Assembly (NCBI RefSeq): GCF_024362365.1
Contig: NZ_CP101464.1
Coordinates: 1,364,001 to 1,428,000, forward strand
Direction of reading: 5' to 3'
Source of the DNA: Janibacter sp. CX7
GTDB taxonomy: Bacteria; Actinomycetota; Actinomycetes; Actinomycetales; Dermatophilaceae
Length of the DNA: 64,000 nt
Shown here: in pieces, positions 1-64,000 of the stretch
Layout: each line of letters begins with the position of its first letter
How positions within the stretch are numbered: the first letter of the stretch is position 1
Translations under genes and position numbers: made by a program
Notes under the pieces: generated by a model
The model's input: only the letters and a program-made list of their open reading frames with translations
What the model was told of the DNA's origin: nothing
Databases searched by the model: none

Positions 1-315
1 CCTCGCTCACCGGTCCGATGATCACCGAGGCGGCGAAGGGGGCGATGCCATCGCCGTCGAGCTGCTCGCCGAGATCGGGCACTGGCTCGGCGTGGGCATC
101 GCCAACCTCGCGGCCGCCCTCGACCCCGAGGTCTTCGTCATCGGCGGCGGCGGTGAGCGCGCGGCGACCTGCTGCTCGGGCCGGCACGCGACACCTTCGC
201 CCGCCAGCTCACCGGCCGTGGCTACCGCCCGGCCGCACGGATCGTCGAGGCCCGCTTCGGTCCCGACGCGGGACTCATCGGCGCGGCCGCCCTGGGGGCG
301 GAGGAGCAGGTGTGA
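1..315 (+). pseudogene. ROK-family glucokinase, C-terminal part with two frameshifts
   Basis: The last third of a ROK sugar kinase (glucokinase type) can be read, but only by changing frame twice. Frame 3 gives SLTGPMITEAAK. After the G-run at about 36-42 the continuation (GDAIAVELLAEIGHWLGVG, then LDPEVFVIGGG) is in frame 2. From about 163 the ending (GDLLLGPARDTFARQL to LGAEEQV) is in frame 1 and stops at 313-315. Both shifts look like one missing base in a G-rich run. ROK kinases phosphorylate glucose or related sugars in the cytoplasm, and the IGGG segment belongs to the conserved C-terminal sugar-kinase fold. The gene is either a decaying pseudogene or two sequencing deletions. The 5' part lies outside the window. 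Its stop overlaps the next gene's GTG. Confidence 0.7.
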
Positions 316-1016
316 GCCTGCGCGTCGCCTCCTACAACCTGCGGGGGCTGCAGGACGACGTCGCGGCGCTCGCGCGCACGGTGCGGGTCATCGACCCCGA
401 TGTGCTGTGCCTGCAGGAGGTGCCGTGGGTGGGTGCGGTCGACCACCGCATCGCCGACCTCGCGCAACGCTGCGGACTCGTGTGGTCCGGTCGCAGCCAG
501 CGAGCCGGGCAGACGAGCGTGCTGACCAACCTGCGGACCCAGGTGCTGTCGGTGACCCACCACCGCCTGCCGACCCGCTCGTGGCGCGACCGGCGGGGCG
601 TCGCGATCACCCGGGTCGCCCCCTTCGGCCGCACCTCGATCGCCGTCGCCAGCGTCCACCTCAGCCTCGACGCCGACGAGCGCCTCGCCCACGCCCGCGC
701 CATCATGGAGCGGCTCGCGGCGGTGCCCGGGCCGGCGCTGCTCGCCGGCGACCTCAACGAGCAGGAGGACGGCGCGGCGTGGCAGCTCTTCGGGGCGGCG
801 ATGCGGCCGGTGAGCCCGACGGAGCCGACCTATCCCTCGGCGACGCCCGAGCGTCTGCTCGACGTCATCTTCGCCACGCCCGACGTCGAGGTGCTGCCGC
901 ACCGGGAGGTGCCGTGGGTGTGGGAGGACCTCAAGGCCGCGACCGACCACCGGCCGGTGTGGGTCGACGTCGAGACCTCGCCGCTGCCGGCGGGCGCCGC
1001 CACGTCGGGGGAGTGA
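312..1016 (+). CDS. endonuclease/exonuclease/phosphatase (EEP) family protein
   Basis: This is a 234-residue cytoplasmic EEP-fold hydrolase (metal-dependent phosphodiesterase or phosphatase superfamily). Visible catalytic and metal residues are N9 in SYNLRG, E36 in LQEVPW, H116 in SVHLSLD, the D146/N148 pair in AGDLNEQ, D183 in LLDVIF and the terminal D211-H212 in TDHRPVW. These match the DNase I/ExoIII-like set. The GTG start at 312 was chosen because it places the strand-1 motif RVASYNLRG right at the N-terminus and overlaps the preceding ROK stop, as in translational coupling. The real substrate cannot be told from sequence; DNA, phosphoinositide-like and nucleotide substrates are all known in this fold. 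Confidence 0.85.
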   Translation: MSLRVASYNLRGLQDDVAALARTVRVIDPDVLCLQEVPWVGAVDHRIADLAQRCGLVWSGRSQRAGQTSVLTNLRTQVLSVTHHRLPTRSWRDRRGVAITRVAPFGRTSIAVASVHLSLDADERLAHARAIMERLAAVPGPALLAGDLNEQEDGAAWQLFGAAMRPVSPTEPTYPSATPERLLDVIFATPDVEVLPHREVPWVWEDLKAATDHRPVWVDVETSPLPAGAATSGE

Positions 1017-1022
1017 CGCCGG

Positions 1023-1550
1023 TCAGACCCGGGCGCCGTTCGTCGGGTCGTCGTCGCGACTCTCGGGCTGGCGCAGGACGAGGCAGACGAAGCCCCCGAC
1101 GACCAGGCCGATGGCCACGGCGGTCGCCCAGCCGCCCACGGACGGGCGGGCGACGACGAGCCACACGAGCATCAGCGGGCCGAGGACGAGACCGAGCAGG
1201 GCGCCCCAGAAGAGCCGGTCGGTGCGCGGCGGCAGCGGGGCCGGGGGAGGCGGGGTGAAGCCCTCGCCGTCGTCGGCACTGCCCGGGTCGTCGTCCTGAC
1301 CGAGGAGCGCATCGGCGACCGAGTGGGTCGGGTCGACGCGCCACGGCACCTCGTGCGCGGGCTCGGTGCGGGGCAGGTGGTCGCGCACGTCGCCCGTGCT
1401 CTGCCGTCGAGGTGGGAGCGGACGCGGCGGCTCGTCGGCGCGGTCGTGCTCGGGGGTGTCGGCCAGGGGCAGCTCGTCGTCCCAGCGGGCGACGATCGAC
1501 GCGAAGGCCGCGTCGACGTCCTCCTCGTCTGGATGCTGTCGCTCCACCAT
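1023..1550 (-). CDS. conserved actinobacterial protein with two C-terminal membrane helices
   Basis: A 175-residue protein of unknown function, convergent with the EEP gene. The N-terminal half is acidic and hydrophilic (motif FASIVARWDDELP near residue 15). A proline-rich linker (FTPPPPAPLPPRTD) follows, then two hydrophobic segments (about 20 residues each, FWGALLGLVLGPLMLVWLVV and TAVAIGLVVGGFVCLVL), so it is probably anchored in the membrane by its C-terminus. The ATG at 1550 was chosen over an upstream in-frame codon because GGAG sits 6 nt before it. Similar proteins with a FxPPPPxPLP linker are common in actinobacteria, but I know of no assigned role. Confidence 0.75.
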   Translation of the reverse strand: MVERQHPDEEDVDAAFASIVARWDDELPLADTPEHDRADEPPRPLPPRRQSTGDVRDHLPRTEPAHEVPWRVDPTHSVADALLGQDDDPGSADDGEGFTPPPPAPLPPRTDRLFWGALLGLVLGPLMLVWLVVARPSVGGWATAVAIGLVVGGFVCLVLRQPESRDDDPTNGARV

Positions 1551-1658
1551 GCCTGCTCCGTCGGTCCGTCCGCTCGTCCTCGCTCGTGGACAGTCTGGCA
1601 CGCGTCACGGGGGCCGTCGTTACCGTAGAGTTCGCAGCGATCTGGAGGTGATGGAGCA

Positions 1659-2468
1659 GTGCTGTACTGGATTCTCAAGAGGATCGTCATCGGACCCGTG
1701 CTGAGGGTGCTCTTCCGACCATGGGTCGAGGGCCTGGAGCACATCCCCGAGGAGGGGCCGGCGATCCTCGCCAGCAACCACCTCTCCTTCTCCGACTCGA
1801 TCTTCCTGCCCCTGGTCGTCGACCGCCGGGTGACCTTCCTGGCGAAGTCCGACTACTTCACCGGAACGGGCCTCAAGGGCTGGCTGACGGCGGCCTTCTT
1901 CCGTGGGGTCGGGCAGCTGCCGATCGACCGCAGCGGTGGCAAGGCGAGCGAGGCCGCGCTCCGCGCCGGCCTGCGCGTCCTCGAGGGCGGTGACCTGCTC
2001 GGGCTCTACCCGGAGGGCACACGCTCGCCCGACTCGCGCCTCTACCGCGGCCGCACCGGCGTCGCACGCATGTCGCTGACGGCCGGCGTGCCCGTCATCC
2101 CGGTCGCGATGATCGACACCGACAAGGCACAGCCGACCGGCCAGATCGTCCCCAACATCCGCCGCGTCGGGGTCAAGATCGGCAAGCCGCTCGACTTCTC
2201 GCGCTACGAGGGCATGGAGGGCGACCGCTTCGTCCTGCGCTCGATCACCGACGAGATCATGTACGAGCTCATGCAGCTGTCCGACCAGGAGTACGTCGAC
2301 ATGTACGCGACGTCGATGAAGGAAAAGCTGCTCACCAAGGCTCGTCGTCGCGCACGCGAGCTGCAGGAGGCCGCCCGGCCCGGGCGGGCCGTGCCCGAGC
2401 TCGAGGAGGGCCTCGACGCCGGCGACGCCAGCAACCCCTGGTCCGGCGAGGGCAAGGACGGTCTGTAG
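1659..2468 (+). CDS. plsC: 1-acyl-sn-glycerol-3-phosphate acyltransferase
   Basis: A 269-residue lysophosphatidic acid acyltransferase that would transfer an acyl chain to lysophosphatidate to make phosphatidic acid at the cytoplasmic membrane. The signature HX4D catalytic motif is NHLSFSD with H41 and D46. The phosphate-binding motif is PEGTRS at 118-123, and a hydrophobic N-terminal helix (YWILKRIVIGPVLRVLF) fits membrane association. The GTG start at 1659 follows a GGAGGTGAT ribosome site at 1643-1651. An acyltransferase (Rv2182c) also lies close to aroG and pknL in mycobacteria, so its place here is part of an old gene neighbourhood. The tail is Glu/Arg-rich and not conserved. Confidence 0.9.
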   Translation: MLYWILKRIVIGPVLRVLFRPWVEGLEHIPEEGPAILASNHLSFSDSIFLPLVVDRRVTFLAKSDYFTGTGLKGWLTAAFFRGVGQLPIDRSGGKASEAALRAGLRVLEGGDLLGLYPEGTRSPDSRLYRGRTGVARMSLTAGVPVIPVAMIDTDKAQPTGQIVPNIRRVGVKIGKPLDFSRYEGMEGDRFVLRSITDEIMYELMQLSDQEYVDMYATSMKEKLLTKARRRARELQEAARPGRAVPELEEGLDAGDASNPWSGEGKDGL

Positions 2469-2471
2469 GCC

Positions 2472-3650
2472 GTGGTCCTCGACCCCGGGGCGAGCGCGCT
2501 ACGTCGGCACTACAACCCGTCGCCGCTCATCGACAGCGCCGGAGGGCGGGGGCTAGCCCTCTACCGCTTCGTCGCACTCGTCTACGCGGCCGTGCTCGTC
2601 GGCGTCCACCGCGGTCACGTCGAGCTGTGGTGGCCGATCATCGCGTGGTTCGTCGTCGCGCTCGTGTGGTCGGTGGTCGCGCCGCTGCTGCCGCGACCGA
2701 CCAGCGTCGCCATCGCCGTCGAGCTCGTCATCGCGTGCGTCGGCATCTTCCTCACGAGCGAGGTCTACGACCCCGCGGAGGTGAGCGCCGGCATCTCGAC
2801 CGTCCCGGGTGTGTGGAGTGCCGCGTCGGTCATGGCCGGCGCACTGCTCACCGGGATCCGCGGCGGGGTCCTCGCGGCGACGGTCATCGCCGCCGCCAAC
2901 CTCGTCCAGGCCGAGCACCCGGGCCAGCTGACCTGGCACAACATCTTCCTGCTCTACATCCTCGGCATCCTCGTCGGGCTCGCCGTGCAGCTCGCCCGCG
3001 AGAGCCAGAAGCGCCTCGAGCAGGCGCTCGCGATCAGCGAGCGGCTCGCCGAGCGCGAGCGCATCGGTCGTGAGGTGCACGACGGGGTGCTCCAGGCCCT
3101 GGCGATGATCCACCGGCGAGGTCGTGAGATCGGCGGCGAAGGGGAGGCCCTGGCCGATCTCGCCGCCGACCAGGAGCGCTCCCTGCGCATCACCCGCTTC
3201 GAGCCGGCCACCTCCGGGCCGACCGCCGTGCCGGCGGACGAGGGCGACCGCCGTGATCTCGCTGCCGGGCTGGCCTCACTTCGCTCGGCCACCGTCGAGG
3301 TGGTCCTGCCCGCGGGGCCGGTGCAGGTGCCGCAGCTCGTCGCCCGCGAGGTCGAGGCCGCCGTCGTCGCGGCGCTCGACAACGTCGCCCGGCACGCCGG
3401 TGACGGGGCGCGGGCCCTGCTCGACGCCGACGAGACCGGCCTCGAGGTCGTCGTCCGCGACAACGGCGTCGGCATGCCCGTCGACCGGCTCGTCCGGGCC
3501 GCCGACGAGGGGCGCCTCGGCGCGAGCAGCTCGATCCGCGGACGGATGCTCGACCTCGGCGGCGACGCGAGCTGGCGCTCGCCGTCCACCGGCGGCACGA
3601 CGGTGACCCTCACCGTGCCGACCACGCACATGGCAGGCTCCTCCTCATGA
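2472..3650 (+). CDS. MacS-type sensor histidine kinase
   Basis: A 392-residue membrane sensor kinase. The first about 175 residues hold five or six hydrophobic segments. Then comes a HisKA_3-type dimerisation helix ERERIGREVHDGVLQAL with the phosphoacceptor H203, the segment RRGREIGGEGE, and an HATPase_c domain with an N-box (ALDNVARHAG) and a G1 box (VVRDNGVGMP). This arrangement matches actinobacterial MacS-family kinases. It starts with GTG four bases after the plsC stop and overlaps the response-regulator ATG by 4 bp, so the three genes are probably one transcript. The signal is unknown; linkage to plsC suggests an envelope or lipid stimulus (inference). Confidence 0.88.
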   Translation: MVLDPGASALRRHYNPSPLIDSAGGRGLALYRFVALVYAAVLVGVHRGHVELWWPIIAWFVVALVWSVVAPLLPRPTSVAIAVELVIACVGIFLTSEVYDPAEVSAGISTVPGVWSAASVMAGALLTGIRGGVLAATVIAAANLVQAEHPGQLTWHNIFLLYILGILVGLAVQLARESQKRLEQALAISERLAERERIGREVHDGVLQALAMIHRRGREIGGEGEALADLAADQERSLRITRFEPATSGPTAVPADEGDRRDLAAGLASLRSATVEVVLPAGPVQVPQLVAREVEAAVVAALDNVARHAGDGARALLDADETGLEVVVRDNGVGMPVDRLVRAADEGRLGASSSIRGRMLDLGGDASWRSPSTGGTTVTLTVPTTHMAGSSS

Positions 3651-4327
3651 CCGAGCCCGGCGCCCCCCTCACCGTCCTCGTCGCCGACGATCACCCGCTG
3701 TGGCGCGATGCCCTCGTGCGAGACCTCGAGGAGGCAGGCTTCGACGTCGTCGGCACCGCCGCCGACGGGCCCTCGACGGTGCGCCGGACGCGCGCGACGA
3801 CCCCCGACGTGCTCGTCCTCGACCTCAACCTGCCGGAGCTGCGCGGCGACGAGGTGTGCACGGCGATCAGCGACCTCGCGACCAAGGTGCTCATCCTCTC
3901 GGCGAGCGGCGAGGAGCACGACGTGCTCGCGGCGGTCAAGGCCGGCGCGAGCGGCTATCTCGTCAAGTCCGCCTCGCCGCAGGAGATCCGTGACGCCGTC
4001 ACGGCGACCGGGGCGGGGGACGCGGTCTTCACCCCGGGCCTCGCGGGTCTGGTGCTCGGCGAATTCCGCGAGATGCGCACCCGCGCCCGCAGCGCGCCCG
4101 AGCCGGAGGCGAGCAGCTCGCCGGTGCCCGAGCTCACCGAGCGCGAGACCGAGATCCTGCGCTACGTCGCCATGGGCATGACGGCCAAGGAGATCGCGGC
4201 CGACCTCGTCATCTCGCACCGGACGGTGCAGAACCACGTGCAGAACATCCTCGGCAAGCTCCACCTGCACAACCGCGTGGAGCTGACCCGCTTCGCGATC
4301 AGCCGGGGTCTCGACCAGCCGGAGTGA
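3647..4327 (+). CDS. NarL/LuxR-family response regulator
   Basis: A 226-residue two-component DNA-binding regulator and cognate partner of the upstream kinase, with a 4-bp overlap. The receiver domain (about 8-122) shows the acidic pair D14-D15, the phosphoacceptor D59 in VLVLDLNLPE, and a conserved Lys in GYLVKSAS near 109. A LuxR-type helix-turn-helix follows (about 155-215): LTERETEILRYVAMGMTAKE, then SHRTVQNHVQNILGKL. The spacing and motifs are complete, so it should be functional. Target genes are unknown; MacR-like regulators of this type are usually encoded immediately after their kinase. Confidence 0.93.
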   Translation: MTEPGAPLTVLVADDHPLWRDALVRDLEEAGFDVVGTAADGPSTVRRTRATTPDVLVLDLNLPELRGDEVCTAISDLATKVLILSASGEEHDVLAAVKAGASGYLVKSASPQEIRDAVTATGAGDAVFTPGLAGLVLGEFREMRTRARSAPEPEASSSPVPELTERETEILRYVAMGMTAKEIAADLVISHRTVQNHVQNILGKLHLHNRVELTRFAISRGLDQPE

Positions 4328-4379
4328 CCTCCCTTCGTCCTGCAGGTGGACGGGTCGCCGGTGCGGTGGCGGCTCGACC

Positions 4380-4385
4380 TATCCT
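4380..4385 (+). promoter_or_regulatory. -10 box of a leaderless promoter for the DAHP synthase gene
   Basis: TATCCT ends 6 nt before the GTG at 4392, so transcription would begin at or next to the start codon. No Shine-Dalgarno sequence is present. The same geometry recurs before at least eleven other genes in this window. Confidence 0.5.
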
Positions 4386-4391
4386 TGGGTG

Positions 4392-5744
4392 GTGACCACC
4401 GCAGTGCCCACCTCCACGTCCGCCGCTGACGCCATCGCCAGCGACCTGCCCGCTGCCCAGCAGCCGAGCTGGCCCGACCGGGCCGCTCTCGACGACGTCG
4501 TGGCGACCCTCGGGAGCTATCCTCCGCTCGTCTTCGCGGGGGAGTGCGACGACCTGCGCGACCGGGTGGCCAAGGCCGCGGTCGGTGAGGCCTTCGTGCT
4601 CCAGGGCGGCGACTGCGCCGAGACCTTCGTCCACGCGACCGCCGACAACATCCGCGACCGGATCAAGACGATCCTGCAGATGGCCGCCGTGCTCACCTAC
4701 GGCGCCGGCATGCCGGTCGTCAAGATGGGCCGCATGGCGGGGCAGTTCGCCAAGCCGCGGAGCAAGGACACCGAGACCCGCGACGGCGTGACCCTGCCCG
4801 CCTACCGCGGCGACATGGTCAACGACTTCGCCTTCACGCCCGAGTCCCGCGAGCCCGACCCCGAGCGGCTGCTGCGCGGCTACCACACGAGCGCCGCGAC
4901 GCTGAACCTCGTGCGGGCCTTCACGCAGGGCGGCTTCGCCGACCTGCGGCGCGTCCACGACTGGAACGTCGGCTTCGTCTCCAACGCCGCCAACCGGCGC
5001 TACGAGGGCCTGGCCCGCGAGATCGACAAGGCCATGCGCTTCATGGCCGCGTGCGACGTCGACTTCGACGCGATGAAGACGACCGAGTTCTGGTCGGCGC
5101 ACGAGGCGCTGCTCCTGGACTACGAGCGCCCGATGACCCGCGTCGACTCGCGCACCGGCGACCTCTACGACACCTCGGGGCACTTCCTGTGGATCGGCGA
5201 GCGCACCCGGCAGATCGACCACGCGCACCTCGACTTCGTCAGCCGGATCCGCAACCCCATCGGGATGAAGGTCTCCGACAAGGCCGACCCGGACGAGCTG
5301 CTGCGCATCATCGACCTGCTCGACCCGCACCGCGAACCCGGCCGCCTGACCTTCATCACCCGGATGGGGGCGGGCAAGATCCGCGAGGCGATGCCGCGCA
5401 TCGTCGAGCGGGTGCGTGACTCCGGCGCGATGGTCACGTGGATCTGCGACCCGATGCACGGCAACACTTTCGAGTCGGCGTCGGGCTTCAAGACGCGCGA
5501 CTTCGAGGACGTCGTCGACGAGGTGCGCGGCTTCTTCGAGGTGCACCGCGCGCTCGGCACCGTCCCCGGTGGCCTGCACGTCGAGCTCACCGGCAACGAC
5601 GTCACCGAGTGCCTCGGCGGCGCCGAGCGCATCCTCGACGAGGACCTCAACAAGCGCTACGAGAGCGTCTGCGACCCGCGGCTGAACCACCAGCAGAGCC
5701 TGGAGCTGGCCTTCCTCACCGCGGAGATGCTCAGCGAGGGCTGA
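4392..5744 (+). CDS. aroG: class II 3-deoxy-7-phosphoheptulonate (DAHP) synthase
   Basis: A 450-residue cytoplasmic enzyme condensing phosphoenolpyruvate and erythrose 4-phosphate, the first step of the shikimate pathway. It is the plant/mycobacterial class II type. The metal-binding Cys is in QGGDCAETF (C76), with TRMGAGKIREAMP, WICDPMHGNT and the C-terminal DPRLNHQQSLELAF motifs all present, so it is full length. GTG codons lie in tandem at 4389 and 4392; the second is favoured because it sits 6 nt after the TATCCT box. In M. tuberculosis the orthologue (Rv2178c, aroG) neighbours pknL and Rv2175c, as here, except for the inserted sulfonate operon. Confidence 0.93.
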   Translation: MTTAVPTSTSAADAIASDLPAAQQPSWPDRAALDDVVATLGSYPPLVFAGECDDLRDRVAKAAVGEAFVLQGGDCAETFVHATADNIRDRIKTILQMAAVLTYGAGMPVVKMGRMAGQFAKPRSKDTETRDGVTLPAYRGDMVNDFAFTPESREPDPERLLRGYHTSAATLNLVRAFTQGGFADLRRVHDWNVGFVSNAANRRYEGLAREIDKAMRFMAACDVDFDAMKTTEFWSAHEALLLDYERPMTRVDSRTGDLYDTSGHFLWIGERTRQIDHAHLDFVSRIRNPIGMKVSDKADPDELLRIIDLLDPHREPGRLTFITRMGAGKIREAMPRIVERVRDSGAMVTWICDPMHGNTFESASGFKTRDFEDVVDEVRGFFEVHRALGTVPGGLHVELTGNDVTECLGGAERILDEDLNKRYESVCDPRLNHQQSLELAFLTAEMLSEG

Positions 5745-5782
5745 GCCCTCTCGTCCGTCCTGCCGAAGACCGGGCCGCCCGC

Positions 5783-5889
5783 CGAAGGGTGGGGTCGACG
5801 CTGGGGAAAAGTCCGGACCGCTTGGTCTGCCTCTCACGGGGCGCAGGCAGTCCGGACTTTTCCTTGATTCGCGTCGACCCCACCCTTCG
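5783..5889. repeat. 107-nt three-part inverted repeat downstream of aroG
   Basis: Arms CGAAGGGTGGGGTCGACGC (5783-5801) and its exact reverse complement (5871-5889) enclose a second perfect pair, AAAGTCCGGA-type (5807-5817 with 5851-5861), and an inner CTGCC/GGCAG pair (5827-5831 with 5846-5850). The outer arm ends in the CGAAGGG/CCCTTCG word found throughout the window. As RNA it would be a long, very stable stem 39 nt after the aroG stop. It could be a strong terminator, a structured non-coding RNA or a MITE-like insertion. No protein-coding content is visible. Confidence 0.75.
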
Positions 5890-5925
5890 TCGTGCTGGCG
5901 GCGGCGCCCCCTTCGTCGTGCTGAT

Positions 5926-6016
5926 GGTTGTGTGTTGAACCGGGATTTCAGCGAGCCGGCGGCGCTCACCGGGCGCTGCCGGCACCCGGCGCTACCGGTT
6001 GACCACACAACACAAC
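5926..6016. repeat. second long imperfect inverted repeat, adjacent to the first
   Basis: The left arm GGTTGTGTGTTGAACCGGG (5926-5944) pairs imperfectly with ACCGGTTGACCACACAACAC and following bases (5994-6016). Inside, GCCGGCGGCGC (5955-5965) pairs with GCGCTGCCGGC (5973-5983). Copies of CCCTTCGTC flank it at 5909-5917 and 6030-6038. Its function is unknown. It lies between aroG and the sulfonate leader in a region with no gene. Confidence 0.6.
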
Positions 6017-6090
6017 CCGGGCCGTGTCTCCCTTCGTCGTGGGCGGTCTCGTTGCGGGGCAGGGGAATTGGTGTCCCGGATGGCGAGACG

Positions 6091-6121
6091 TCCATCTCCT
6101 TCTCTTGCAGTAGGAGATGGA
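6091..6121 (+). promoter_or_regulatory. 10-bp hairpin just upstream of the SAM-IV riboswitch
   Basis: TCCATCTCCT (6091-6100) and AGGAGATGGA (6112-6121) form a perfect stem with an 11-nt loop, 18 nt before the riboswitch. It could be the 5' end structure of the sulfonate transcript or part of the promoter/operator. No U-tract follows, so it is not a classical terminator. Confidence 0.4.
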
Positions 6122-6139
6122 TCTGCGTAGGTTTGTCAT

Positions 6140-6222
6140 CAGGTCACGAGCTCCAGCGTCAAGCCCCGGCTTGCTGGGCGGCAACCCTCCACTCGCGGTG
6201 GGGTGCTCCGGGTGAGGACCTG
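6140..6222 (+). promoter_or_regulatory. SAM-IV riboswitch aptamer
   Basis: The sequence matches the SAM-IV class known from actinomycetes upstream of sulfur genes. P1 is formed by CAGGTC (6140-6145) and GACCTG (6217-6222). The core contains GCGTCAAGCCCCGGCTTGCT, followed by GGCGGCAACCCTCC, CGCGGTGGGGTGC and CCGGGTGAGGACC, in the expected order and spacing. SAM binding would reduce expression of the downstream ssu genes when methionine and SAM are plentiful. A further stem (GCTCC at 6223 with GGAGC at 6241) follows and may be the expression platform. I recognised it by consensus, not by a covariance-model search. Confidence 0.9.
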
Positions 6223-6288
6223 GCTCCTGCCGTCGCGGCCGGAGCAAGCGCGAGGCACTCACCGGCCTCATGACAGGACGGACTCCCC

Positions 6289-6384
6289 ATGAGCACCACC
6301 GCCCCGACCGCACCGCGGTCGCTGCGTCCGGCGCTGCGGCGCCACGTCGACCTCCTGCGGGTCAACAGCGCCCTCTGTCGCTGA
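6289..6384 (+). CDS. 31-residue leader peptide of a sulfur operon (Cys attenuation type)
   Basis: ATG at 6289 opens a 31-codon frame whose C-terminal half reads RRHVDLLRVNSALCR and then TGA. This R-H-[IV]-D-L-x-R-V-x-S-x-L-C-R ending is the hallmark of the small putative leader peptides found before actinobacterial sulfate, sulfonate and cysteine genes. The penultimate sense codon is TGT (Cys), so a ribosome short of charged tRNA-Cys would pause at the end of the peptide, next to the hairpin at 6394-6413. It lies between the SAM-IV aptamer and ssuE. It is too short for ordinary gene callers. Confidence 0.8.
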   Translation: MSTTAPTAPRSLRPALRRHVDLLRVNSALCR

Positions 6385-6393
6385 CCTGAACCC

Positions 6394-6413
6394 GCATTGC
6401 CCAACGGCAATGC
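6394..6413 (+). promoter_or_regulatory. attenuator-like hairpin after the leader peptide
   Basis: GCATTGCC (6394-6401), loop CAAC and GGCAATGC (6406-6413) form a perfect 8-bp stem starting 9 nt after the leader-peptide stop, within the footprint of a ribosome at the terminal codons. Translation of the peptide would therefore control its folding. No U-run follows, so it could act through Rho access, ribosome coupling or a competing fold. The 109 nt from here to ssuE hold only a CCCTTCGTC word (6469-6477) and the ssuE ribosome site. Confidence 0.5.
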
Positions 6414-6522
6414 GCACCCTCGGCGAACCCTGCACACCCACTCCCACTCTCACGACCGGTGACGACCTCCCTTCGTCAGCCGTCGATCCGTCGTACCCAC
6501 CTGCCCATCGAAAGGCACCCCC

Positions 6523-7122
6523 ATGGCTGTCATCGCCACGATCTCCAGCTCACCCTCGACCACCTCCCGCACCGAAGCCGTGCTCGGCGACCTCGCCCAC
6601 CGGGTCCAGCGCGCCGGGCACGTCGTGCACCCGATCGTCCTGCGGGACCTGCCCGCAGAGCCGCTGCTGCGGGCCGACGCCGAGCACGACGACATCGCCC
6701 GGGCCGCCTGCGCCCTGCAGCGGGCCGACGCCGTGATCGTCTCGACCCCGGTCTACAAGGCGGCCTACAGCGGACTGCTCAAGGCCTTCCTCGACCTGCT
6801 GCCGCAGACCGGGCTCAAGGACAAGGTGGTCCTGCCGATCGCCACCGGCGGCAGCCCCGCCCACGTCCTCGCGGTGGACTACGCCCTGCGGCCGGTCCTG
6901 GCGAGCCTGGCGCCGAGTGCCATCACGCCGGGGTGGTTCGTCCTGGCCTCCGAGGTCACCCGGTACGACGACGGCGAGGTGAGCATCGCCGACTCCGCGG
7001 CGGGGCCGCTCGCCGAGGTCACCCGCGTCTTCCTCGATGCTGTCGCCGGCCGCTCGCTCGTCGCCGCCGCTGATGCGGCGCACCGCGGTGAGCTCTTCGC
7101 GCGCTCGGTGGCGGTGGCCTGA
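6523..7122 (+). CDS. ssuE: NADPH-dependent FMN reductase (SsuE type)
   Basis: A 199-residue flavodoxin-fold reductase expected to supply reduced FMN to the flavin monooxygenase encoded later in the operon. The N-terminal strand-loop IATISSSPSTTSRT binds FMN phosphate. STPVYKAAYSGLLKAFLDLL is the conserved SsuE/NADPH-FMN reductase motif, and LPIATGGSPAHVLAVDYALRP marks the SsuE subgroup. It is full length. It is the first structural gene behind the SAM-IV aptamer and leader peptide, so it should respond to methionine/SAM and cysteine status. Its TGA overlaps the ssuA ATG (TGATG). Confidence 0.92.
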   Translation: MAVIATISSSPSTTSRTEAVLGDLAHRVQRAGHVVHPIVLRDLPAEPLLRADAEHDDIARAACALQRADAVIVSTPVYKAAYSGLLKAFLDLLPQTGLKDKVVLPIATGGSPAHVLAVDYALRPVLASLAPSAITPGWFVLASEVTRYDDGEVSIADSAAGPLAEVTRVFLDAVAGRSLVAAADAAHRGELFARSVAVA

Positions 7123-8165
7123 TGAGCGCGCTCACCTCCCGCCGCACCGTCCTGCTCGGCCTCGCCGGCATCGCCACGACGTCCACCCTCGCCGGCTGCG
7201 CCCTGCCGTCGAGCGATGCCGCCGGCACCGCGCCCGGGGGCAAGGTCACCTTCCGCTACCAGGGCAGCGCCAACAACGTCACCTTCCCCGAGCTCGCCGA
7301 CGACCTCGGCTACTTCAGCAAGGTCACCCTCGAGTACGTCGGCGCCACGGTGAGCGGGCCGCAGGACATCCAGTCCGTCGCGACCGGCCAGACCGACGTG
7401 GGTGGCGCCTTTTCCGGTGCCGTCGTCAAGCTCGCCGGGGCCGGCTCGCCGATCACCGCGGTCATCAACTACTACGGCTCGGACGAGACCTCCTACCAGG
7501 GCCTCTACGTGCGCAAGGACAGCACGATCCGTGGGCCGAAGGACCTCGTCGGCGCGAAGATCGCCGTCAACACCCTGGGTGCCCATGCCGAGGCCTTCGT
7601 CGAGACCTGGCTGACGAAGGCGGGGCTGAGCGCCGCCGAGATCGATCAGGTGCAGCTCGTCGTCCTGCCGCCCAACGACACCGAGGAGGCGATCCGCCGC
7701 AAGCAGGTCGACGTCGGCGCCCTGGGCGGGATCCTGCAGGACCGGGCCAAGGCCCAGGACGACATCCGCGAGCTGATCCGCGACGTCGACGTCCTCGGGC
7801 GCGAGCTCAACGGTGGCCAGTACGTCCTGCGCGACGACTTCATCGCCGAGCACCCGGACGCGGTCCGCGACTTCACGACAGGTGTCGCCAAGGCCATCGA
7901 GTGGGCCCGCCGGACACCGCGTGCGCAGGTCATCGCCCGCTTCGAGCGGATCATCGAGGGCCGCGACCGCAACGAGACGACGGACAACGTCCGCTTCTGG
8001 AAGAGCACCGGCGTCCCGGCGAAGGGGGGAGTCGTCACCGACCGTGATTTCACCCAGTGGGCCGCCTGGCTCGAGAGCACCGGGATCGTCGACCGGGCCG
8101 ACCTCGACCCCTCGAGCCTCTACACCAACGAGTACAACGACCTCGCGAAGGGGGAGCAGAAGTGA
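7122..8165 (+). CDS. ssuA: aliphatic sulfonate ABC transporter substrate-binding lipoprotein
   Basis: A 347-residue periplasmic-type binding protein of the SsuA/TauA/nitrate group. The N-terminus has a twin-arginine-like SRRTVLLGLAG stretch and a lipobox LAGC with Cys26, so it is lipid-anchored outside the membrane. The core shows the family features: FRYQGSANNVTFPELADDLG, SGPQDIQSVATGQTDVGG, and GAKIAVNTLGAHAEAFVETW. The start at 7122 overlaps the ssuE stop. The C-terminus contains the copy of CGAAGGGGG at 8147-8155 (residues AKG), just before the GTG of ssuB. The exact ligand (sulfonate, sulfonate ester, taurine) is not predictable. Confidence 0.88.
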   Translation: MSALTSRRTVLLGLAGIATTSTLAGCALPSSDAAGTAPGGKVTFRYQGSANNVTFPELADDLGYFSKVTLEYVGATVSGPQDIQSVATGQTDVGGAFSGAVVKLAGAGSPITAVINYYGSDETSYQGLYVRKDSTIRGPKDLVGAKIAVNTLGAHAEAFVETWLTKAGLSAAEIDQVQLVVLPPNDTEEAIRRKQVDVGALGGILQDRAKAQDDIRELIRDVDVLGRELNGGQYVLRDDFIAEHPDAVRDFTTGVAKAIEWARRTPRAQVIARFERIIEGRDRNETTDNVRFWKSTGVPAKGGVVTDRDFTQWAAWLESTGIVDRADLDPSSLYTNEYNDLAKGEQK

Positions 8166-9007
8166 CCTCGAGCATCGAGCTGCGCCACGTCACCAAGGAG
8201 TTCGTCGTCCGCCCGACGAAGGACCAGCCCCGCGCGAGCGTGCTGCGGGCCCTGGGGGACATCAGCCTCACCGTCCCGGCGGGGGAGTTCCTCACCCTCG
8301 TCGGCCCGAGCGGGTCGGGCAAGACGACCCTGCTCGACCTCCTCGGCGGGCTGAGCACCCCGACGAGCGGCCAGGTCCTCGTCGACGGCGAGGCCGTCAC
8401 CGGACCCGGTCTCGACCGCGGGATCGTCTTCCAGCAGTACGCCCTCTTCCCCTGGCGCACGGCGCTGGCCAATGTCGCCTTCGGCCTCGAGCAGCTGCCG
8501 CTCAGCCGCCGGGAGCGCACCGAGCGGGCCCGTCACTACCTGGCGCTCGTCGGCCTCGAGGGCTTCGAGGAGCGGCTGCCGCACGAGCTCTCGGGCGGCA
8601 TGAAGCAGCGGGTGGCGATCGCCCGCAGCCTCGCCTACGAGCCGGGGATCCTCCTCATGGATGAGCCCTTCGCCGCGCTCGACGCCCAGACCCGCGAGCA
8701 GCTCCAGGACGAGCTGCTGCGCATCTGGCGCACGACCGGGACGACGGCCGTCTTCATCACCCACGGCATCGAGGAGGCGGTCTACCTCGGCCAGCGCGTC
8801 GCGGTCCTCTCCTCGCGGCCCGGACGCCTCAAGGCGGTCGTCGACGTCGACCTCGGCGACCGCGAGGGCGCGACGGACCTGCGCTCCGACCCCGACTTCG
8901 TCGCCTACCGGCACCAGGTCTGGAGCCTGCTGCACGACGAGGTCGAGCGCGCCCGCCGCGCCGGCCACTCCAAGATCCAGCCCGACGGCACCGAGAAGGC
9001 GGCCTGA
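8162..9007 (+). CDS. ssuB: aliphatic sulfonate ABC transporter ATPase
   Basis: A 281-residue ATPase subunit. Walker A GPSGSGKTT is at 48-56. Also present are the Q-loop FQQYALFPWRT, the signature LSGGMKQR, Walker B ILLMDEPFAALD and the H-loop in VFITHGIEEAV. The PWRT variant after the Q-loop is typical of the nitrate/sulfonate/taurine (NitT/TauT) class. The GTG start at 8162 overlaps the ssuA stop (GTGA), which indicates translational coupling. It works with SsuC as the importer motor on the cytoplasmic side. Confidence 0.93.
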   Translation: MTSSIELRHVTKEFVVRPTKDQPRASVLRALGDISLTVPAGEFLTLVGPSGSGKTTLLDLLGGLSTPTSGQVLVDGEAVTGPGLDRGIVFQQYALFPWRTALANVAFGLEQLPLSRRERTERARHYLALVGLEGFEERLPHELSGGMKQRVAIARSLAYEPGILLMDEPFAALDAQTREQLQDELLRIWRTTGTTAVFITHGIEEAVYLGQRVAVLSSRPGRLKAVVDVDLGDREGATDLRSDPDFVAYRHQVWSLLHDEVERARRAGHSKIQPDGTEKAA

Positions 9008-9883
9008 ATGAGCACCGCGACCCTGTCCCAGCCCACCACGGCACCGGCGGAGGCGCCCCCTTCGTCCACCGTGACCGTTTCCGAGGCGCCGAGCCGCACC
9101 CAGCGGGTGGTCTCTGCGCTGCGCACCGGCGTGCGCCGCTCGGCGGCCGTCGTGCTCTTCCTCCTGCTGTGGGAGTTCGGCACGCAGTACCTGCTCGAGC
9201 CGACCCGCAAGGTCTTCCTGCCGCCGCTGCACGTCGTGCTCGGCGCGCTGTGGGACCTCGCGCGCACCGGTCAGCTGCAGGAGCACCTGCAGGCGAGCCT
9301 CACCCGATCGGTCGTCGGCTTCGGCCTGGCCGTCGTCGCCGGGGTCGTCCTCGGCATCGCCGTCGCCTGGTACGACGGGTTGCGCGAGGTGCTGACGCCG
9401 CTGCTCGAGCTCTTCCGCAACACCGCGGCCCTGGCCCTGCTGCCGGTCTTCACGCTGCTCCTGGGCATCGGTGAGCTGAGCAAGGTGTCGATCGTCGCCT
9501 TCGCGGCCTTCTTCCCCGTGCTGCTCAACACCGTTGCCGGTGTGCGCACCGTCGACCCGCTGCTGGTGCGGGCCGCGCGGACCCTCGGGCTGTCCAACCT
9601 GCAGCTCTTCGTCAAGGTCGTGCTCCCGTCGGCCGTGCCGACGATCTTCACCGGCATCCGGATGGCCGGCACCGCCTCGATCCTCGTGCTCATCGCCGCG
9701 GAGATGGTCGGCGCCAAGGCCGGCCTGGGCTACCTCATCGTCAACGCCCAGAGCAGCTTCCAGATCCCGCAGATGTACGCCGGGATCCTCACGGTCTCGG
9801 TCTTCGGCCTCGTCGTCAACATCGCGCTCGTGCGCCTGGAGCGTCACTTCTCGGCCTGGCGCACCACGCCCACCGGCAGCTGA
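9008..9883 (+). CDS. ssuC: aliphatic sulfonate ABC transporter permease
   Basis: A 291-residue integral membrane protein with about six helices. It contains the BPD_transp_1 EAA-loop ARTLGLSNLQLFVKVVLPSA followed by a helix with GIRMAGTASILVLIAAEMVG, as in SsuC/TauC. The ATG directly abuts the ssuB TGA. The N-terminal 35 residues are a low-complexity Ala/Pro/Ser tail that hosts an exact CCCCCTTCGTC (9056-9066) read as P-P-S-S, not P-F-V. That suggests the word, not the peptide, is being kept. Confidence 0.92.
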   Translation: MSTATLSQPTTAPAEAPPSSTVTVSEAPSRTQRVVSALRTGVRRSAAVVLFLLLWEFGTQYLLEPTRKVFLPPLHVVLGALWDLARTGQLQEHLQASLTRSVVGFGLAVVAGVVLGIAVAWYDGLREVLTPLLELFRNTAALALLPVFTLLLGIGELSKVSIVAFAAFFPVLLNTVAGVRTVDPLLVRAARTLGLSNLQLFVKVVLPSAVPTIFTGIRMAGTASILVLIAAEMVGAKAGLGYLIVNAQSSFQIPQMYAGILTVSVFGLVVNIALVRLERHFSAWRTTPTGS

Positions 9884-9915
9884 ACTCCCTTCGCCTGCAA
9901 AGGAACCCACTCACG

Positions 9916-11274
9916 ATGACCACGCAACGCCAGCTCCACCTCAATGCCTTCATCATGCCCAACGGCCACCACGAGGCCGCCTGGCGGCATCCCTCGGCCG
10001 ATCCCGTGCGGGCGCGGACCCTGCAGCACTACGTCGACATCGCGCGCACCGCCGAGCGCGGTCGCCTCGACTCGGTCTTCCTCGCCGACGTCGTCGGGCT
10101 TCCCGACAACGTGCGGCACAACTCGCACTCGGGCTTCGAGCCGCTGACCCTGCTCTCCGCGCTCGCCGCGAGCACCGAGCACGTCGGGCTCATCGCGACG
10201 GCCTCGACGACCTACAACCACCCCTACACGCTGGCGCGGGCCTTCGCCTCGCTCGACCACCTGAGCGGCGGGCGCGCCGGGTGGAACATCGTCACCTCCG
10301 GGTCGACGGTCGAGGCGGGCAACTTCGGCATCGAGCGTCCCGACCACGACCGGCGCTACGCGCGGGCCGAGGAGTTCGTCCAGGTCGTCGCCGCGCTCTG
10401 GGACAGCTTCGGCGACGGCGCGATCGTCGCTGATGCGGCGGGCGGGACCTATGCCGACACCGACCGGATCTCGCCGATCGACCACCACGGCGAGTTCTTC
10501 GACGTGGCCGGCCCGCTCAACGTGCCGCGACCGGTCCAGGGCTACCCGCTGCTCGTCCAAGCCGGGTCGTCCGAGGCGGGCAAGGCCTATGCCGCGCAGT
10601 ACGCCGAGGCGGTCTTCACCGCCCAGCAGACCTTGCAGGACGGCATCGACTTCTCCGACGACCTCAAGCGTCGACTGGCGCAGCACGGCCGCTCCCGCGA
10701 CGAGCTGCTCGTGCTGCCCGGCATCAGCCCGATCATCGGGTCGACGCAGGAGGAGGCGCAGCGGCTCGAGGCCGAGATCAACGCCGGCATCGTCCCGGCC
10801 TACGGCCTGGCCCAGCTGAGCGCGATGCTCGACGTCGAGCTGACCGAGGAGCACCTCGACGCGCCGCTGCCGCACGTCGAGCGCATCACCCAGGGCAACC
10901 AGAGCCGCTTCACCCTCGTCACCGAGCTCGCCCGTCGCGAGGACCTGACGGTGCGCCAGCTCATCGAGCGACTCGCCGGCGGCCGGGGGCACCGCGTGCT
11001 CGCCGGCACGCCCGAGCAGATCGCCGAAGACCTCGAGACGTGGTTCACCCAGGGGGCGGCCGACGGCTTCAACATCATGCCGCCGACCTACCCCCAGGGC
11101 CTCGAGGTCTTCGTCGACACCGTCGTGCCGATCCTGCAGGAGCGGGGCCTCTTCCGCCGCGAGTACACGGGCACGACCCTGCGCGAGCACTACGGTCTCG
11201 CCCGCCCGGCGGCCGGCCACATCAGCAGCACCCACCCCACCAGCACGTCCACCACGAAGGAGCACGCAGCATGA
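9916..11274 (+). CDS. FMN-dependent LLM-class monooxygenase, NtaA/SnaA/DszA/SoxA type
   Basis: A 452-residue flavin monooxygenase using FMNH2 from SsuE and O2. Recognisable family stretches are LNAFIMPNGHHEAAWRHP at the N-terminus, then FLADVVGLPDNV, LSALAASTEHVGLIATASTT, GRAGWNIVTS and PLLVQAGSSEAGKAYAAQYA. The sequence belongs to the longer NtaA/SnaA/DszA branch and not to the about 380-residue SsuD. The substrate may therefore be a sulfone, sulfonate or sulfur ester rather than a simple alkanesulfonate (inference). Its operon position after an ssuEABC set argues for C-S bond cleavage. It begins 32 nt after ssuC and overlaps the dioxygenase gene by 4 bp. Confidence 0.88.
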   Translation: MTTQRQLHLNAFIMPNGHHEAAWRHPSADPVRARTLQHYVDIARTAERGRLDSVFLADVVGLPDNVRHNSHSGFEPLTLLSALAASTEHVGLIATASTTYNHPYTLARAFASLDHLSGGRAGWNIVTSGSTVEAGNFGIERPDHDRRYARAEEFVQVVAALWDSFGDGAIVADAAGGTYADTDRISPIDHHGEFFDVAGPLNVPRPVQGYPLLVQAGSSEAGKAYAAQYAEAVFTAQQTLQDGIDFSDDLKRRLAQHGRSRDELLVLPGISPIIGSTQEEAQRLEAEINAGIVPAYGLAQLSAMLDVELTEEHLDAPLPHVERITQGNQSRFTLVTELARREDLTVRQLIERLAGGRGHRVLAGTPEQIAEDLETWFTQGAADGFNIMPPTYPQGLEVFVDTVVPILQERGLFRREYTGTTLREHYGLARPAAGHISSTHPTSTSTTKEHAA

Positions 11275-12179
11275 GCACCGCACCCATCCGCGACATCCGC
11301 AAGATCACCGGCCGGATCGGCGCCGAGGTCGTCGGCGTCGACATCACCGCCCCGCTCGACGAGCCGACCCTGCGCTTCGTCCGCGAGGCCCTCGACGAGC
11401 ACAAGGCGCTCGTCTTCAGGGGCGCGCCGCTCGACGGCGAGGGCCAGCAGCGCTTCGCCGCCCAGCTCGGCGAGCTGACGACGGCCCACCCGACGGTCGC
11501 CTCGGTCGAGGGCGCTCCGCGCGTCCTGCCGGTCGCCTCGGAGACCTTCGGCGGGTCCGCGGCCAACCACTGGCACACCGACGTCACCTTCGTCCAGGCG
11601 CCCCCGGCCTACACGACCCTGTCGAGCAAGGTCGTGCCGCCGCACGGCGGCGAGACCCTCATCTCCAACACGGCCGCGGCCTACCGCGACCTGCCCGAGC
11701 CGCTGCGGCGCCTTGCCGACGGCCTGTGGGCCGTGCACACCAACGACTACGACTACGCGACGCCGCCGGAGGAGCACGACGACGCGCTCAAGGAGCGCCG
11801 GGCCGAGTTCACCTCGCAGACCTTCGAGACCGAGCACCCGGTCGTGCGGGTCCACCCGCGCACGGGGGAGCGCGGCCTCTACCTCGGTGGCTTCGTCTCC
11901 CGCTTCGTCGGGCTGTCGAAGACCGAGAGCCGGGACATCCTGCGCCTGCTCCAGAGCTATGTCACCCGCCCGGAAAATGTCGTCCGGGTCGTCTGGGAGC
12001 CCGACCAGCTGGTGATCTTCGACAACCAGATCACCCAGCACTACGCCCCGGACAACTACGACGGCCTGCCCCGCCGGCTCGAGCGGGTCACCGTCGCCGG
12101 TGAGGTCCCGGTCGGCATCGACGGCGAGCGCAGCCGGTCGATCACGGGTGACGCCTCGCACTACGCGCCGGCGGTCTGA
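11271..12179 (+). CDS. TauD/TfdA-family Fe(II)/2-oxoglutarate dioxygenase
   Basis: A 302-residue non-haem iron dioxygenase. The facial triad is visible as H102 and D104 in NHWHTDVTF and H257 in DNQITQHYAPDNYD. R268/R269 just downstream would hold 2-oxoglutarate. Family members desulfonate taurine and alkylsulfonates or cleave sulfate esters and aryloxyalkanoates. In this operon a sulfonate or sulfate-ester role is likely. ATG overlaps the monooxygenase stop (ATGA). The gene ends the operon and is convergent with pknL; a CCCCCTTCGTC word sits right after its stop (12181-12191). Confidence 0.9.
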   Translation: MSTAPIRDIRKITGRIGAEVVGVDITAPLDEPTLRFVREALDEHKALVFRGAPLDGEGQQRFAAQLGELTTAHPTVASVEGAPRVLPVASETFGGSAANHWHTDVTFVQAPPAYTTLSSKVVPPHGGETLISNTAAAYRDLPEPLRRLADGLWAVHTNDYDYATPPEEHDDALKERRAEFTSQTFETEHPVVRVHPRTGERGLYLGGFVSRFVGLSKTESRDILRLLQSYVTRPENVVRVVWEPDQLVIFDNQITQHYAPDNYDGLPRRLERVTVAGEVPVGIDGERSRSITGDASHYAPAV

Positions 12180-12189
12180 CCCCCCTTCG

Positions 12190-14136
12190 TCAGACGACGA
12201 GGATCGTGACCGTCGAGCCCTTGGGGGCGGTGCCGCCGCTCGGGCGCGAGGCGCGCACCTCGTCGAGCGGCCCGCCGAGGAAGGTCTGGACCGAGACCTT
12301 GAAGCCCGCCGCCTGCAGCTTGCTCGTCGCCGCAGAGCGGCTCAGGCCCTCGACCGACGGGACGGCGACCATCTCCGGGCCCTTGGAGACGGTGATCGTC
12401 ACCGTCTCACCGGGAAGGAGGGTGCCGCTGCTGGGGGACTGGCTGATGACCGAACCCTTGGGCACGGTCGTCGAGTAGGCGTCGTCGGCGCGGGTGGCCT
12501 CGAGCCCGGCCTTCTCGATCGCGGTCGTCGCGGCCTCGGCGCCCTGCCCCGTCACCGTCGGCACGGCCACCGGCTCGGGGCCCTTGGAGACGACGAGGGA
12601 GACCTTGGCGTCGCGCTTGACCTCGGTGCCCGCGGCCGGCGAGGTCGAGACGATCTCGCCGGCCGGCACCTCGTCGTCGTAGGCCTCGGTCGTCGTGCCG
12701 AGCGCCAGGTGGCGGGAGCCGAGCGAGGTCCTGGCCTGCGCTGCGGTGCGGCCCGCCAGGTCGGGGACCTCGTAGCGCTCGGGACCCTTGGACACGACGA
12801 CGGTGACGTCGGACCCCTTCGACAGCTCGGTGCCGACCGGCGGGTTGGACGTGATGACCTCGCCCTTGGGCACCTGCTCGTCGAAGGCCGTGGACTCGAC
12901 GTAGGACAGGTCGCCGTCCTGCGTGACGCTGGCCTCGGCGTCGGCGCGGGAGAGGCCGGTGACGTCGGGGACGAGGACCGTGCTGCCGGGCCCCTCCTGC
13001 GTCCACCACCAGCCGCCGCCGACGGCGAGCGCGGCGACGAGCAGGAGTGCGGCAAGGGCTGCCGGCCACCGCTTCCGGGTCGAAGGGAGGTCCGCTGCGG
13101 TCGTCGAGGCACCGCCTCCGGCAGCACCGCCGCCGTCGCCGGTCCGGATCGCCTGGGTCCGCTCGGGGCGCGGGTGCGCGACGGTCGCGGCCGCGCCACC
13201 ACGTGCGGCGCCACCTCGTGACGTGCGGTCGCTGCCGTCGCCCCCGTCGGAGGGTGCGACCTGCGGCCGCCGGTCCAGCTCCTGGGCCGACAGGCCGGCG
13301 CGCACGCGCTGCAGCTCGGCGAGGTAGGCGCCCGCGTCGCGCGGACGCTCATCGGGGTCGCGGGCGGTGGCCAGCGCGACGAGGTCGTCGAGCTCGGGCG
13401 GCAGGTCGGCCACCCGCTCCGACGGCAGCGGCACCGACCCGTGCACGTGCTGGAAGGCGACATGGATCGGCGACTCGCCGTCGACCGCGCGACGGCCCGT
13501 GAGCAGCTCGAAGAGGATCAGCCCGCACGCGTAGACGTCGCTGCGGGCATCGGCGATGCCGCGCTCGACCTGCTCGGGGGAGAGGTAGGCGACGGTGCCG
13601 AAGAGCACCCCGTCCTCGGCGGTCGTCGTCTGCGAGGTGACCGCCCGGGCCAGGCCGAAGTCGGCGACCTTGATGGCGCCCCGGTCGGGGATGAGGATGT
13701 TCTCGGGCTTGACGTCGCGGTGGATGTAGCCGGCCTCGTGGGCCGCGGCCAGCCCGGTGAGCACGGGCTCGAGGACGTCGAGCGCGGCGCGGACGGTGAG
13801 CGCGCCCTCGGCGTCGACCACGGCGCGCGCGGTGCGGCCCTCGACGTACTCCATGGCGAGGAAGACCTGACCGCCGTCCTCGCCCTGGTCGAAGACGGGC
13901 ACGACGTTGGGGTGGCTCAGCCGTGCGGCCGAGCGGGCCTCACGACGAAACCTGGAGACGAAGGTCTCGTCCGCCGCGAGGTCGGGACGCATGACCTTGA
14001 GCGCGACCTCGCGGTCGAGCCGGGTGTCGGTCGCGAGCAGCACCGTGGCCATCCCGCCGTCGGCGAGGTGCCGCAGCACGCGGTAGCGACCGTCGACGAG
14101 GTCGCCGACGAGCGGGTGCGTGGATGCGGTGGTCAC
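12190..14136 (-). CDS. pknL: Ser/Thr protein kinase with four PASTA repeats (PknL type)
   Basis: A 648-residue membrane kinase. The kinase domain (about 18-280) has a glycine loop LADGGMATV, catalytic K47 in VALKVM, HRD (139-141), DFG at 159-161 and an SPEQ P+1 region. A low-complexity linker follows, then one transmembrane helix (WPAALAALLLVAALAVGGGW, about 350-370) and four extracellular PASTA domains with repeated VSKGPE ends, which bind peptidoglycan or muropeptides. GTG 14136 is chosen because a TAGACT box lies 6 nt upstream; a TTG two codons earlier is the alternative. Neighbouring aroG, the Rv2175c-like gene and idsA2 identify it as the PknL locus, which controls envelope and cell-division functions. 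Confidence 0.9.
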   Translation of the reverse strand: MTTASTHPLVGDLVDGRYRVLRHLADGGMATVLLATDTRLDREVALKVMRPDLAADETFVSRFRREARSAARLSHPNVVPVFDQGEDGGQVFLAMEYVEGRTARAVVDAEGALTVRAALDVLEPVLTGLAAAHEAGYIHRDVKPENILIPDRGAIKVADFGLARAVTSQTTTAEDGVLFGTVAYLSPEQVERGIADARSDVYACGLILFELLTGRRAVDGESPIHVAFQHVHGSVPLPSERVADLPPELDDLVALATARDPDERPRDAGAYLAELQRVRAGLSAQELDRRPQVAPSDGGDGSDRTSRGGAARGGAAATVAHPRPERTQAIRTGDGGGAAGGGASTTAADLPSTRKRWPAALAALLLVAALAVGGGWWWTQEGPGSTVLVPDVTGLSRADAEASVTQDGDLSYVESTAFDEQVPKGEVITSNPPVGTELSKGSDVTVVVSKGPERYEVPDLAGRTAAQARTSLGSRHLALGTTTEAYDDEVPAGEIVSTSPAAGTEVKRDAKVSLVVSKGPEPVAVPTVTGQGAEAATTAIEKAGLEATRADDAYSTTVPKGSVISQSPSSGTLLPGETVTITVSKGPEMVAVPSVEGLSRSAATSKLQAAGFKVSVQTFLGGPLDEVRASRPSGGTAPKGSTVTILVV

Positions 14137-14142
14137 GCCCAA

Positions 14143-14148
14143 AGTCTA
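14143..14148 (-). promoter_or_regulatory. -10 box of the pknL leaderless promoter
   Basis: On the minus strand TAGACT is followed by TTGGGC and then the GTG at 14136, so the transcript would start at the initiation codon. This geometry decides between the TTG at 14142 and the GTG at 14136. An exact CCCCCTTCGTC lies immediately upstream (14155-14165), between this promoter and the stop of the LysM gene. Confidence 0.55.
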
Positions 14149-14171
14149 GGTTCGCCCCCTTCGTCAGCCCG

Positions 14172-15395
14172 TCACATCCGCGTCCGGAGTGCCTTGACGT
14201 TGGCGACGTACTGCTTGGTGTCGGCGTACATGCCGTGGGACTCGACCGAGGCGAGGCCCTGGTAGTAGCCGGCGATGGCGTCGGAGGTCGTGTCGGCCTG
14301 CTGGGTCAGGACCTTGAGCAGGAGCACGCCCGCGGTGATGTTGTCGTCCGTGTCGAGCAGGTCGAGCTCACGGCCGGCCAGCTGCGAGGTCCACTCACCG
14401 GTGCTCGGGATGACCTGCATGGCGCCGACGGCATTGGCGACGGAGACCTGCCCCATGTCCCAGCCCGACTCCTGGTAGGAGATGGCCAGGGCGAGCGAGG
14501 GGTCGACGCCGTGCTGGCGGGCGATGCGAGTGATCTTGGCCCGGGTCTCGTCGCGGCTCGGCACACCGCGGGAGGCCAGGGTCGCGCGGTTGCGGTCGGC
14601 GGCGGAGACGATGTGGTCGGCGTAGGTGCGGCCGGCGAAGGTGTTCTTCGAGGTCTTCGCGGGGGTGGCCTTGCGCGGCGCGGAGCCGGTGACCTTGAGC
14701 TTGGTGCCCGGGTGGATGAAGTCGCTCGTGCTGATGTGGTTGAGCTTCGCCAGGCGGGTGACGCTCATGCTGCGGCGGGCGGCGATGCCGGAGAGGGTCT
14801 CGCCGGAGCGGACCGTGTGGGTCGACGTGGCGGCGGGGCGGGCCGTCGCCCGCTTGGCCGGCTTGGCGGCGACACCGGTGACGCGCAGCGTCTGCCCGGG
14901 GTGGATGAAGCCCTGGCCGAGGCCGTTGAGGCTGCGCAGCCGGTCGACGCTCATCCGGTGGCGGGCGGCGATGCCGGAGAGGGTGTCGCCGCTGCGGACG
15001 GTGTAGCCGCGGGTGGAGCCGGAGCGGGCCGGCTTGCGCACGGTGGACGAAGGGGAGGACGCGCCGGAGCGGCCCGGCACCGTCAGGCGCTGGCCCGGGT
15101 GGATGAAGTCGCTGGCGGCCAGGCCGTTGCGGGAGAGCAGGGCGCCGGGGGAGACGTGGTAGCGGGCGGCGATGTCGTAGACCGTCTCGCCGGAGCGGAC
15201 GGTGTGGTGGCGGCCGCCGGCCGAGGAGGTGACGTGCGTGGTGGTCTCGGCGGTCAGGTCGACGGTCGGGGCCACGGGCGTGGCCGGCACGGGGACGATG
15301 AGCGGAAGGACCAAGGGGGACTCCGATGTTCGGGGCGCAGGGGACGCCCGGTGGGCAGCGGGGCGAGGTGCTGTGCCGAGACGCATGTTGTGCAT
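14172..15395 (-). CDS. secreted lytic transglycosylase with three LysM domains
   Basis: A cell-wall hydrolase of about 407 residues. Three LysM repeats come first, each containing a HTVRSGET or YTVRSGDT start and an FIHPGQ-type end. A lysozyme-like SLT domain follows, with catalytic Glu in SYQESGWDMGQ and the motifs GAMQVIPSTGEW and ITAGVLLLKVL. A hydrophobic stretch (SPLVLPLIVPVPATPVA) near the N-terminus suggests secretion. The start is uncertain: ATGs at 15395 and 15386 and a GTG at 15512 are in frame, and none has a clear ribosome site. It cleaves peptidoglycan glycan strands. Its position between pknL and the Rv2175c-like gene suggests it belongs to the PknL wall-growth module (inference). 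Confidence 0.85.
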   Translation of the reverse strand: MHNMRLGTAPRPAAHRASPAPRTSESPLVLPLIVPVPATPVAPTVDLTAETTTHVTSSAGGRHHTVRSGETVYDIAARYHVSPGALLSRNGLAASDFIHPGQRLTVPGRSGASSPSSTVRKPARSGSTRGYTVRSGDTLSGIAARHRMSVDRLRSLNGLGQGFIHPGQTLRVTGVAAKPAKRATARPAATSTHTVRSGETLSGIAARRSMSVTRLAKLNHISTSDFIHPGTKLKVTGSAPRKATPAKTSKNTFAGRTYADHIVSAADRNRATLASRGVPSRDETRAKITRIARQHGVDPSLALAISYQESGWDMGQVSVANAVGAMQVIPSTGEWTSQLAGRELDLLDTDDNITAGVLLLKVLTQQADTTSDAIAGYYQGLASVESHGMYADTKQYVANVKALRTRM

Positions 15396-15507
15396 GTGAC
15401 TCGTGTGGCGTATGTGGTTTCGCTGGCGACGGTACCGAAGATCCGTGCCCGAGGCGGGATGAACGGCGTGGCGGGCCCCCTTCGTCGCTCGTGGCCGGGG
15501 CGGCTGA

Positions 15508-15513
15508 CACACT
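15508..15513 (+). promoter_or_regulatory. -10-like box before the Rv2175c-type gene
   Basis: CACACT is followed by 7 nt and the GTG at 15521, the same geometry as other leaderless starts here. An exact CCCCCTTCGTC (15476-15486) lies where a -35 region would be. Confidence 0.4.
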
Positions 15514-15520
15514 GGCGGGC

Positions 15521-15898
15521 GTGGACGAGACCCCTGCCGTGACCCCTGGACCGACCCCCGACGAGACGCAGTGGCTGACCCTGCCGGACGTCGCCGAGCG
15601 CCTCGGGGTGCGGCTGGGCGACGTGCGCCGCATGCTCGAGGAGCGTCAGCTGGTGGCGGTGCGTCGCGGTGAGCGCAAGGTGCTGTCGGTGCCGGTCGAC
15701 TTCCTCGGTGAGGAGGGGCCGCTGCCGGAGCTCGCGGGGACCTTCACCGTCCTGTCGGACCATGCCTTCGCCGACGACGAGATCGTCGAGTGGATGTTTG
15801 CCCACGACGACACGCTGCCCGGTGGGTCGACCCCGATCGCGGCGATCCGCGCCGGCTTCAAGACCGAGGTGCGCCGCCGGGCGATGGAGGAGGCCTAG
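15521..15898 (+). CDS. Rv2175c-family DNA-binding regulatory protein
   Basis: A 125-residue protein with an N-terminal winged helix-turn-helix (WLTLPDVAERLGVRLGDVRR, then MLEERQLVAVRRGERKVLSV) and a C-terminal helical domain (FADDEIVEWMFAHDDTLPGG, PIAAIRAGFKTEVRRRAMEE). This matches the mycobacterial DNA-binding protein Rv2175c, a documented substrate of PknL, whose gene is its neighbour there and here. A Thr-rich N-terminal tail (ETPAVTPGPTPDETQW) offers plausible phosphorylation sites. GTG 15521 is favoured by the -10 spacing. Its DNA targets are unknown. Confidence 0.85.
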   Translation: MDETPAVTPGPTPDETQWLTLPDVAERLGVRLGDVRRMLEERQLVAVRRGERKVLSVPVDFLGEEGPLPELAGTFTVLSDHAFADDEIVEWMFAHDDTLPGGSTPIAAIRAGFKTEVRRRAMEEA

Positions 15899-15901
15899 GC
15901 C

Positions 15902-17044
15902 TCAGGTGGCGCGGGCCGTCGTCGCGTCGACGAGCTCGGCGAGCACCTCGCGGGCCTCGTCGGCGATGCCGGTGGCCTGCTCGAGCGCATCGCGTGCGAC
16001 CTGTGCGCCCTCGGCGATGTCGCGCTCGACGGCGTCGAGCGCACCCGTGGCGACGATGAGCTCGCGGAAGGCCTCGACCTCGTCGGTGCCCAGGTCCGGC
16101 GCGCCGAGCCACTGGTCGACCCGGGTCGCGGTGACGTCGTCGCCACCGGCGAGGGTGTGCGCGATGAGGACGGTGCGCTTGCCCTCGCGCAGGTCGTCGC
16201 CGGCGGGCTTGCCGGTGACCTCCGGGTCGCCGAAGACGCCGAGCACGTCGTCGCGCAGCTGGAAGGCCTCGCCGAGCGCCAGGCCGTAGCGGGAGAGGGC
16301 GGCGAGGTCGTCGGCGCTCGCGCCGCCGGCGGTCGCACCGATGAGCAGGGGGTGCTCGATGGAGTACTTCGCGCTCTTGTAGCGGATGACCTTGCGGGCC
16401 CACTCGATGCGCTCGTCGTCGGCGAGGTCGTGCCACGGGCGCATCGAGGTGACGATGTCGAGGAACTGCCCTCCCATGAGCTGGCCGCGCATCCGCTCGA
16501 AGACCGGACGGGCGGCGGCGAGGGCCGCGGTCGGCAGCCCGCTGTCGGCGTAGAGATCGTCGCACCAGCCGAGGCAGAGGTTGCCGGCGAGGATCGCGCC
16601 GGCGGTGCCGAAGCGCTCGGGGTCGCCGTGCCAGGCCCGCTCGGCGTGGGAGCGGGCGAGGGCGCGGTGCAGCGCCGGCTGGCCGCGTCGGGTCTCGCTG
16701 TCGTCCATGACGTCGTCGTGGATGAGCGCGGCGGCCTGGAAGAGCTCCATCGACGCCGCGAGGGTGATCGCCCCGTCGTCGTCGGGCTGCCCGGCGGCCC
16801 GCCAGCCCCAGTAGGCGAAGCCGGCGCGCAGCCGCTTGCCGCCCTGCAGCAGGCTACGGACGGGGGTGGTCAGGTCGACGACGTCGGGCCCGATCTCGGC
16901 GAGCTCGCCGCCCCAGCGGTCGAGCTCGGTGTCGATGCGGGCCTGGACGCGCGAGCGCAGGTCGGCGCGGTCCAGCGGGTGCGGCACGGGGGCTCCAGTG
17001 ACGAAGGGGGCGGGGCGGGTGTCGGTGGTCCGTGGTCGGATCAC
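15902..17044 (-). CDS. idsA: polyprenyl (geranylgeranyl-type) diphosphate synthase
   Basis: A 380-residue trans-prenyltransferase that elongates isoprenoid diphosphates with isopentenyl diphosphate. The first Asp-rich motif is IHDDVMDDSETRRG and the second is LRDDVLGVFGDPEVTGK. GGKRLRAGF, RGQLMGGQ and the KSAKYSIEHPLLIG segment are also present. The length and motif type fit mycobacterial IdsA-like short or medium chain (C20) synthases. The gene corresponds to idsA2 (Rv2173) in the conserved locus. It begins with GTG about 75 bp from the divergent LexA box; a TAGGCT box lies 12 nt upstream. The product could feed quinone, carotenoid or polyprenyl-phosphate synthesis. Confidence 0.9.
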   Translation of the reverse strand: MIRPRTTDTRPAPFVTGAPVPHPLDRADLRSRVQARIDTELDRWGGELAEIGPDVVDLTTPVRSLLQGGKRLRAGFAYWGWRAAGQPDDDGAITLAASMELFQAAALIHDDVMDDSETRRGQPALHRALARSHAERAWHGDPERFGTAGAILAGNLCLGWCDDLYADSGLPTAALAAARPVFERMRGQLMGGQFLDIVTSMRPWHDLADDERIEWARKVIRYKSAKYSIEHPLLIGATAGGASADDLAALSRYGLALGEAFQLRDDVLGVFGDPEVTGKPAGDDLREGKRTVLIAHTLAGGDDVTATRVDQWLGAPDLGTDEVEAFRELIVATGALDAVERDIAEGAQVARDALEQATGIADEAREVLAELVDATTARAT

Positions 17045-17117
17045 CGGGTCGCGACCAGCCTACGTCGGGCGGGGTGGCCGGGGTTGACGGGGTGTCGGCA
17101 CCCCGGGCTACTGTTGT

Positions 17118-17133
17118 TCGAACAGGTGTTCGA
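17118..17133. promoter_or_regulatory. LexA (SOS) box upstream of the dnaE2 cassette
   Basis: TCGAACAGGTGTTCGA matches the actinobacterial LexA consensus TCGAAC-N4-GTTCGA exactly. It overlaps the expected transcription start of a TACTGT -10 box (17109-17114) and lies 15 nt before the DUF6504 ATG. DNA damage should therefore induce the DUF6504, HEPN and dnaE2 genes as a unit. Confidence 0.92.
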
Positions 17134-17148
17134 GCAGAAGGAGTGGTC

Positions 17149-17466
17149 ATGGTCAGGCTCGTCGAGGAGGCCATCGAGGTGCGGGTGGGCGACCCGCAGC
17201 CGGCGGGTGGCGCAGCCCCCGAGCAGTTCCTGTGGCGGGGGCGGCTCTACCGGGTGACGGAGGTCGTCGACCACTGGCAGGAGCGGCACGCGTGGTGGCG
17301 CTCGACCGGTGAGAGGGCGCTCGCGCAGGTCCCGCTCGCCCGTGAGGTGTGGCGGGTGAGCGCCCAGCGGGGCCGCGCGAGCAGCCCGGGCGTCTACGAC
17401 CTCGGGGTCGACGGCGACGGCACGTCGGGCGGGGCCGGCTGGCTCCTTCTGCGGACCCAGGACTGA
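17149..17466 (+). CDS. DUF6504 family protein, first gene of an SOS cassette
   Basis: A 105-residue soluble protein of unknown biochemical role. The core FLWRGRLYRVTEVVDHWQER followed by AREVWRVSAQRG and GVYDLGVDGDG matches the small DUF6504 family that actinobacteria carry next to translesion polymerase genes. The ATG at 17149 is preceded by AGAAGGAG (17136-17143). Position directly behind the LexA box and 6 nt before the HEPN gene indicates a damage-inducible function connected with DnaE2, possibly as an adaptor (inference). Confidence 0.8.
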   Translation: MVRLVEEAIEVRVGDPQPAGGAAPEQFLWRGRLYRVTEVVDHWQERHAWWRSTGERALAQVPLAREVWRVSAQRGRASSPGVYDLGVDGDGTSGGAGWLLLRTQD

Positions 17467-17472
17467 GGCGCG

Positions 17473-17982
17473 ATGGCTGCCGTCCCCGTCCTGCACCCCG
17501 AGCGCCTCGACGCCGCGCTCGACCTGCTCGCCGCCGCCGGCGAGAGTCTCGCGACCGCGCACATGGCCCGCACCGTCGCCGGGCGCAGCGCCGGCACCAA
17601 GCTCGCCGTGCTGCGGGCGGCCGCCGCGGTCCTCACCGTCCGGGGGAGGCCCGCCCCGGCGGAGTCGCCCGGGCACGGCGCCGGTGGGACCACCCGTGGC
17701 CCGGTCGACGTGTGGCGCCTGCTGCCGCGGGTCGCGCCCGAGCTGACCGAGTGGGCCGACTTCTTCGCGACCGTCCTGCCCGAGGGCGGCGCCCGCCCCG
17801 GCGTCGGGGCGGCCGGGCCGATGAGCGTGCGCGAGGTCGACGACCTGCTGCGCCAGGGCGAGGACTTCGTGCGGATCGCGGCGGGCACCCTCGGGCTGCC
17901 CCCGGTCCGGGTCACCGCCGACCTCGTCGCCATCCCCCCGTCGCACGACCTCGAGGACATGCGAAGGGGGGAGGCCGGGTGA
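17473..17982 (+). CDS. SAV_6107-family HEPN domain protein
   Basis: A 169-residue largely helical protein. The segment LDLLAAAGESLATAHMARTV, the following KLAVLRAAAAVL and VWRLLPRVAPELTEWADFF with SVREVDDLLRQGEDFV match the SAV_6107 HEPN family, regularly found before dnaE2 or dinB in actinobacteria. HEPN folds include ribonucleases and nucleotide binders, but I do not see a clear Rx4-6H catalytic motif. The function is therefore open; a polymerase accessory role (in the position of ImuA-prime) is inferred from context. The C-terminus (MRRGEAG) holds a CGAAGGGGG word and overlaps the dnaE2 GTG by 4 bp. Confidence 0.8.
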   Translation: MAAVPVLHPERLDAALDLLAAAGESLATAHMARTVAGRSAGTKLAVLRAAAAVLTVRGRPAPAESPGHGAGGTTRGPVDVWRLLPRVAPELTEWADFFATVLPEGGARPGVGAAGPMSVREVDDLLRQGEDFVRIAAGTLGLPPVRVTADLVAIPPSHDLEDMRRGEAG

Positions 17983-20900
17983 GCTTCGCCCACCTGCACG
18001 TGGCGTCGGGCTTCTCCCTTCGTCATGGCACGACGACACCGGAGGACCTCGTGGCCCGGGCCGCGGAGCTCGGGCAGCCGGCGCTCGCCCTCACCGACCG
18101 CGACGGGCTCTACGGGGCGGTGCGGTTCGTCCGGGCGGCGACCGCCGCAGGCATCGCGCCGGTGCTCGGGGTCGACCTCGCCGTCGACGGCGGGGGCCGG
18201 GCCCCGGCAGGTGCCCGACGCACCCCGGTGCGCGGCGGTGCGCAGGTCGACCCGCGCCACCCCCGGGTCACCGTGCTCGCCCGTGGTGCCGGCGCCGGGG
18301 TGCCGCACGGGGTCGGCTGGGCACGGCTGTGCCGGCTCGTCAGCGAGGTGCACCTCACGGGGGAGCGCGGCGAGGCCGTGGCGACCGCGGCGATGATCGC
18401 CCGGCACGCCGCTTCGCCCGGACCCGACGAGCCCGCGCCGCTCCTCGTCCTGCTCGGCCCGACCTCCGACGTCGGCGCCGCGCTGCTCGCCCGCCGGCCC
18501 GACCTCGCCCGCGAGCGGCTGCGCGCCTGGCAGCGGCTGCTGCCGCCGGGCGCCATGGCGATCGAGGTCGTCGACCACGGCGGCCCGCCGGGCACACCGG
18601 CCTCGACCGGGCACGCGGCCCACCTGCTCGGGCTCGCCGATGCCTGCGGGGTCCCGGCCGTGCTCACCGCCGCCGTGCGGCACCTGCACCCGCAGGACGC
18701 GGCGACCGCCGACGTCCTCGACGCGACCCGCCGCCTCGTCGTCCTCGACACCCGCCACCTCGACCGGGTGACGACGGCCGGGCACCTCGCCGACGACGCG
18801 ACGATGGCCGCGCGCGCCGAGCGGGTCGCGGCCGTCCTCGGCGGGGGTGCCGGTGGCTTCGCCTGCGCCAGCCCCCGGCAGCGGGCCGCGGCGCTGCTCG
18901 AGGAGACGGCCCGCACGGCGATGGCGTGCGCGCTCGACGACCGCCGCGACCTCGGCATCGGCCGGGTGCACCTGCCCGAGGCGCGCGTCCTCGGGCTGCG
19001 CCCCGACGAGGACCCGCAGGCGGTGCTCGCGCAGCGCTGCCGGGCGGCCATCGGCGAGCGCTACCCCGACGCGTCGCCGGCGGTGCTGCGGCAGGTGGAG
19101 GAGCGTCTGGCCGACGAGCTCGACGTCGTCGAGGCGCTGGGCTACCCGACCTACTTCCTCACCGTCGCCGAGGTCGTCGACATCATCACCGGCGCGGGGG
19201 TGCGGGTCGCCGCCCGTGGCTCCGGCGCCGGCAGCCTGGTCAACCACCTGCTCGGCATCAGCGCGATCGACCCGATCCGGCACGACCTGCTCATGGAGCG
19301 CTTCTGCTCGCCGCTGCGGGCCGAGCTGCCCGACATCGACATCGACGTCGAGTCGGCCCGCCGCACCGAGATGTATGAGCTGATCCTGCAGCGCTTCGGC
19401 CGCGACCGGGTGACGTGCGTGTCGATGATGGACACCTACAAGGCGCGGCACGCGATCCGCGACGTCGGCGCCGCGCTCGGCGTGCCGCCGGCCGAGGTCG
19501 ACGAGATCGCCAAGGCCTTCCCGCACATCCGGGCCAAGGACGTGCGTTCGGCGATGGCCGAGCTGCCCGAGCTGCGCACCCGCAGCCTCGACGGCGGGCG
19601 CCTCACGACGCTCTTCGACCTCGTCGAGCGGCTCGACGGGCTGCCCCGGCACATCGCCCTGCACCCGTGCGGGGTGGTCCTGTCCGACGGCGGGCTGCTC
19701 GACCGCACCCCGGTCGAGTCGAGCTGGCTGGGCTTCCCGATGAGCCAGTTCGACAAGGACGACGTCGAGGCGCTCGGGCTGCTCAAGCTCGACGTCCTCG
19801 GCATCCGGATGCAGTCGGCGATGGCGCACGCCGTCGGCGAGGTCGAGCGGGTCACGGGGGAGCGGGTCGACCTCGACGACCGGTCCGACGTGCCCCTCGA
19901 CGACCCGGCGACCTTCGCGATGATCCGCACGACCCGCACCCTCGGGTGCTTCCAGATCGAGAGCCCCGGGCAGCGCGAGCTCATCGGCAAGCTCGCGCCG
20001 ACCGTCTTCGACGACCTGATCATCGACATCTCGCTCTTCCGCCCCGGTCCGGTGAAGTCCGACATGATCCGGCCCTTCCTCGAGGCGCGGCACGGGTGGA
20101 GCCGGCCGCAGTTCCTCCACGACCGGCTCGTGCCCGCGCTCGCCGAGACCGAGGGGGTCGTCGTCTTCCACGAGCAGATGCTGCGGATCATCGCCGAGAC
20201 GACCGGCGCGACCCTCGCCCAGGCCGACGAGGTGCGCCGCACGATGGGCAGCCCGCAGGGGCAGGAGCGCATCGAGGCGTGGTGGCGCCCGGCGGCCGCG
20301 GCCCGCGGCTACCCGCCGGAGGACGTCGACCGCATCTGGGAGGTGCTCGCGGCCTTCGCCTCCTTCGGCTTCTGCAAGGCGCACGCGGCGGCCTTCGCCA
20401 TGCCGACCTACCAGTCGGCCTGGCTCAAGGCGCACCACCCTGCGGCCTTCCTCGCCGGCGTGCTCACCCACGACCCGGGCATGTACCCCAAGCGGCTGCT
20501 CCTCGAGGAGGCCCGCTCGCTCGGCGTGACGATCCTCGGCGTCGACGTCAACGCGAGCACGGGGGAGTACCGCGTCGAGCGCGCGCCCGTCCCCGGCCGG
20601 GTGCCGGACGACCCCGACCTGCCCGACGGGTCGCCGTGGGCGATCCGGCTCTCGCTGGCGGATGTCAAGGGCATGAGCGAAGGGGAGATCGCCCACGTCG
20701 TCGCCGGGGCCCCCTTCGACTCGCTCACCGACTTCTGGCAGCGGGCCCGGGTGAGCCGGCCGGTCGTCGAGCGGCTCGTCCTCGTCGGGGCCTTCGACTC
20801 CGTCCACGGCACCGGCGCCGACCGCGGTGGGCCGGGGCTCGGCCACAGGGGGCGGCTGACCCGACGCGACCTGCTGCTCCACGTCGCCGAGCTCGACCGG

Positions 20901-21737
20901 TGGTCCCGGGCGACGGCGACCGGGCGCTCCCGGGGGCGGGGCGCCGGTGGCCGGGGCGCGCGGGGGCGGTCGTCCGAGGCGCCGGCCTGGGCCGCGGGGC
21001 GACCCGGGGCGCAGCAGGTGCGCACGAGCACGACGCCGACCCCGGTCGCGAGCCAGCTGACCCTCGACCTCGGTGACTCTCCGGAGCTCGGTGAGGGCGT
21101 CGGCCTGCCCGAGATGAGCGTCCCCGACCAGGTGGGCGCCGAGCTGGAGATTCTCGGGCTCGACGCCTCGCGGCACGTCATGGACTTCTACGCGCCGATG
21201 CTCGAGGCGCTCGGGGTGACCCGCAGCGCCGACCTGCTCTCGGTGCGCAGCGGTGCCCAGATCCTCGCCGCGGGGGTCAAGGTCGCGACCCAGACCCCGC
21301 CGATCCGCTCCGGGCGTCGGGTCGTCTTCCTCACCGTCGACGACGCGACCGGGCCGGTCGACGCGACCTTCTTCGAGGACGTGCAGGGGCCCTACGCGGC
21401 GACGATCTTCCACTCGTGGCTGCTGCTCGTGCGCGGCACGATCCGGCGCGCGGGGCCGCGCGGGGTCTCGGTGCTCGCCTCCGGCGCGTGGGAGCTGTCG
21501 ACGCTGTGGGAGGCCTGGCAACGCGGCGGCATCACCGCCGTGCACGCCGCGCTCGACGAGGCCGACGACCTCGCCCGCGCCCGCGACGCCGCGCACCAGC
21601 AGCCTGCCGGGCACCGGGTGCTCGTCCACGCGTCGGGCTTCCGCCAGTCGCCGTGGGCCGACACCCGCCCCGCCGGCACCGGCGTCGAGCCCCCGCGCAA
21701 GCTGTGGCACTCCTCGCCCGGCAGCTCGGGCCACTGA
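17979..21737 (+). CDS. dnaE2: error-prone DNA polymerase III alpha subunit
   Basis: A 1252-residue C-family polymerase. The PHP domain is N-terminal (FAHLHVASGFSLRHGTTTPE). The polymerase palm carries the catalytic aspartates in ELPDIDIDVESARR and later FDDLIIDISLFRPGPVKSDM. YPTYFLTVAEVVDIITGAGV, RGSGAGSLVNHLLGIS and FASFGFCKAHAAAFAMPTYQ are DnaE2 hallmarks. A C-terminal OB region (SGRRVVFLTVDDATGPVDATFFED) completes it. DnaE2 does mutagenic translesion synthesis with ImuA-prime/ImuB in mycobacteria. No ImuB is encoded here; dinB lies 1.4 kb downstream instead. Start GTG 17979 overlaps the HEPN stop. Confidence 0.95.
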   Translation: MSFAHLHVASGFSLRHGTTTPEDLVARAAELGQPALALTDRDGLYGAVRFVRAATAAGIAPVLGVDLAVDGGGRAPAGARRTPVRGGAQVDPRHPRVTVLARGAGAGVPHGVGWARLCRLVSEVHLTGERGEAVATAAMIARHAASPGPDEPAPLLVLLGPTSDVGAALLARRPDLARERLRAWQRLLPPGAMAIEVVDHGGPPGTPASTGHAAHLLGLADACGVPAVLTAAVRHLHPQDAATADVLDATRRLVVLDTRHLDRVTTAGHLADDATMAARAERVAAVLGGGAGGFACASPRQRAAALLEETARTAMACALDDRRDLGIGRVHLPEARVLGLRPDEDPQAVLAQRCRAAIGERYPDASPAVLRQVEERLADELDVVEALGYPTYFLTVAEVVDIITGAGVRVAARGSGAGSLVNHLLGISAIDPIRHDLLMERFCSPLRAELPDIDIDVESARRTEMYELILQRFGRDRVTCVSMMDTYKARHAIRDVGAALGVPPAEVDEIAKAFPHIRAKDVRSAMAELPELRTRSLDGGRLTTLFDLVERLDGLPRHIALHPCGVVLSDGGLLDRTPVESSWLGFPMSQFDKDDVEALGLLKLDVLGIRMQSAMAHAVGEVERVTGERVDLDDRSDVPLDDPATFAMIRTTRTLGCFQIESPGQRELIGKLAPTVFDDLIIDISLFRPGPVKSDMIRPFLEARHGWSRPQFLHDRLVPALAETEGVVVFHEQMLRIIAETTGATLAQADEVRRTMGSPQGQERIEAWWRPAAAARGYPPEDVDRIWEVLAAFASFGFCKAHAAAFAMPTYQSAWLKAHHPAAFLAGVLTHDPGMYPKRLLLEEARSLGVTILGVDVNASTGEYRVERAPVPGRVPDDPDLPDGSPWAIRLSLADVKGMSEGEIAHVVAGAPFDSLTDFWQRARVSRPVVERLVLVGAFDSVHGTGADRGGPGLGHRGRLTRRDLLLHVAELDRWSRATATGRSRGRGAGGRGARGRSSEAPAWAAGRPGAQQVRTSTTPTPVASQLTLDLGDSPELGEGVGLPEMSVPDQVGAELEILGLDASRHVMDFYAPMLEALGVTRSADLLSVRSGAQILAAGVKVATQTPPIRSGRRVVFLTVDDATGPVDATFFEDVQGPYAATIFHSWLLLVRGTIRRAGPRGVSVLASGAWELSTLWEAWQRGGITAVHAALDEADDLARARDAAHQQPAGHRVLVHASGFRQSPWADTRPAGTGVEPPRKLWHSSPGSSGH

Positions 21738-21775
21738 GGGGCGTCGACCGGCCGGGGCGGGTCCCCCTTCGTCCG

Positions 21776-21821
21776 GGTCAAAGACGCAGCGCGTGTGGGG
21801 ACACGCGCTGCGTCTTTGACC
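21776..21821. terminator. perfect 21-bp hairpin downstream of dnaE2
   Basis: The arms 21776-21796 and 21801-21821 are exact reverse complements (they begin GGTCAAAGACGCAGC), with a GGGG loop. A CCCCCTTCGTC word ends 3 nt before it. No U-tract follows, so it may be a Rho-assisted or bidirectional terminator, or a cruciform-forming repeat. Confidence 0.65.
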
Positions 21822-21875
21822 GAGGGCAGTCAGGTGGGGGACATCTCGCGCGTACCGGCGTGCGACGGTACGTGC

Positions 21876-22244
21876 ATGCCTCACACGGATGACGCGACGC
21901 TGACCACGGTCCTGGACCTCGAGCGCGAGCTGCAGTCGCCCGAGACGCGGGCCGACAGTGGGCGGGTGCGCGACCTCCTTGCCCCGGACTTCGAGGAGGT
22001 CGGGGCATCTGGTCGGGTCTGGGACCGCGACTCGATCCTTGCGATGCTCGAGTCGGAGGCCGCGGAACACGACTCGTCGAGCATCGAGATCGACGACCTG
22101 CGAGCCCGGGTCATCGCACCGGGCGTCATCCGGGTCTCGTGGACGTCGGCCCAAGGAGAGCGCCGCGCGCGGCGCACGTCGATCTGGTGCGCACGAGAGG
22201 GCGGCTGGCGCCAGGTCCACCACCAGGGGACTCTGCTGACCTGA
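21876..22244 (+). CDS. DUF4440 / NTF2-like protein
   Basis: A 122-residue protein with the NTF2-like cone fold pattern. An N-terminal helix (LTTVLDLERELQSPE) leads into RVRDLLAPDFEEVGASGRVW, DRDSILAMLESE and the final strands VIRVSWTSAQGERRARRTSI, WCAREGGWRQVHHQGT. DUF4440 proteins include polyketide-cyclase-like and SnoaL-like binders; the substrate is unknown here. The ATG at 21876 is supported only by the N-terminal alignment to the fold; no convincing ribosome site is visible. A repeated 45-nt hairpin element begins 10 nt after its stop. Confidence 0.75.
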   Translation: MPHTDDATLTTVLDLERELQSPETRADSGRVRDLLAPDFEEVGASGRVWDRDSILAMLESEAAEHDSSSIEIDDLRARVIAPGVIRVSWTSAQGERRARRTSIWCAREGGWRQVHHQGTLLT

Positions 22245-22253
22245 CGGTGGACC

Positions 22254-22298
22254 GAGGTGGCACCGACCGGATAGTCGGTCGCGGATACCTCGACCCGG
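22254..22298. repeat. 45-nt hairpin element, copy 1
   Basis: It shares the core GACCGGATAGTCGGTCG and GGATACCTC with the copy at 59747-59791; 29 of 31 core positions are identical. Internal pairing is GAGGT with ACCTC and ACCGAC with GTCGGT around CGGATA. It lies just behind the stop of the DUF4440 gene and about 50 nt before the methyltransferase. Function unknown. Confidence 0.7.
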
Positions 22299-22348
22299 GA
22301 GCGGGGAGGCCGAAGGGGGTGTCGGCGGCGGCGACTAGGGTTGGGGCC

Positions 22349-23128
22349 ATGAGTGAGGAGCGTGCGTGGCGACGTGGCGGCAGCGGAGTCGAGGGCAATG
22401 TCCGGACGGCAGCCGTGTGGTCCCAGGTCCGCACGCTCAGCGAGTCCCGGCAGCGTGAGCTCTCCCGGCCCCTGCGCGTCCTCGACCTCGGCGGCGGCAC
22501 CGGCGGCCTGGCCGTCGCCCTCGCCGAGCAGGGGCACACCGTCACCGTCGTCGACCCCAGCCCCGACGCCCTGGCCTCGCTGAGCCGCCGGGTCGCCGAG
22601 TCCGACGCCGCCGCGCGCATCAGCGCCGTCCAGGGCGACGCCGACACCCTCGCCGGCACCGTCGCGCCCGGCAGCATCGACCTGCTGTGCTGCCACGGCA
22701 CCCTCGAGTACGTCGACGACCCCACGGCCACCCTCACCCGCATCGCCGAGGTCCTCGCCCCCGGCGGGCACCTCTCCCTCGTGACCGCGCAGCGGGTCGC
22801 CGCCGTCATCGCGCGCGCGATCGCCGGGCGCTTCGACCAGGCCAGGGCCGCGCTGACCAGCGCCGACGGCCGCTGGGGCGACGACGACCCGATCCCGCGC
22901 CGCTTCGACCGCGACGAGCTCGGCGAGATGCTCACCCGGGCCGGCTTCACGACCCTCGAGGCCCGCGGCGTGCGTCTCTTCAGCGACCTCGTCCCGAGCG
23001 CCTTCGTCGACTCCGACGCCGAGCGGGCCGCCCTGCTCGAGCTCGAGGAGCTCGCCTCGGCCGACGACGGCCGCACCGGTCTGGGCGGCCTGGGGGCCGC
23101 GGTCCACCTCGTCGCCCGCCGCGACTGA
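22349..23128 (+). CDS. class I SAM-dependent methyltransferase
   Basis: A 259-residue cytoplasmic methyltransferase with the Rossmann SAM site: motif I VLDLGGGTGGLAVALA (residues about 43-58), motif II VTVVDPSP, post-motif SIDLLCCHGTLEYVDDP and VLAPGGHLSLVTAQR. It resembles the CmoM/UbiE-like group without enough detail to name a substrate. The ATG follows a TAGGGT box by 7 nt, so it is probably leaderless. It is separated from dinB by only 7 nt and may be co-transcribed with it, which would link it to nucleic-acid metabolism (inference). Confidence 0.88.
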   Translation: MSEERAWRRGGSGVEGNVRTAAVWSQVRTLSESRQRELSRPLRVLDLGGGTGGLAVALAEQGHTVTVVDPSPDALASLSRRVAESDAAARISAVQGDADTLAGTVAPGSIDLLCCHGTLEYVDDPTATLTRIAEVLAPGGHLSLVTAQRVAAVIARAIAGRFDQARAALTSADGRWGDDDPIPRRFDRDELGEMLTRAGFTTLEARGVRLFSDLVPSAFVDSDAERAALLELEELASADDGRTGLGGLGAAVHLVARRD

Positions 23129-23135
23129 GGCGACG

Positions 23136-24404
23136 ATGAGCCGGCGTCAGTACCGGCCCCCACCGCGGGCCGGCCAGGGCCCCCCGGACGACACCGGGTG
23201 CACGATCCTGCACGTCGACATGGATGCCTTCTTCGCGTCCGCCTCCCTCATCGCCCACCCCGAGCTCGTCGGCACCCCCGTCATCATCGGTGGCGGCAAC
23301 CGCGGCGTCGTGCTCTCCGCGACCTACGAGGCCCGGGCCTTCGGGGTCACCTCGGCGATGCCGATGGGCCGTGCCCGGCGGCTGTGCCCGCAGGCGACGG
23401 TCCTGCCACCCGAGCACGAGCTCTACTCGCGCATCTCCTCGGCCATCATGGCGACCTTCGCCGACATCACCCCCTTCGTCGAGCCGCTGAGCAGCGACGA
23501 GGCCTTTCTCGACGTCGCCGGAGCCGTGCGCCTCATGGGCTCGCCGGCGACGATCGCCCAGCGCATCCGCGACACCGTCGCCGACGAGCAGGGGATCACC
23601 TGCTCCGTCGGGGTCGCGAGCACGAAGTTCGTCGCCAAGCTCGCCTCCGGCCTCGCCAAGCCCGACGGGCTGCTCGTCATCCCCGCCGACGAGGTCGTCA
23701 CCTTCGTCCAGCAGCTGCCCGTCGGCGCCCTGTGGGGCGTGGGGGACAAGACCGAGGAGGCCCTCGCCAGGCTGGGCCTGAAGACCGTCGCCGACATCGC
23801 CCACACCCCGCGCCAGACCCTGGTCCGCGCCCTCGGCGAGGCCACCGGCAACCACCTCCACGACCTCGCCTGGGGCCGCGACCACCGCTCCGTCGAGCCG
23901 GTGCGCCGCGAGCGGTCCATCGGCAACGAGCGCACCTACGACCACGACGTCGACGACCCCGTCGTCGTCCACCGCACCCTGCTCGCCCTGAGCGACAAGG
24001 TCGCCTCCCGGCTGCGGGGCGCCGGCCTCGTCGGCCGCACCGTGAGCATCAAGGTGCGCTTCGCCGACTTCACGACGATCACGCGCTCCCGCTCCCTTCG
24101 CGATGCCACCGACGTCTCCCGCGACATCGCCGCGCTGGCCCGTGAGCTCTACGACGCCCTCGGCCTGCAGCGGGCCCGGGTCCGGCTCGTCGGCGTGCGG
24201 GTCGAGCAGCTCTCCGAGGCCGCGTCGACCCCGGTCCAGGTCGCTCTCGACGAGCCCGAGCACGGCTGGCGCGAGGCCGACCGGGCCGTCGACCGGGCGA
24301 GCGCGCGCTTCGGCGCGGGCAGCGTGCGCCCGGCGAGCCTGCTCGGCGATCGCAGCCGACGGCAGTCCCCACCTACCGCGGGCCCCGGACGCGACCTATC
24401 ATGA
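23136..24404 (+). CDS. dinB: Y-family DNA polymerase IV
   Basis: A 422-residue translesion polymerase. Catalytic motifs are HVDMDAFFASASL near residue 26 and LSSDEAFLDVAGAVRL. YEARAFGVTSAMPM, CSVGVASTKFVAKLAS and the helix-hairpin-helix PVGALWGVGDKTEEALARLG complete the core, and a little-finger domain follows (VSIKVRFADFTTITRSRSLR). It lacks an obvious C-terminal QLxLF-type beta-clamp motif; the nearest candidate is QVALDEP. No LexA box lies immediately upstream, unlike dnaE2. It begins 7 nt after the methyltransferase. Confidence 0.95.
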   Translation: MSRRQYRPPPRAGQGPPDDTGCTILHVDMDAFFASASLIAHPELVGTPVIIGGGNRGVVLSATYEARAFGVTSAMPMGRARRLCPQATVLPPEHELYSRISSAIMATFADITPFVEPLSSDEAFLDVAGAVRLMGSPATIAQRIRDTVADEQGITCSVGVASTKFVAKLASGLAKPDGLLVIPADEVVTFVQQLPVGALWGVGDKTEEALARLGLKTVADIAHTPRQTLVRALGEATGNHLHDLAWGRDHRSVEPVRRERSIGNERTYDHDVDDPVVVHRTLLALSDKVASRLRGAGLVGRTVSIKVRFADFTTITRSRSLRDATDVSRDIAALARELYDALGLQRARVRLVGVRVEQLSEAASTPVQVALDEPEHGWREADRAVDRASARFGAGSVRPASLLGDRSRRQSPPTAGPGRDLS

Positions 24405-24484
24405 GAAGACCACGGCGGTACTCCCGTCGTGTGCACCCCGCGGGCACCAGCCCGCCAGACAACAGGCGTGGTCAGGAGGTCACC

Positions 24485-24922
24485 GTGGCGCTGTCGGAGC
24501 GCGAGCGGCAGATGCTCGAGGAGATGGAAGAAGCCATCCGGGCTGAGGACCCTCGATTTGCCTCGCAGATGAACGGCTCACGCGCGGTCGGGGGAGACCG
24601 CCGTCGCCTCGCCGTCGGCATCGTCGGTGCCCTCGCCGGTCTCGGCCTCGTCCTGCTCGGCATCAACACGATCATCTGGGTCGGCGTCGCCGGCTTCGTG
24701 GTCATCGTCGCGTCGGTCGCGCTGGCGCTGACCCCCGGGCGGCCCCGCGAGCAGCACGGTCTGGGCGTCGTCGGCTCCGACGGCACCGTCCGCAGCCCCA
24801 AGCCCCGTGGCCCCCGGTCGAAGGGGGGCGCTCGCCCCGCCCGGGCGAAGCGTCAGGGCAGCTTCATGCAGCGTCTCGAGCAGCGTTGGGAGCACCGTCG
24901 CCAGCAGGGGCAGGGCTGGTAG
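24485..24922 (+). CDS. DUF3040 membrane protein
   Basis: A 145-residue actinobacterial protein. The invariant DUF3040 start ALSERERQMLEEMEEAIRAE is followed by DPRFASQMNG, two adjacent hydrophobic helices (about 40-80) and a basic tail (RSKGGARPARAKRQ, then QRLEQRWEHRRQQ). The GTG start has a perfect AGGAGGTCACC ribosome site. The family is widespread in actinobacteria and of unknown function, often near cell-division genes. A TATCAT -10 box overlaps the dinB stop. Confidence 0.9.
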   Translation: MALSERERQMLEEMEEAIRAEDPRFASQMNGSRAVGGDRRRLAVGIVGALAGLGLVLLGINTIIWVGVAGFVVIVASVALALTPGRPREQHGLGVVGSDGTVRSPKPRGPRSKGGARPARAKRQGSFMQRLEQRWEHRRQQGQGW

Positions 24923-24991
24923 GTCCCCGGGAGCGTGGCTTCGGGGGTCTCGAGGGCTCGCTGGCGCTCGCCACCTCGACCACCGGGGCGA

Positions 24992-25507
24992 TCAGTGCGC
25001 GAGGACCCCGACGGTCCAGGTCAGCGCGATGAGGGTGGCGGCCGACAGCTCGATGCCCATGCTGTGCAGCACGCCGCGCAGGGCTGACTTCGTCGCCTGC
25101 CAGGCCCGCTCGAGGTCACGGAAGCGCACGTACTCGGCGGCGAAGACGCCGAAGACGAAGCCGATCGGCAGGCCGATGCCCGGGATGACGAAGAGGCCGA
25201 CGATCGCGCCGACGATCCCGAAGCCGAGCGTCATGCCGCCGACTCCCTCGCGCTTCATGCGCCGGCCGGGGATGAGGAACTGCAGGAGCAGGGTCACCGC
25301 GTAGATCGCCGCGACGACGCCGAAGGTCACCCACGCGGTCGTGCCGCCGGTGTAGCCGGCCCAGACGAGCACTCCCGCGACGCACAGGAGCAGCCCGGGC
25401 AGCACGGGGACGACGATGCCGAGGACACCCACGACGAAGAAGAGGATGCCGATCGCGAGAGCGATCGACGTCGGGTCGTGGGTGGCCTCGGCAGCCAGGG
25501 AGAGCAC
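24992..25507 (-). CDS. DUF456 family membrane protein
   Basis: A 171-residue protein with four or five hydrophobic helices. The repeated Gly-rich segment GGMTLGFGIVGAIVGLFVIP, followed by GIGLPIGFVFGVFAAEYV and an ERAWQATKSALRGVL amphipathic helix, is the DUF456 signature. It has no known function. It is convergent with the DUF3040 gene and ends 13 nt from the DUF7455 gene, which is read in the same direction. Confidence 0.88.
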   Translation of the reverse strand: MLSLAAEATHDPTSIALAIGILFFVVGVLGIVVPVLPGLLLCVAGVLVWAGYTGGTTAWVTFGVVAAIYAVTLLLQFLIPGRRMKREGVGGMTLGFGIVGAIVGLFVIPGIGLPIGFVFGVFAAEYVRFRDLERAWQATKSALRGVLHSMGIELSAATLIALTWTVGVLAH

Positions 25508-25520
25508 GGCCGGGGGCCGC

Positions 25521-25745
25521 TCAGCGCTCGTCGACGGGGGCCGACGCGGGGGTGCTCTCGTCGAGACGGGCGGTCTCGTCCTCGATGTCGGCGAGGTCCT
25601 TCAGTGCCGGGAGGTGCTCACGCCCATGGTGGGCGCAGAAGAGCAGCTCGCCGCCCGCGTGGAGGCGGGCGCGCACGTAGGCCTTGGCTCCGCAGCGGTC
25701 GCAGCGGTCGGCTGCGGTCAAGGGGCTGGCCAGGGTCGCGTTCAC
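25521..25745 (-). CDS. DUF7455 small zinc-ribbon protein
   Basis: A 74-residue protein with CDRCGAKAYVRARLHAGGEL and FCAHHGREH, a likely zinc site (Cys-x2-Cys plus Cys-x2-His). An acidic tail completes it. The family is common in actinobacteria, typically beside gyrase/topoisomerase IV or sigma-factor genes, as here (divergent from parE). The GTG start has a GGAAATGAGG ribosome region. A TTGACC element about 30-35 nt upstream of the likely start site indicates a vegetative promoter. Function unknown. Confidence 0.85.
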   Translation of the reverse strand: MNATLASPLTAADRCDRCGAKAYVRARLHAGGELLFCAHHGREHLPALKDLADIEDETARLDESTPASAPVDER

Positions 25746-25951
25746 GTGTGCCTCATTTCCTGCAGTGTTGCGTGGACGTCTCGGTCAACAGTCAAACACG
25801 CGAAAGCCTTCCCGTCCCGCACCCGTTCCGCGCGGCGTGACCGAGGGCACACCGTCGCGGCGCCACCGGCGGTGCCTCCCGGGCGTCGTCGGTGGCGCGG
25901 TCTACCCTGCGAGGAGCCCACCGACCCGACGACGCAAGGACGGCCCCCTTC

Positions 25952-28087
<2,136 letters not shown>

Positions 28088-28230
28088 GGCCGGCTGGGTC
28101 CGGTACGACGCGGCCCGTTTGGACACGATCTCGGCGCGTCGCCGCGTCGGTGGTTGCACGCGGACGTGCTCTGGGTCACGGTTAGGGGATCGGTGCGCGC
28201 ACCCGTGCACCCCCGACCCAGGGAGGACCC

Positions 28231-29670
28231 ATGTCCGACGTCGCCACCTCGGACCATGCCGCAGGTGAGGACAACACCGAGCTCAAGAGGGTCATGGGCC
28301 CCAAGCTCCTGCTCCTCTTCATCGTCGGAGACATCCTCGGTACGGGCGTCTACGCCCTGACCGGCGCGGTGGCCGGCGAAGTCGGCGGCGCCGCGTGGGC
28401 CCCCTTCATCGCGGCCTTCGTCGTCGCGACGATCACGGCCTTCTCCTACCTCGAGCTGGTGACGAAGTACCCGAAGGCCGGAGGTGCGGCGACCTTCATC
28501 CACAAGGCCTTCGGCCTGCACTTCCTCACCTTCATGGTGGCCTTCGCCGTCATGTGCTCCGGTATCACCTCGGCGTCGACCGCCTCCAACGCCTTCGCCG
28601 GGTTCCTCAGCGACGGACTCGGCCTCGACTGGGGCCCGAACCAGCTCCTGATCGCCGCGCTGGCCTTCATGCTCGTCATCGCGCTGGTCAACTTCCGCGG
28701 CGTCGGAGAGTCGGTCAAGGCCAATGTCGTGCTGACCCTCGTCGAGCTCTCCGGTCTGCTGCTCATCATCTTCATCGGCCTCTACGCCGTGACCCAGGGC
28801 AAGGCCGACTTCTCCCGCGTGATGGTCTTCGAGAGCGCGAGCGACAAGAACACCTTCTTCGCCATCACCATGGCGACCTCGCTCGCCTTCTTCGCCATGG
28901 TCGGCTTCGAGGACTCGGTCAACATGGCCGAGGAGACGCACGAGCCCTCGCGGATCTTCCCCAAGGTCATGCTCACCGGACTCGGCATCACCGGTGTCAT
29001 CTACGTCCTCGTCTCGATCACCGCGGTGGCCCTGGTCCCCGTCGGCGACCTCACCGACCCGGACAAGGCCTCGGCCCTGACGCAGGTCGTTGCTGCCGGC
29101 GCGCCCGGGCTGCCCTTCGACAAGATCTTCCCCTTCATCGGGATGTTCGCCGTCGCCAACTCGGCCCTGATCAACATGCTCATGGCCTCGCGCCTCGTCT
29201 ACGGCATGGCCCGCCAAGAGGTCCTGCCTCCCGGCCTCGGCGTGGTCCACAGGACCCGTCAGACTCCGTGGGTGGCCATCATCTTCACCACGCTGATCTC
29301 CTTCGGACTGATCAGCTACGTCGTCCTCGACAGCGAGTCGCAGGTCGTCGCGCTGCTCGGTGGCACGACCTCGCTCCTGCTGCTCGCGGTCTTCACCATC
29401 GTCAACATCGCGGTGCTGGTGCTGCGTCGCGACAAGGTCGGCCGCGAGCACTTCAGGGCCCCGACCGTGCTGCCGATCATCGGTGCGATCGCCTGCGCCT
29501 TCCTCGTCGGCCCGTGGGCCCGCAGCGAGGAGCAGCAGCAGCAGTACGAGATCGCCGCCATCCTGCTCGGTCTGGGCATCCTCCTCTGGGTCATCACCTG
29601 GTTCATCAACCGCGCGGTCTACGCCAAGAAGACCTACATGCGCGACCCGGAGCACATCGACCACGACTGA
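28231..29670 (+). CDS. APC-superfamily amino acid permease
   Basis: A 479-residue integral membrane transporter with about 12 helices. The first helix carries the unwound Gly motif LFIVGDILGTGVYALTGAVA typical of APC amino acid permeases. Further conserved stretches are FSYLELVTKYPKAGGAATFI, FFAMVGFEDSVNMAEETHEP and FAVANSALINMLMASRLVYG. Substrate unknown; the cationic amino acid (CAT) subgroup is suggested by the GFEDSVNMAEET motif. The ribosome site is GGGAGGACCC. It sits alone between parE and the convergent parC and ends at a strong bidirectional terminator. Confidence 0.9.
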   Translation: MSDVATSDHAAGEDNTELKRVMGPKLLLLFIVGDILGTGVYALTGAVAGEVGGAAWAPFIAAFVVATITAFSYLELVTKYPKAGGAATFIHKAFGLHFLTFMVAFAVMCSGITSASTASNAFAGFLSDGLGLDWGPNQLLIAALAFMLVIALVNFRGVGESVKANVVLTLVELSGLLLIIFIGLYAVTQGKADFSRVMVFESASDKNTFFAITMATSLAFFAMVGFEDSVNMAEETHEPSRIFPKVMLTGLGITGVIYVLVSITAVALVPVGDLTDPDKASALTQVVAAGAPGLPFDKIFPFIGMFAVANSALINMLMASRLVYGMARQEVLPPGLGVVHRTRQTPWVAIIFTTLISFGLISYVVLDSESQVVALLGGTTSLLLLAVFTIVNIAVLVLRRDKVGREHFRAPTVLPIIGAIACAFLVGPWARSEEQQQQYEIAAILLGLGILLWVITWFINRAVYAKKTYMRDPEHIDHD

Positions 29671-29681
29671 GCTCCACGACG

Positions 29682-29723
29682 CGAAGGGGGCGACACCGGC
29701 GATCCGGTGCCGCCCCCTTCGTC
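29682..29723. terminator. bidirectional terminator built from the CCCCCTTCGTC word
   Basis: CGAAGGGGGCG (29682-29692) pairs with CGCCCCCTTCG (29711-29721), and ACCGG pairs with CCGGT around CGAT. The terminator separates the convergent permease and parC genes. Its right arm contains an exact CCCCCTTCGTC. Confidence 0.85.
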
Positions 29724-29729
29724 ATGTCC

Positions 29730-32165
29730 TCAGAGGGAGCCGATGCCGCCGATCACGGCGGAGGCGGGGGTGCCGGAGCCGTCGCGGCGGCCGTCGGCCT
29801 CGGGCAGGGTGATCGCCACGCCGTTGGGCTGCGCGGCACGGGCGCCGGCGCGGCCCACCCAGGCGGTGACCAGCGCGTCCTCGCCCTTGAGGAAGCGGTG
29901 CGCGCGGACGCCGCCCGTGGCGCGACCCTTGCCGGGGTACTCGTCGAAGGAGGTGACCTTCCACGAGCCGGCATCGGTGCCCGGCAGCGCGTCGGAGGAG
30001 CCCGAGACGGTGACGACGATGTTGTCGAAGTTGAGGTCGACGGCGCCGAAGAAGACGACCTGGGCCCCGTCGGTGAGCCGGATGCCGGCGACACCGCCGC
30101 CACCTCGTCCCTGGGGCCGCACGTCGGCCGCGGAGAAGTGCAGCAGGCTGGCCTGGCTCGTGACGAAGACGAGCTCCTCCTCGCCGGTCGTCAGCTCGAC
30201 GGCACCGACGACGCGGTCGCCCTCCTTGAGCGAGATCGCCTCCCAGGAGTGGCCCTTGGGGTAGTCGGTGGTGACGCGCTTGACGATGCCGTGCGCCGTG
30301 CCCAGGGCCAGCCCGGGGGAGTCGGGCGACAGGCTCATCAGGGTCAGCGGGGTCTCGTCACCGGGCAGGTCGACGTAGGCCGCGAGCGGGGCACCGCCGG
30401 AGAGGGTGGGCGCGCCGTTGGAGGGCGGCAGGGTCGGCAGCTCGAGTGCCCCGAGACGCACGACCCGGCCGGCCGAGGTGACGACGGCGACCTCGCCGCG
30501 CGCGCTCGTGCGCACCGCGGCGACGATCGCGTCGTGCTTGCTGCGCCCGCCCTCGCGGCTGAGCGGCTCGGCGTCGCTCGTGCGGGCGAGCAGGCCGGTG
30601 CTGGAGAGGAGCACCCAGCACGGGTCGTCGGCGACCTCGAGCGGGGTGGTCGCGGTCGCCGGGGCGCCCGCGGACTCGAGCAGGACCGTGCGGCGGGGGT
30701 CGCCGTGCTTCTTCGCGACCTCGGCGAGCTCGCCGGAGATGAGCCGGGTCATGACCTTGTCGTCGCCGAGGATCTCCTCGAGCTCGGCGATCTGGGCGAG
30801 CAGCTCGCTCTGCTCCTTCTCGAGCTCGAGCTTGGAGAACTTCGTCAGCCGGCGCAGCTGCAGGTCGAGGATGAAGGTCGCCTGTACCTCGGAGAGGTCG
30901 AAGACCTCCTGCAGCCGGGTGCGCGCGATCGTCGCGTCGTCGCTGGAGCGGATGACCTGGATGACCTCGTCGATGTCGAGGATCGCGATGAGCAGGCCCT
31001 CGACGAGGTGCAGCCGCTCGCGGCGCTTGGCGAGCCGGTACTCGCTGCGCCGGCGCACGACGTCGCGTCGGAAGTCGACGTAGACGGTGAGCAGCTCCTT
31101 GAGGCCCATCGTCCGCGGCTGGCCGTCGACGAGCGCGACGTTGTTGATGGAGAAGGAGTCCTCCATCGGCGTCAGCTTGTAGAGCTGCTCGAGGACCGCC
31201 TCGGGGTTGAAGCCGTTCTTGATCTCGATGACGAGCTGGAGGCCGGACTCGCGGTCGGTGAGGTCCTTGACGTCGGCGATGCCCTGCAGCTTCTTCGACT
31301 GGACGGAGTCCTTGATCTTCTCGATGACCTTCTCGGGGCCGACGAGGTAGGGCAGCTCGGTGACGATGATGCCCTGGCGGCGCGGCGCGACCTTCTCGAT
31401 CCGGGTCGTCGCCCGCGTGCGAAAGCTGCCGCGGCCGGTGAGGTAGGCGTCGCGGATGCCGTCGAGGCCGATGATCCGGCCACCGCCGGGCAGGTCCGGG
31501 CCGGGGACGAACTTCATCAGGTCGTCGAGGCTGGCATCGGGGTGGGTCAGCAGGTGGCGGGCCGCCCCGATGACCTCGACGAGGTTGTGCGGCGGCATGT
31601 TCGTCGCCATGCCGACGGCGATGCCGGTCGTGCCGTTGACGAGGAGGTTGGGGTAGGCCGCCGGCAGCACCTCGGGCTGCATCAGCTGGTCGTCGTAGTT
31701 GGGGACGAAGGGGACGGTGTCCTCGTCGAGCCCGGTCACCATGAGCAGCGCGGCCGGGGCCATGCGCGCCTCGGTGTAGCGGCTCGCGGCGGGGCCGTCG
31801 TCGAGCGAGCCGAAGTTGCCGTGGCCGTCGACGAGCGGCAGGCGCATGGAGAAGGGCTGGGCCATGCGCACGAGGGCGTCGTAGATCGCCGAGTCGCCGT
31901 GGGGGTGGTACTTGCCCATGACCTCGCCGACGACGCGCGAGGACTTCACGTGGCCGCGCTCGGGCCGCAGGCCCATCTCGCTCATCGAGTAGAGGATGCG
32001 GCGGTGGACCGGCTTGAGGCCGTCGCGGGCGTCGGGCAGGGCCCGCGCGTGGATCACGGAGTAGCTGTACTCGAGGAAGGCATTGCGCATCTCGTCCGCG
32101 ACGTCGATGTCGACGATCCGCTCGGGGACGTCGGGCGTCGCGGGGGTGGCGGAACGGCGGGCCAT
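29730..32165 (-). CDS. parC: DNA topoisomerase IV subunit A
   Basis: An 811-residue DNA-breaking subunit of a type IIA topoisomerase. The start of the cleavage domain ([30 protein letters not shown]), the [20 protein letters not shown] stretch (quinolone-determining region) and the catalytic tyrosine in [11 protein letters not shown] are intact. A coiled coil lies around [20 protein letters not shown]. The C-terminal half is a degenerate beta-pinwheel (for example [25 protein letters not shown]). It lacks a clean GyrA box, which supports ParC over GyrA. ATG 32165 has a GAGGAG ribosome site. It pairs with parE, here convergent and separated by a permease. Confidence 0.92.
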
Positions 32166-32298
32166 GCTGGCGGTGCACTCCTCGGTGGGCGGGTGTCGAG
32201 CCCGTCCATCCTCACCCCTGGGCCGGCTCTGCCGCGGGACCGACACACGCCCGGTGGGCGCCCGGTCGGGCGGGGGAGGCCGTGGCAGGATTGGGGCC

Positions 32299-34983
32299 AT
32301 GACGGAGCTCCCTCCGGGGTACCCGGTCCACGCGGAGGCCGATGTCGTGCTGCGGGACGGCTCGGTCTGCCGTCTGCGTCCGATCAAGCCCTCGGACGCC
32401 GACGGTGTCCGTCGCTTCCACGCCGGCCAGTCCGACGAGTCGATCTACCTGCGCTTCTTCGCCCCGATGCGCAACCTCAGCGACCGCGACATCAAGCGCT
32501 TCACCGAGGTCGACTACGTCGATCGCATGGCCCTCGTCGCGACGATCCGCGACGACATCATCGGCATCGGCCGCTACGACCGGGTGAGCCCGCACAGCGC
32601 CGAGGTCGCCTTCAACATCTCGGACCACTACCACGGCAAGGGCATCGGCTCGGTGCTGCTCGAGCACCTCGCGGCGATCGCCTATGCGACCGACATCACC
32701 GAGTTCGAGGCCGAGGTCCTGCCGCAGAACCGCAAGATGCTCAGCGTCTTCTCCGACGCGGGCTACCAGGTCAGCCGGCGCTTCGAGGACGGTGTCGTCA
32801 CCCTCCACTTCGCCATCGAGCCGACCGCCGAGTCGCTGTCGGTGCGCTTCGCCCGCGAGCACCGCGCCGAGGCGCAGAGCGTGCGGGCGATGCTCCACCC
32901 GGACTCCGTCGCGGTCATCGGCGCGAGCCGCCGGGAGCGGGCGATCGGTCACCAGGTCCTCAAGCAGATCGTCGACGGCGGCTTCACCGGTCGGGTCCAC
33001 GCGGTCAACCCCGAGGCCGGGACCGTCCTGGGCCTGCAGGCCGAGCGATCCATCGGCGAGATCGAAGGGGGCGTGGAGCTGGCGGTCATCGCGGTGCCGG
33101 CGGACAAGGTCCCGCAGATCGTCGGCGAGTGCGCCGCCGCGGGGGTCAAGACGCTGCTGATCATCTCCTCGGGCTTCGCCGAGGTGGACGAGGACGGCGC
33201 GCGCATGCAGCAGCAGGTGCTGCGGCTGGCCCGCACCCACGGGATGCGGGTCGTCGGGCCCAACTCCTTCGGCCTGATCAACACCGACCCCGCGGTCAGC
33301 CTCAACGCGACGCTCACGCCGATCATCCCCGAGCCCGGCCATCTCGGGCTCTTCTCGCAGAGCGGTGCGCTGGCCATCGCCAACCTCGACTCGGCCGCCC
33401 GACGCAACCTCGGCATCTCGGTCTTCGCCTCCGCGGGCAACCGCACCGACGTCTCGGGCAACGACCTCATGCAGTACTGGGTCGAGGACGAGCGCACCCA
33501 CGCCGTCGGCCTCTACCTCGAGTCCATGGGCAACCCGCGCAAGTTCTCCCGGATCGCCCGCCACCTCGCGTCGAGCAAGCCGGTCATCGTCGTCAAGGCG
33601 GCGTCGGCCAACTTCAGCGCCCCGCCCGGGCACCGCGTGCGCCGACCGAAGGTCAAGCCGCACGCCTTCACCGCGATGCTCAACCAGGCGGGCGTCATTC
33701 GCTGCGAAAACGTCCACCAGATGTTCGACGTGGCCCAGCTGCTCGTCCACCAGCCCCTGCCGAGGGGCCGCCGGGTCGCCGTCGTCGGCAACTCCAACCA
33801 GCTCGTCGCGCTCTCGGCGGACAACGCCACCTCGCGCGGGCTCGAGGTCACCCACGGGCCGGTGGCCGTGCGCACCGAGGCCTCGGCGGCGGAGTTCCGC
33901 CGGGCCGTCGACGCGGCCTTCGACGACGAGCAGGTCGACTCGGTCATCGTCTGCTTCATCCCACCCGTCGGCGCCCTCGAGCAGGACGTCGTCGACGCGG
34001 TGCGGCACGCCGCCTCACGCTCCGACAAGCCCTGCGTCGCCACCCTGCTCGGCATGCGCGGCGTCGACACCGGCGGCGAGAGCGCTCACTTCGCCAACGA
34101 GTGGGGCGAGACCGAGGAGGGGCAACCGCGCCAGGCGATCCCGATCTACCCGATGCCTGAGGAGGCGGTGCGGGCGCTCGCGGCCGCGACGGACTACGGC
34201 GCCTGGCGGGACAAGGACAAGGGTGAGGCGGTCGTGCGTGAGGGGATCGACCGATGGGCCGCCCGGGCCCTGCTCGACCGGGTGCTCGCCGAGGACCCCG
34301 AGGGGCGGGCCCTGACGGCCGACGAGTCCCAGGAGCTGCTCGCCGCCTATGGCATCACCCTGTGGCCGCGGCGCGAGGTGGCCACCGCCGAGGAGGCCGT
34401 CCTCGCCGCCGAGGAGGTCGGCTACCCCGTCGTCGTCAAGTCCCTCTCGCCGCTCGTGCGCGGGCAGGCCGTCCTCGAGGGCATCCGCGTCGACCTGAAC
34501 GACGCCGATGCCGTCCGCGTGGCCTTCGAGACGATGGACCGGCGCCTGGCGCCGCTCGACGCCAACTACTTCGTCGTGCAGAAGATGGCCGGTACCGGCG
34601 TCTCCACGGTCTGCTCGTCGATCGAGGACCCGCTCTTCGGGCCGGTCGTCTCCTTCAGCATCGCCGGGGCGACGACGACCCTGCTCGACGACATCGCTTA
34701 CCGGATCCCGCCCCTGACGGACGTCGACGTGCGCGAGCTCGTCGAGGACCTCAAGTCGGCGCCGCTGCTCATGGGGCACGGGGGAGCGGCGCCGGTCGAC
34801 CGGGCGGCGCTCGAGGATCTCCTCGGTCGTCTGTCGCTCATGTCCGACGACTTCCTCGAGCTGTCGTCGGTGGAGCTCAACCCGGTCATCGCCCACCCCT
34901 CCGGCCTGACGGTCCTCGGCGCCGACGTGATGATCGCCCCCGCGCTCCGCCGGATCGACGCCAGTGCGCGGAGCCTGACCTGA
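32299..34983 (+). CDS. Pat-type GNAT acetyltransferase fused to an acyl-CoA synthetase-like domain
   Basis: An 894-residue protein. A GNAT acetyltransferase comes first (about 10-180; acetyl-CoA loop [15 protein letters not shown]). Then come a CoA-binding Rossmann domain ([20 protein letters not shown]), succinyl-CoA-ligase-like domains ([22 protein letters not shown] [12 protein letters not shown]) and a C-terminal ATP-grasp domain ([31 protein letters not shown]). Such NDP-forming acyl-CoA synthetase/GNAT fusions are protein lysine acetyltransferases that silence acyl-CoA synthetases. The GNAT-first order is opposite to E. coli PatZ. A CAGGAT box lies 7 nt before the ATG (leaderless). It is divergent from parC. 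Confidence 0.88.
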
Positions 34984-35004
34984 GGCTGGGGCACAATGGC
35001 GGGC

Positions 35005-35601
35005 ATGCCCGCACACGCCGACCTCACCGCGATCAGCCTGCCTGACGCACTCACCGCCGACATCGAGCGGGCGGGCTACTACCCGGCGCTCGTCGGTGAC
35101 GTGGTCAAGGCGGCCGTGGGCACCGAGGAGGTCCACGGGCACCTCGTCCACCAGGAGACGACCTTCGACCAGGACACCGTGCGTCGGCACATCACCGTCT
35201 TCGCCCGCACGGCGACCCGCCTGGTCGTCGCGCACGCCGACGACTACCCCGACCACTTCTCCGGCGCGCAGGAGATCGCGACGGCGACGACCGAGTGCAT
35301 CCCGCTGTCGTCGGTGCGCGGCGTGATGCTCACGCACGTCGTCGGCGACCCCTCCCGCTACGTGCCGGGTTCCCTCGGTCGCGAGCTGACCCTCACCATC
35401 GGCTGGGGTGCCGTCAGCCGGGTCGACCTGCTCCCCGCGCTGTGCAACGACCCCGACTGCGACGGCGGCGACCACGGCTACGAGGGCACCATCGCGAGCG
35501 ACGACATCGCCCTGCGCATCAGCGCCGAGGCCGAGGGTCGGGTCGCGCTCGACCGGGCCATCGAGTTCGCCCGGGACCTCTCGGCGAGCATCGGCCACTG
35601 A
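35005..35601 (+). CDS. DUF5998 family protein
   Basis: A 198-residue soluble actinobacterial protein of unknown function. Conserved features are SLPDALTADIERAGYYPALV at the N-terminus, HLVHQETTFDQDTVRRHITV, and a short Cys motif in LCNDPDCDGGDHGYEGT (C-x4-C) that could bind metal. ATG 35005 is preferred to the in-frame ATG at 34996 because CACAAT (34992-34997) is placed 7 nt before it, and the upstream ATG would overlap that -10 box. It is followed 8 nt later by the phosphodiesterase gene, so the two are probably co-transcribed. Confidence 0.82.
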   Translation: MPAHADLTAISLPDALTADIERAGYYPALVGDVVKAAVGTEEVHGHLVHQETTFDQDTVRRHITVFARTATRLVVAHADDYPDHFSGAQEIATATTECIPLSSVRGVMLTHVVGDPSRYVPGSLGRELTLTIGWGAVSRVDLLPALCNDPDCDGGDHGYEGTIASDDIALRISAEAEGRVALDRAIEFARDLSASIGH

Positions 35602-35609
35602 TCCGGCGC

Positions 35610-36770
35610 ATGGCCCACCACGACCACGCCCACGGACCGCTTCTGCCGACCACCCCGCGGCTCGACCGCGTCCTGCCCGCCGTCGCCACGAGCCTGGGAG
35701 TGCCCGGGCTGACCAAGGCGGGAGACCGCCCCCTTCGTCCCGCCCGCCGGGCCGTCGTCGTCCTCGTGGACGGGCTCGGTGCCGCGCTGCTGGCCCGACG
35801 CGGCGGGCACGCGCCCTTCCTGCGGCGGCTCCTGCAGGACCCGCAGGCCGCCGTGACCATCGACTGCGGCTTCCCGTCGACGACCGCGACCTCGATGGGC
35901 ACCTTCGGCACCGGTGCCCTCGCCGGGGTCCACGGGCTCGTCGGCTACGAGGCCTACGACCCCGACACCGACAGCGTCTTCAACGAGCTGTCGTGGGAGG
36001 ACGGGCCGCAGCCCCACCGGTGGCAGCCGACCCCGACGGTCTTCGAGGCGGCGCAGGCGGCCGGGGTGGCCGTCACCCGCGTCGGACCGGGCTTCTTCGA
36101 CGGATCCGGGCTCACCGAGGCGGCCCTGCGCGGTGGCCGCTTCACCGCAGCCAACAGCCTGGCTGCCCGCGTCGACGCGACCGTGACCGCCCTGCGCGCA
36201 GCGCCGCGCTCGCTCGTCTACCTCTACTGGGGCGATGTCGACAAGGTCGGCCACGTCCACGGCGTCGGCTCGCTGGAGTGGGGCGAGGAGCTCGAGGAGG
36301 TCGACGCGCAGCTCGCCCGCCTCGCCTCCCTCCTCCCACACGACACGGCGCTGCACATCACCGCCGACCACGGGATGGTCGACGTCCCGCTCGAGTCCCG
36401 GCCCGACCTGGCGGACGACGCGGAGCTCGACGCCGGCGTGCGGCACGTGTCGGGCGAGCCGCGCTGCCTGCAGCTGCACGTCACCCCGGGTGCCCGTGAC
36501 GACGTGCTGGCGACCTGGCGTGGGCGGCTCGGCGACGACGCGCTCGTGCTCGACGCCGACGACGCGATCGCCCGCGGGTGGTTCGGTCCCGTGAGCGAGA
36601 CGGTGCGGCCGCGGATCGGCGACGTCATCGCCGCGATGACCGGCCCTGTCGCCGTCGTCGACTCGCGACGCCACCGCCCGGAGCTGCGGGCGCTGCTCGG
36701 CGTGCACGGCTCGATCACCGCCGACGAGGTCACGATCCCGTGGCTCGTCCTCGACGCCCAGGAGCAGTGA
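35610..36770 (+). CDS. alkaline-phosphatase-fold nucleotide pyrophosphatase/phosphodiesterase
   Basis: A 386-residue metal-dependent hydrolase. The first metal Asp is in VVVLVDGLGAALLARRGG. The Thr nucleophile lies in CGFPSTTATSMGTFGTGALA. A second metal set occurs in YWGDVDKVGHVHG, and the final one in HITADHGMVDVPLESR. These match the type I phosphodiesterase/nucleotide pyrophosphatase branch. No signal peptide is visible, so it is probably cytoplasmic. Substrate unknown. It is between DUF5998 and thymidine kinase with 1-8 nt gaps, suggesting an operon with a nucleotide-related role (inference). An exact CCCCCTTCGTC (35729-35739) is read as P-L-R. Confidence 0.88.
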   Translation: MAHHDHAHGPLLPTTPRLDRVLPAVATSLGVPGLTKAGDRPLRPARRAVVVLVDGLGAALLARRGGHAPFLRRLLQDPQAAVTIDCGFPSTTATSMGTFGTGALAGVHGLVGYEAYDPDTDSVFNELSWEDGPQPHRWQPTPTVFEAAQAAGVAVTRVGPGFFDGSGLTEAALRGGRFTAANSLAARVDATVTALRAAPRSLVYLYWGDVDKVGHVHGVGSLEWGEELEEVDAQLARLASLLPHDTALHITADHGMVDVPLESRPDLADDAELDAGVRHVSGEPRCLQLHVTPGARDDVLATWRGRLGDDALVLDADDAIARGWFGPVSETVRPRIGDVIAAMTGPVAVVDSRRHRPELRALLGVHGSITADEVTIPWLVLDAQEQ

Positions 36771-36771
36771 C

Positions 36772-37452
36772 GTGGCAGAGCTGAGCTTCTTCGCCGGGAC
36801 GATGGACTGCGGCAAGTCCACGCTCGCCCTGCAGATGGACCACAACCACCGGGCCCGGGGGCGGGTCGGCATCATCCTCACCCGCCTCGACCGCTCCGGC
36901 GAGGCCGTCCTCTCCTCCCGACTGGGTCTGTCCACCCCGGCCGTCGAGGTCGCCGAAGACCTCGACCTGTGGGACACGGTCGTCGCCCAGCTGACCGCCG
37001 GCGGCCGTGTCGATTACCTCATCTGCGACGAGGCGCAGTTCTACACCCCCGAGCAGGTCGACCAGCTCGCGCGGATCGTCGACGAGCTCGACATCGAGGT
37101 CTACGCCTTCGGCATCACGAGCGACTTCCGCACCCAGCTCTTCCCGGGCAGCCAGCGGCTCATCGAGCTCGCCGACCGCACCCAGGTGCTGCAGGTCTCG
37201 GCGCTGTGCTGGTGCGGGCGCCGGGCGACGCACAATGCCCGCGTCGTCGACGGCGTCATGGTCGTCGAGGGGGAGCAGGTCGTCGTCGGCGACACCGCGA
37301 ACCCGCAGCACGAGGCCGAGGTCGAGTACGAGGTGCTCTGCCGACGGCACCACATGCGACGGATGAGCTCGCGCGCCGCACGAGCCGTCGCGCAGTCGGC
37401 GGACGTCCTGCCCTTCGACCTCGACGCCTGCCCGGTCCCGCCGCCGACCTGA
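36772..37452 (+). CDS. tdk: thymidine kinase (type II)
   Basis: A 226-residue cytosolic enzyme phosphorylating thymidine in the salvage pathway. The P-loop is GTMDCGKST (residues 9-17). The Walker B and acidic motif is YLICDEAQFYTP, and the lasso region is YAFGITSDFRTQLFPGSQRL. Zinc ligands occur in ALCWCGRRATHNAR and in LCRRHHM. The tail is longer than in E. coli Tdk. GTG begins one base after the phosphodiesterase stop. The 3' flank holds three palindromic 32-bp repeats before the convergent sepH. Confidence 0.93.
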   Translation: MAELSFFAGTMDCGKSTLALQMDHNHRARGRVGIILTRLDRSGEAVLSSRLGLSTPAVEVAEDLDLWDTVVAQLTAGGRVDYLICDEAQFYTPEQVDQLARIVDELDIEVYAFGITSDFRTQLFPGSQRLIELADRTQVLQVSALCWCGRRATHNARVVDGVMVVEGEQVVVGDTANPQHEAEVEYEVLCRRHHMRRMSSRAARAVAQSADVLPFDLDACPVPPPT

Positions 37453-37464
37453 CGTCGGAGTCCG

Positions 37465-37582
37465 AACTCCGCACAACCCTAGGGTTTTGCAGGGTTGAGA
37501 GGGCGAGCCCCGAACTCTGCAAGACCCTCGGGTTGTGCAGAGTTAGCAGGGGCCGTGCACAGCCCTGGGGTTGTGCAGAGTT
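37465..37582. repeat. three copies of a 32-bp palindromic repeat
   Basis: Copies are at 37465-37496, 37513-37544 and 37551-37582. Each has the form AACTCTGCAAGACCCT followed by its near reverse complement AGGGTTTTGCAGAGTT, with no loop. The third keeps only the right half well. Start-to-start spacing is 48 and 38 nt. Two more copies lie behind acnA (51484-51557). The array fills the gap between the convergent tdk and sepH genes. Confidence 0.8.
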
Positions 37583-37620
37583 CAGCAGGGGCCGGGCGCA
37601 GCCCGGGTGCCGGCGTCGGG

Positions 37621-38951
37621 TCAGTCGCGGGTGGTCCCGAACATCACGTCGTCCCAGCTCGGCACGCTGGCGCGGCCCTTGCGGCCCCGCCCCTTGCCCT
37701 GGGGCTCCTGCTGCTCGGCGTCGTCCTGCTGCGTGTCGTCCTGCTCCGGTGCGTCGTCCGATGCCTCGGAAACGGTGTCGGCGCTGTCGGCGGGCTCGGC
37801 CCCGGCGGTGGGAGTCGAGTCCGACTCGTCGGCCGAGGGCTTCTCGTCGGTGGACGACGAGTTGGAGGCAGTCTTGCCCGACGGGTCGGCGCCCTCGCCC
37901 GCTGATTGGTTGGCGCGGGAGACCTGCTGCGGTGCCTCGTCGTCGGCGACTGCCTGCTCGGCCGGCTCGGTCTGCTCCGGCTCGGGCTCGGGCTCGGGCT
38001 CGGCCTGCGCGCGCTCCGGCGCGGCCGGCTCGGGCGTGGCAGCGGCGGCCGCAGGGGCACGGCGCTCTGCGGCGGCCGGCCGCGGGCAGCAGCACCGGAG
38101 TCGGCAGGCTCCTCGTCACGCGGGTGCGTGCCGCCGGCCGGGGGCGGCAGCTCGTCGAGGGGGAGCGCGACGTCCGTCGGCTGGGCGCCGGTCGGCTCGG
38201 CAGAGCGCTTGCGTCGCCCGCCCCGCCGACGGCTCTTGGCGCCGGAGTGCTCGCGCATGGAGTTGATCAGCTCGTCGGTCGACGCGCGGCTGGCGCGCTC
38301 GGCCTTGGTCTCCTCGACCTCGACGTCGAAGACCGCGGTCGGCCGGTGCACGGCCGTCGGCACGGGCCCCGCAGCGGGGGTGTCGGCCTCGGAGAGCCAC
38401 TTGGCCTCGTCGTTCTTGGCGACGACGCTCATGCCGGCGAGGTCGAACCACCACGTCGCCGTGCGGTCTCGGCCGCCGGCGGCGAAGACCGCGGAGACGG
38501 TCCACTGGCCCTCGGCGTCGCGGAAGGCATCCCACTCGACGGAGGACGGCTCGACGCCGCGGCCGGTCAGGCGCGTCGCGGCACGCTGGGCGAGGGTCTC
38601 CGGGGAGCCGGCCTGGTTGGTGCCGCGCATGCGCACGGTCTGGGCGCGGCTGGCCACGTGCTCGCGCTCGGCGAGCACCGGCCCCTCGAAGCGGGCGATC
38701 TTGTCGAGGTCCCAGCCGGTGCGGGCGGCGACCTCGTCGGCGCTGGCGCCGGCGCGGATCATGGCCTGCACCTCGCGTGGGCGAACGTTGTTGTCGATCG
38801 CGATCTGCAGCTGGCCCAGTCGCGGGCGATCGCGGCGCGCGGCGGCGCGCAGGGGCTCGTCGATGCGCAGGCGGTACTCCTCGCCGGCATCGTCGGTCAC
38901 CACGAGGTGCTCGCCGTCGTCATGCACCCCGATGAGTCGCAGGTCGCGCAT
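37621..38951 (-). pseudogene. sepH: SepH (DUF3071) cell-division protein, split by one frameshift
   Basis: The N-terminus is intact SepH: MRDLRLIGVHDDGEHLVV, YRLRIDEPLRAAARRDRPRL, and the helix-turn-helix region IDNNVRPREVQAMIRAGASA. Around 38060-38100 the frame is lost; the original frame runs on as Pro/Ser/Arg junk to 37644. One frame over, the expected acidic linker (EPEPEPEPEQTEPAEQ) and the conserved SepH ending SVPSWDDVMFG continue to a TGA at 37621-37623. One missing base in a GC-rich run explains it. SepH binds FtsZ and helps Z-ring assembly in actinobacteria. The shift is either a sequencing error or a true mutation that removes the C-terminal motif. Confidence 0.82.
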
Positions 38952-39043
38952 CAACAATCCCTCTCGTCTTCGTGCTCGGCACGACTCTGCCACCTGCCGC
39001 GCCCGATCCGGTGACGCACACGCCGCGGGGTTACCTTGTGTCC

Positions 39044-40156
39044 ATGCCCGAACCCGTGACCGAGCACCCCCTTCGCCCCTACGACGCGGTCCTCGTGCAG
39101 TCCTTCGGCGGTCCCGAGGGGCCCGACGAGGTCCTGCCCTTCCTGCGGCGGGTCACCGCCGGCCGCGGTGTCCCCGACGAGCGCCTCGCCGAGGTGGGGG
39201 AGCACTACGACCGTGTCGGCGGGGTCAGCCCGCTGCCCGCGCTCAACCGGCGCCTCGTCGCGGACCTGGCCGCCGAGCTCGCGGCCCGGGAGTGCCCCCT
39301 CCCGGTCGCCCTCGGCAACCGCAACTCCGCCCCCTTCGTCCCCGATGCGCTCGACGAGCTCTCCGCCGGTGGTGCCCGCCGGATCCTCGTCGTGCCGACG
39401 AGCGCCTGGCGCAGCTACTCCTCCTGCCGCCAGTACCGCGAGGGTCTGGCCGACGCGGTCGACGGACGTCCGGACCTGGTCCTCGACAAGGTCCGGCCCT
39501 TCGGCGAGCACCCGGGCTTCGCCGCGACCCTGGCCGCCGACACGCTCGCCGCCGCCCGTGCGGCGGTGGAGGCGGCCGGCGCCGACCGGGTCGCGCTGCT
39601 CTACGTCACCCACTCCATCCCCGATGCGATGGACGAGACCTCCGGTCCCGGTGACGGCGACGGCCGCGCCTACTCCGCCGACCAGGCCGAGCTCGCGGCG
39701 GCGATCACGGCGGAGGTCGACACGGTCCTCGGCACCGACCTGCCCGCCGGGCTCTGCTTCTGCTCGCGGTCGGGCTCGCCGCGCACCCCGTGGCTGGAGC
39801 CGGACGTCAACGACCGGATGCGCGAGCTCGCCGACGAAGGGGAGATCGCGCACGTCGTCGTCGTGCCCATCGGCTTCATCTCCGACCACATGGAGGTCGT
39901 CCACGACCTCGACGTCGAGGCGGCCACGACGGCCGCCGAGGTCGGTCTGGGGATGTCGCGCGTGCCCACGCCGGGCAGCGACCGGGCCTTCGTCGCCGGG
40001 CTCGTCGACCTCATGCTCGAGCGCGCCGCCCAGGCCCGCGGCGAGCAGCCGGTGCGCCCCACGTGGCGCGACCTCGACTCGCACCCGGCGGTCTGCCCGG
40101 TCGGGTGCTGCCCCAACCTGCGCGAGGCCCGGCCCGCGCTCTGCGGATCGGACTGA
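39044..40156 (+). CDS. cpfC: coproporphyrin III ferrochelatase
   Basis: A 370-residue enzyme inserting Fe(II) into coproporphyrin III in the actinobacterial haem pathway (older name hemH). Family motifs include VQSFGGPEGPDEVLPFLRRV, the catalytic-His region PLPVALGNRNSAPFVPDAL and LYVTHSIPDAMDE, and VVVPIGFISDHMEVVHDLD. The C-terminal CPVGCCPNLREARPALC with the internal cysteines provides ligands for the [2Fe-2S] cluster known in actinobacterial ferrochelatases. TACCTT lies 6 nt before the ATG (leaderless). An exact CCCCCTTCGTC (39330-39340) and a GACGAAGGGG (39833-39842) lie within the gene. Confidence 0.93.
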   Translation: MPEPVTEHPLRPYDAVLVQSFGGPEGPDEVLPFLRRVTAGRGVPDERLAEVGEHYDRVGGVSPLPALNRRLVADLAAELAARECPLPVALGNRNSAPFVPDALDELSAGGARRILVVPTSAWRSYSSCRQYREGLADAVDGRPDLVLDKVRPFGEHPGFAATLAADTLAAARAAVEAAGADRVALLYVTHSIPDAMDETSGPGDGDGRAYSADQAELAAAITAEVDTVLGTDLPAGLCFCSRSGSPRTPWLEPDVNDRMRELADEGEIAHVVVVPIGFISDHMEVVHDLDVEAATTAAEVGLGMSRVPTPGSDRAFVAGLVDLMLERAAQARGEQPVRPTWRDLDSHPAVCPVGCCPNLREARPALCGSD

Positions 40157-40157
40157 G

Positions 40158-41018
40158 GTGACCCAGCTGCCTGCCGGGACCGACCCGGCCGAGCTCGCCC
40201 GCACCGCGCTGGCCGTCGCCGTCGAGGCCGGCGACCTCATCGTCCACGACCGGCCGGCGCGACTGGGCGTCGCCGAGACCAAGAGCTCGCGCACCGACGT
40301 CGTCACCGTCATGGACCAGCGCAGCCAGGACCACCTGCTGAGCCGGCTGGGGGAGCTGCGTCCGGACGACGGCTTCGCGGGGGAGGAGCGGGGCGGTCGG
40401 GCCGGGACCTCCGGCATCACCTGGGTCGTCGACCCCATCGACGGGACGGTCAACTACCTCTACGAGATCCCCGCCTACTGCGTCTCCGTCGCGGCCGTCG
40501 TCGGCGACCCGACGCGCGACGGCGCCTGGCGACCGGTGGCCGGTGCCGTCGTCAACCCCGTGACGGGGGAGCGCTACAGCGCGTGGAGCGGCGGCGGTGC
40601 TTGGCGCGCCGTCGGCGACGGCACCCCGCAGCGCCTGCGCGTCGCCGAGACCGACCTCGGCCTCGCCCTGTGCGGCACCGGCTTCGGCTACGACGCCGAC
40701 CGGCGCGCCTGGCAGGCCGCACTGCTCACGCACGTGCTGCCCCGGGTCCGCGACATCCGCCGCCTCGGCAGCGCCGCCCTCGACCTGTGCCGGGTGGCCG
40801 AGGGGAGCCTGGACGTCTACTACGAGCGGGGGCTCAACCCCTGGGACATGGCCGCCGGCTGGCTCGTCGCGACGGAGGCCGGCGCGCTCGTCACCGACCT
40901 CGACGGGCAGGCTCCCCGGGAGGCCATGACGGTCGCCGGGGCGCCCGGCCTGCACGCCGATCTGCTCGCGCTGCTCGTCGACGGAGTGGGGCGGGTCGGA
41001 CCACGATCCGGTCGGTGA
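40158..41018 (+). CDS. inositol monophosphatase family protein
   Basis: A 286-residue Mg-dependent phosphatase of the FIG superfamily. Metal-binding motifs are FAGEERGG, the signature WVVDPIDGTVNYLY and GLNPWDMAAGWLVATEAG. It probably hydrolyses inositol-1-phosphate or a related sugar phosphate; actinobacteria need inositol for phosphatidylinositol and mycothiol. The gene holds the place of suhB (Rv2701c) in the block shared with mycobacteria. GTG overlaps the context one base after the cpfC stop, so it may be co-transcribed with it. Confidence 0.88.
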   Translation: MTQLPAGTDPAELARTALAVAVEAGDLIVHDRPARLGVAETKSSRTDVVTVMDQRSQDHLLSRLGELRPDDGFAGEERGGRAGTSGITWVVDPIDGTVNYLYEIPAYCVSVAAVVGDPTRDGAWRPVAGAVVNPVTGERYSAWSGGGAWRAVGDGTPQRLRVAETDLGLALCGTGFGYDADRRAWQAALLTHVLPRVRDIRRLGSAALDLCRVAEGSLDVYYERGLNPWDMAAGWLVATEAGALVTDLDGQAPREAMTVAGAPGLHADLLALLVDGVGRVGPRSGR

Positions 41019-41147
41019 CGTCATAGAGGTGGCTTTCGTCACCGCAATGGGGCACAATCCGGCGCGCCGGGCACAAATTCAGCATTCGCTGCGTTGATGA
41101 CGGCGCATCACGATTTCAGCCCTGCTACCCCCAAGGAATCAGGAGAG

Positions 41148-41447
41148 ATGGCGACCGATTACGACGCCCCTCGCAAGACCGACGACGACCTGTCCGAGGA
41201 CTCCATCGAGGAGCTCAAGTCCCGTCGCGGCGACGCGACCTCCGCGAACGTCGACGTCGACGAGACGGAGATGGCCGAAGGCTTCGAGCTGCCCGGCGCC
41301 GACCTCTCCGGCGAGGAGATGTCGGTGCGGGTCGTCCCGCGCCAGGCCGACGAGTTCACCTGCACGAGCTGCTTCCTCGTCCACCACCGCAGCCAGCTGG
41401 CCAGCGACGGCAAGAACGGTCCGGTCTGCACCGAGTGCGCCGCGTGA
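41148..41447 (+). CDS. DUF4193 zinc-ribbon-like protein
   Basis: A 99-residue acidic protein. The N-terminal ATDYDAPRKTDDDLSEDSIE is the DUF4193 signature. A Cys4 site lies at the C-terminus in FTCTSCFLVHHRSQL and VCTECAA. The orthologue Rv2699c occupies the same place in mycobacteria. It has no known function; the zinc ribbon suggests binding to nucleic acid or RNA polymerase (inference). The ATG has AGGAGAG directly upstream; an ATG at 41094 lacks a ribosome site. The upstream gap has a CCGGCGCGCCGG palindrome (41059-41070) between two GGCACAA direct repeats. Confidence 0.9.
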   Translation: MATDYDAPRKTDDDLSEDSIEELKSRRGDATSANVDVDETEMAEGFELPGADLSGEEMSVRVVPRQADEFTCTSCFLVHHRSQLASDGKNGPVCTECAA

Positions 41448-41450
41448 GCC

Positions 41451-41933
41451 GTGGCTGACGGAGTCCGTCAGGTCCCGGTCCCGGTGCACCTCGTGCACCG
41501 GGACGCTGTCCTGCCCGCCTACGCCAAGACCGGCGACGCGGGTGCGGACCTCACCTCCGTCGCGGAGGTGACCCTCGCGCCGGGGGAGCGTTCCCTCGTG
41601 CCCACGGGCGTCTCCATCGCCCTGCCCGCCGGATGGGTGGGACTCGTGCACCCCCGCTCCGGCCTCGCGGCGCGCCACGGCATCTCCGTGGTCAACGCGC
41701 CCGGCACCGTCGACTCGGGCTATCGCGGCGAGATCCTCGTCAACCTGGTCAACCTCGACCCGCGCGAGAGCTTCACCGTGCACGTCGGCGACCGGATCGC
41801 CCAGCTCGTGCTCCAGGAGGTCGGCGAGGGCCGCTTCGAGACGGTCGATTCGCTTCCACCCAGCCCTCGGGGTGAGACTGGACACGGATCCAGTGGGGGC
41901 TTCGGCCCACAGTCGACGACAGGACGTGAGTGA
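41451..41933 (+). CDS. dut: dUTP diphosphatase
   Basis: A 160-residue trimeric dUTPase that hydrolyses dUTP to dUMP, keeping uracil out of DNA. The five motifs are visible: [12 protein letters not shown] (1), [12 protein letters not shown] (2), [20 protein letters not shown] (3), GDRIAQLVL (4) and the Gly-rich C-terminal arm [15 protein letters not shown] (5). GTG lies 3 nt after the DUF4193 stop. Its TGA overlaps the start of the DUF3710 gene. This order is the same as in mycobacteria (Rv2699c-Rv2696c). Confidence 0.95.
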
Positions 41934-42664
41934 TGTTCGGGCGCAAGAAGAAGGCCGCCTCCTCCGAGGCGAGCACCGAGCAGGACACGACGACGCAGGC
42001 CGGCGCCGAGGCGACCGGCCCCGCGAGCGGCGGAACGGCCACCGACGGCCCGCACGACTCCGGCGACGTCACCGACGTCGACCACCTTGTCGACCTGGGC
42101 TCCCTCCTCATCGCGCCCGCGCGCGAGGGCATCGAGCTGCGCGTCGAGGTCGACCAGGAGTCCAACGAGGTCACCGCCGTCCAGCTCGGTGACGACCACG
42201 GCGCCGTCCAGCTGCAGGTCTTCGCCGCCCCGCGCTCGGCCGGCATCTGGGGCGACATCCGCGACGAGATCTCCGAGATGATCTCCGGCAGCGGCGGCAC
42301 GGTCGAGGTCGTGAGCGGTCCCTTCGGCGACGAGCTGCGCAGCCGGCTGGCCCAGCCCGGGCCCCAGGGGCGCACCGTCTTCGCCCCGGCCGTCTTCGCC
42401 GGTGTCGACGGACCCCGGTGGTTCCTGCGGGCCGTCTACTCAGGCTCGGCCGCCGTCGACGAGGCGGCCCGCGCCGACCTCGACGACATCGTGCGCAGCG
42501 CGGTCGTCGTCCGCGGTGACGACCCGCGCGCCCCGCGCGAGATGCTGCCGCTGAAGATGCCCGTGGCCCGGCAGTCCCGGTCGCAGGCCCCGACCGAGCC
42601 CGAGGGCCCGGTCGACGACCTCAAGCCCTTCGAGCGCGGCCCCGAGATCACCGAGGTGCGCTGA
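41933..42664 (+). CDS. DUF3710 family protein
   Basis: A 243-residue protein. A basic start (FGRKKKAA) is followed by a low-complexity Thr/Asp region and a conserved core: VDLGSLLIAPAREGIELRVE, then QLQVFAAPRSAGIWGDIRDE and a late WFLRAVYSGSAA strand, which define DUF3710. No enzymatic motifs are visible. The homologue Rv2696c follows dut in mycobacteria. ATG 41933 is preferred, with GTG 41930 as an alternative; both overlap the dut stop. The tail overlaps the next ATG. Confidence 0.88.
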   Translation: MFGRKKKAASSEASTEQDTTTQAGAEATGPASGGTATDGPHDSGDVTDVDHLVDLGSLLIAPAREGIELRVEVDQESNEVTAVQLGDDHGAVQLQVFAAPRSAGIWGDIRDEISEMISGSGGTVEVVSGPFGDELRSRLAQPGPQGRTVFAPAVFAGVDGPRWFLRAVYSGSAAVDEAARADLDDIVRSAVVVRGDDPRAPREMLPLKMPVARQSRSQAPTEPEGPVDDLKPFERGPEITEVR

Positions 42665-43032
42665 TGGCCACCCTGCTGCGTCGACTCATCGACCTCGGCC
42701 GCTCCGACGACGAGGTCGCGGCCGACGAGCTGCGCGACGCGGCAACCGCCCACGGCTGCACCCAGATCACCGAGTCGACCGACCGCGAGGTCGTCACCGT
42801 GGCCGGCACCGTCACGGCCGTGACCCTGCGCCCCAAGGTGACCGTCCCGGCGCTCGTGGCCGACGTCTTCACCGGGTCGGCCACCGTGCAGCTGGTCTGG
42901 CTGGGTCGCCGCAGCATCGGGGGGATCAACCCCGGCGCCTACGTCAAGGCCACCGGTCTCGTGTGCCGTCCCAAGGGCACGCCGGTCATGTACAACCCCG
43001 CCTACGAGATCCTCCCCGGCCATGGCGGCTGA
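42664..43032 (+). CDS. small OB-fold nucleic-acid-binding domain protein
   Basis: A 122-residue protein. After a short helical start (LRRLIDLGRSDDEVAADELR) the sequence follows an OB-fold pattern with strands VTVAGTVTAVTLRP, ALVADVFTGSATVQLVWLGR and GAYVKATGLVCRP. It resembles the tRNA-anticodon/RecG-type OB proteins, including Rv2694c at the same position in mycobacteria. Its ligand is unknown. It overlaps the DUF3710 stop and, by 11 nt, the DUF3159 start, so the genes are translationally linked. Confidence 0.85.
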   Translation: MATLLRRLIDLGRSDDEVAADELRDAATAHGCTQITESTDREVVTVAGTVTAVTLRPKVTVPALVADVFTGSATVQLVWLGRRSIGGINPGAYVKATGLVCRPKGTPVMYNPAYEILPGHGG

Positions 43033-43744
43033 CGGGCCGCACGACGCCCCCGCGATCTCCGCGCCGGTCCACCCCACGGTCGAGGCGCTCATCCGGCACC
43101 GCCTCGGCGAGGCCTTCGGCGGTCTGCGCGGTTCCCTCGAGGCCGCGCTGCCGATGCTCGTCTTCGTCGTCGTGTGGTCGGTGACGAAGGACCGCACCCT
43201 CTCGCTCGGCTCGGCGGCTGCGCTGACCGTCGTCCTCGCCGTCGCGCGTCTCGTGCAGCGCCAGACGCTCCAGTACGTCCTCACCTCGATCTTCGCCACC
43301 GGGCTCGCGGCCTTCTTCGCGCTGCGCTCGGGCAATGCCGAGGACGCCTTCCTCCCCGGCATCCTCACCTCGCTGGCCTACCTCGTCGGCTCGCTCGTGT
43401 CGGTCCTCGTCCGCTGGCCGGTCGTGGGTCTGATGGTCGGCGTGGCCGACCAGGCGGCGGTCGCCGCGGGTGATCCCTTCCGCTGGCGCCGCAATGCGGC
43501 GGCCGTGCGCGTGTGCAGCCGCCTGACGCTCGTGCTCGTCGCGGTCTACGTGATCCGCGTCGGCATCATGGGCCCGCTCTACCTCGCGGGCAATGTCGCC
43601 GGTCTGACGATCGCCAAGGTCGCGCTCGGCTGGCCGCTGTGGGTCGGCGCCGTGGCCGTCATGGGAGCGATGCTCATGAAGGGCCACACGCCGATCGACC
43701 CCGACGACGAGCTGGTCCAGCCGGTCGACGTCACCCGGGCCTGA
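43022..43744 (+). CDS. DUF3159 membrane protein
   Basis: A 240-residue integral membrane protein with about six helices. Diagnostic segments are ALIRHRLGEAFGGLRGSLEA, LPMLVFVVVWSVTKD, QRQTLQYVLTSIFATGLAAF and the late ALGWPLWVGAVAVMGAML. DUF3159 proteins occur next to ceoB/ceoC (TrkA) across actinobacteria (Rv2693c), so a role with the potassium system is possible but unproven. The gene ends at a strong terminator facing the convergent ceoC. Confidence 0.9.
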   Translation: MAADGPHDAPAISAPVHPTVEALIRHRLGEAFGGLRGSLEAALPMLVFVVVWSVTKDRTLSLGSAAALTVVLAVARLVQRQTLQYVLTSIFATGLAAFFALRSGNAEDAFLPGILTSLAYLVGSLVSVLVRWPVVGLMVGVADQAAVAAGDPFRWRRNAAAVRVCSRLTLVLVAVYVIRVGIMGPLYLAGNVAGLTIAKVALGWPLWVGAVAVMGAMLMKGHTPIDPDDELVQPVDVTRA

Positions 43745-43749
43745 CCACG

Positions 43750-43777
43750 GACGAAGGGGAGGGACCTCCCCTTCGTC
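43750..43777. terminator. bidirectional terminator built from the CCCTTCGTC word
   Basis: GACGAAGGGGAGG and CCTCCCCTTCGTC form a 13-bp perfect stem with almost no loop, between the convergent DUF3159 and ceoC genes. Both arms are copies of the window-wide word in opposite orientation. Confidence 0.85.
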
Positions 43778-43783
43778 ATGGGG

Positions 43784-44467
43784 TCACGCGGGGCGGCGCC
43801 GGGGTGCGGCGCCCGGGCGCATCATCGCCTCGAGCTCCGGCTCCGCGTCGGCGGTGGTGAGCAGCAGCAGCTCGTCGTGCGCCTCGAGGGAGTCGTCGGC
43901 CGTGGGGCCGAAGGGGCGACCGTCGCGGATGATGCCGACGAGGAGGGTGTCGGCGGGGAAGTCGATGTCGCCGACGCGACGCCCGACATTGGGGTTGTCG
44001 GCCGGTAGGGTGATCTCGGCCATCGACGCATTGCCCTGCTGGAAGTCGAAGATGCGCACGAGGTCGCCGACGCTCACGGCCTCCTCGACGAGAGCGGTCA
44101 TCAGGCGCGGCGTCGAGACGGCGACGTCGACACCCCAGGACTCGTCGAACATCCACTCGTTCTTGGGGTTGTTGACGCGGGCGACGGTGCGCGGGACGCC
44201 GAACTCGGTCTTGGCGAGCAGCGAGACGACGAGGTTGGCCTTGTCGTCACCCGTGGCGCAGACGACGACGTCGCAGGTCTGGACCTCGGCCTCCTGGAGC
44301 GTCGAGAGCTCGCAGGCGTCGCCGGAGAGCCAGCTGGCGTCCGGCAGCTTGTTGACCCGGCTCTCGTTGGCGTCCTTGTCGATGAGCAGGACGGCGTGCT
44401 CGTTCTGCAGGAGCTCCTGGGCGATGGACCGGCCGACCGACCCGGCGCCGACGATGACGACACGCAT
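43784..44467 (-). CDS. ceoC: potassium uptake regulatory protein TrkA/CeoC
   Basis: A 227-residue cytoplasmic RCK protein that gates a Trk/Ktr potassium channel. The RCK-N Rossmann domain starts MRVVIVGAGSVGRSIAQELL, with the NAD-binding acidic end LLIDKDANE. VVCATGDDKANLVVSLLAK follows, and a C-terminal RCK-C domain begins at VGDLVRIFDFQQGNASMAEI. It is encoded directly after ceoB with a 3-nt gap. No trk channel gene lies in the window. It matches Rv2692 in order and orientation relative to its neighbours. Confidence 0.92.
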   Translation of the reverse strand: MRVVIVGAGSVGRSIAQELLQNEHAVLLIDKDANESRVNKLPDASWLSGDACELSTLQEAEVQTCDVVVCATGDDKANLVVSLLAKTEFGVPRTVARVNNPKNEWMFDESWGVDVAVSTPRLMTALVEEAVSVGDLVRIFDFQQGNASMAEITLPADNPNVGRRVGDIDFPADTLLVGIIRDGRPFGPTADDSLEAHDELLLLTTADAEPELEAMMRPGAAPRRRPA

Positions 44468-44470
44468 GAC

Positions 44471-45136
44471 TCAGACCTCCTGCGGGGGGTGGCCGTCGAG
44501 GACGCGCTCGACGTCGGGGACACGGTCGCGCGGGATGACGAGGTGCACGAGGTCGCCCTCCTGGTGGACCGTCTCGGGGCCGGGGATGATGCCCTCGCCG
44601 AGGCGGGTGACATAGGCGATGCGGGCGTCGGTCGCCTCCTCGAGTCGCGTCAGGCGCTGGCCGACCCAGGCCGCGGCGACCTGGATCTCGGCGATGACGA
44701 GGCGGCCGGAGGCGTCGGTCATCTCGGTCGCCTGCCCCTGGGGGAGCATGCGCCGCAGCACCTGGTCGGCGGTCCAGCGCACGGTCGCGACCGTGGGGAT
44801 GCCCAGGCGCTGGTAGACCTGCGCCCGGTCCGGGTCGTAGATGCGGGCGACGACGTGCTCGACCCCGAAGGTCTCGCGGGCCACCCGGGCGGCGAGGATG
44901 TTGGAGTTGTCGCCGCTGGAGACCGCCGCGAGGGCATAGGCCTCCTCGATGCCGGCCTGCAGGAGGGTGTCGCGGTCGAAGCCGACGCCGGCCACGCGGC
45001 GCCCGCTGAACTCGCTGCCGAGGCGGCGGAAGGCGGCCGGGTCCTGGTCGACGACGGCCACGTCGTGCCCGAGGCGCTCGAGGGATCGGGCGAGCGAGGC
45101 GCCCACGCGGCCGCAGCCCATGATGACGAAGTGCAC
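44471..45136 (-). CDS. ceoB: potassium uptake regulatory protein TrkA/CeoB
   Basis: A 221-residue RCK protein and paralogue of ceoC. The nucleotide site is MHFVIMGCGRVGASLARSLE and the acidic end is AVVDQDPAAFRRLG. ALAAVSSGDNSNILAARVAR precedes a C-terminal RCK-C domain (GRLVIAEIQVAAAWVGQRLT). The two proteins probably form a hetero-octameric gating ring. The GTG start is preceded on the minus strand by TACCGT and 6 nt, so it is leaderless. It is divergent from the APC permease, whose start lies only 43 nt away. Confidence 0.92.
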   Translation of the reverse strand: MHFVIMGCGRVGASLARSLERLGHDVAVVDQDPAAFRRLGSEFSGRRVAGVGFDRDTLLQAGIEEAYALAAVSSGDNSNILAARVARETFGVEHVVARIYDPDRAQVYQRLGIPTVATVRWTADQVLRRMLPQGQATEMTDASGRLVIAEIQVAAAWVGQRLTRLEEATDARIAYVTRLGEGIIPGPETVHQEGDLVHLVIPRDRVPDVERVLDGHPPQEV

Positions 45137-45142
45137 GGGTTG

Positions 45143-45172
45143 ACGGTACCCCTCCCGGGACGGGCCTACACT
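45143..45172. promoter_or_regulatory. divergent leaderless promoters of ceoB and the APC permease
   Basis: On the minus strand TACCGT (45148-45143) is 6 nt before the ceoB GTG. On the plus strand TACACT (45167-45172) is 6 nt before the permease GTG at 45179. The two -10 boxes are only 18 nt apart, so RNA polymerase would compete for the two sites and the divergent genes should be co-regulated. CCCGGGA lies between them. Confidence 0.6.
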
Positions 45173-45178
45173 CGCGTG

Positions 45179-47185
45179 GTGTCTTCAGGACGACTCATCA
45201 AGCGTCTCCTCGTCGGTCGCGCGATGCGCAGCGATCGGCTCGGCGAGACCCTCCTTCCCAAGCGGCTCGCCCTACCCGTCTTCGCCAGCGACGCACTGAG
45301 CTCCGTGGCCTACGCCCCGGACGAGATCCTGCTCACTCTGGGGCTCGCCGGAGGCGCCCTCGCCGTCACCCGGTCGTGGCCGGTCGCGCTCGCCGTCGTC
45401 GCGGTCATGGTCGTCGTCGTCGCGAGCTATCGGCAGAACGTGCACGCCTACCCCTCGGGTGGTGGCGACTACGAGGTGGCGAGCACCAACCTCGGCCCCA
45501 AGGCCGGCCTGACCGTCGCGAGCGCGCTGCTCGTCGACTACGTCCTCACCGTCGCCGTCTCGATCTCCTCGGGCGTGCAGAATGCCGCGGCCGCCTTCCC
45601 CTGGCTGCGTGGGCACGAGGTGCTCGGTGCGCTCGCCCTCGTCGCCGCCCTCACGGGGATGAACCTGCGCGGCGTGCGCGAGTCGGGCAAGGCCTTCGCC
45701 ATCCCGACCTACCTCTTCATGCTGTCGGTCGTCGGCATGGCGCTCGTCGGCCTCGTGCGCCGGGCCACCGGCTCCCTGCCGCCCGCCGAGAGCGCGGCGC
45801 TGACGCTGGCCCCGGAGCCGGGCATGGAGCAGCTCGGCACGCTCGCCATGGCCTTCCTGCTGCTGCGCGCCTTCTCGTCCGGCTGTGCCGCCCTCACCGG
45901 TGTCGAGGCGATCAGCAACGGCGTGCCCGCCTTCCGCAAGCCCAAGAGCGCCAACGCCGCCTCGACGCTGCTGCTCATGGGCGGCATCGCCGTCACCATG
46001 CTGCTGTCGATGATCGCGCTCGCCACGTGGACCGGGGTCAAGGTCGCCGACGACCCGGGCACGCAGCTGCTGCGCGACGGCGTCCCGGTCGGCGACAGCT
46101 ATGTCCAGCACACGGTGATGGCGCAGGTGGCGGGCTCGGTCTTCGACGGCTTCCCTGCGGGCGTCGTGATCGTCTCCGTCGTCACCGGCCTGATCCTCGT
46201 GCTCGCCGCCAACACGGCCTTCAACGGATTCCCCGTGCTCGGCTCGATCCTGGCCCGCGACGGCTTCCTGCCCCGGCAGCTGCACACGCGCGGCGACCGG
46301 CTCGCCTTCAGCAACGGCATCATCCTGCTCGCGGCATCCGCGGCGCTGCTCATCGTCATCTACGACGCGCAGGTCACCAAGCTCATCCAGCTCTACATCG
46401 TCGGCGTCTTCGTCTCCTTCACGCTCAGCCAGATCGGCATGGTCCGGCACTGGAACCGGCACCTCGCCGTGGAGAAGGACGTCCCGGAGCAGCGGCGGAT
46501 GGTGCGCCGCCGGGCGATCAACGGCGTCGGCGCGCTGATGTCCGGGGTCGTCCTCGTCGTCGTCGTCCTCACGAAGTTCACCCACGGCGCCGGCTTCGCG
46601 ATGGCCGCGATGGCCGCGCTCTTCGTCCTCATGGGCGCGATCAGCAAGCACTACCAGCACGTGAGCCAGGAGCTCGCCGTGCCCGAGGGCGACACGAAGC
46701 ACCAGCTGCTGCCCTCGCGCGTGCACGCCATCGTGCTCGTCAGCACGATCCACCGGCCGACGCTGCGGGCCCTCGCCTATGCCTCGGCGACCCGGCCCTC
46801 GCGGCTCGAGGCGATCACCGTCGAGGTCGACCACGAGGCGACGCGCGGCCTGCAGGCCGAGTGGGACCGGCGGGGAATCCCGGTGCCGCTCAAGGCGCTC
46901 GACTCGCCCTACCGCGAGATCACCCGGCCGGTCGTCGACTACGTCAAGTCGATCCGGTCGGGCAACCCCCGCGACCTCGTCGTCGTCTACATCCCGCAGT
47001 ACGTGCTCGGCCACTGGTGGGAGCAGGCCCTGCACAACCAGTCGGCGCTGCGGCTGCGCAGTCGCCTGCTCTTCACCCCGGGTGTCATGGTGTCCTCCGT
47101 GCCCTGGCAGCTGGCGAGCTCCGAGGGCGCCGAGGAACGCATGGACGGCCCCGTGGTGGGCGACGTACGACGAGGTGGAGCATGA
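45179..47185 (+). CDS. APC-family permease with a C-terminal cytoplasmic domain
   Basis: A 668-residue transporter, larger than the APC permease upstream of parC. Eleven or twelve helices (to about 480) include FASDALSSVAYAPDEILLTL and the Pro/Gly motif AYPSGGGDYEVASTNLG. A soluble C-terminal domain follows (HAIVLVSTIHRPTLRALAYA, EAITVEVDHEATRGLQAEW, VVYIPQYVLGHWWEQALHNQ) with a USP-like alpha/beta pattern. Homologues (Rv2690c) are encoded beside ceoB/ceoC, so a K+ or cyclic-dinucleotide-responsive (KimA-like) transport role is plausible. KimA-type K+ importers share the APC fold and C-terminal domain; the substrate remains inference. GTG is leaderless. Confidence 0.85.
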   Translation: MSSGRLIKRLLVGRAMRSDRLGETLLPKRLALPVFASDALSSVAYAPDEILLTLGLAGGALAVTRSWPVALAVVAVMVVVVASYRQNVHAYPSGGGDYEVASTNLGPKAGLTVASALLVDYVLTVAVSISSGVQNAAAAFPWLRGHEVLGALALVAALTGMNLRGVRESGKAFAIPTYLFMLSVVGMALVGLVRRATGSLPPAESAALTLAPEPGMEQLGTLAMAFLLLRAFSSGCAALTGVEAISNGVPAFRKPKSANAASTLLLMGGIAVTMLLSMIALATWTGVKVADDPGTQLLRDGVPVGDSYVQHTVMAQVAGSVFDGFPAGVVIVSVVTGLILVLAANTAFNGFPVLGSILARDGFLPRQLHTRGDRLAFSNGIILLAASAALLIVIYDAQVTKLIQLYIVGVFVSFTLSQIGMVRHWNRHLAVEKDVPEQRRMVRRRAINGVGALMSGVVLVVVVLTKFTHGAGFAMAAMAALFVLMGAISKHYQHVSQELAVPEGDTKHQLLPSRVHAIVLVSTIHRPTLRALAYASATRPSRLEAITVEVDHEATRGLQAEWDRRGIPVPLKALDSPYREITRPVVDYVKSIRSGNPRDLVVVYIPQYVLGHWWEQALHNQSALRLRSRLLFTPGVMVSSVPWQLASSEGAEERMDGPVVGDVRRGGA

Positions 47186-48489
47186 CCGGACCGAGCGCAG
47201 ACGAGCTGACCGTGGGGCACGAGGTCGACGTCGAGGTGGGCCCCGTCGCGCACGGCGGGCACTGCGTGGCCCGCTACGAGGGGCGGGTGCTCTTCGTCCG
47301 GCACACGCTGCCGGGAGAGCGGGTGCGTGCCCGGATCACCGAAGGGGGTCCCGGTGACCGCTTCCTGCGGGCCGACGCCGTCGAGGTCGTCGAGGCATCG
47401 CCGCACCGCGTCTCCTCCCGCTGCCCGGTCGCCGGGCCCGGCGGGTGCGGAGGCTGCGACTTCCAGCACGTCGACACCGCCCACCAGCGCGAGCTCAAGG
47501 CGGCCGTCGTCGCGGAGCAGCTGCAGCGGCTCGCGGGGGTCGAGCGGGAGGTCGTCGTCGAGGCGCTCGCCGACGACGACGGGCTGCGCTACCGCACCCG
47601 GGTCGAGCTCGCCGTCGCGGACGGTCGGGTCGGCCTGCGCCGGCACCGCAGCCACGACGTCGTCCCGGTGACCGGCTGCCCGATCGGGGTCGCGGCCGTC
47701 GACGAGGCGATCTCCGACGCGCTCGCCGAGGCCGAGAGCGCGGCCGGCTCGCTCGACGGGATCAGCGCGCTCGACGTGGTCGTCCCGTCGGGGGAGAGCG
47801 ACACCGTCGTCGTCGAGGTCCCGCACGACGCGCCGACCCCGCCGATCACCGTCACCGAGACCGTCGCCACCGCAGCAGGGGAGCGGGCCATGCACGTCGA
47901 CGCCCGCGGCTTCTGGCAGGTGCACCGGGATGCCCCGCGCGCCTTCGTCGAGGCCGTGCTGGCCGCGGCCGACGTCCGGCCGGGGGAGCGGGTGCTCGAC
48001 CTGTACAGCGGCGTCGGCCTCTTCTCCGTCCCGCTCGCCGAGGCCGTGGGCCCCGAGGGCCAGCTCGTCGCCGTCGAGTCCGACCGTCGGGCCACCGACC
48101 ACCTGCGCGACAACCTCGCCGGTCGCCCGTGGGGCCTCGTCGTGCCCGGTCGCGTCGACGACCTGCTCGGTGTGCCCCGCAAGGGCCGCCGTCGCGGGCC
48201 GCGCCGCCCGGCCCGCTCCGACATGCTGCCGCCGAGTGCGGACGTCGTCGTCCTCGACCCGCCCCGCACCGGGGCCGGACGCCAGGTCGTCGAGGCGCTG
48301 TCCTCCCTTCGCCCGCGTCGTCTCGTCTACGTGGCCTGCGACCCTGCGGCGCTGGCCCGGGACACCGCCTACCTCGCGGACCAGGGCTACAGCTTGGCGC
48401 GCCTGCGTGCTCTTGATGCCTTCCCCATGACGCACCACGTCGAGTGCGTGGCGACCTTCGAGCCGACGGGGGCGCCGCCCGCCCCGTGA
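47182..48489 (+). CDS. TRAM-domain RNA (uracil-C5) methyltransferase, TrmA/RlmC/RlmD family
   Basis: A 435-residue enzyme that would methylate a uridine in tRNA or rRNA. The TRAM domain is at the N-terminus (VEVGPVAHGGHCVARYEGRV, FVRHTLPGERVRARITE). An iron-sulfur Cys set lies in SSRCPVAGPGGCGGCDFQHV. The Rossmann methyltransferase has VLDLYSGVGLFSVPLAEAVG and VVVLDPPRTGAGRQVVEALS. The catalytic Cys is in YVACDPAALARDTAYL. ATG overlaps the permease stop (ATGA), so the two are translationally coupled. The orthologue Rv2689c has the same position. Confidence 0.9.
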   Translation: MTGPSADELTVGHEVDVEVGPVAHGGHCVARYEGRVLFVRHTLPGERVRARITEGGPGDRFLRADAVEVVEASPHRVSSRCPVAGPGGCGGCDFQHVDTAHQRELKAAVVAEQLQRLAGVEREVVVEALADDDGLRYRTRVELAVADGRVGLRRHRSHDVVPVTGCPIGVAAVDEAISDALAEAESAAGSLDGISALDVVVPSGESDTVVVEVPHDAPTPPITVTETVATAAGERAMHVDARGFWQVHRDAPRAFVEAVLAAADVRPGERVLDLYSGVGLFSVPLAEAVGPEGQLVAVESDRRATDHLRDNLAGRPWGLVVPGRVDDLLGVPRKGRRRGPRRPARSDMLPPSADVVVLDPPRTGAGRQVVEALSSLRPRRLVYVACDPAALARDTAYLADQGYSLARLRALDAFPMTHHVECVATFEPTGAPPAP

Positions 48490-48563
48490 CAGGGGAGGGC
48501 GACGTGGGGAAGAGTGCAGGGGAGCGCGCCGGTGGGTTCGCGTCCGCAGGCGCTGTGATAGTT

Positions 48564-48583
48564 TTATCTTGACGTCAAGATAA
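48564..48583. promoter_or_regulatory. 20-bp perfect palindrome in the acnA promoter
   Basis: TTATCTTGACGTCAAGATAA is an exact palindrome 20 nt before the aconitase GTG. It overlaps or follows a TAGTTT -10-like element (48559-48564). Its symmetry and position indicate an operator for a dimeric regulator of the TCA cycle. No regulator gene is adjacent. An AGAGGAG ribosome site follows. Confidence 0.8.
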
Positions 48584-48603
48584 CCACGACAGAGGAGTCG
48601 ACT

Positions 48604-51405
<2,802 letters not shown>

Positions 51406-51420
51406 TCTCCGACGCACCGC

Positions 51421-51462
51421 CGAAGGGGGGTGGCCACCTAGGGGTGGTGACCCCCCTTCGTC
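51421..51462. terminator. acnA terminator built from the CCCCCTTCGTC word
   Basis: CGAAGGGGGGT (51421-51431) pairs with ACCCCCCTTCG (51450-51460), and CCACC pairs with GGTGG inside. The right arm extends to an exact CCCCCTTCGTC (51452-51462). It lies 15 nt after the acnA stop. Confidence 0.85.
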
Positions 51463-51483
51463 GTGCGTGCTGTGCAAGCTCCC

Positions 51484-51557
51484 AACCCTGCATGACCCTG
51501 GGGTTGTGCAGGGTTGTGACCTCCGAACTCTGCAAGACCCTAGGGTTTTGCAGAGTT
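51484..51557. repeat. two copies of the 32-bp palindromic repeat
   Basis: Copies at 51484-51515 (AACCCTGCATGACCCT followed by GGGGTTGTGCAGGGTT) and 51526-51557 (AACTCTGCAAGACCCT followed by AGGGTTTTGCAGAGTT). The second is the best-preserved dyad of the family; the array behind tdk has three more. They occupy the space between the acnA terminator and the LexA box. Confidence 0.8.
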
Positions 51558-51580
51558 CTGGTGGGGTGGGTTCAGGGGCG

Positions 51581-51601
51581 TACACTCGAACACGTGTTCG
51601 A
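51581..51601 (+). promoter_or_regulatory. LexA (SOS) box overlapping a leaderless promoter
   Basis: TCGAACACGTGTTCGA (51586-51601) is a perfect palindrome matching the actinobacterial LexA consensus. The -10 box TACACT (51581-51586) runs into it, and the GTG start at 51594 lies inside it. LexA binding would therefore cover -10, transcription start and initiation codon at once. Confidence 0.9.
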
Positions 51602-52037
51602 TCAGTCAGTGCGCCCGCCGGTGCGGACGGCGCTGCCCGGGTCGCCGGGCGCGCGGACCGAGGCTGCGGGGGCGAAGGGGGGACCGCCGGGGTGGCCGGA
51701 CCGGGTCCCGCCGCCCGGGGTGCGCGGCTGGCAGCCGGCAGCGGTCTCGTGGCTGCTCGACCTGTGCCCGCCCGACTACCGCGGGCACGCGGTCCTGCGG
51801 CGCCACCCGATCGCCCTGGCCTGGCTCGCCGAGCAGCACGTCGCCGCCCAGGTCGAGGCGATGCGGCAGGCCTATCGCACCGTGCGGGTCGACCTCGCCG
51901 AGGCCCTGCCCGAGGGGACCGTCGACGCCCTGCTCGTGTGCCTCGAGCACGAGGGGCTGCGGCTGCGCTCGGCGCAGCGCAGCATCCTGCTGCTGCGCGA
52001 GGCGCTCGACGGCAATGTCTTCGTCGAGCGGCTGTGA
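51594..52037 (+). CDS. SOS-regulated hypothetical protein
   Basis: A 147-residue protein that I do not recognise. The first 40 residues are Pro/Gly/Ala-rich. The rest is predicted helical: [60 protein letters not shown] and [20 protein letters not shown]. There are no catalytic motifs, membrane segments or signal peptide. GTG 51594 is set by the -10 box 7 nt upstream. The LexA box over the promoter predicts strong induction by DNA damage. It lies alone between acnA and dxs. A damage-response effector, inhibitor or adaptor is possible but unproven. Confidence 0.75.
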
Positions 52038-52138
52038 CCCCCTTCGCCCGACATGGTGAGGACCGAGGCGGGTCACAGCCACGTGCCAGCCTTCGAGACG
52101 TAGACTCAGGCGGTTCCCGACACCGGAAGGAAGCCCGC

Positions 52139-54001
52139 GTGGCAGTCCTCGAGACGATCACCTCTCCCGCCGACCTCAAGCGACTCCCCGACGAGCTGCT
52201 CGACACCCTGGCGCAGGAGATCCGTTCCTTCCTCGTCGCCGAGGTCTCACGCAGCGGCGGGCACCTCGGCCCCAACCTCGGTGTCGTCGAGCTGACCATC
52301 GCCCTGCACCGGGTCTTCGACTCGCCCGACGACACGCTCGTCTTCGACACCGGTCACCAGTCCTACGTGCACAAGCTGCTCACGGGGCGGCAGGACTTCA
52401 GCGCGCTGCGCACCCGTGACGGGCTCTCCGGCTACCCGAGCCGGGCCGAGTCCGAGCACGACGTGGTGGAGAACAGCCACGCCTCGACCTCCCTGTCGTG
52501 GGCCGAGGGCATCGCCAAGGGCTACCGCCTGCGCGGCGAGGAGCGGCACGCCGTCGCCGTCATCGGCGACGGTGCGCTCACCGGCGGCATGGCCTGGGAG
52601 GCGCTCAACAACATCGCGGCCGACAAGGACCTGCCGCTCGTCATCGTCGTCAACGACAACGAGCGCTCCTATGCGCCGACCATCGGCGGCCTCGCCGACC
52701 ATCTCGCGATGCTGCGGACCAACCGTCAGTACGAGCAGGTGCTCGACTGGGGCAAGGACAAGCTCAACCGCACCCCGGTCGTCGGGCGGGCGGCCTACCA
52801 GGCCATCCACTCGATGAAGAAGGGCGCGAAGGACTTCTGGGCGCCGCAGGGGATGTTCGAGGACCTCGGCATCAAGTACGTCGGCCCCGTCGACGGGCAC
52901 GACGAGGCGAGCGTCGAGCAGGCACTGCGCCGGGCCAAGGCCTTCGGCGGGCCGGTTCTCGTCCACGTCATCACGCAGAAGGGCCGCGGCTACGAGCACG
53001 CGGTCGGTGACGAGGCCGACCAGTTCCACGCCGTCGGCAAGATCAACCCCGAGACCGGCCTGCCGCTCGAGATCGCCGGTCGCTCGTGGACCGACGAGTT
53101 CGGCGACGAGATGCTCGCGCTCGGGGCCGAGCGGCCCGAGGTCGTCGCGATCACCGCCGCGATGATGATGCCCGTCGGGCTGCAGCCCTTCGCGCTGGCC
53201 CACCCGGACCGGATCTTCGACGTCGGCATCGCCGAGCAGCACGCGACGACCATGGCGGCCGGACTCGCCTTCGCCGGGATGCACCCGGTCGTCGCGATCT
53301 ACGCGACCTTCTTGAACCGCGCCTTCGACCAGCTGCTCATGGACTGCGCCATGCACAAGGCAGGCGTGACCTTCGTCCTCGACCGCTCCGGCGTGACCGG
53401 CCCCGACGGCGCCAGCCACCACGGCATGTGGGACATGTCGCTCGCGAGCATCGTGCCCGGCCTGCGCCTGGCCGCCCCCCGCGACGGGCAGCAGATCAGG
53501 GTCGCCCTGCGCGAGGCCGTTGACGTCGAGGACGGCCCGACGGTCATCCGGTTCCCCAAGGGCAGCGTCGCCGACCCGCTCGAGGCCGTCGCGACGGTCG
53601 ACGGGCTCGACGTCCTCGCCGGTGACCCGGCGGTCGACCCCGAGGTGCTCGTCGTCTCGGTCGGCTCGATGGCCGGCACGGCGACGACGGTCGCCGAAAA
53701 GCTTGCGGCAGAGGGCCACTCGACGCTGGTCGTCGACCCCCGCTGGGTCCTGCCGGTGCCTGCGGCCCTCGTCGAGCTCGCCGCTCGCTCCGGCCGGGTC
53801 GCCGTCATCGAGGACAACAACGTCTCCGGCGGCGTCGGCGCCGAGGTCGCCCGCGTCCTCGACGAGGCCGGCGTCACCGCGCCGGTGCACCGCTTCGGCC
53901 TGCCCAAGGAGTTCCTCGCCCACGCCTCCCGCGCCCAGGTGCTCGAGACCGTCGGGCTGACGCCCGAGCCGATCGTCGAGCGGCTGCGCGCGCACCTCTG
54001 A
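52139..54001 (+). CDS. dxs: 1-deoxy-D-xylulose-5-phosphate synthase
   Basis: A 620-residue thiamine-diphosphate enzyme making DXP from pyruvate and glyceraldehyde 3-phosphate, the entry to the MEP isoprenoid pathway. The ThDP motif is [20 protein letters not shown] with [24 protein letters not shown], the pyrimidine-domain [20 protein letters not shown] with its catalytic Glu, and [20 protein letters not shown] are present. The GTG follows GGAAGG; TAGACT at 52101-52106 is a likely -10. The gene is the dxs1 end of the block shared with mycobacteria (Rv2682c). It ends at an inverted-word terminator. Confidence 0.95.
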
Positions 54002-54012
54002 CCCGACCACGA

Positions 54013-54039
54013 GACGAAGGGGGCGGGACCCCCTTCGTC
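54013..54039. terminator. dxs terminator built from two exact CCCCCTTCGTC copies
   Basis: GACGAAGGGGG (54013-54023), loop CGGGA and CCCCCTTCGTC (54029-54039) form an 11-bp perfect stem 11 nt after the dxs stop. It is the cleanest example of an inverted pair of the word. The 150 nt that follow, up to livK, hold no gene; I see no clear promoter there. Confidence 0.9.
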
Positions 54040-54190
54040 GTGGTGCGGCGTGCCATGACCCGGCGCCAAGAGTGGTGCGACAACCCACGCCACGGCGTGA
54101 CCGCCACCGGTTGACTCCCGCCATCGGTCGAGCGTCAACGGTTCTCGTTGCAGCAAAGGCGCGAGCGCTCGCCGGGGTGGAGGTCCTGCC

Positions 54191-55390
54191 ATGTCCATGT
54201 CGTGGAAGCTCGCTCTCGCGAGCGTCGCCGTCAGCCTGAGCGTCACCGCGTGCGGTGCCCCCGGCAGCCCCGGGTCGGGCGGCGACGGGGGAGACGCGGA
54301 CGGGCCGCACAAGGTGGGCCTCGTCTACAGCAAGTCGGGACCACTCGCGACGTACGGCGCCCAGTACCGCGCCGCCTTCGACGCCGGCATCGACTACGCC
54401 ACCGACGGCACCGGAGAGGTCGACGGCCAGCCGATCGAGATCACCGAGAAGGACGACGCCGGCGACCCGGCCAAGGCCGTCTCCGGCGCCACCGACCTCA
54501 TCGGCCAGGACACGAAGATCATCGCTGGCTCGACGGCCTCGGGCGTGGCCCTGCAGGTCGCCCCGCTGGCCGAGGACAACAAGGTCCTCTTCATCTCCGG
54601 TCCGGCGGCGGTCGACGGCGTCACGGGCGCCAACGACTACACCTTCCGCTCCGGCCGCCAGACCTACCAGGACGTCGCGACCGCCGGGACGATGCTCGGC
54701 GACGTCAAGGGCAAGAAGGTCACCGTCCTGGCCCAGGACAGCGCCTTCGGCACCGCCAACATCGACGCGGTCAAGAGCGTGCTCGGTGCCCAGGGCGCGA
54801 AGGTGACCGCCGTCGAGGCGCCTGCGGGAGCCAAGGACTTCACCCCCTTCGCCACGAAGATCAAGGCCGGCTCGCCCGACCTGCTCTTCGTCGCGTGGGC
54901 CGGCGACAACGCGACCGCGATGTGGAGCACGCTGTCCCAGCAGGGCGTCTTCGACGAGACCAAGGTCGTCACCGGTCTCGACATCAAGGCGACGCACGCG
55001 CTCTTCGGCGAGGCCGGGACCAAGATCGACTTCCTCAGCCACTTCTTCGCCGGCGCCGCCGACAACGAGGCCTACACCGCGCTGGAGGAGAGCCTGGCGA
55101 AGGACGGCGAGGAGGTCGACCTCTTCAGCACCGACGGCTTCGTCGCCGGCCAGATGGTCGTCCAGGCGATCAAGGAGGGCGGCAACGACCCGGACAGGAT
55201 GGTCAAGGCCCTCGAGGGGTGGAGCTTCGAGGGGCCCAAGGGTCCGATGGAGATCCGCGCCGAGGACCACGCGCTGCTGCAGCCGATGTTCACCGTGTCG
55301 CTGGAGAAGAAGGGCAAGAACTTCGTGCCCGTCCTCGGCAAGACGATCGACGCCGCGGACGTGGCCCCGCCCGTCGCCGGGTCGAAGTGA
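54191..55390 (+). CDS. livK: branched-chain amino acid-type ABC transporter substrate-binding lipoprotein
   Basis: A 399-residue periplasmic-type binding protein of the LivK/AmiC group. The signal peptide (WKLALASVAVSLSVTAC) ends in a lipobox with the lipidated Cys about 21. A Gly/Asp linker is followed by the family core VGLVYSKSGPLATYGAQYRA, AFDAGIDYA, IIAGSTASGVALQVAPLAED and YTFRSGRQTYQDVATAG. Ligands of this group include branched-chain amino acids, amides, urea and short-chain acids. The ATG has a GGAGGTCC ribosome site. It is the first gene of a five-gene importer operon; its stop overlaps livG. Confidence 0.9.
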   Translation: MSMSWKLALASVAVSLSVTACGAPGSPGSGGDGGDADGPHKVGLVYSKSGPLATYGAQYRAAFDAGIDYATDGTGEVDGQPIEITEKDDAGDPAKAVSGATDLIGQDTKIIAGSTASGVALQVAPLAEDNKVLFISGPAAVDGVTGANDYTFRSGRQTYQDVATAGTMLGDVKGKKVTVLAQDSAFGTANIDAVKSVLGAQGAKVTAVEAPAGAKDFTPFATKIKAGSPDLLFVAWAGDNATAMWSTLSQQGVFDETKVVTGLDIKATHALFGEAGTKIDFLSHFFAGAADNEAYTALEESLAKDGEEVDLFSTDGFVAGQMVVQAIKEGGNDPDRMVKALEGWSFEGPKGPMEIRAEDHALLQPMFTVSLEKKGKNFVPVLGKTIDAADVAPPVAGSK

Positions 55391-56121
55391 TCGCCGCTGC
55401 CGGTGTCGGGTGGCGCATCGGCGGCGCGCGGATCCTCGAGGACATCACGCTCGAGGTCGGCGTCGGCGAGCTGCTCGGCATCATCGGTCCCAACGGAGCG
55501 GGCAAGTCCTCGCTCGTCAACATCCTCTCCGGCGTCACCCGGCCGAGCGACGGGCGGGTGACGTTGGGGGAGGACGACGTGACCCGGCTGAGCGCGACGA
55601 AGCGCGCCCGTCGGGGGCTCGCCCGGTCCTTCCAGACCTCGGCGCTCTTCGACGGGCTGTCCGCGAGGGAGAACGTGCGGCTGGCCATCCAGGCGGCGGG
55701 GCCGGCGCCCTTCTCGCCCTTCCGCGCGGCCGGGGCCGTCGGCGGGGACCGGATCGACGACCTGCTCGCGCGGGTGCGGATGCCCGGGAAGGGGCAGACC
55801 CTCGCCCGGGACCTGTCGCACGGCGATCGCCGCAAGCTCGAGCTGGCGATGGCGCTCGCGTCCGACCCCAAGGTGCTCCTGCTCGACGAACCCATGGCCG
55901 GCGTCTCGGCCGAGGACGTCGACGGGCTCACCGAGATCATCGGAGACGTGCGCGACAGCGGTGTCTCGGTCGCCATGGTCGAGCACCACATGCACGTCGT
56001 GCTCGGCCTCGCCGACCGGGTGGCCGTGCTGCACCACGGTCAGCTGCTCGCCGTCGGCAGCCCGACCGAGGTCACCTCGGACGAGCGCGTCCAGCAGGCC
56101 TACCTGGGAGAAGCACTGTGA
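55387..56121 (+). CDS. livG: LivG-type ABC transporter ATPase
   Basis: A 244-residue ATPase subunit. It has Walker A IIGPNGAGKSSLVN, a Q-loop in LARSFQTSALFDGLSARENV, the signature LSHGDRRKLELAMAL (as in LivG, which has LSYGxQR-like signatures), Walker B VLLLDEPMAGVSAEDV and the switch His in VAMVEHHMHVV. GTG 55387 overlaps the livK TGA and the end overlaps livF (GTGA), so translation is coupled through the operon. With livF it forms the motor of the importer. Confidence 0.92.
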   Translation: MIAAAGVGWRIGGARILEDITLEVGVGELLGIIGPNGAGKSSLVNILSGVTRPSDGRVTLGEDDVTRLSATKRARRGLARSFQTSALFDGLSARENVRLAIQAAGPAPFSPFRAAGAVGGDRIDDLLARVRMPGKGQTLARDLSHGDRRKLELAMALASDPKVLLLDEPMAGVSAEDVDGLTEIIGDVRDSGVSVAMVEHHMHVVLGLADRVAVLHHGQLLAVGSPTEVTSDERVQQAYLGEAL

Positions 56122-56846
56122 ACGACACGACCACGCCGCCGGTCCTCACCGTCGAGGACCTCCACGTGCGCTACGGCGGCTCGCACATCCTCCAGGGCGT
56201 CTCCTTCGAGGTGCCGTCCACCGGGGTCACCGCCCTCCTCGGGCGCAATGGCGTCGGCAAGACGACGACCCTCAAGGCGCTGCTCGGGCTGGCACCCCGC
56301 ACGGGCACGATCCGGCTCGACGGGCAGGAGATCCAGGGACGTCAGACGGTCCGGATCGTCCGCGACGGCATCGGGTACGTCCCCGAGGACCGGGAGGTCT
56401 TCGGTGGCCTGAGCGTCGACGAGAACCTGCGCCTCGTCGATGCGGCGGCCGGGGCGGACGCGCCGATCGTGCGTGACCTCTTCCCCGACCTGGTGACCCG
56501 TAGGGACCAGCGGGCGGGGACGCTCTCCGGCGGGCAGCAGCAGATGGTCTCGCTCGCGCGGGTCCTCCTGCGGGACAACCGGCTGCTCCTCATCGACGAG
56601 CCGACCAAGGGCCTGGCGCCCAAGCTCGTCACCGAGGTCGCCGACGTCCTCGCCGAGGTGGCCCGCACGACCCCGATCCTGCTCGTGGAGCAGAACCTGC
56701 CGCTCGTGCGCCGCATCGCCGACACCGTCGTCGTCCTCGACGCCGGCAGCGTCGTGCACACCGGCACGGCGGCCGACCTCGTCGCCGACCAGGAGCTCAC
56801 CCGCGAGCTGCTCGGGGTGTCGATGCGAAGGGAGAGCGCGGCATGA
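56118..56846 (+). CDS. livF: LivF-type ABC transporter ATPase
   Basis: A 242-residue ATPase subunit. Walker A is LLGRNGVGKTTTLKALLG. GIGYVPEDREVFGGLSVDEN is the LivF-type Q-loop region. The signature is LSGGQQQMVSLARVLL and Walker B is LLLIDEPTKGLAPK, with the switch His position replaced in ILLVEQNLPLVRRI (Q, usual for LivF). It begins with GTG overlapping the livG stop and ends in MRRESAA, which holds a CGAAGGG word directly before the livH ATG. Confidence 0.92.
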   Translation: MNDTTTPPVLTVEDLHVRYGGSHILQGVSFEVPSTGVTALLGRNGVGKTTTLKALLGLAPRTGTIRLDGQEIQGRQTVRIVRDGIGYVPEDREVFGGLSVDENLRLVDAAAGADAPIVRDLFPDLVTRRDQRAGTLSGGQQQMVSLARVLLRDNRLLLIDEPTKGLAPKLVTEVADVLAEVARTTPILLVEQNLPLVRRIADTVVVLDAGSVVHTGTAADLVADQELTRELLGVSMRRESAA

Positions 56847-57727
56847 GCGACCTGACCCTGATCCTCGGCACCGGCCTCGGGCTGGGCGCGCTGTACTTCC
56901 TCGCCGCGGCCGGGCTCAGCCTCATCTACGGACTGATGGGCGTACTCAACTTCGCGCACGGCGCCTTCATGATGGCCGGCGCCTACGCCGGCTGGGAGAC
57001 CATGCAGCGCCTGCCCGGCGAGCTGTCCGTCGGCGTGCGACTGCTCGCTGCGGTCGTCGTGGCGCTCCTCGTCGGTGCCGTCATCGGTGTGGTCGTCGAG
57101 GTGTGTCTCATCCGCCCCCTCTACAAGCACCACATCCAGCAGGTGCTCGTCACCGTCGGGCTCTCCCTCGCGGCGGTCGCCGTCGCCCAGGCCGTCTGGT
57201 CCGCCGACCCCAAGCCGGTGGAGAAGCCGTCGTGGATGGCGTCGACGACCCAGCTCGCTGGCGCGCACCTGCCCAACGACCGGCTGCTCTTCGTCCTCGT
57301 GGCCGGGCTCGTCTTCGCGGGGTTGCACGCCCTGCTGCGCTACACGCGCCTCGGGCTGGTGATCCGGGCCGGGGTCGAGAACCGCACGATGGTCGAGGCA
57401 CTCGGCATCAACGTGCGGGCGACCTTCACCATCGTCTTCGCGATGGGCGGGGCCGCCGCCGCGCTCGCCGGTGTCCTGTACTCGCAGTACGCCGGCTCGG
57501 TGTCGCCCGCCCAGGGTGGCTCGCTGCTCATCTACGCCTTCATCGTCGTCGTCATCGGGGGCATGGGGTCGCTCACCGGCACCGCGGTCGCCGCGGTCGC
57601 CGTCGGGCTGGTGCAGCAGCTCGCCAACTACTACGCGGCCAGCGGCGTCGGCGACCTGTCCGTCGTCCTCCTGCTGGCCCTCGTCCTGCTGGCTCGTCCC
57701 GCCGCCATGAAGGGAGCACCCGCATGA
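56843..57727 (+). CDS. livH: LivH-type ABC transporter permease
   Basis: A 294-residue membrane subunit with about eight helices. The motif GLSLIYGLMGVLNFAHGAFM near the N-terminus and GVENRTMVEALGINVRATFT, with the following IVFAMGGAAAALAGVLYSQ, are diagnostic of LivH. IVVVIGGMGSLTGTAVAAVA is the second conserved loop. ATG overlaps the livF TGA by 4 bp, and its own stop overlaps livM. Confidence 0.92.
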   Translation: MSDLTLILGTGLGLGALYFLAAAGLSLIYGLMGVLNFAHGAFMMAGAYAGWETMQRLPGELSVGVRLLAAVVVALLVGAVIGVVVEVCLIRPLYKHHIQQVLVTVGLSLAAVAVAQAVWSADPKPVEKPSWMASTTQLAGAHLPNDRLLFVLVAGLVFAGLHALLRYTRLGLVIRAGVENRTMVEALGINVRATFTIVFAMGGAAAALAGVLYSQYAGSVSPAQGGSLLIYAFIVVVIGGMGSLTGTAVAAVAVGLVQQLANYYAASGVGDLSVVLLLALVLLARPAAMKGAPA

Positions 57728-58815
57728 GTGCCCGATCGGTCGCCAAGGCCCTCCCGGGCCTGGCCCTCCTGCTCGTCCTCGTCGCCCTGCCCTACGTGTC
57801 GGCGACGGTCCCGGGCGTGCTGCCCGGCCGGGTCAACGGCCCCGGCTCCTTGCAGCTGCTCGCCACCTGCTTCATCTTCGCCGGCTTCGCGCTGGGCTAC
57901 GACGTGATCTTCGGCCGCACCGGTCTGCTGAGCTTCGGCCACGCGCTCTTCGTCGCGGCGGGCAGCTACCTGCTGACGATCTCGCTGTCGTCATGGGGGA
58001 CCTCGCTGCCCGTCGCGGTCCTCCTCTCGCTCGGGGTGACTCTCCTCCTCGCGCTCGTCGTGGGTGGCATCGCCCTGCGGGTCGGTGGCATCGCCTTCGC
58101 CATGGTGACGCTCGCCTTCGCCCAGGCCGCGTCGATCGTCGTGCTGCGCAACCCCGGCGACGTCACCGGCGGTGAGGAGGGGCTCATCCTCAGCCGTGAG
58201 GCGGTCCCGGCGTTGCTCGTCGGGGTGCACAACGCCCCCTACCGCTACTGGCTCGCGCTCGCCTTCGTCGTCCTCGCCTTCGTCGCCGTGGCGCTGCTCG
58301 TCCGCACCCGCGCCGGGCACGCCATGGCCGCCGTCCGTGAGAACGAAGAGCGTGCCGCCGTCCTCGGCTACGACGTCTACCGGGTCAAGCTCCTGGCGAT
58401 CGTCGTCGGCGCCGTCCTCGGTGGCCTCGGAGGCATCGTGCACGCCATCGTCCTCGGCGGCTCGAGCCCGCACGTCACGACGACCGAGTTCACCCTCGCG
58501 CTGCTCGTCATGGTCGTCCTCGGGGGAGCGGGTCGGCTGTGGGGCGCGGTCGTCGGCGGGTTCGTCTACCACTACGCCGACGCCCGGCTGGTCGAGGTGA
58601 GCGGCTCGTCTGTCGTCGCCTCCATGCCCGACATCGTCCAGCGCCTGCTCGGGGAGCCGCTGCTCATCCTCGGCGTGCTCTTCATCGTCGTCGTGTACTT
58701 CGCGCCCGAGGGGCTCACCGGCCTGGGCGCCCGACTGCTGCAGCGCTCCCGGTCCGGCCGATCCCGGCAGACCGAGGGCGCTCGGGGCCTCCTGCCGAGG
58801 AGGTCGGACGCATGA
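57724..58815 (+). CDS. livM: LivM-type ABC transporter permease
   Basis: A 363-residue membrane subunit. Conserved LivM stretches are FALGYDVIFGRTGLLSFGHA, GIAFAMVTLAFAQA, RYWLALAF and the loop AVRENEERAAVLGYDVYRVK, with a final VVLGGAGRLWGAVVGGFVYH. Its C-terminus (RSRSGRSRQTEGARG) is basic and dispensable-looking. ATG overlaps livH, and the stop overlaps the alpha/beta hydrolase start, so all six genes form one overlapping operon. Confidence 0.92.
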   Translation: MSARSVAKALPGLALLLVLVALPYVSATVPGVLPGRVNGPGSLQLLATCFIFAGFALGYDVIFGRTGLLSFGHALFVAAGSYLLTISLSSWGTSLPVAVLLSLGVTLLLALVVGGIALRVGGIAFAMVTLAFAQAASIVVLRNPGDVTGGEEGLILSREAVPALLVGVHNAPYRYWLALAFVVLAFVAVALLVRTRAGHAMAAVRENEERAAVLGYDVYRVKLLAIVVGAVLGGLGGIVHAIVLGGSSPHVTTTEFTLALLVMVVLGGAGRLWGAVVGGFVYHYADARLVEVSGSSVVASMPDIVQRLLGEPLLILGVLFIVVVYFAPEGLTGLGARLLQRSRSGRSRQTEGARGLLPRRSDA

Positions 58816-59747
58816 GCCCCGACGAGTCGACCTTCGTCATCGAGCAGCCCGTGGGCTCGCTCGCGGTCCACGACCTCACCGTCGCGCCTGCGCGCGAGGG
58901 GGCACCCGTCGTGCTCGCCGTCCACGGCATCACCGCCAACGGGCTCTCGTGGCGTGCGCTCGCCGACGAGCTGCACCGACGTCACGGGCCGGGGGCGGTC
59001 CGGGTGCTCGCACCGGACCTGCGGGGCCGTGCGGCCAGCCGTGAGGCGTCAGGCCCCTATGGTCTGGCGGTCCACGCCCAGGACCTGGCCACGATCTCGG
59101 CGGTCTTCGGCGTGCGGCCGGTCGTCGTCGGGCACTCGATGGGAGCCTTCGTCGCCGCGCTCGCCGCCGCAGCCCAACCGGGCCTCTTCAGCTCCGTCGT
59201 CCTCGTGGACGGCGGGCTGGCCTTCCCCGCACCTGCGGACCTCGACATCGACGCGGCCCTCCAGGCCGTGATCGGGCCGGCCATGGACCGCCTGGCGATG
59301 CGCTTCGAGAGCCCCTCGGCCCACCTGGGCTTCTGGGCCCGGCACCCCGCGGTCGGCCCGCTGCTCGCGGGTCCGGCGGCATCAGTCGTGCGGGCCTACC
59401 TCGGTCACGACCTCGTGCCGGCGCCCGACGTGCCGGGCCGGTGGATGAGCTCGTGCATCCTCGACGCCGTCCGCGCGGACGGTGCCGACGTGCTCGCCGA
59501 CGCGACCGTGCACGCGGCCGCACGGCGAGCGGTCGAGCAGGACGTGCACCTCGAGCTCGTGTGGGCCGAGCGGGGGCTCATGGACGAGCCCCAGGGGCTC
59601 TACGACGAGTCCCGGCTGGCGGCGCTCGACCTCCCTTCGTCCCTGGCGATGCACCGGGTCGAGGCCAACCACTACGACGTCATCCTCACCGGGGAGGGGC
59701 TGACGACCGTCGCCGACGTCGTCGACCGATCGTTGGGCGACGGGTAG
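58812..59747 (+). CDS. alpha/beta hydrolase, last gene of the liv-type operon
   Basis: A 311-residue soluble hydrolase. The oxyanion region VVLAVHGITANGLSWRALAD is followed by VLAPDLRGRAAS, the nucleophile elbow VVGHSMGAFVAAL (Ser), the acid region LVWAERGLMDEPQG and the catalytic His in VEANHYDVILTGEG. It could cleave esters, amides or carbon-carbon bonds. The 4-bp overlap with livM suggests it acts on the imported compound, for example an amide, ester or lactone (inference). A 45-nt repeat element begins on its last base. Confidence 0.87.
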   Translation: MSPDESTFVIEQPVGSLAVHDLTVAPAREGAPVVLAVHGITANGLSWRALADELHRRHGPGAVRVLAPDLRGRAASREASGPYGLAVHAQDLATISAVFGVRPVVVGHSMGAFVAALAAAAQPGLFSSVVLVDGGLAFPAPADLDIDAALQAVIGPAMDRLAMRFESPSAHLGFWARHPAVGPLLAGPAASVVRAYLGHDLVPAPDVPGRWMSSCILDAVRADGADVLADATVHAAARRAVEQDVHLELVWAERGLMDEPQGLYDESRLAALDLPSSLAMHRVEANHYDVILTGEGLTTVADVVDRSLGDG

Positions 59748-59791
59748 AGGTGCCAGCGACCGGATAGTCGGTCGGGGATACCTCAACCTGG
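59747..59791. repeat. 45-nt hairpin element, copy 2
   Basis: The core GACCGGATAGTCGGTCG then GGATACCTC is shared with the copy at 22254-22298. It begins at the last base of the hydrolase stop codon and reaches 3 nt from the convergent regulator stop. GAGGT pairs with ACCTC, and CGAC with GTCG. Its place between convergent genes would fit a terminator, although there is no U-tract. Confidence 0.7.
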
Positions 59792-59793
59792 CG

Positions 59794-61662
59794 TCAGCGG
59801 CTCTCGAGCAGTCGTCGCATGCGCAGGGCGAGCTGGATCTCCAGCGCGCGGTCGGGGTGCTGCCAGTCGTCCCCGAGCAGGGCGGAGACCCGAGCCAGTC
59901 GTTGCGCCACGGTGTTGACGTGGACGTGCAGCTCGCCGGCCGCGTGGCGCGGGCTCGAGCCGGCGGCGAAGTAGGCCACGAGGGTGCCGACGAGGTCGCT
60001 GCCCCGCTCCGCGTCGTAGTGCAGGACCGGACCGAGGACCGACTGGACGTAGTCGTGGACGTCGGGGTCGGAGCCGACGATGAGGCCGGCGAAGCCGAGC
60101 TCACGGGCCGCGGCGCCCGTGCCCGAGCGCCCCAGGGCGATGAGCGCGCCGGCGGTCCGGGCGCCGTCCTCGAAGGCCCGGGGGAGGTCGTCGACGTCGG
60201 TCAGCGGGCCGCAGCCGCCGACGGTCAGTCGGGGTCCGCGGGTGACGCGCTCGGCGAGCGAACGGGCGAGGTGGTCGGCGTCGTCGCCCCCGACGAGGGC
60301 GACGATCGCGCCGTCGTGCGTGCCGACGAGCGAGCCCTCGCCGAGGAGCGTGCTCACGGTGAGGGCCAGCGCGCGCTGCTGCGTGGGGTCGCCGCCCCGG
60401 GCGACGAGGAGGCACATCGGCTCGCGCGGCTCGAGGCCGGCCGAGCGCAGGTAGCCGGTCCGTTCCTCGTGGCTGCCGCGACCGCTCAGCAGGTCGGCGA
60501 GCAGTCGGTTGCGGGCGGTCTGGCGGGCGTCGTCGGCCTGGCGCTCGAAGAGCAGGACGAGGGCGGTGACGACTGCGGCCCGCTCCACCGTGCGCTGGTC
60601 GGCCTCCTCGAGGGTGCCCGGGGCACCGACGACGAGGGTGCCGAGCTCCTCGTGCGAGGCGATGACGCCGATGGCGTGCACCCCGTCCTCCTCGACGAGT
60701 CGCCCGGCCTCGTGCCGCGCGCGGTCGACGACGGGCAGCGAGAGGAGCGCGTCCCGGTCCCCGTCGGGGGCCGGCGCCGGCCCGAGGGTGCTGCGCCGCT
60801 CGCCGGTGCCGTCGAAGAGCACCGCCCACCCACCGAGCAGGTCGACGAGGGCCCGCGTGACGTCGGCGACGCCACCGCCCTCGAGCACGACGGAGGCGAA
60901 GCGGTCGTGGGCCGCCGCGGCGCGCGCGACACCGGTGGCCTGCTGCCGGACGGTCTCGTGCGCCTCGGTGAGGGCGGCGAAGGCCGTCTGCGCGTCGGCG
61001 AGCGCACGGGTCTGGACGATGGCCAGGGCGGCGAAGGCCGCGAGGTCGCCGAGGAGGACGACCTCGGACCGGGAGAAGGGGCGCGGGCTGCGGTTGGCCG
61101 CGAAGAGCACCCCGACGAAGTTGGACTCGACGATGAGCGGGGTGCCGCAGATGGCGATGATGCCCTCGTCGCCGACCCCGTGGTCGATCTCGTGGGTGTG
61201 GCTGAAGCGCTCGTCGGCGGGGTAGTCGGCCGTCCAGTAGGGCTTGCGGGTCGAGGCGACGAGCCCGCCGAGGCCGTCGCCGAGAGAGAGCCGCAGCGAC
61301 TGGAAGTCCGCGGACACCGAGCCGTCGGTGACCTTCATGAAGGTGTCGCCGGCCTCGGGGTCGTAGAGCGTCAGGTAGGCCAGGTCGGTGCCGATGAGGG
61401 TGCGGGCCCGCCGCACGATGGCCTCGAGGACGACCTCGGGTTCCTTCTCGGTCGACAGCTCGCGGGCGATGTCGAGCAGCGAGGACTGCGCCGACTCCCG
61501 TCGCCGGTGCAGCTCGCGGGTGGCTCCGATGCGCAGGGCGAGGTCGCGGGCCCGCTCGGGGGCCGGCGCGTCGGCGAGCTGGTCCACCGGGGCGTCTGCG
61601 GCGAGCAGCTCGAGCAGGTGCACCACCTGCTCGGTCTGCTCGTGATCCTCGGTGCCCGACAT
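59794..61662 (-). CDS. GAF-domain PucR/CdaR-family transcriptional regulator
   Basis: A 622-residue cytoplasmic regulator. An N-terminal helical part is followed by a GAF domain (about 70-215; LIGTDLAYLTLYDPEAGDTF, GDEGIIAICGTPLIVESNFV, VLFAANRSPRPFSRSEVVLL). A degenerate GGDEF-like central region comes next, then a C-terminal PucR helix-turn-helix (YFAAGSSPRHAAGELHVHVN, TVAQRLARVSALLGDDWQ). ATG 61662 is chosen because TAGGAT lies exactly 7 nt upstream. Such regulators often activate adjacent catabolic genes; hbdH and gntP lie directly upstream, and the liv operon is convergent. Small-molecule sensing by the GAF domain is inferred. Confidence 0.88.
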   Translation of the reverse strand: MSGTEDHEQTEQVVHLLELLAADAPVDQLADAPAPERARDLALRIGATRELHRRRESAQSSLLDIARELSTEKEPEVVLEAIVRRARTLIGTDLAYLTLYDPEAGDTFMKVTDGSVSADFQSLRLSLGDGLGGLVASTRKPYWTADYPADERFSHTHEIDHGVGDEGIIAICGTPLIVESNFVGVLFAANRSPRPFSRSEVVLLGDLAAFAALAIVQTRALADAQTAFAALTEAHETVRQQATGVARAAAAHDRFASVVLEGGGVADVTRALVDLLGGWAVLFDGTGERRSTLGPAPAPDGDRDALLSLPVVDRARHEAGRLVEEDGVHAIGVIASHEELGTLVVGAPGTLEEADQRTVERAAVVTALVLLFERQADDARQTARNRLLADLLSGRGSHEERTGYLRSAGLEPREPMCLLVARGGDPTQQRALALTVSTLLGEGSLVGTHDGAIVALVGGDDADHLARSLAERVTRGPRLTVGGCGPLTDVDDLPRAFEDGARTAGALIALGRSGTGAAARELGFAGLIVGSDPDVHDYVQSVLGPVLHYDAERGSDLVGTLVAYFAAGSSPRHAAGELHVHVNTVAQRLARVSALLGDDWQHPDRALEIQLALRMRRLLESR

Positions 61663-61688
61663 GGCCTGCATCCTAGGTACGCGGCCGC

Positions 61689-62471
61689 TCAGTGTGCGGT
61701 CCAGCCCCCGTCGACCGGCAGCGAGGACCCCGTGATGCTCGTGGCGGCGGGGGAGCAGAGGAAGAGCGCCATCGCGGCCACCTCGTCCACCTCGACGAGA
61801 CGCTTGATCGCGACCGGTCCGAGCATGATCTGCTCGAGGACCTCCTCCTCGGCGATGCCGTGGGTGCGGGCCTGGTCGGCCACCTGCTTCTCCACGAGCG
61901 GGGTGCGCACGTAGGCGGGGTTGAGGCAGTTGCTCGTCACGCCGTGGGCAGCGCCCTCAAGGGCCACGACCTTGCTCAGCCCCTCGAGCCCGTGCTTCGC
62001 CGAGACGTAGGCCGACTTGTAGGCGCTGGCTCGCAGGCCGTGGACGCTCGAGACATTGATGATCCGGCCCCAGCCCTGGGCGTACATGTGCGGCAGGACC
62101 GACCGGATGAGCCTGAAGGGGGACTGGAGCATCAACCTGTGGATGAGGTCGAACTTCTCGACCGGGAACTCGTGGACCGGGCTGACGTGCTGGATGCCGG
62201 CGTTGTTGACGAGGACGTCGACGTCCTCGGGCAGGTCGGCCAGCCCGTCGAGGTCGGCGAGGTCGACGGCCCGGGTCTCCACGGCCAGGTCGGGCAGCCC
62301 GCCGGCCAGGGAGGTCAGACCCCCTTCGTCGAGGTCGACCGCGGTGACGCGCGCCCCTGCGGCAGCGAAGCTCGCGACGCAGGCGGCGCCGATCCCGCTC
62401 GCGGCGCCGGTGACGAGGACGTGACGACCGGTGAGGTCGGTGAGGAGTGCGGACTCGGGCTGCTGGCTCAT
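61689..62471 (-). CDS. hbdH: 3-hydroxybutyrate dehydrogenase (SDR family)
   Basis: A 260-residue NAD-dependent short-chain dehydrogenase. The cofactor motif is VLVTGAASGIGAACVASF, with VNNAGIQHVSPVHEFPVEKF, catalytic Ser in INVSSVHGLRASAYKSAYVS, and Tyr/Lys in SAYVSAKHGLEGL. The IQHVSPVHEFP and RTPLVEKQVADQARTHGI stretches distinguish 3-hydroxybutyrate dehydrogenases, which oxidise 3-hydroxybutyrate to acetoacetate. ATG 62471 has a TACCTT box 7 nt upstream (leaderless). It is divergent from a GntP permease, a common pairing for 3-hydroxybutyrate use. An exact CCCCCTTCGTC (62330-62340) is read antisense as D-E-G. Confidence 0.9.
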   Translation of the reverse strand: MSQQPESALLTDLTGRHVLVTGAASGIGAACVASFAAAGARVTAVDLDEGGLTSLAGGLPDLAVETRAVDLADLDGLADLPEDVDVLVNNAGIQHVSPVHEFPVEKFDLIHRLMLQSPFRLIRSVLPHMYAQGWGRIINVSSVHGLRASAYKSAYVSAKHGLEGLSKVVALEGAAHGVTSNCLNPAYVRTPLVEKQVADQARTHGIAEEEVLEQIMLGPVAIKRLVEVDEVAAMALFLCSPAATSITGSSLPVDGGWTAH

Positions 62472-62507
62472 GACGAGCAAGGTACGAGCCCGACCACGCC
62501 GGCGAGG

Positions 62508-62550
62508 TGGTGTGCCGCCACGTGATATCGGTGAAATGGTGTGGCGACAC
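62508..62550. promoter_or_regulatory. direct-repeat operator candidate between hbdH and gntP
   Basis: TGGTGTGCCGCCAC (62508-62521) and TGGTGTGGCGACAC (62537-62550) repeat with 12 of 14 matches at a 29-nt spacing, separated by GTGATATCGGTGAAA. The position in a 180-bp divergent promoter region suggests binding sites for the GAF/PucR regulator encoded nearby (inference). Confidence 0.5.
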
Positions 62551-62583
62551 ACCCACGCCGCGGCTCGTGGCCGGTGCGACCAT

Positions 62584-62621
62584 CGACGGCGCCACACCTG
62601 GCGTCGGCCCGGCCGACGCCA
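62584..62621 (+). promoter_or_regulatory. overlapping alternative hairpins in the gntP leader
   Basis: TGGCGTCGGC (62599-62608) can pair with GCCGACGCCA (62612-62621) as a perfect 10-bp stem with a 3-nt loop. Alternatively its first 8 nt can pair with CGAC and GCCA upstream (62584-62594). The two folds exclude each other. The ribosome site AGGAGA and the ATG follow 20-30 nt later. Confidence 0.4.
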
Positions 62622-62651
62622 CCCCTGATCCCCCGAAAGTAGGAGACACCG

Positions 62652-64000
62652 ATGTCCCTCGGACTTGTCGGCATCATCGCCTCGCTCGGCCTGCTGATGT
62701 ATCTGGCCTATCGCGGCATCAACGTGCTGATCCTCGCCCCGATCCTCGCCCTGCTGGCGACCCTGATGTCCGGGGGGCCCTTGCTCGCCACGTACACGCA
62801 GGTCTTCATGCCGGCCCTGGGCAAGTACGCCATCACGTACTTCCCGCTCTTCCTCCTCGGCGCGATCTTCGGCAAGCTCATGGACGTCAGCGGCTCGGCC
62901 AAGGCGATCGCCGACTTCATCGTCGACAAGATCGGTGCGCAGCGCGCGATCCTCGCGATCACCCTCGCCTGCGGCATCCTCACCTACGGGGGTGTCTCGC
63001 TCTTCGTCGTCGCCTTCGCCGTCTTCCCGATCGCCGCGGCCCTCTTCAAGGAGTCGGGCATCCCGAAGCGGCTCATCCCGGCGACCATCGCGCTCGGCTC
63101 CTTCACCTTCACGATGACCGCCCTGCCGGGCACCCCGGCCATCCAGAACGCCATCCCCTCGCCCTACTTCTCGACCAATGCCTTCGCGGCGCCCGGCCTC
63201 GGCATCATCGCCGGCCTGATCATGTTCGTCGGCGGTGTCGCCTGGCTGCAGTACCGCTCGGGCAAGCTCGTGGCCGCGGGTGAGGTCTACGAGCCCCCGG
63301 TCGCCACCGGGGGTGGCTTCTTCGGTCGTGGCCGCACCGGCTCCGACGACGCGCCGCGCGGCGACGCCGACGGTGAGGGTGCCGTCACCGTCAAGGAGAA
63401 GGTCGAGGTCGAGCAGAGCGAGGCCGATGCCCAGCTCATGGACCGTCCGCACGTGCCGTGGGTGATCGCCTTCGCGCCGATCGTCGTCGTCATCGCGCTC
63501 AACTACGCGCTCGTCAACTGGATCTTCCCCTCGATGGACTTCGCCTACCTCAAGCAGGAGGCCTACGGCTCCGTCGGCATCGACGACGTCGCCGGCATCT
63601 GGGGCATCATCGTCGCCCTCGTCGCGTCGATCGCCCTGGTCCTCGCGGCCAACTGGACCCGGCTCGTCGACGTCAAGGACGCGGTCAACGAGGGCACCAT
63701 GGGCTCGCTGCTGCCGATCTTCAACACCGCCTCCGAGGTCGGATACGGCGCCGTCATCAGCTCGCTCGCGGCCTTCGGCACGATCAAGGACGCCGTCCTC
63801 GGTGTCTCGAGTAGCCCGCTCATCTCGCTGGCCCTGTCGGTCAACGTCCTCGCCGGCATCACCGGCTCCGCCTCCGGCGGCATGAGCATCGCGCTCGAGG
63901 CCCTCGGCGACCAGTTCAAGACGATGGCGGTCGAGCAGGGCATCTCGCTCGAGCTCGTCCACCGCGTCACGGCGATCTCCTCCGGCGGCTTCGACGCCCT
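62652..64000 (+). CDS. GntP-family permease (3' end beyond window)
   Basis: The first 449 residues of a GntP/citrate-type permease. Many helices are present, with conserved GINVLILAPILALLATLMSG, FFLGAIFGKLMD-like LFLLGAIFGKLMDVSGSAKA, LACGILTYGGVSLFVVAF and FTMTALPGTPAIQNAIPSPY. Between helices, residues about 215-265 form a long acidic cytoplasmic insertion (FFGRGRTGSDDAPRGDADGE then VKEKVEVEQSEADAQ), longer than in E. coli GntP. Divergence from hbdH suggests import of D-3-hydroxybutyrate. The ribosome site AGGAGACACCG precedes the ATG. The reading frame is still open at base 64000. Confidence 0.92.
   Translation, partial: MSLGLVGIIASLGLLMYLAYRGINVLILAPILALLATLMSGGPLLATYTQVFMPALGKYAITYFPLFLLGAIFGKLMDVSGSAKAIADFIVDKIGAQRAILAITLACGILTYGGVSLFVVAFAVFPIAAALFKESGIPKRLIPATIALGSFTFTMTALPGTPAIQNAIPSPYFSTNAFAAPGLGIIAGLIMFVGGVAWLQYRSGKLVAAGEVYEPPVATGGGFFGRGRTGSDDAPRGDADGEGAVTVKEKVEVEQSEADAQLMDRPHVPWVIAFAPIVVVIALNYALVNWIFPSMDFAYLKQEAYGSVGIDDVAGIWGIIVALVASIALVLAANWTRLVDVKDAVNEGTMGSLLPIFNTASEVGYGAVISSLAAFGTIKDAVLGVSSSPLISLALSVNVLAGITGSASGGMSIALEALGDQFKTMAVEQGISLELVHRVTAISSGGFDA

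Follow-up and report, generated by a model that had tools for sequence, protein, structure and literature searches.

A short word that recurs throughout the genome of Janibacter sp. CX7 is probably, as judged from sequence, a DNA-uptake sequence in the dialect of Janibacter that a Flp/Tad competence pilus would read. We analysed a window of 64,000 nucleotides, in which a first-pass annotation had described the word as resembling a DNA-uptake or chromosome-tag sequence, with FtsK/SpoIIIE loading sites and Chi as alternatives. The uptake-sequence half of this interpretation is well supported by the distribution of the word, its inverted pairs after stop codons, the dialects, its depletion in mobile DNA and the association with a Flp-pilus locus. 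The chromosome-tag, FtsK/SpoIIIE and Chi parts are not supported, given the balanced strands and the other words found in related genera.

The exact 9-mer CCCTTCGTC occurs 26 times in the window (20 on the plus strand and 6 on the minus strand), against 0.86 expected from dinucleotide shuffles, and the exact 11-mer CCCCCTTCGTC occurs 15 times, against 0.03; both counts agree with those made earlier by eye. CCCTTCG or CGAAGGG is kept at 61 window sites, comprising the 26 exact 9-mers and 35 others, where about 34 further sites had been claimed. Fourteen of the 15 starts listed for the 11-mer were correct, and the last copy starts at 62320, not at 62330. The 20:6 strand bias is confined to the window, since the whole genome holds 281 exact 11-mers on each of the two strands (0 for the reversed control). 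Copies after stops and in inverted pairs, which had also been reported, are seen in the copy at 12181 and in four window pairs lying 5 to 15 nt past a stop codon. There are five pairs in the window, and the four that were folded all gave strong hairpins. The features are as follows:

5907..5917, plus strand: word CCCCCTTCGTC, intergenic
9056..9066, plus strand: word within gene 9008-9883
12181..12191, plus strand: word immediately past the stop codon that ends gene 11271-12179; the flanking genes converge, and the final 2 bases of the word enter the next one
14155..14165, plus strand: word, intergenic
15476..15486, plus strand: word, intergenic, with diverging genes on either side
17000..17010, minus strand: word, intergenic
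20678..20718, no strand: converging core pair within gene 17979-21737, left out of folding
21763..21773, plus strand: word 25 nt past the stop of gene 17979-21737; 8-mer identical in 3/3 aligned relatives
23470..23480, plus strand: word within the DNA polymerase IV gene (23136-24404); 8-mer identical in 6/14 aligned relatives
29682..29723, no strand: converging word pair 11 nt past a stop; fold -39 kcal/mol, z -5.7; terminator-like
35729..35739, plus strand: word within gene 35610-36770
39330..39340, plus strand: word within gene 39038-40156
43750..43777, no strand: converging CCCCTTCGTC pair 5 nt past a stop; fold -32.1 kcal/mol, z -4.9
51421..51462, no strand: converging word pair 15 nt past a stop; fold -47.1 kcal/mol, z -5.4
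54013..54039, no strand: two full 11-mers as a converging pair, 11 nt past a stop; fold -34.2 kcal/mol, z -3.8
62320..62330, plus strand: word within gene 61689-62471

In the 3.23-Mb genome the core CCCCCTTCG is present in 1,860 copies, or 576 per Mb. A sample of 864 kb, consisting of the window and further stretches of the same genome, contains 522 copies of this 9-mer core, against 35.5 expected from an order-4 Markov model, and 164 copies of the 11-mer, against 3.4 and 5.6 at orders 3 and 4. The expectation for the 11-mer climbs to 33 at order 5 and 89 at order 6, because a model trained on the same DNA absorbs most of the word. A frequency equal to the order-3 or order-4 expectation, which the first-pass annotation took to speak against a tag, was not seen, as the counts lie well above both. 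The consensus derived from the sample is YYCCCTTCGNC. Position 10 of the 11-mer is T or C in 164 copies each, G in 38 and A in 32, and T is also accepted at positions 1 and 2 (36 and 47 copies). Thus, the 11-mer is over-represented as claimed, but it is too narrow as a unit, since positions 1, 2 and 10 vary. The core is sharp, with 0 to 3 copies for each variant at positions 5 and 7-9, against 164.

According to gene calls from a simple codon-score script, not a standard annotator, 149 of the 522 sampled cores are intergenic, in 10.5% of the bases (2.7-fold enrichment, p 3e-30), and 358 lie within genes, where all six frame and orientation classes are occupied. At 7 intergenic sites, 27 of 44 alignments preserved the copy unchanged; control 8-mers were preserved in 12.8%. 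Copies in genes showed a slight excess (47 of 115 identical, against 35% for controls), and those in one frame were below controls (2 of 21, against 39%). The conserved intergenic copies and the sharp core would fit a nucleoid or regulatory protein that binds the word and has diverged between genera. However, the copies number about 1,900, two thirds of the sampled ones are in genes, where they occupy every frame in either orientation, and the word is depleted in mobile DNA and associated with a pilus locus, all of which makes such a protein unlikely.

Cores within 60 nt of each other form 45 converging, 16 diverging and 2 tandem pairs in the 864 kb. Converging pairs outside genes lie mostly shortly past stop codons (median distance 15 nt, n = 37), and by this position, and by the folds of four window pairs, the inverted pairs are predicted terminators. 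These pairs might suggest that the word is no more than a preferred stem of terminators or a short mobile repeat, and a repeat element of this kind does exist in genome G030, where the word AGCGGCATAC was rejected as a dialect for being part of a mostly intergenic repeat of about 25 nt. However, at most 90 of 711 copies of the 8-mer belong to converging pairs, no conserved flank past the 11-mer was seen around single copies in the sampled stretches, and most copies are in genes. A plain terminator or repeat is ruled out as the whole explanation by these unpaired, flankless, in-gene copies, and we consider this reading very improbable. REP and MITE elements do not fit either, given that there is no longer conserved unit past the 11-mer and that 358 of 522 copies are in genes; the same count shows that the word is not limited to terminators, where such a limit would have spoken against a tag.

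The strands are balanced in the chromosome's two halves, with counts of 140:129 and 134:119 from summed bins of the sampled stretches, and over the whole genome (948:912 cores). Thus, the replichore skew that had been suggested as a check for a chromosome tag is missing. Bacillus SRS and E. coli KOPS are short words spread over the chromosome, and the Janibacter word, which is also genome-wide, short and dense, could be such a polar signal for FtsK/SpoIIIE, or an architecture-imparting sequence; moreover, GACGAAGGGG is somewhat like the Bacillus word GAGAAGGG raised by the first-pass annotation. Unlike SRS and KOPS, it has no skew and is not conserved between relatives: a further 51 genera of the family show it at background level, and many of them carry different words. 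KOPS/SRS was rejected because of the missing skew along the sampled stretches, and we judge any polar signal extremely unlikely. A Chi-like site for a RecBCD, AddAB or AdnAB nuclease, protecting self DNA, would likewise be a short and dense word; Chi varies between bacterial groups, and depletion in mobile DNA is also compatible with a mark of self. However, Chi sites usually have a leading-strand bias, which is absent here, and the 15- to 30-fold enrichment over the order-4 model exceeds what is usual for Chi. The bias towards intergenic positions and inverted pairs also argues against it, and a change of word within a genus would mean that a core repair enzyme had changed repeatedly, so that a Chi-like role seems improbable.

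Mobile insertions carry 15 words where 58.2 were expected, the reversed control giving 9 against 7.4, and the window genome's own island has 0 words against 7.6 expected.

Among 149 genomes of the family, the Janibacter word is high in 12 and at background in 137. The high genomes are 12 of the 12 in g1 and g59 (in GTDB, Janibacter and the genus holding J. melonis), with 1,265 to 1,939 cores each; the comparison of related genera, which had been advised, thus restricts the word to two GTDB genera, and others hold different words. CGBCATAC (79 genomes), CGNCGTAC (11) or CGGCATCC (7) occur there in thousands of copies. Of the 149 genomes, 107 carry one or more of the four words and 2 carry two of them, and the words are nearly mutually exclusive under the chosen thresholds, which were fixed after the counts were seen. 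The exclusivity of CGGCATCC is threshold-dependent, as it is raised in some CGBCATAC genomes too (827 against a control of 126 in G026). The dialects track clades, and by eye CGNC is common to their words. An intergenic excess is found for CGGCATCC, is slight for CGBCATAC and is little or none for CGNCGTAC. A dialect switch is seen within genus g47, where G105 has 8,164 copies of CGNCGTAC and 55 of CGBCATAC, and G062 and G131 have 1,185 and 3,776 of CGBCATAC with no marked excess of CGNCGTAC (1,579 against a control of 837, and 698 against 772). G030 and G099 were counted as wordless, with CGBCATAC at 2.3- and 2.4-fold, below the threshold. Comparably strong words were not found in samples of G016, G017, G023, G024, G025, G029, G034, G036 and G046. 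In G035, CGCATAC is a possible fifth word.

The search for com and pil genes that had been proposed found comEA-comEC and a second tad cluster in the window genome. We call the Flp-pilus locus tad-1 and the second cluster tad-2, and by gene content we infer that they are the counterparts of the two tad clusters known from Micrococcus luteus. By majority rule, tad-1 is present in 38 of 38 word-bearing genera and missing from 6 of 15 wordless ones (p 2e-4, with kinship ignored and word thresholds set post hoc); absence means a best TadA match weaker than about 1e-88, and split or partial matches were scored as present. Nine genera have tad-1 and none of the four words, and four word-bearing genomes have no tad-1 TadA match (G074, G083, G127 and G122, the last 73% complete). 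G085 is without tad-1, yet has CGNCGTAC at 3.1-fold over control and about 500 per Mb, just below the threshold, and the level in genus g2 is similarly intermediate. ComEC is present in 57 of 58 relatives, word-bearing or wordless, so that its presence does not discriminate. Another Tad cluster, L050, was dropped as competence pilus because close relatives of its TadA are sporadic in the family. Of the 9 g1 genomes drawn, 8 have a full-length tad-1 TadA. In the window genome tad-1 is broken, and therefore the words there may now be relics. Even so, none of the other eight g1 genomes counted has as many cores.

In the uptake-sequence system that we propose, the Flp/Tad competence pilus (tad-1, with tad-2 and comEA/comEC) would carry a putative word-binding receptor, perhaps a tad-1 minor pilin of the TadE, TadF-like or TadG-like type; both the reading of the word during uptake and the protein that reads it are inferred here. 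Binding would lead to preferential uptake of self DNA, and biased uptake followed by homologous recombination would spread and keep the copies by molecular drive. Copies would settle where sequence constraint permits, preferentially between genes, in all frames within genes, and in inverted pairs reused as terminators. A change in receptor specificity could then slowly rewrite the genome into a new dialect.

Several of these traits are known from the Neisseriaceae DUS, which is read by ComP. DUS occur in hundreds to thousands of copies in and between genes, their dialects track clades, may differ by one base and have a conserved inner core, and inverted pairs act as terminators (PMC3630211, PMC12616744, PMC6370729); they are also thinned in acquired islands (PMC7371117). 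In contrast to DUS, the hosts here are Gram-positive Actinobacteria, the genes are Flp/Tad and not type IVa pilus genes, the words are unrelated in sequence, and the Janibacter system is predicted from sequence. The Pasteurellaceae USS (PMC7811141, PMC12616744) is similar in its 9-mer-class word, high density, two types and evolution by molecular drive, and in terminator use (PMC13020248); it belongs to a different phylum and has extended, less conserved flanks, none of which were seen here. Flp/Tad-dependent natural transformation has been described in M. luteus, with comEA/comEC and two tad clusters (PMC4322843), and the same kinds of genes, likened by gene content, are found here. The term "uptake sequence" is absent from the main texts of PMC4322843 and PMC8467076. 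A 2020 paper attributes strong uptake sequence preference to species belonging to two families, the Pasteurellaceae and the Neisseriaceae (PMC7811141). Within a search covering mainly open-access journal papers, nothing named both "Janibacter" and "DNA uptake", and no title among the matches listed pointed to an uptake-sequence system in this family; none of the matches listed for the word's sequence string was on topic by title.

It seems reasonably likely that these words belong to an unrecognised, family-wide uptake-sequence system of Actinobacteria, read by a Flp/Tad pilus, with at least four dialects on a CGNC core (CCCCCTTCGNC, CGBCATAC, CGNCGTAC and CGGCATCC). In such a system the dialect would have switched across whole genomes between species of a single genus, and mobile elements would disable the system by integrating repeatedly, through serine recombinases, into the gene for its pilus ATPase. 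If so, this would be a third, independent origin of uptake specificity, in Gram-positive Actinobacteria and with a different pilus, and its comparison with the others could address how and why uptake specificity evolves. With four dialects and a switch within a genus, the family itself offers comparisons through which the receptor could be sought and molecular drive tested. Moreover, the words would provide a genomic marker for past or present competence in Actinobacteria.

The first-pass annotation had proposed the word as a DNA-uptake or chromosome tag, and its counts in the window stand: 26 exact 9-mers and 15 exact 11-mers, where shuffled sequence gives 0.86 and 0.03, respectively. Only the position of the last 11-mer was wrong, as this copy starts at 62320. 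The source genome is a single contig of 3,229,343 bases, of which the window covers 64 kb. In a genome sample of 864 kb (the window and 40 stretches, each of 20 kb) the core CCCCCTTCG was found 522 times against 35.5 expected from an order 4 Markov model, and the whole genome contains 1,860 cores, or 576 per Mb. The exact 11-mer, whose wider consensus is YYCCCTTCGNC, was observed 164 times in the sample; its expectation climbs to 33 at order 5 and 89 at order 6, because such models already contain much of the word. Position 10 of the 11-mer is free and T is accepted at positions 1 and 2, while at positions 5 and 7-9 each variant was seen 0-3 times in these 864 kb. No consensus flanks the word outside the 11-mer in this sample, and the flanks show only a weak three-base periodicity, as codons would give.

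According to a simple gene caller, which assigns 89.5% of bases to coding regions, 149 of the 522 cores are intergenic (10.5% of bases), 358 lie within genes, 14 at fragment ends and one at an edge. The word is therefore not confined to terminators, the distribution that had been considered incompatible with a tag role. Cores within genes fall in all six frame/orientation classes, and classes encoding common residues (PF, AKG) are favoured. The density of the 8-mer within genes rises from 0.39 to 0.84 per kb over quartiles of gene GC, with no rise for the reversed word used as control, in keeping with fewer words in atypical genes. Strand counts are balanced in both chromosome halves (140:129 and 134:119, from the summed binned series), with no long runs of one-sided bins anywhere along the series; the 20:6 bias of the window is merely local. 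For this comparison we infer an origin near coordinate 1, beside another gyrB-type gene. The window itself carries a DNA gyrase/topoisomerase IV B-type gene at 25952-28087, and a second such gene, 44% identical, is found near the contig start.

Among pairs of cores at most 60 nt apart in the 864 kb, 45 converge, 16 diverge and two are in tandem. For the converging pairs, the median distance from a stop codon is 15 nt over 37 distances. Thirteen of the converging pairs lie between converging genes, 11 between tandem and five between diverging genes, 14 overlap a called gene and two are at fragment ends. Four of the five converging pairs of the window were folded, and all four formed strong hairpins. 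A separate 32-base near-palindromic repeat (consensus AACTCTGCAAaACCCTAGGGTcTTGCAGAGTT) has 40 copies in the 864 kb, 35 of them intergenic, and some of the copies listed form close pairs; two lie in the window, at 37476 and 51537. The relative G001 has a similar yet different palindrome around TGCCCGGGCA.

Conservation was assessed in gyrB-region orthologues from 14 same-genus genomes. Over this single region of 26 kb, which offers few sites, 27 of the 44 alignments that cover seven intergenic copies show no change (equal-GC control 8-mers, 12.8%); for copies within genes this holds in 47 of 115 against 35% for the control, one frame falling below its control (2/21 against 39%). Thus, in this region, intergenic copies are kept, while those within genes change at roughly the rate of the neighbouring sequence.

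Among 58 relatives, all 15 genomes of the same genus have many copies of the 11-mer (83-293 per strand), the others having 0-7 per strand. Across 149 genomes of the family (53 genera), the core is high in only 12, all from Janibacter or the GTDB genus that holds J. melonis. In a scan of named genomes, the 80 of 120 matching stretches that were listed include single pairs in other genera, e.g. Streptomyces, which could be explained by ordinary GC-rich terminators.

Other genera carry words of their own. A de novo search in the sister genome G018 yielded CG[GTC]CATAC (CGBCATAC), at 1,350 per Mb as opposed to 9.3 in Janibacter, with 54 copies per strand and 84 of 108 in genes; no marked flank was seen around it in the G018 sample. 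Family-wide, it passes a threshold of at least 600 copies and at least three times the reversed control in 79 of 149 genomes. The control is itself elevated (740 in G018), probably owing to its initial CATAC, which is able to overlap the word, and the ratio is therefore conservative. Samples of 40 kb from wordless genera first suggested CGNCGTAC and CGGCATCC, which are over threshold in 11 and seven genomes; the genus g2 and genome G085 are marginally below it for CGNCGTAC. At least one of the four words, all of which share CGNC, is present in 107 of 149 genomes, and two words only in G080 and G114, although some CGBCATAC genomes also show a moderate rise of CGGCATCC (G026, 827 against 126 for the control). 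Dialects switch inside genera: G105 is unlike G062 and G131 of its genus, and within g65 CGGCATCC is more abundant and CGBCATAC less so in G137 and G151 than in G080 and G114. In sampled stretches the strands are similarly balanced for the other dialects, whose copies occupy several frames. Between genes, CGGCATCC is plainly enriched (0.39 of its copies fall in 0.13 of the bases) and CGBCATAC slightly so (0.23 in 0.17), with little or no enrichment of CGNCGTAC, which speaks against a strictly identical pattern across dialects. In G035, CGCATAC is a possible fifth dialect; 40 kb contain 31 copies where 4.3 would be expected. G030 has an interspersed repeat of about 25 nt around CAGCGGCATACGG, with 955 copies of AGCGGCATAC genome-wide and 37 of 59 sampled copies of AGCGGCATA intergenic.

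With regard to the machinery, a search for competence and pilus genes, as had been suggested, found comEA (SLBB and HHH_3 domains), comEC and a Flp cluster (tad-2) that includes a DUF4244 pilin in the source genome. A second locus, tad-1 (TadA, TadB, TadC, Flp-like, TadE, TadF-like and TadG-like), adjoins prfB-ftsE-ftsX by resemblance; all of its genes were called in G014, all but the TadF-like one (six of seven) in G005 and part of them in G018. Transformation in M. luteus is described as served by comEA/comEC and two tad clusters (PMC4322843), to which, judging from gene content, tad-1 and tad-2 would correspond. In the source genome tad-1 (L232:16606-17417 and L051:7739-8569; genome 2231606-2242569) is broken: TadA residues 1-267 and only the last 18 residues of TadC remain, TadE and TadG are fused, and TadB and TadF had no match in the locus region and genome sample. 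It is interrupted by a 9.3 kb island with a C5 DNA methylase and no words, where 7.6 would be expected.

The tad-1 ATPase gene tadA is split at similar positions in several genera. Mobile elements inserting into competence genes are known elsewhere. Of seven insertions covered wholly or partly, six (G022, G065, G155, G168, G173 and G175) have a large serine recombinase near a junction (seven proteins scanned, all matched); the ORF list of the seventh (G166) shows no obvious one. The five insertions in CGBCATAC hosts (106 kb) hold 15 words, where genome density predicts 58.2, whereas the reversed control is at 9 against 7.4; in G168 by itself the depletion is weak (7 against 10.4). TadA of tad-1 is present in all 38 word-bearing genera by majority rule and absent in six of 15 wordless ones (p = 2e-4), and by genome tad-1 is found in 103 of 107 word-bearing against 28 of 42 wordless (p = 4e-6), shared ancestry being ignored in both tests. 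The machinery is nevertheless the weakest link, as the source genome seems to have lost tad-1 and nine wordless genera retain it.

Uptake specificity of the type of the Neisseriaceae and Pasteurellaceae uptake sequences (DUS/USS) is described for two families (PMC7811141), and among the titles listed we found no prior report of such a system for this one. DUS/USS are described as located in terminators (PMC13020248, PMC12616744) and sparser in islands (PMC7371117); the Janibacter word resembles them in its terminator-like pairs and its thinning in islands, and shows all of their sequence-level traits tested here. The strongest arguments come from dialects one base apart that largely exclude each other, from the switch within a genus and from the depletion in mobile DNA; a chromosomal binding site explains these less well than biased uptake with molecular drive. 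From its sequence pattern, the word is likely to serve as an uptake sequence in Janibacter.
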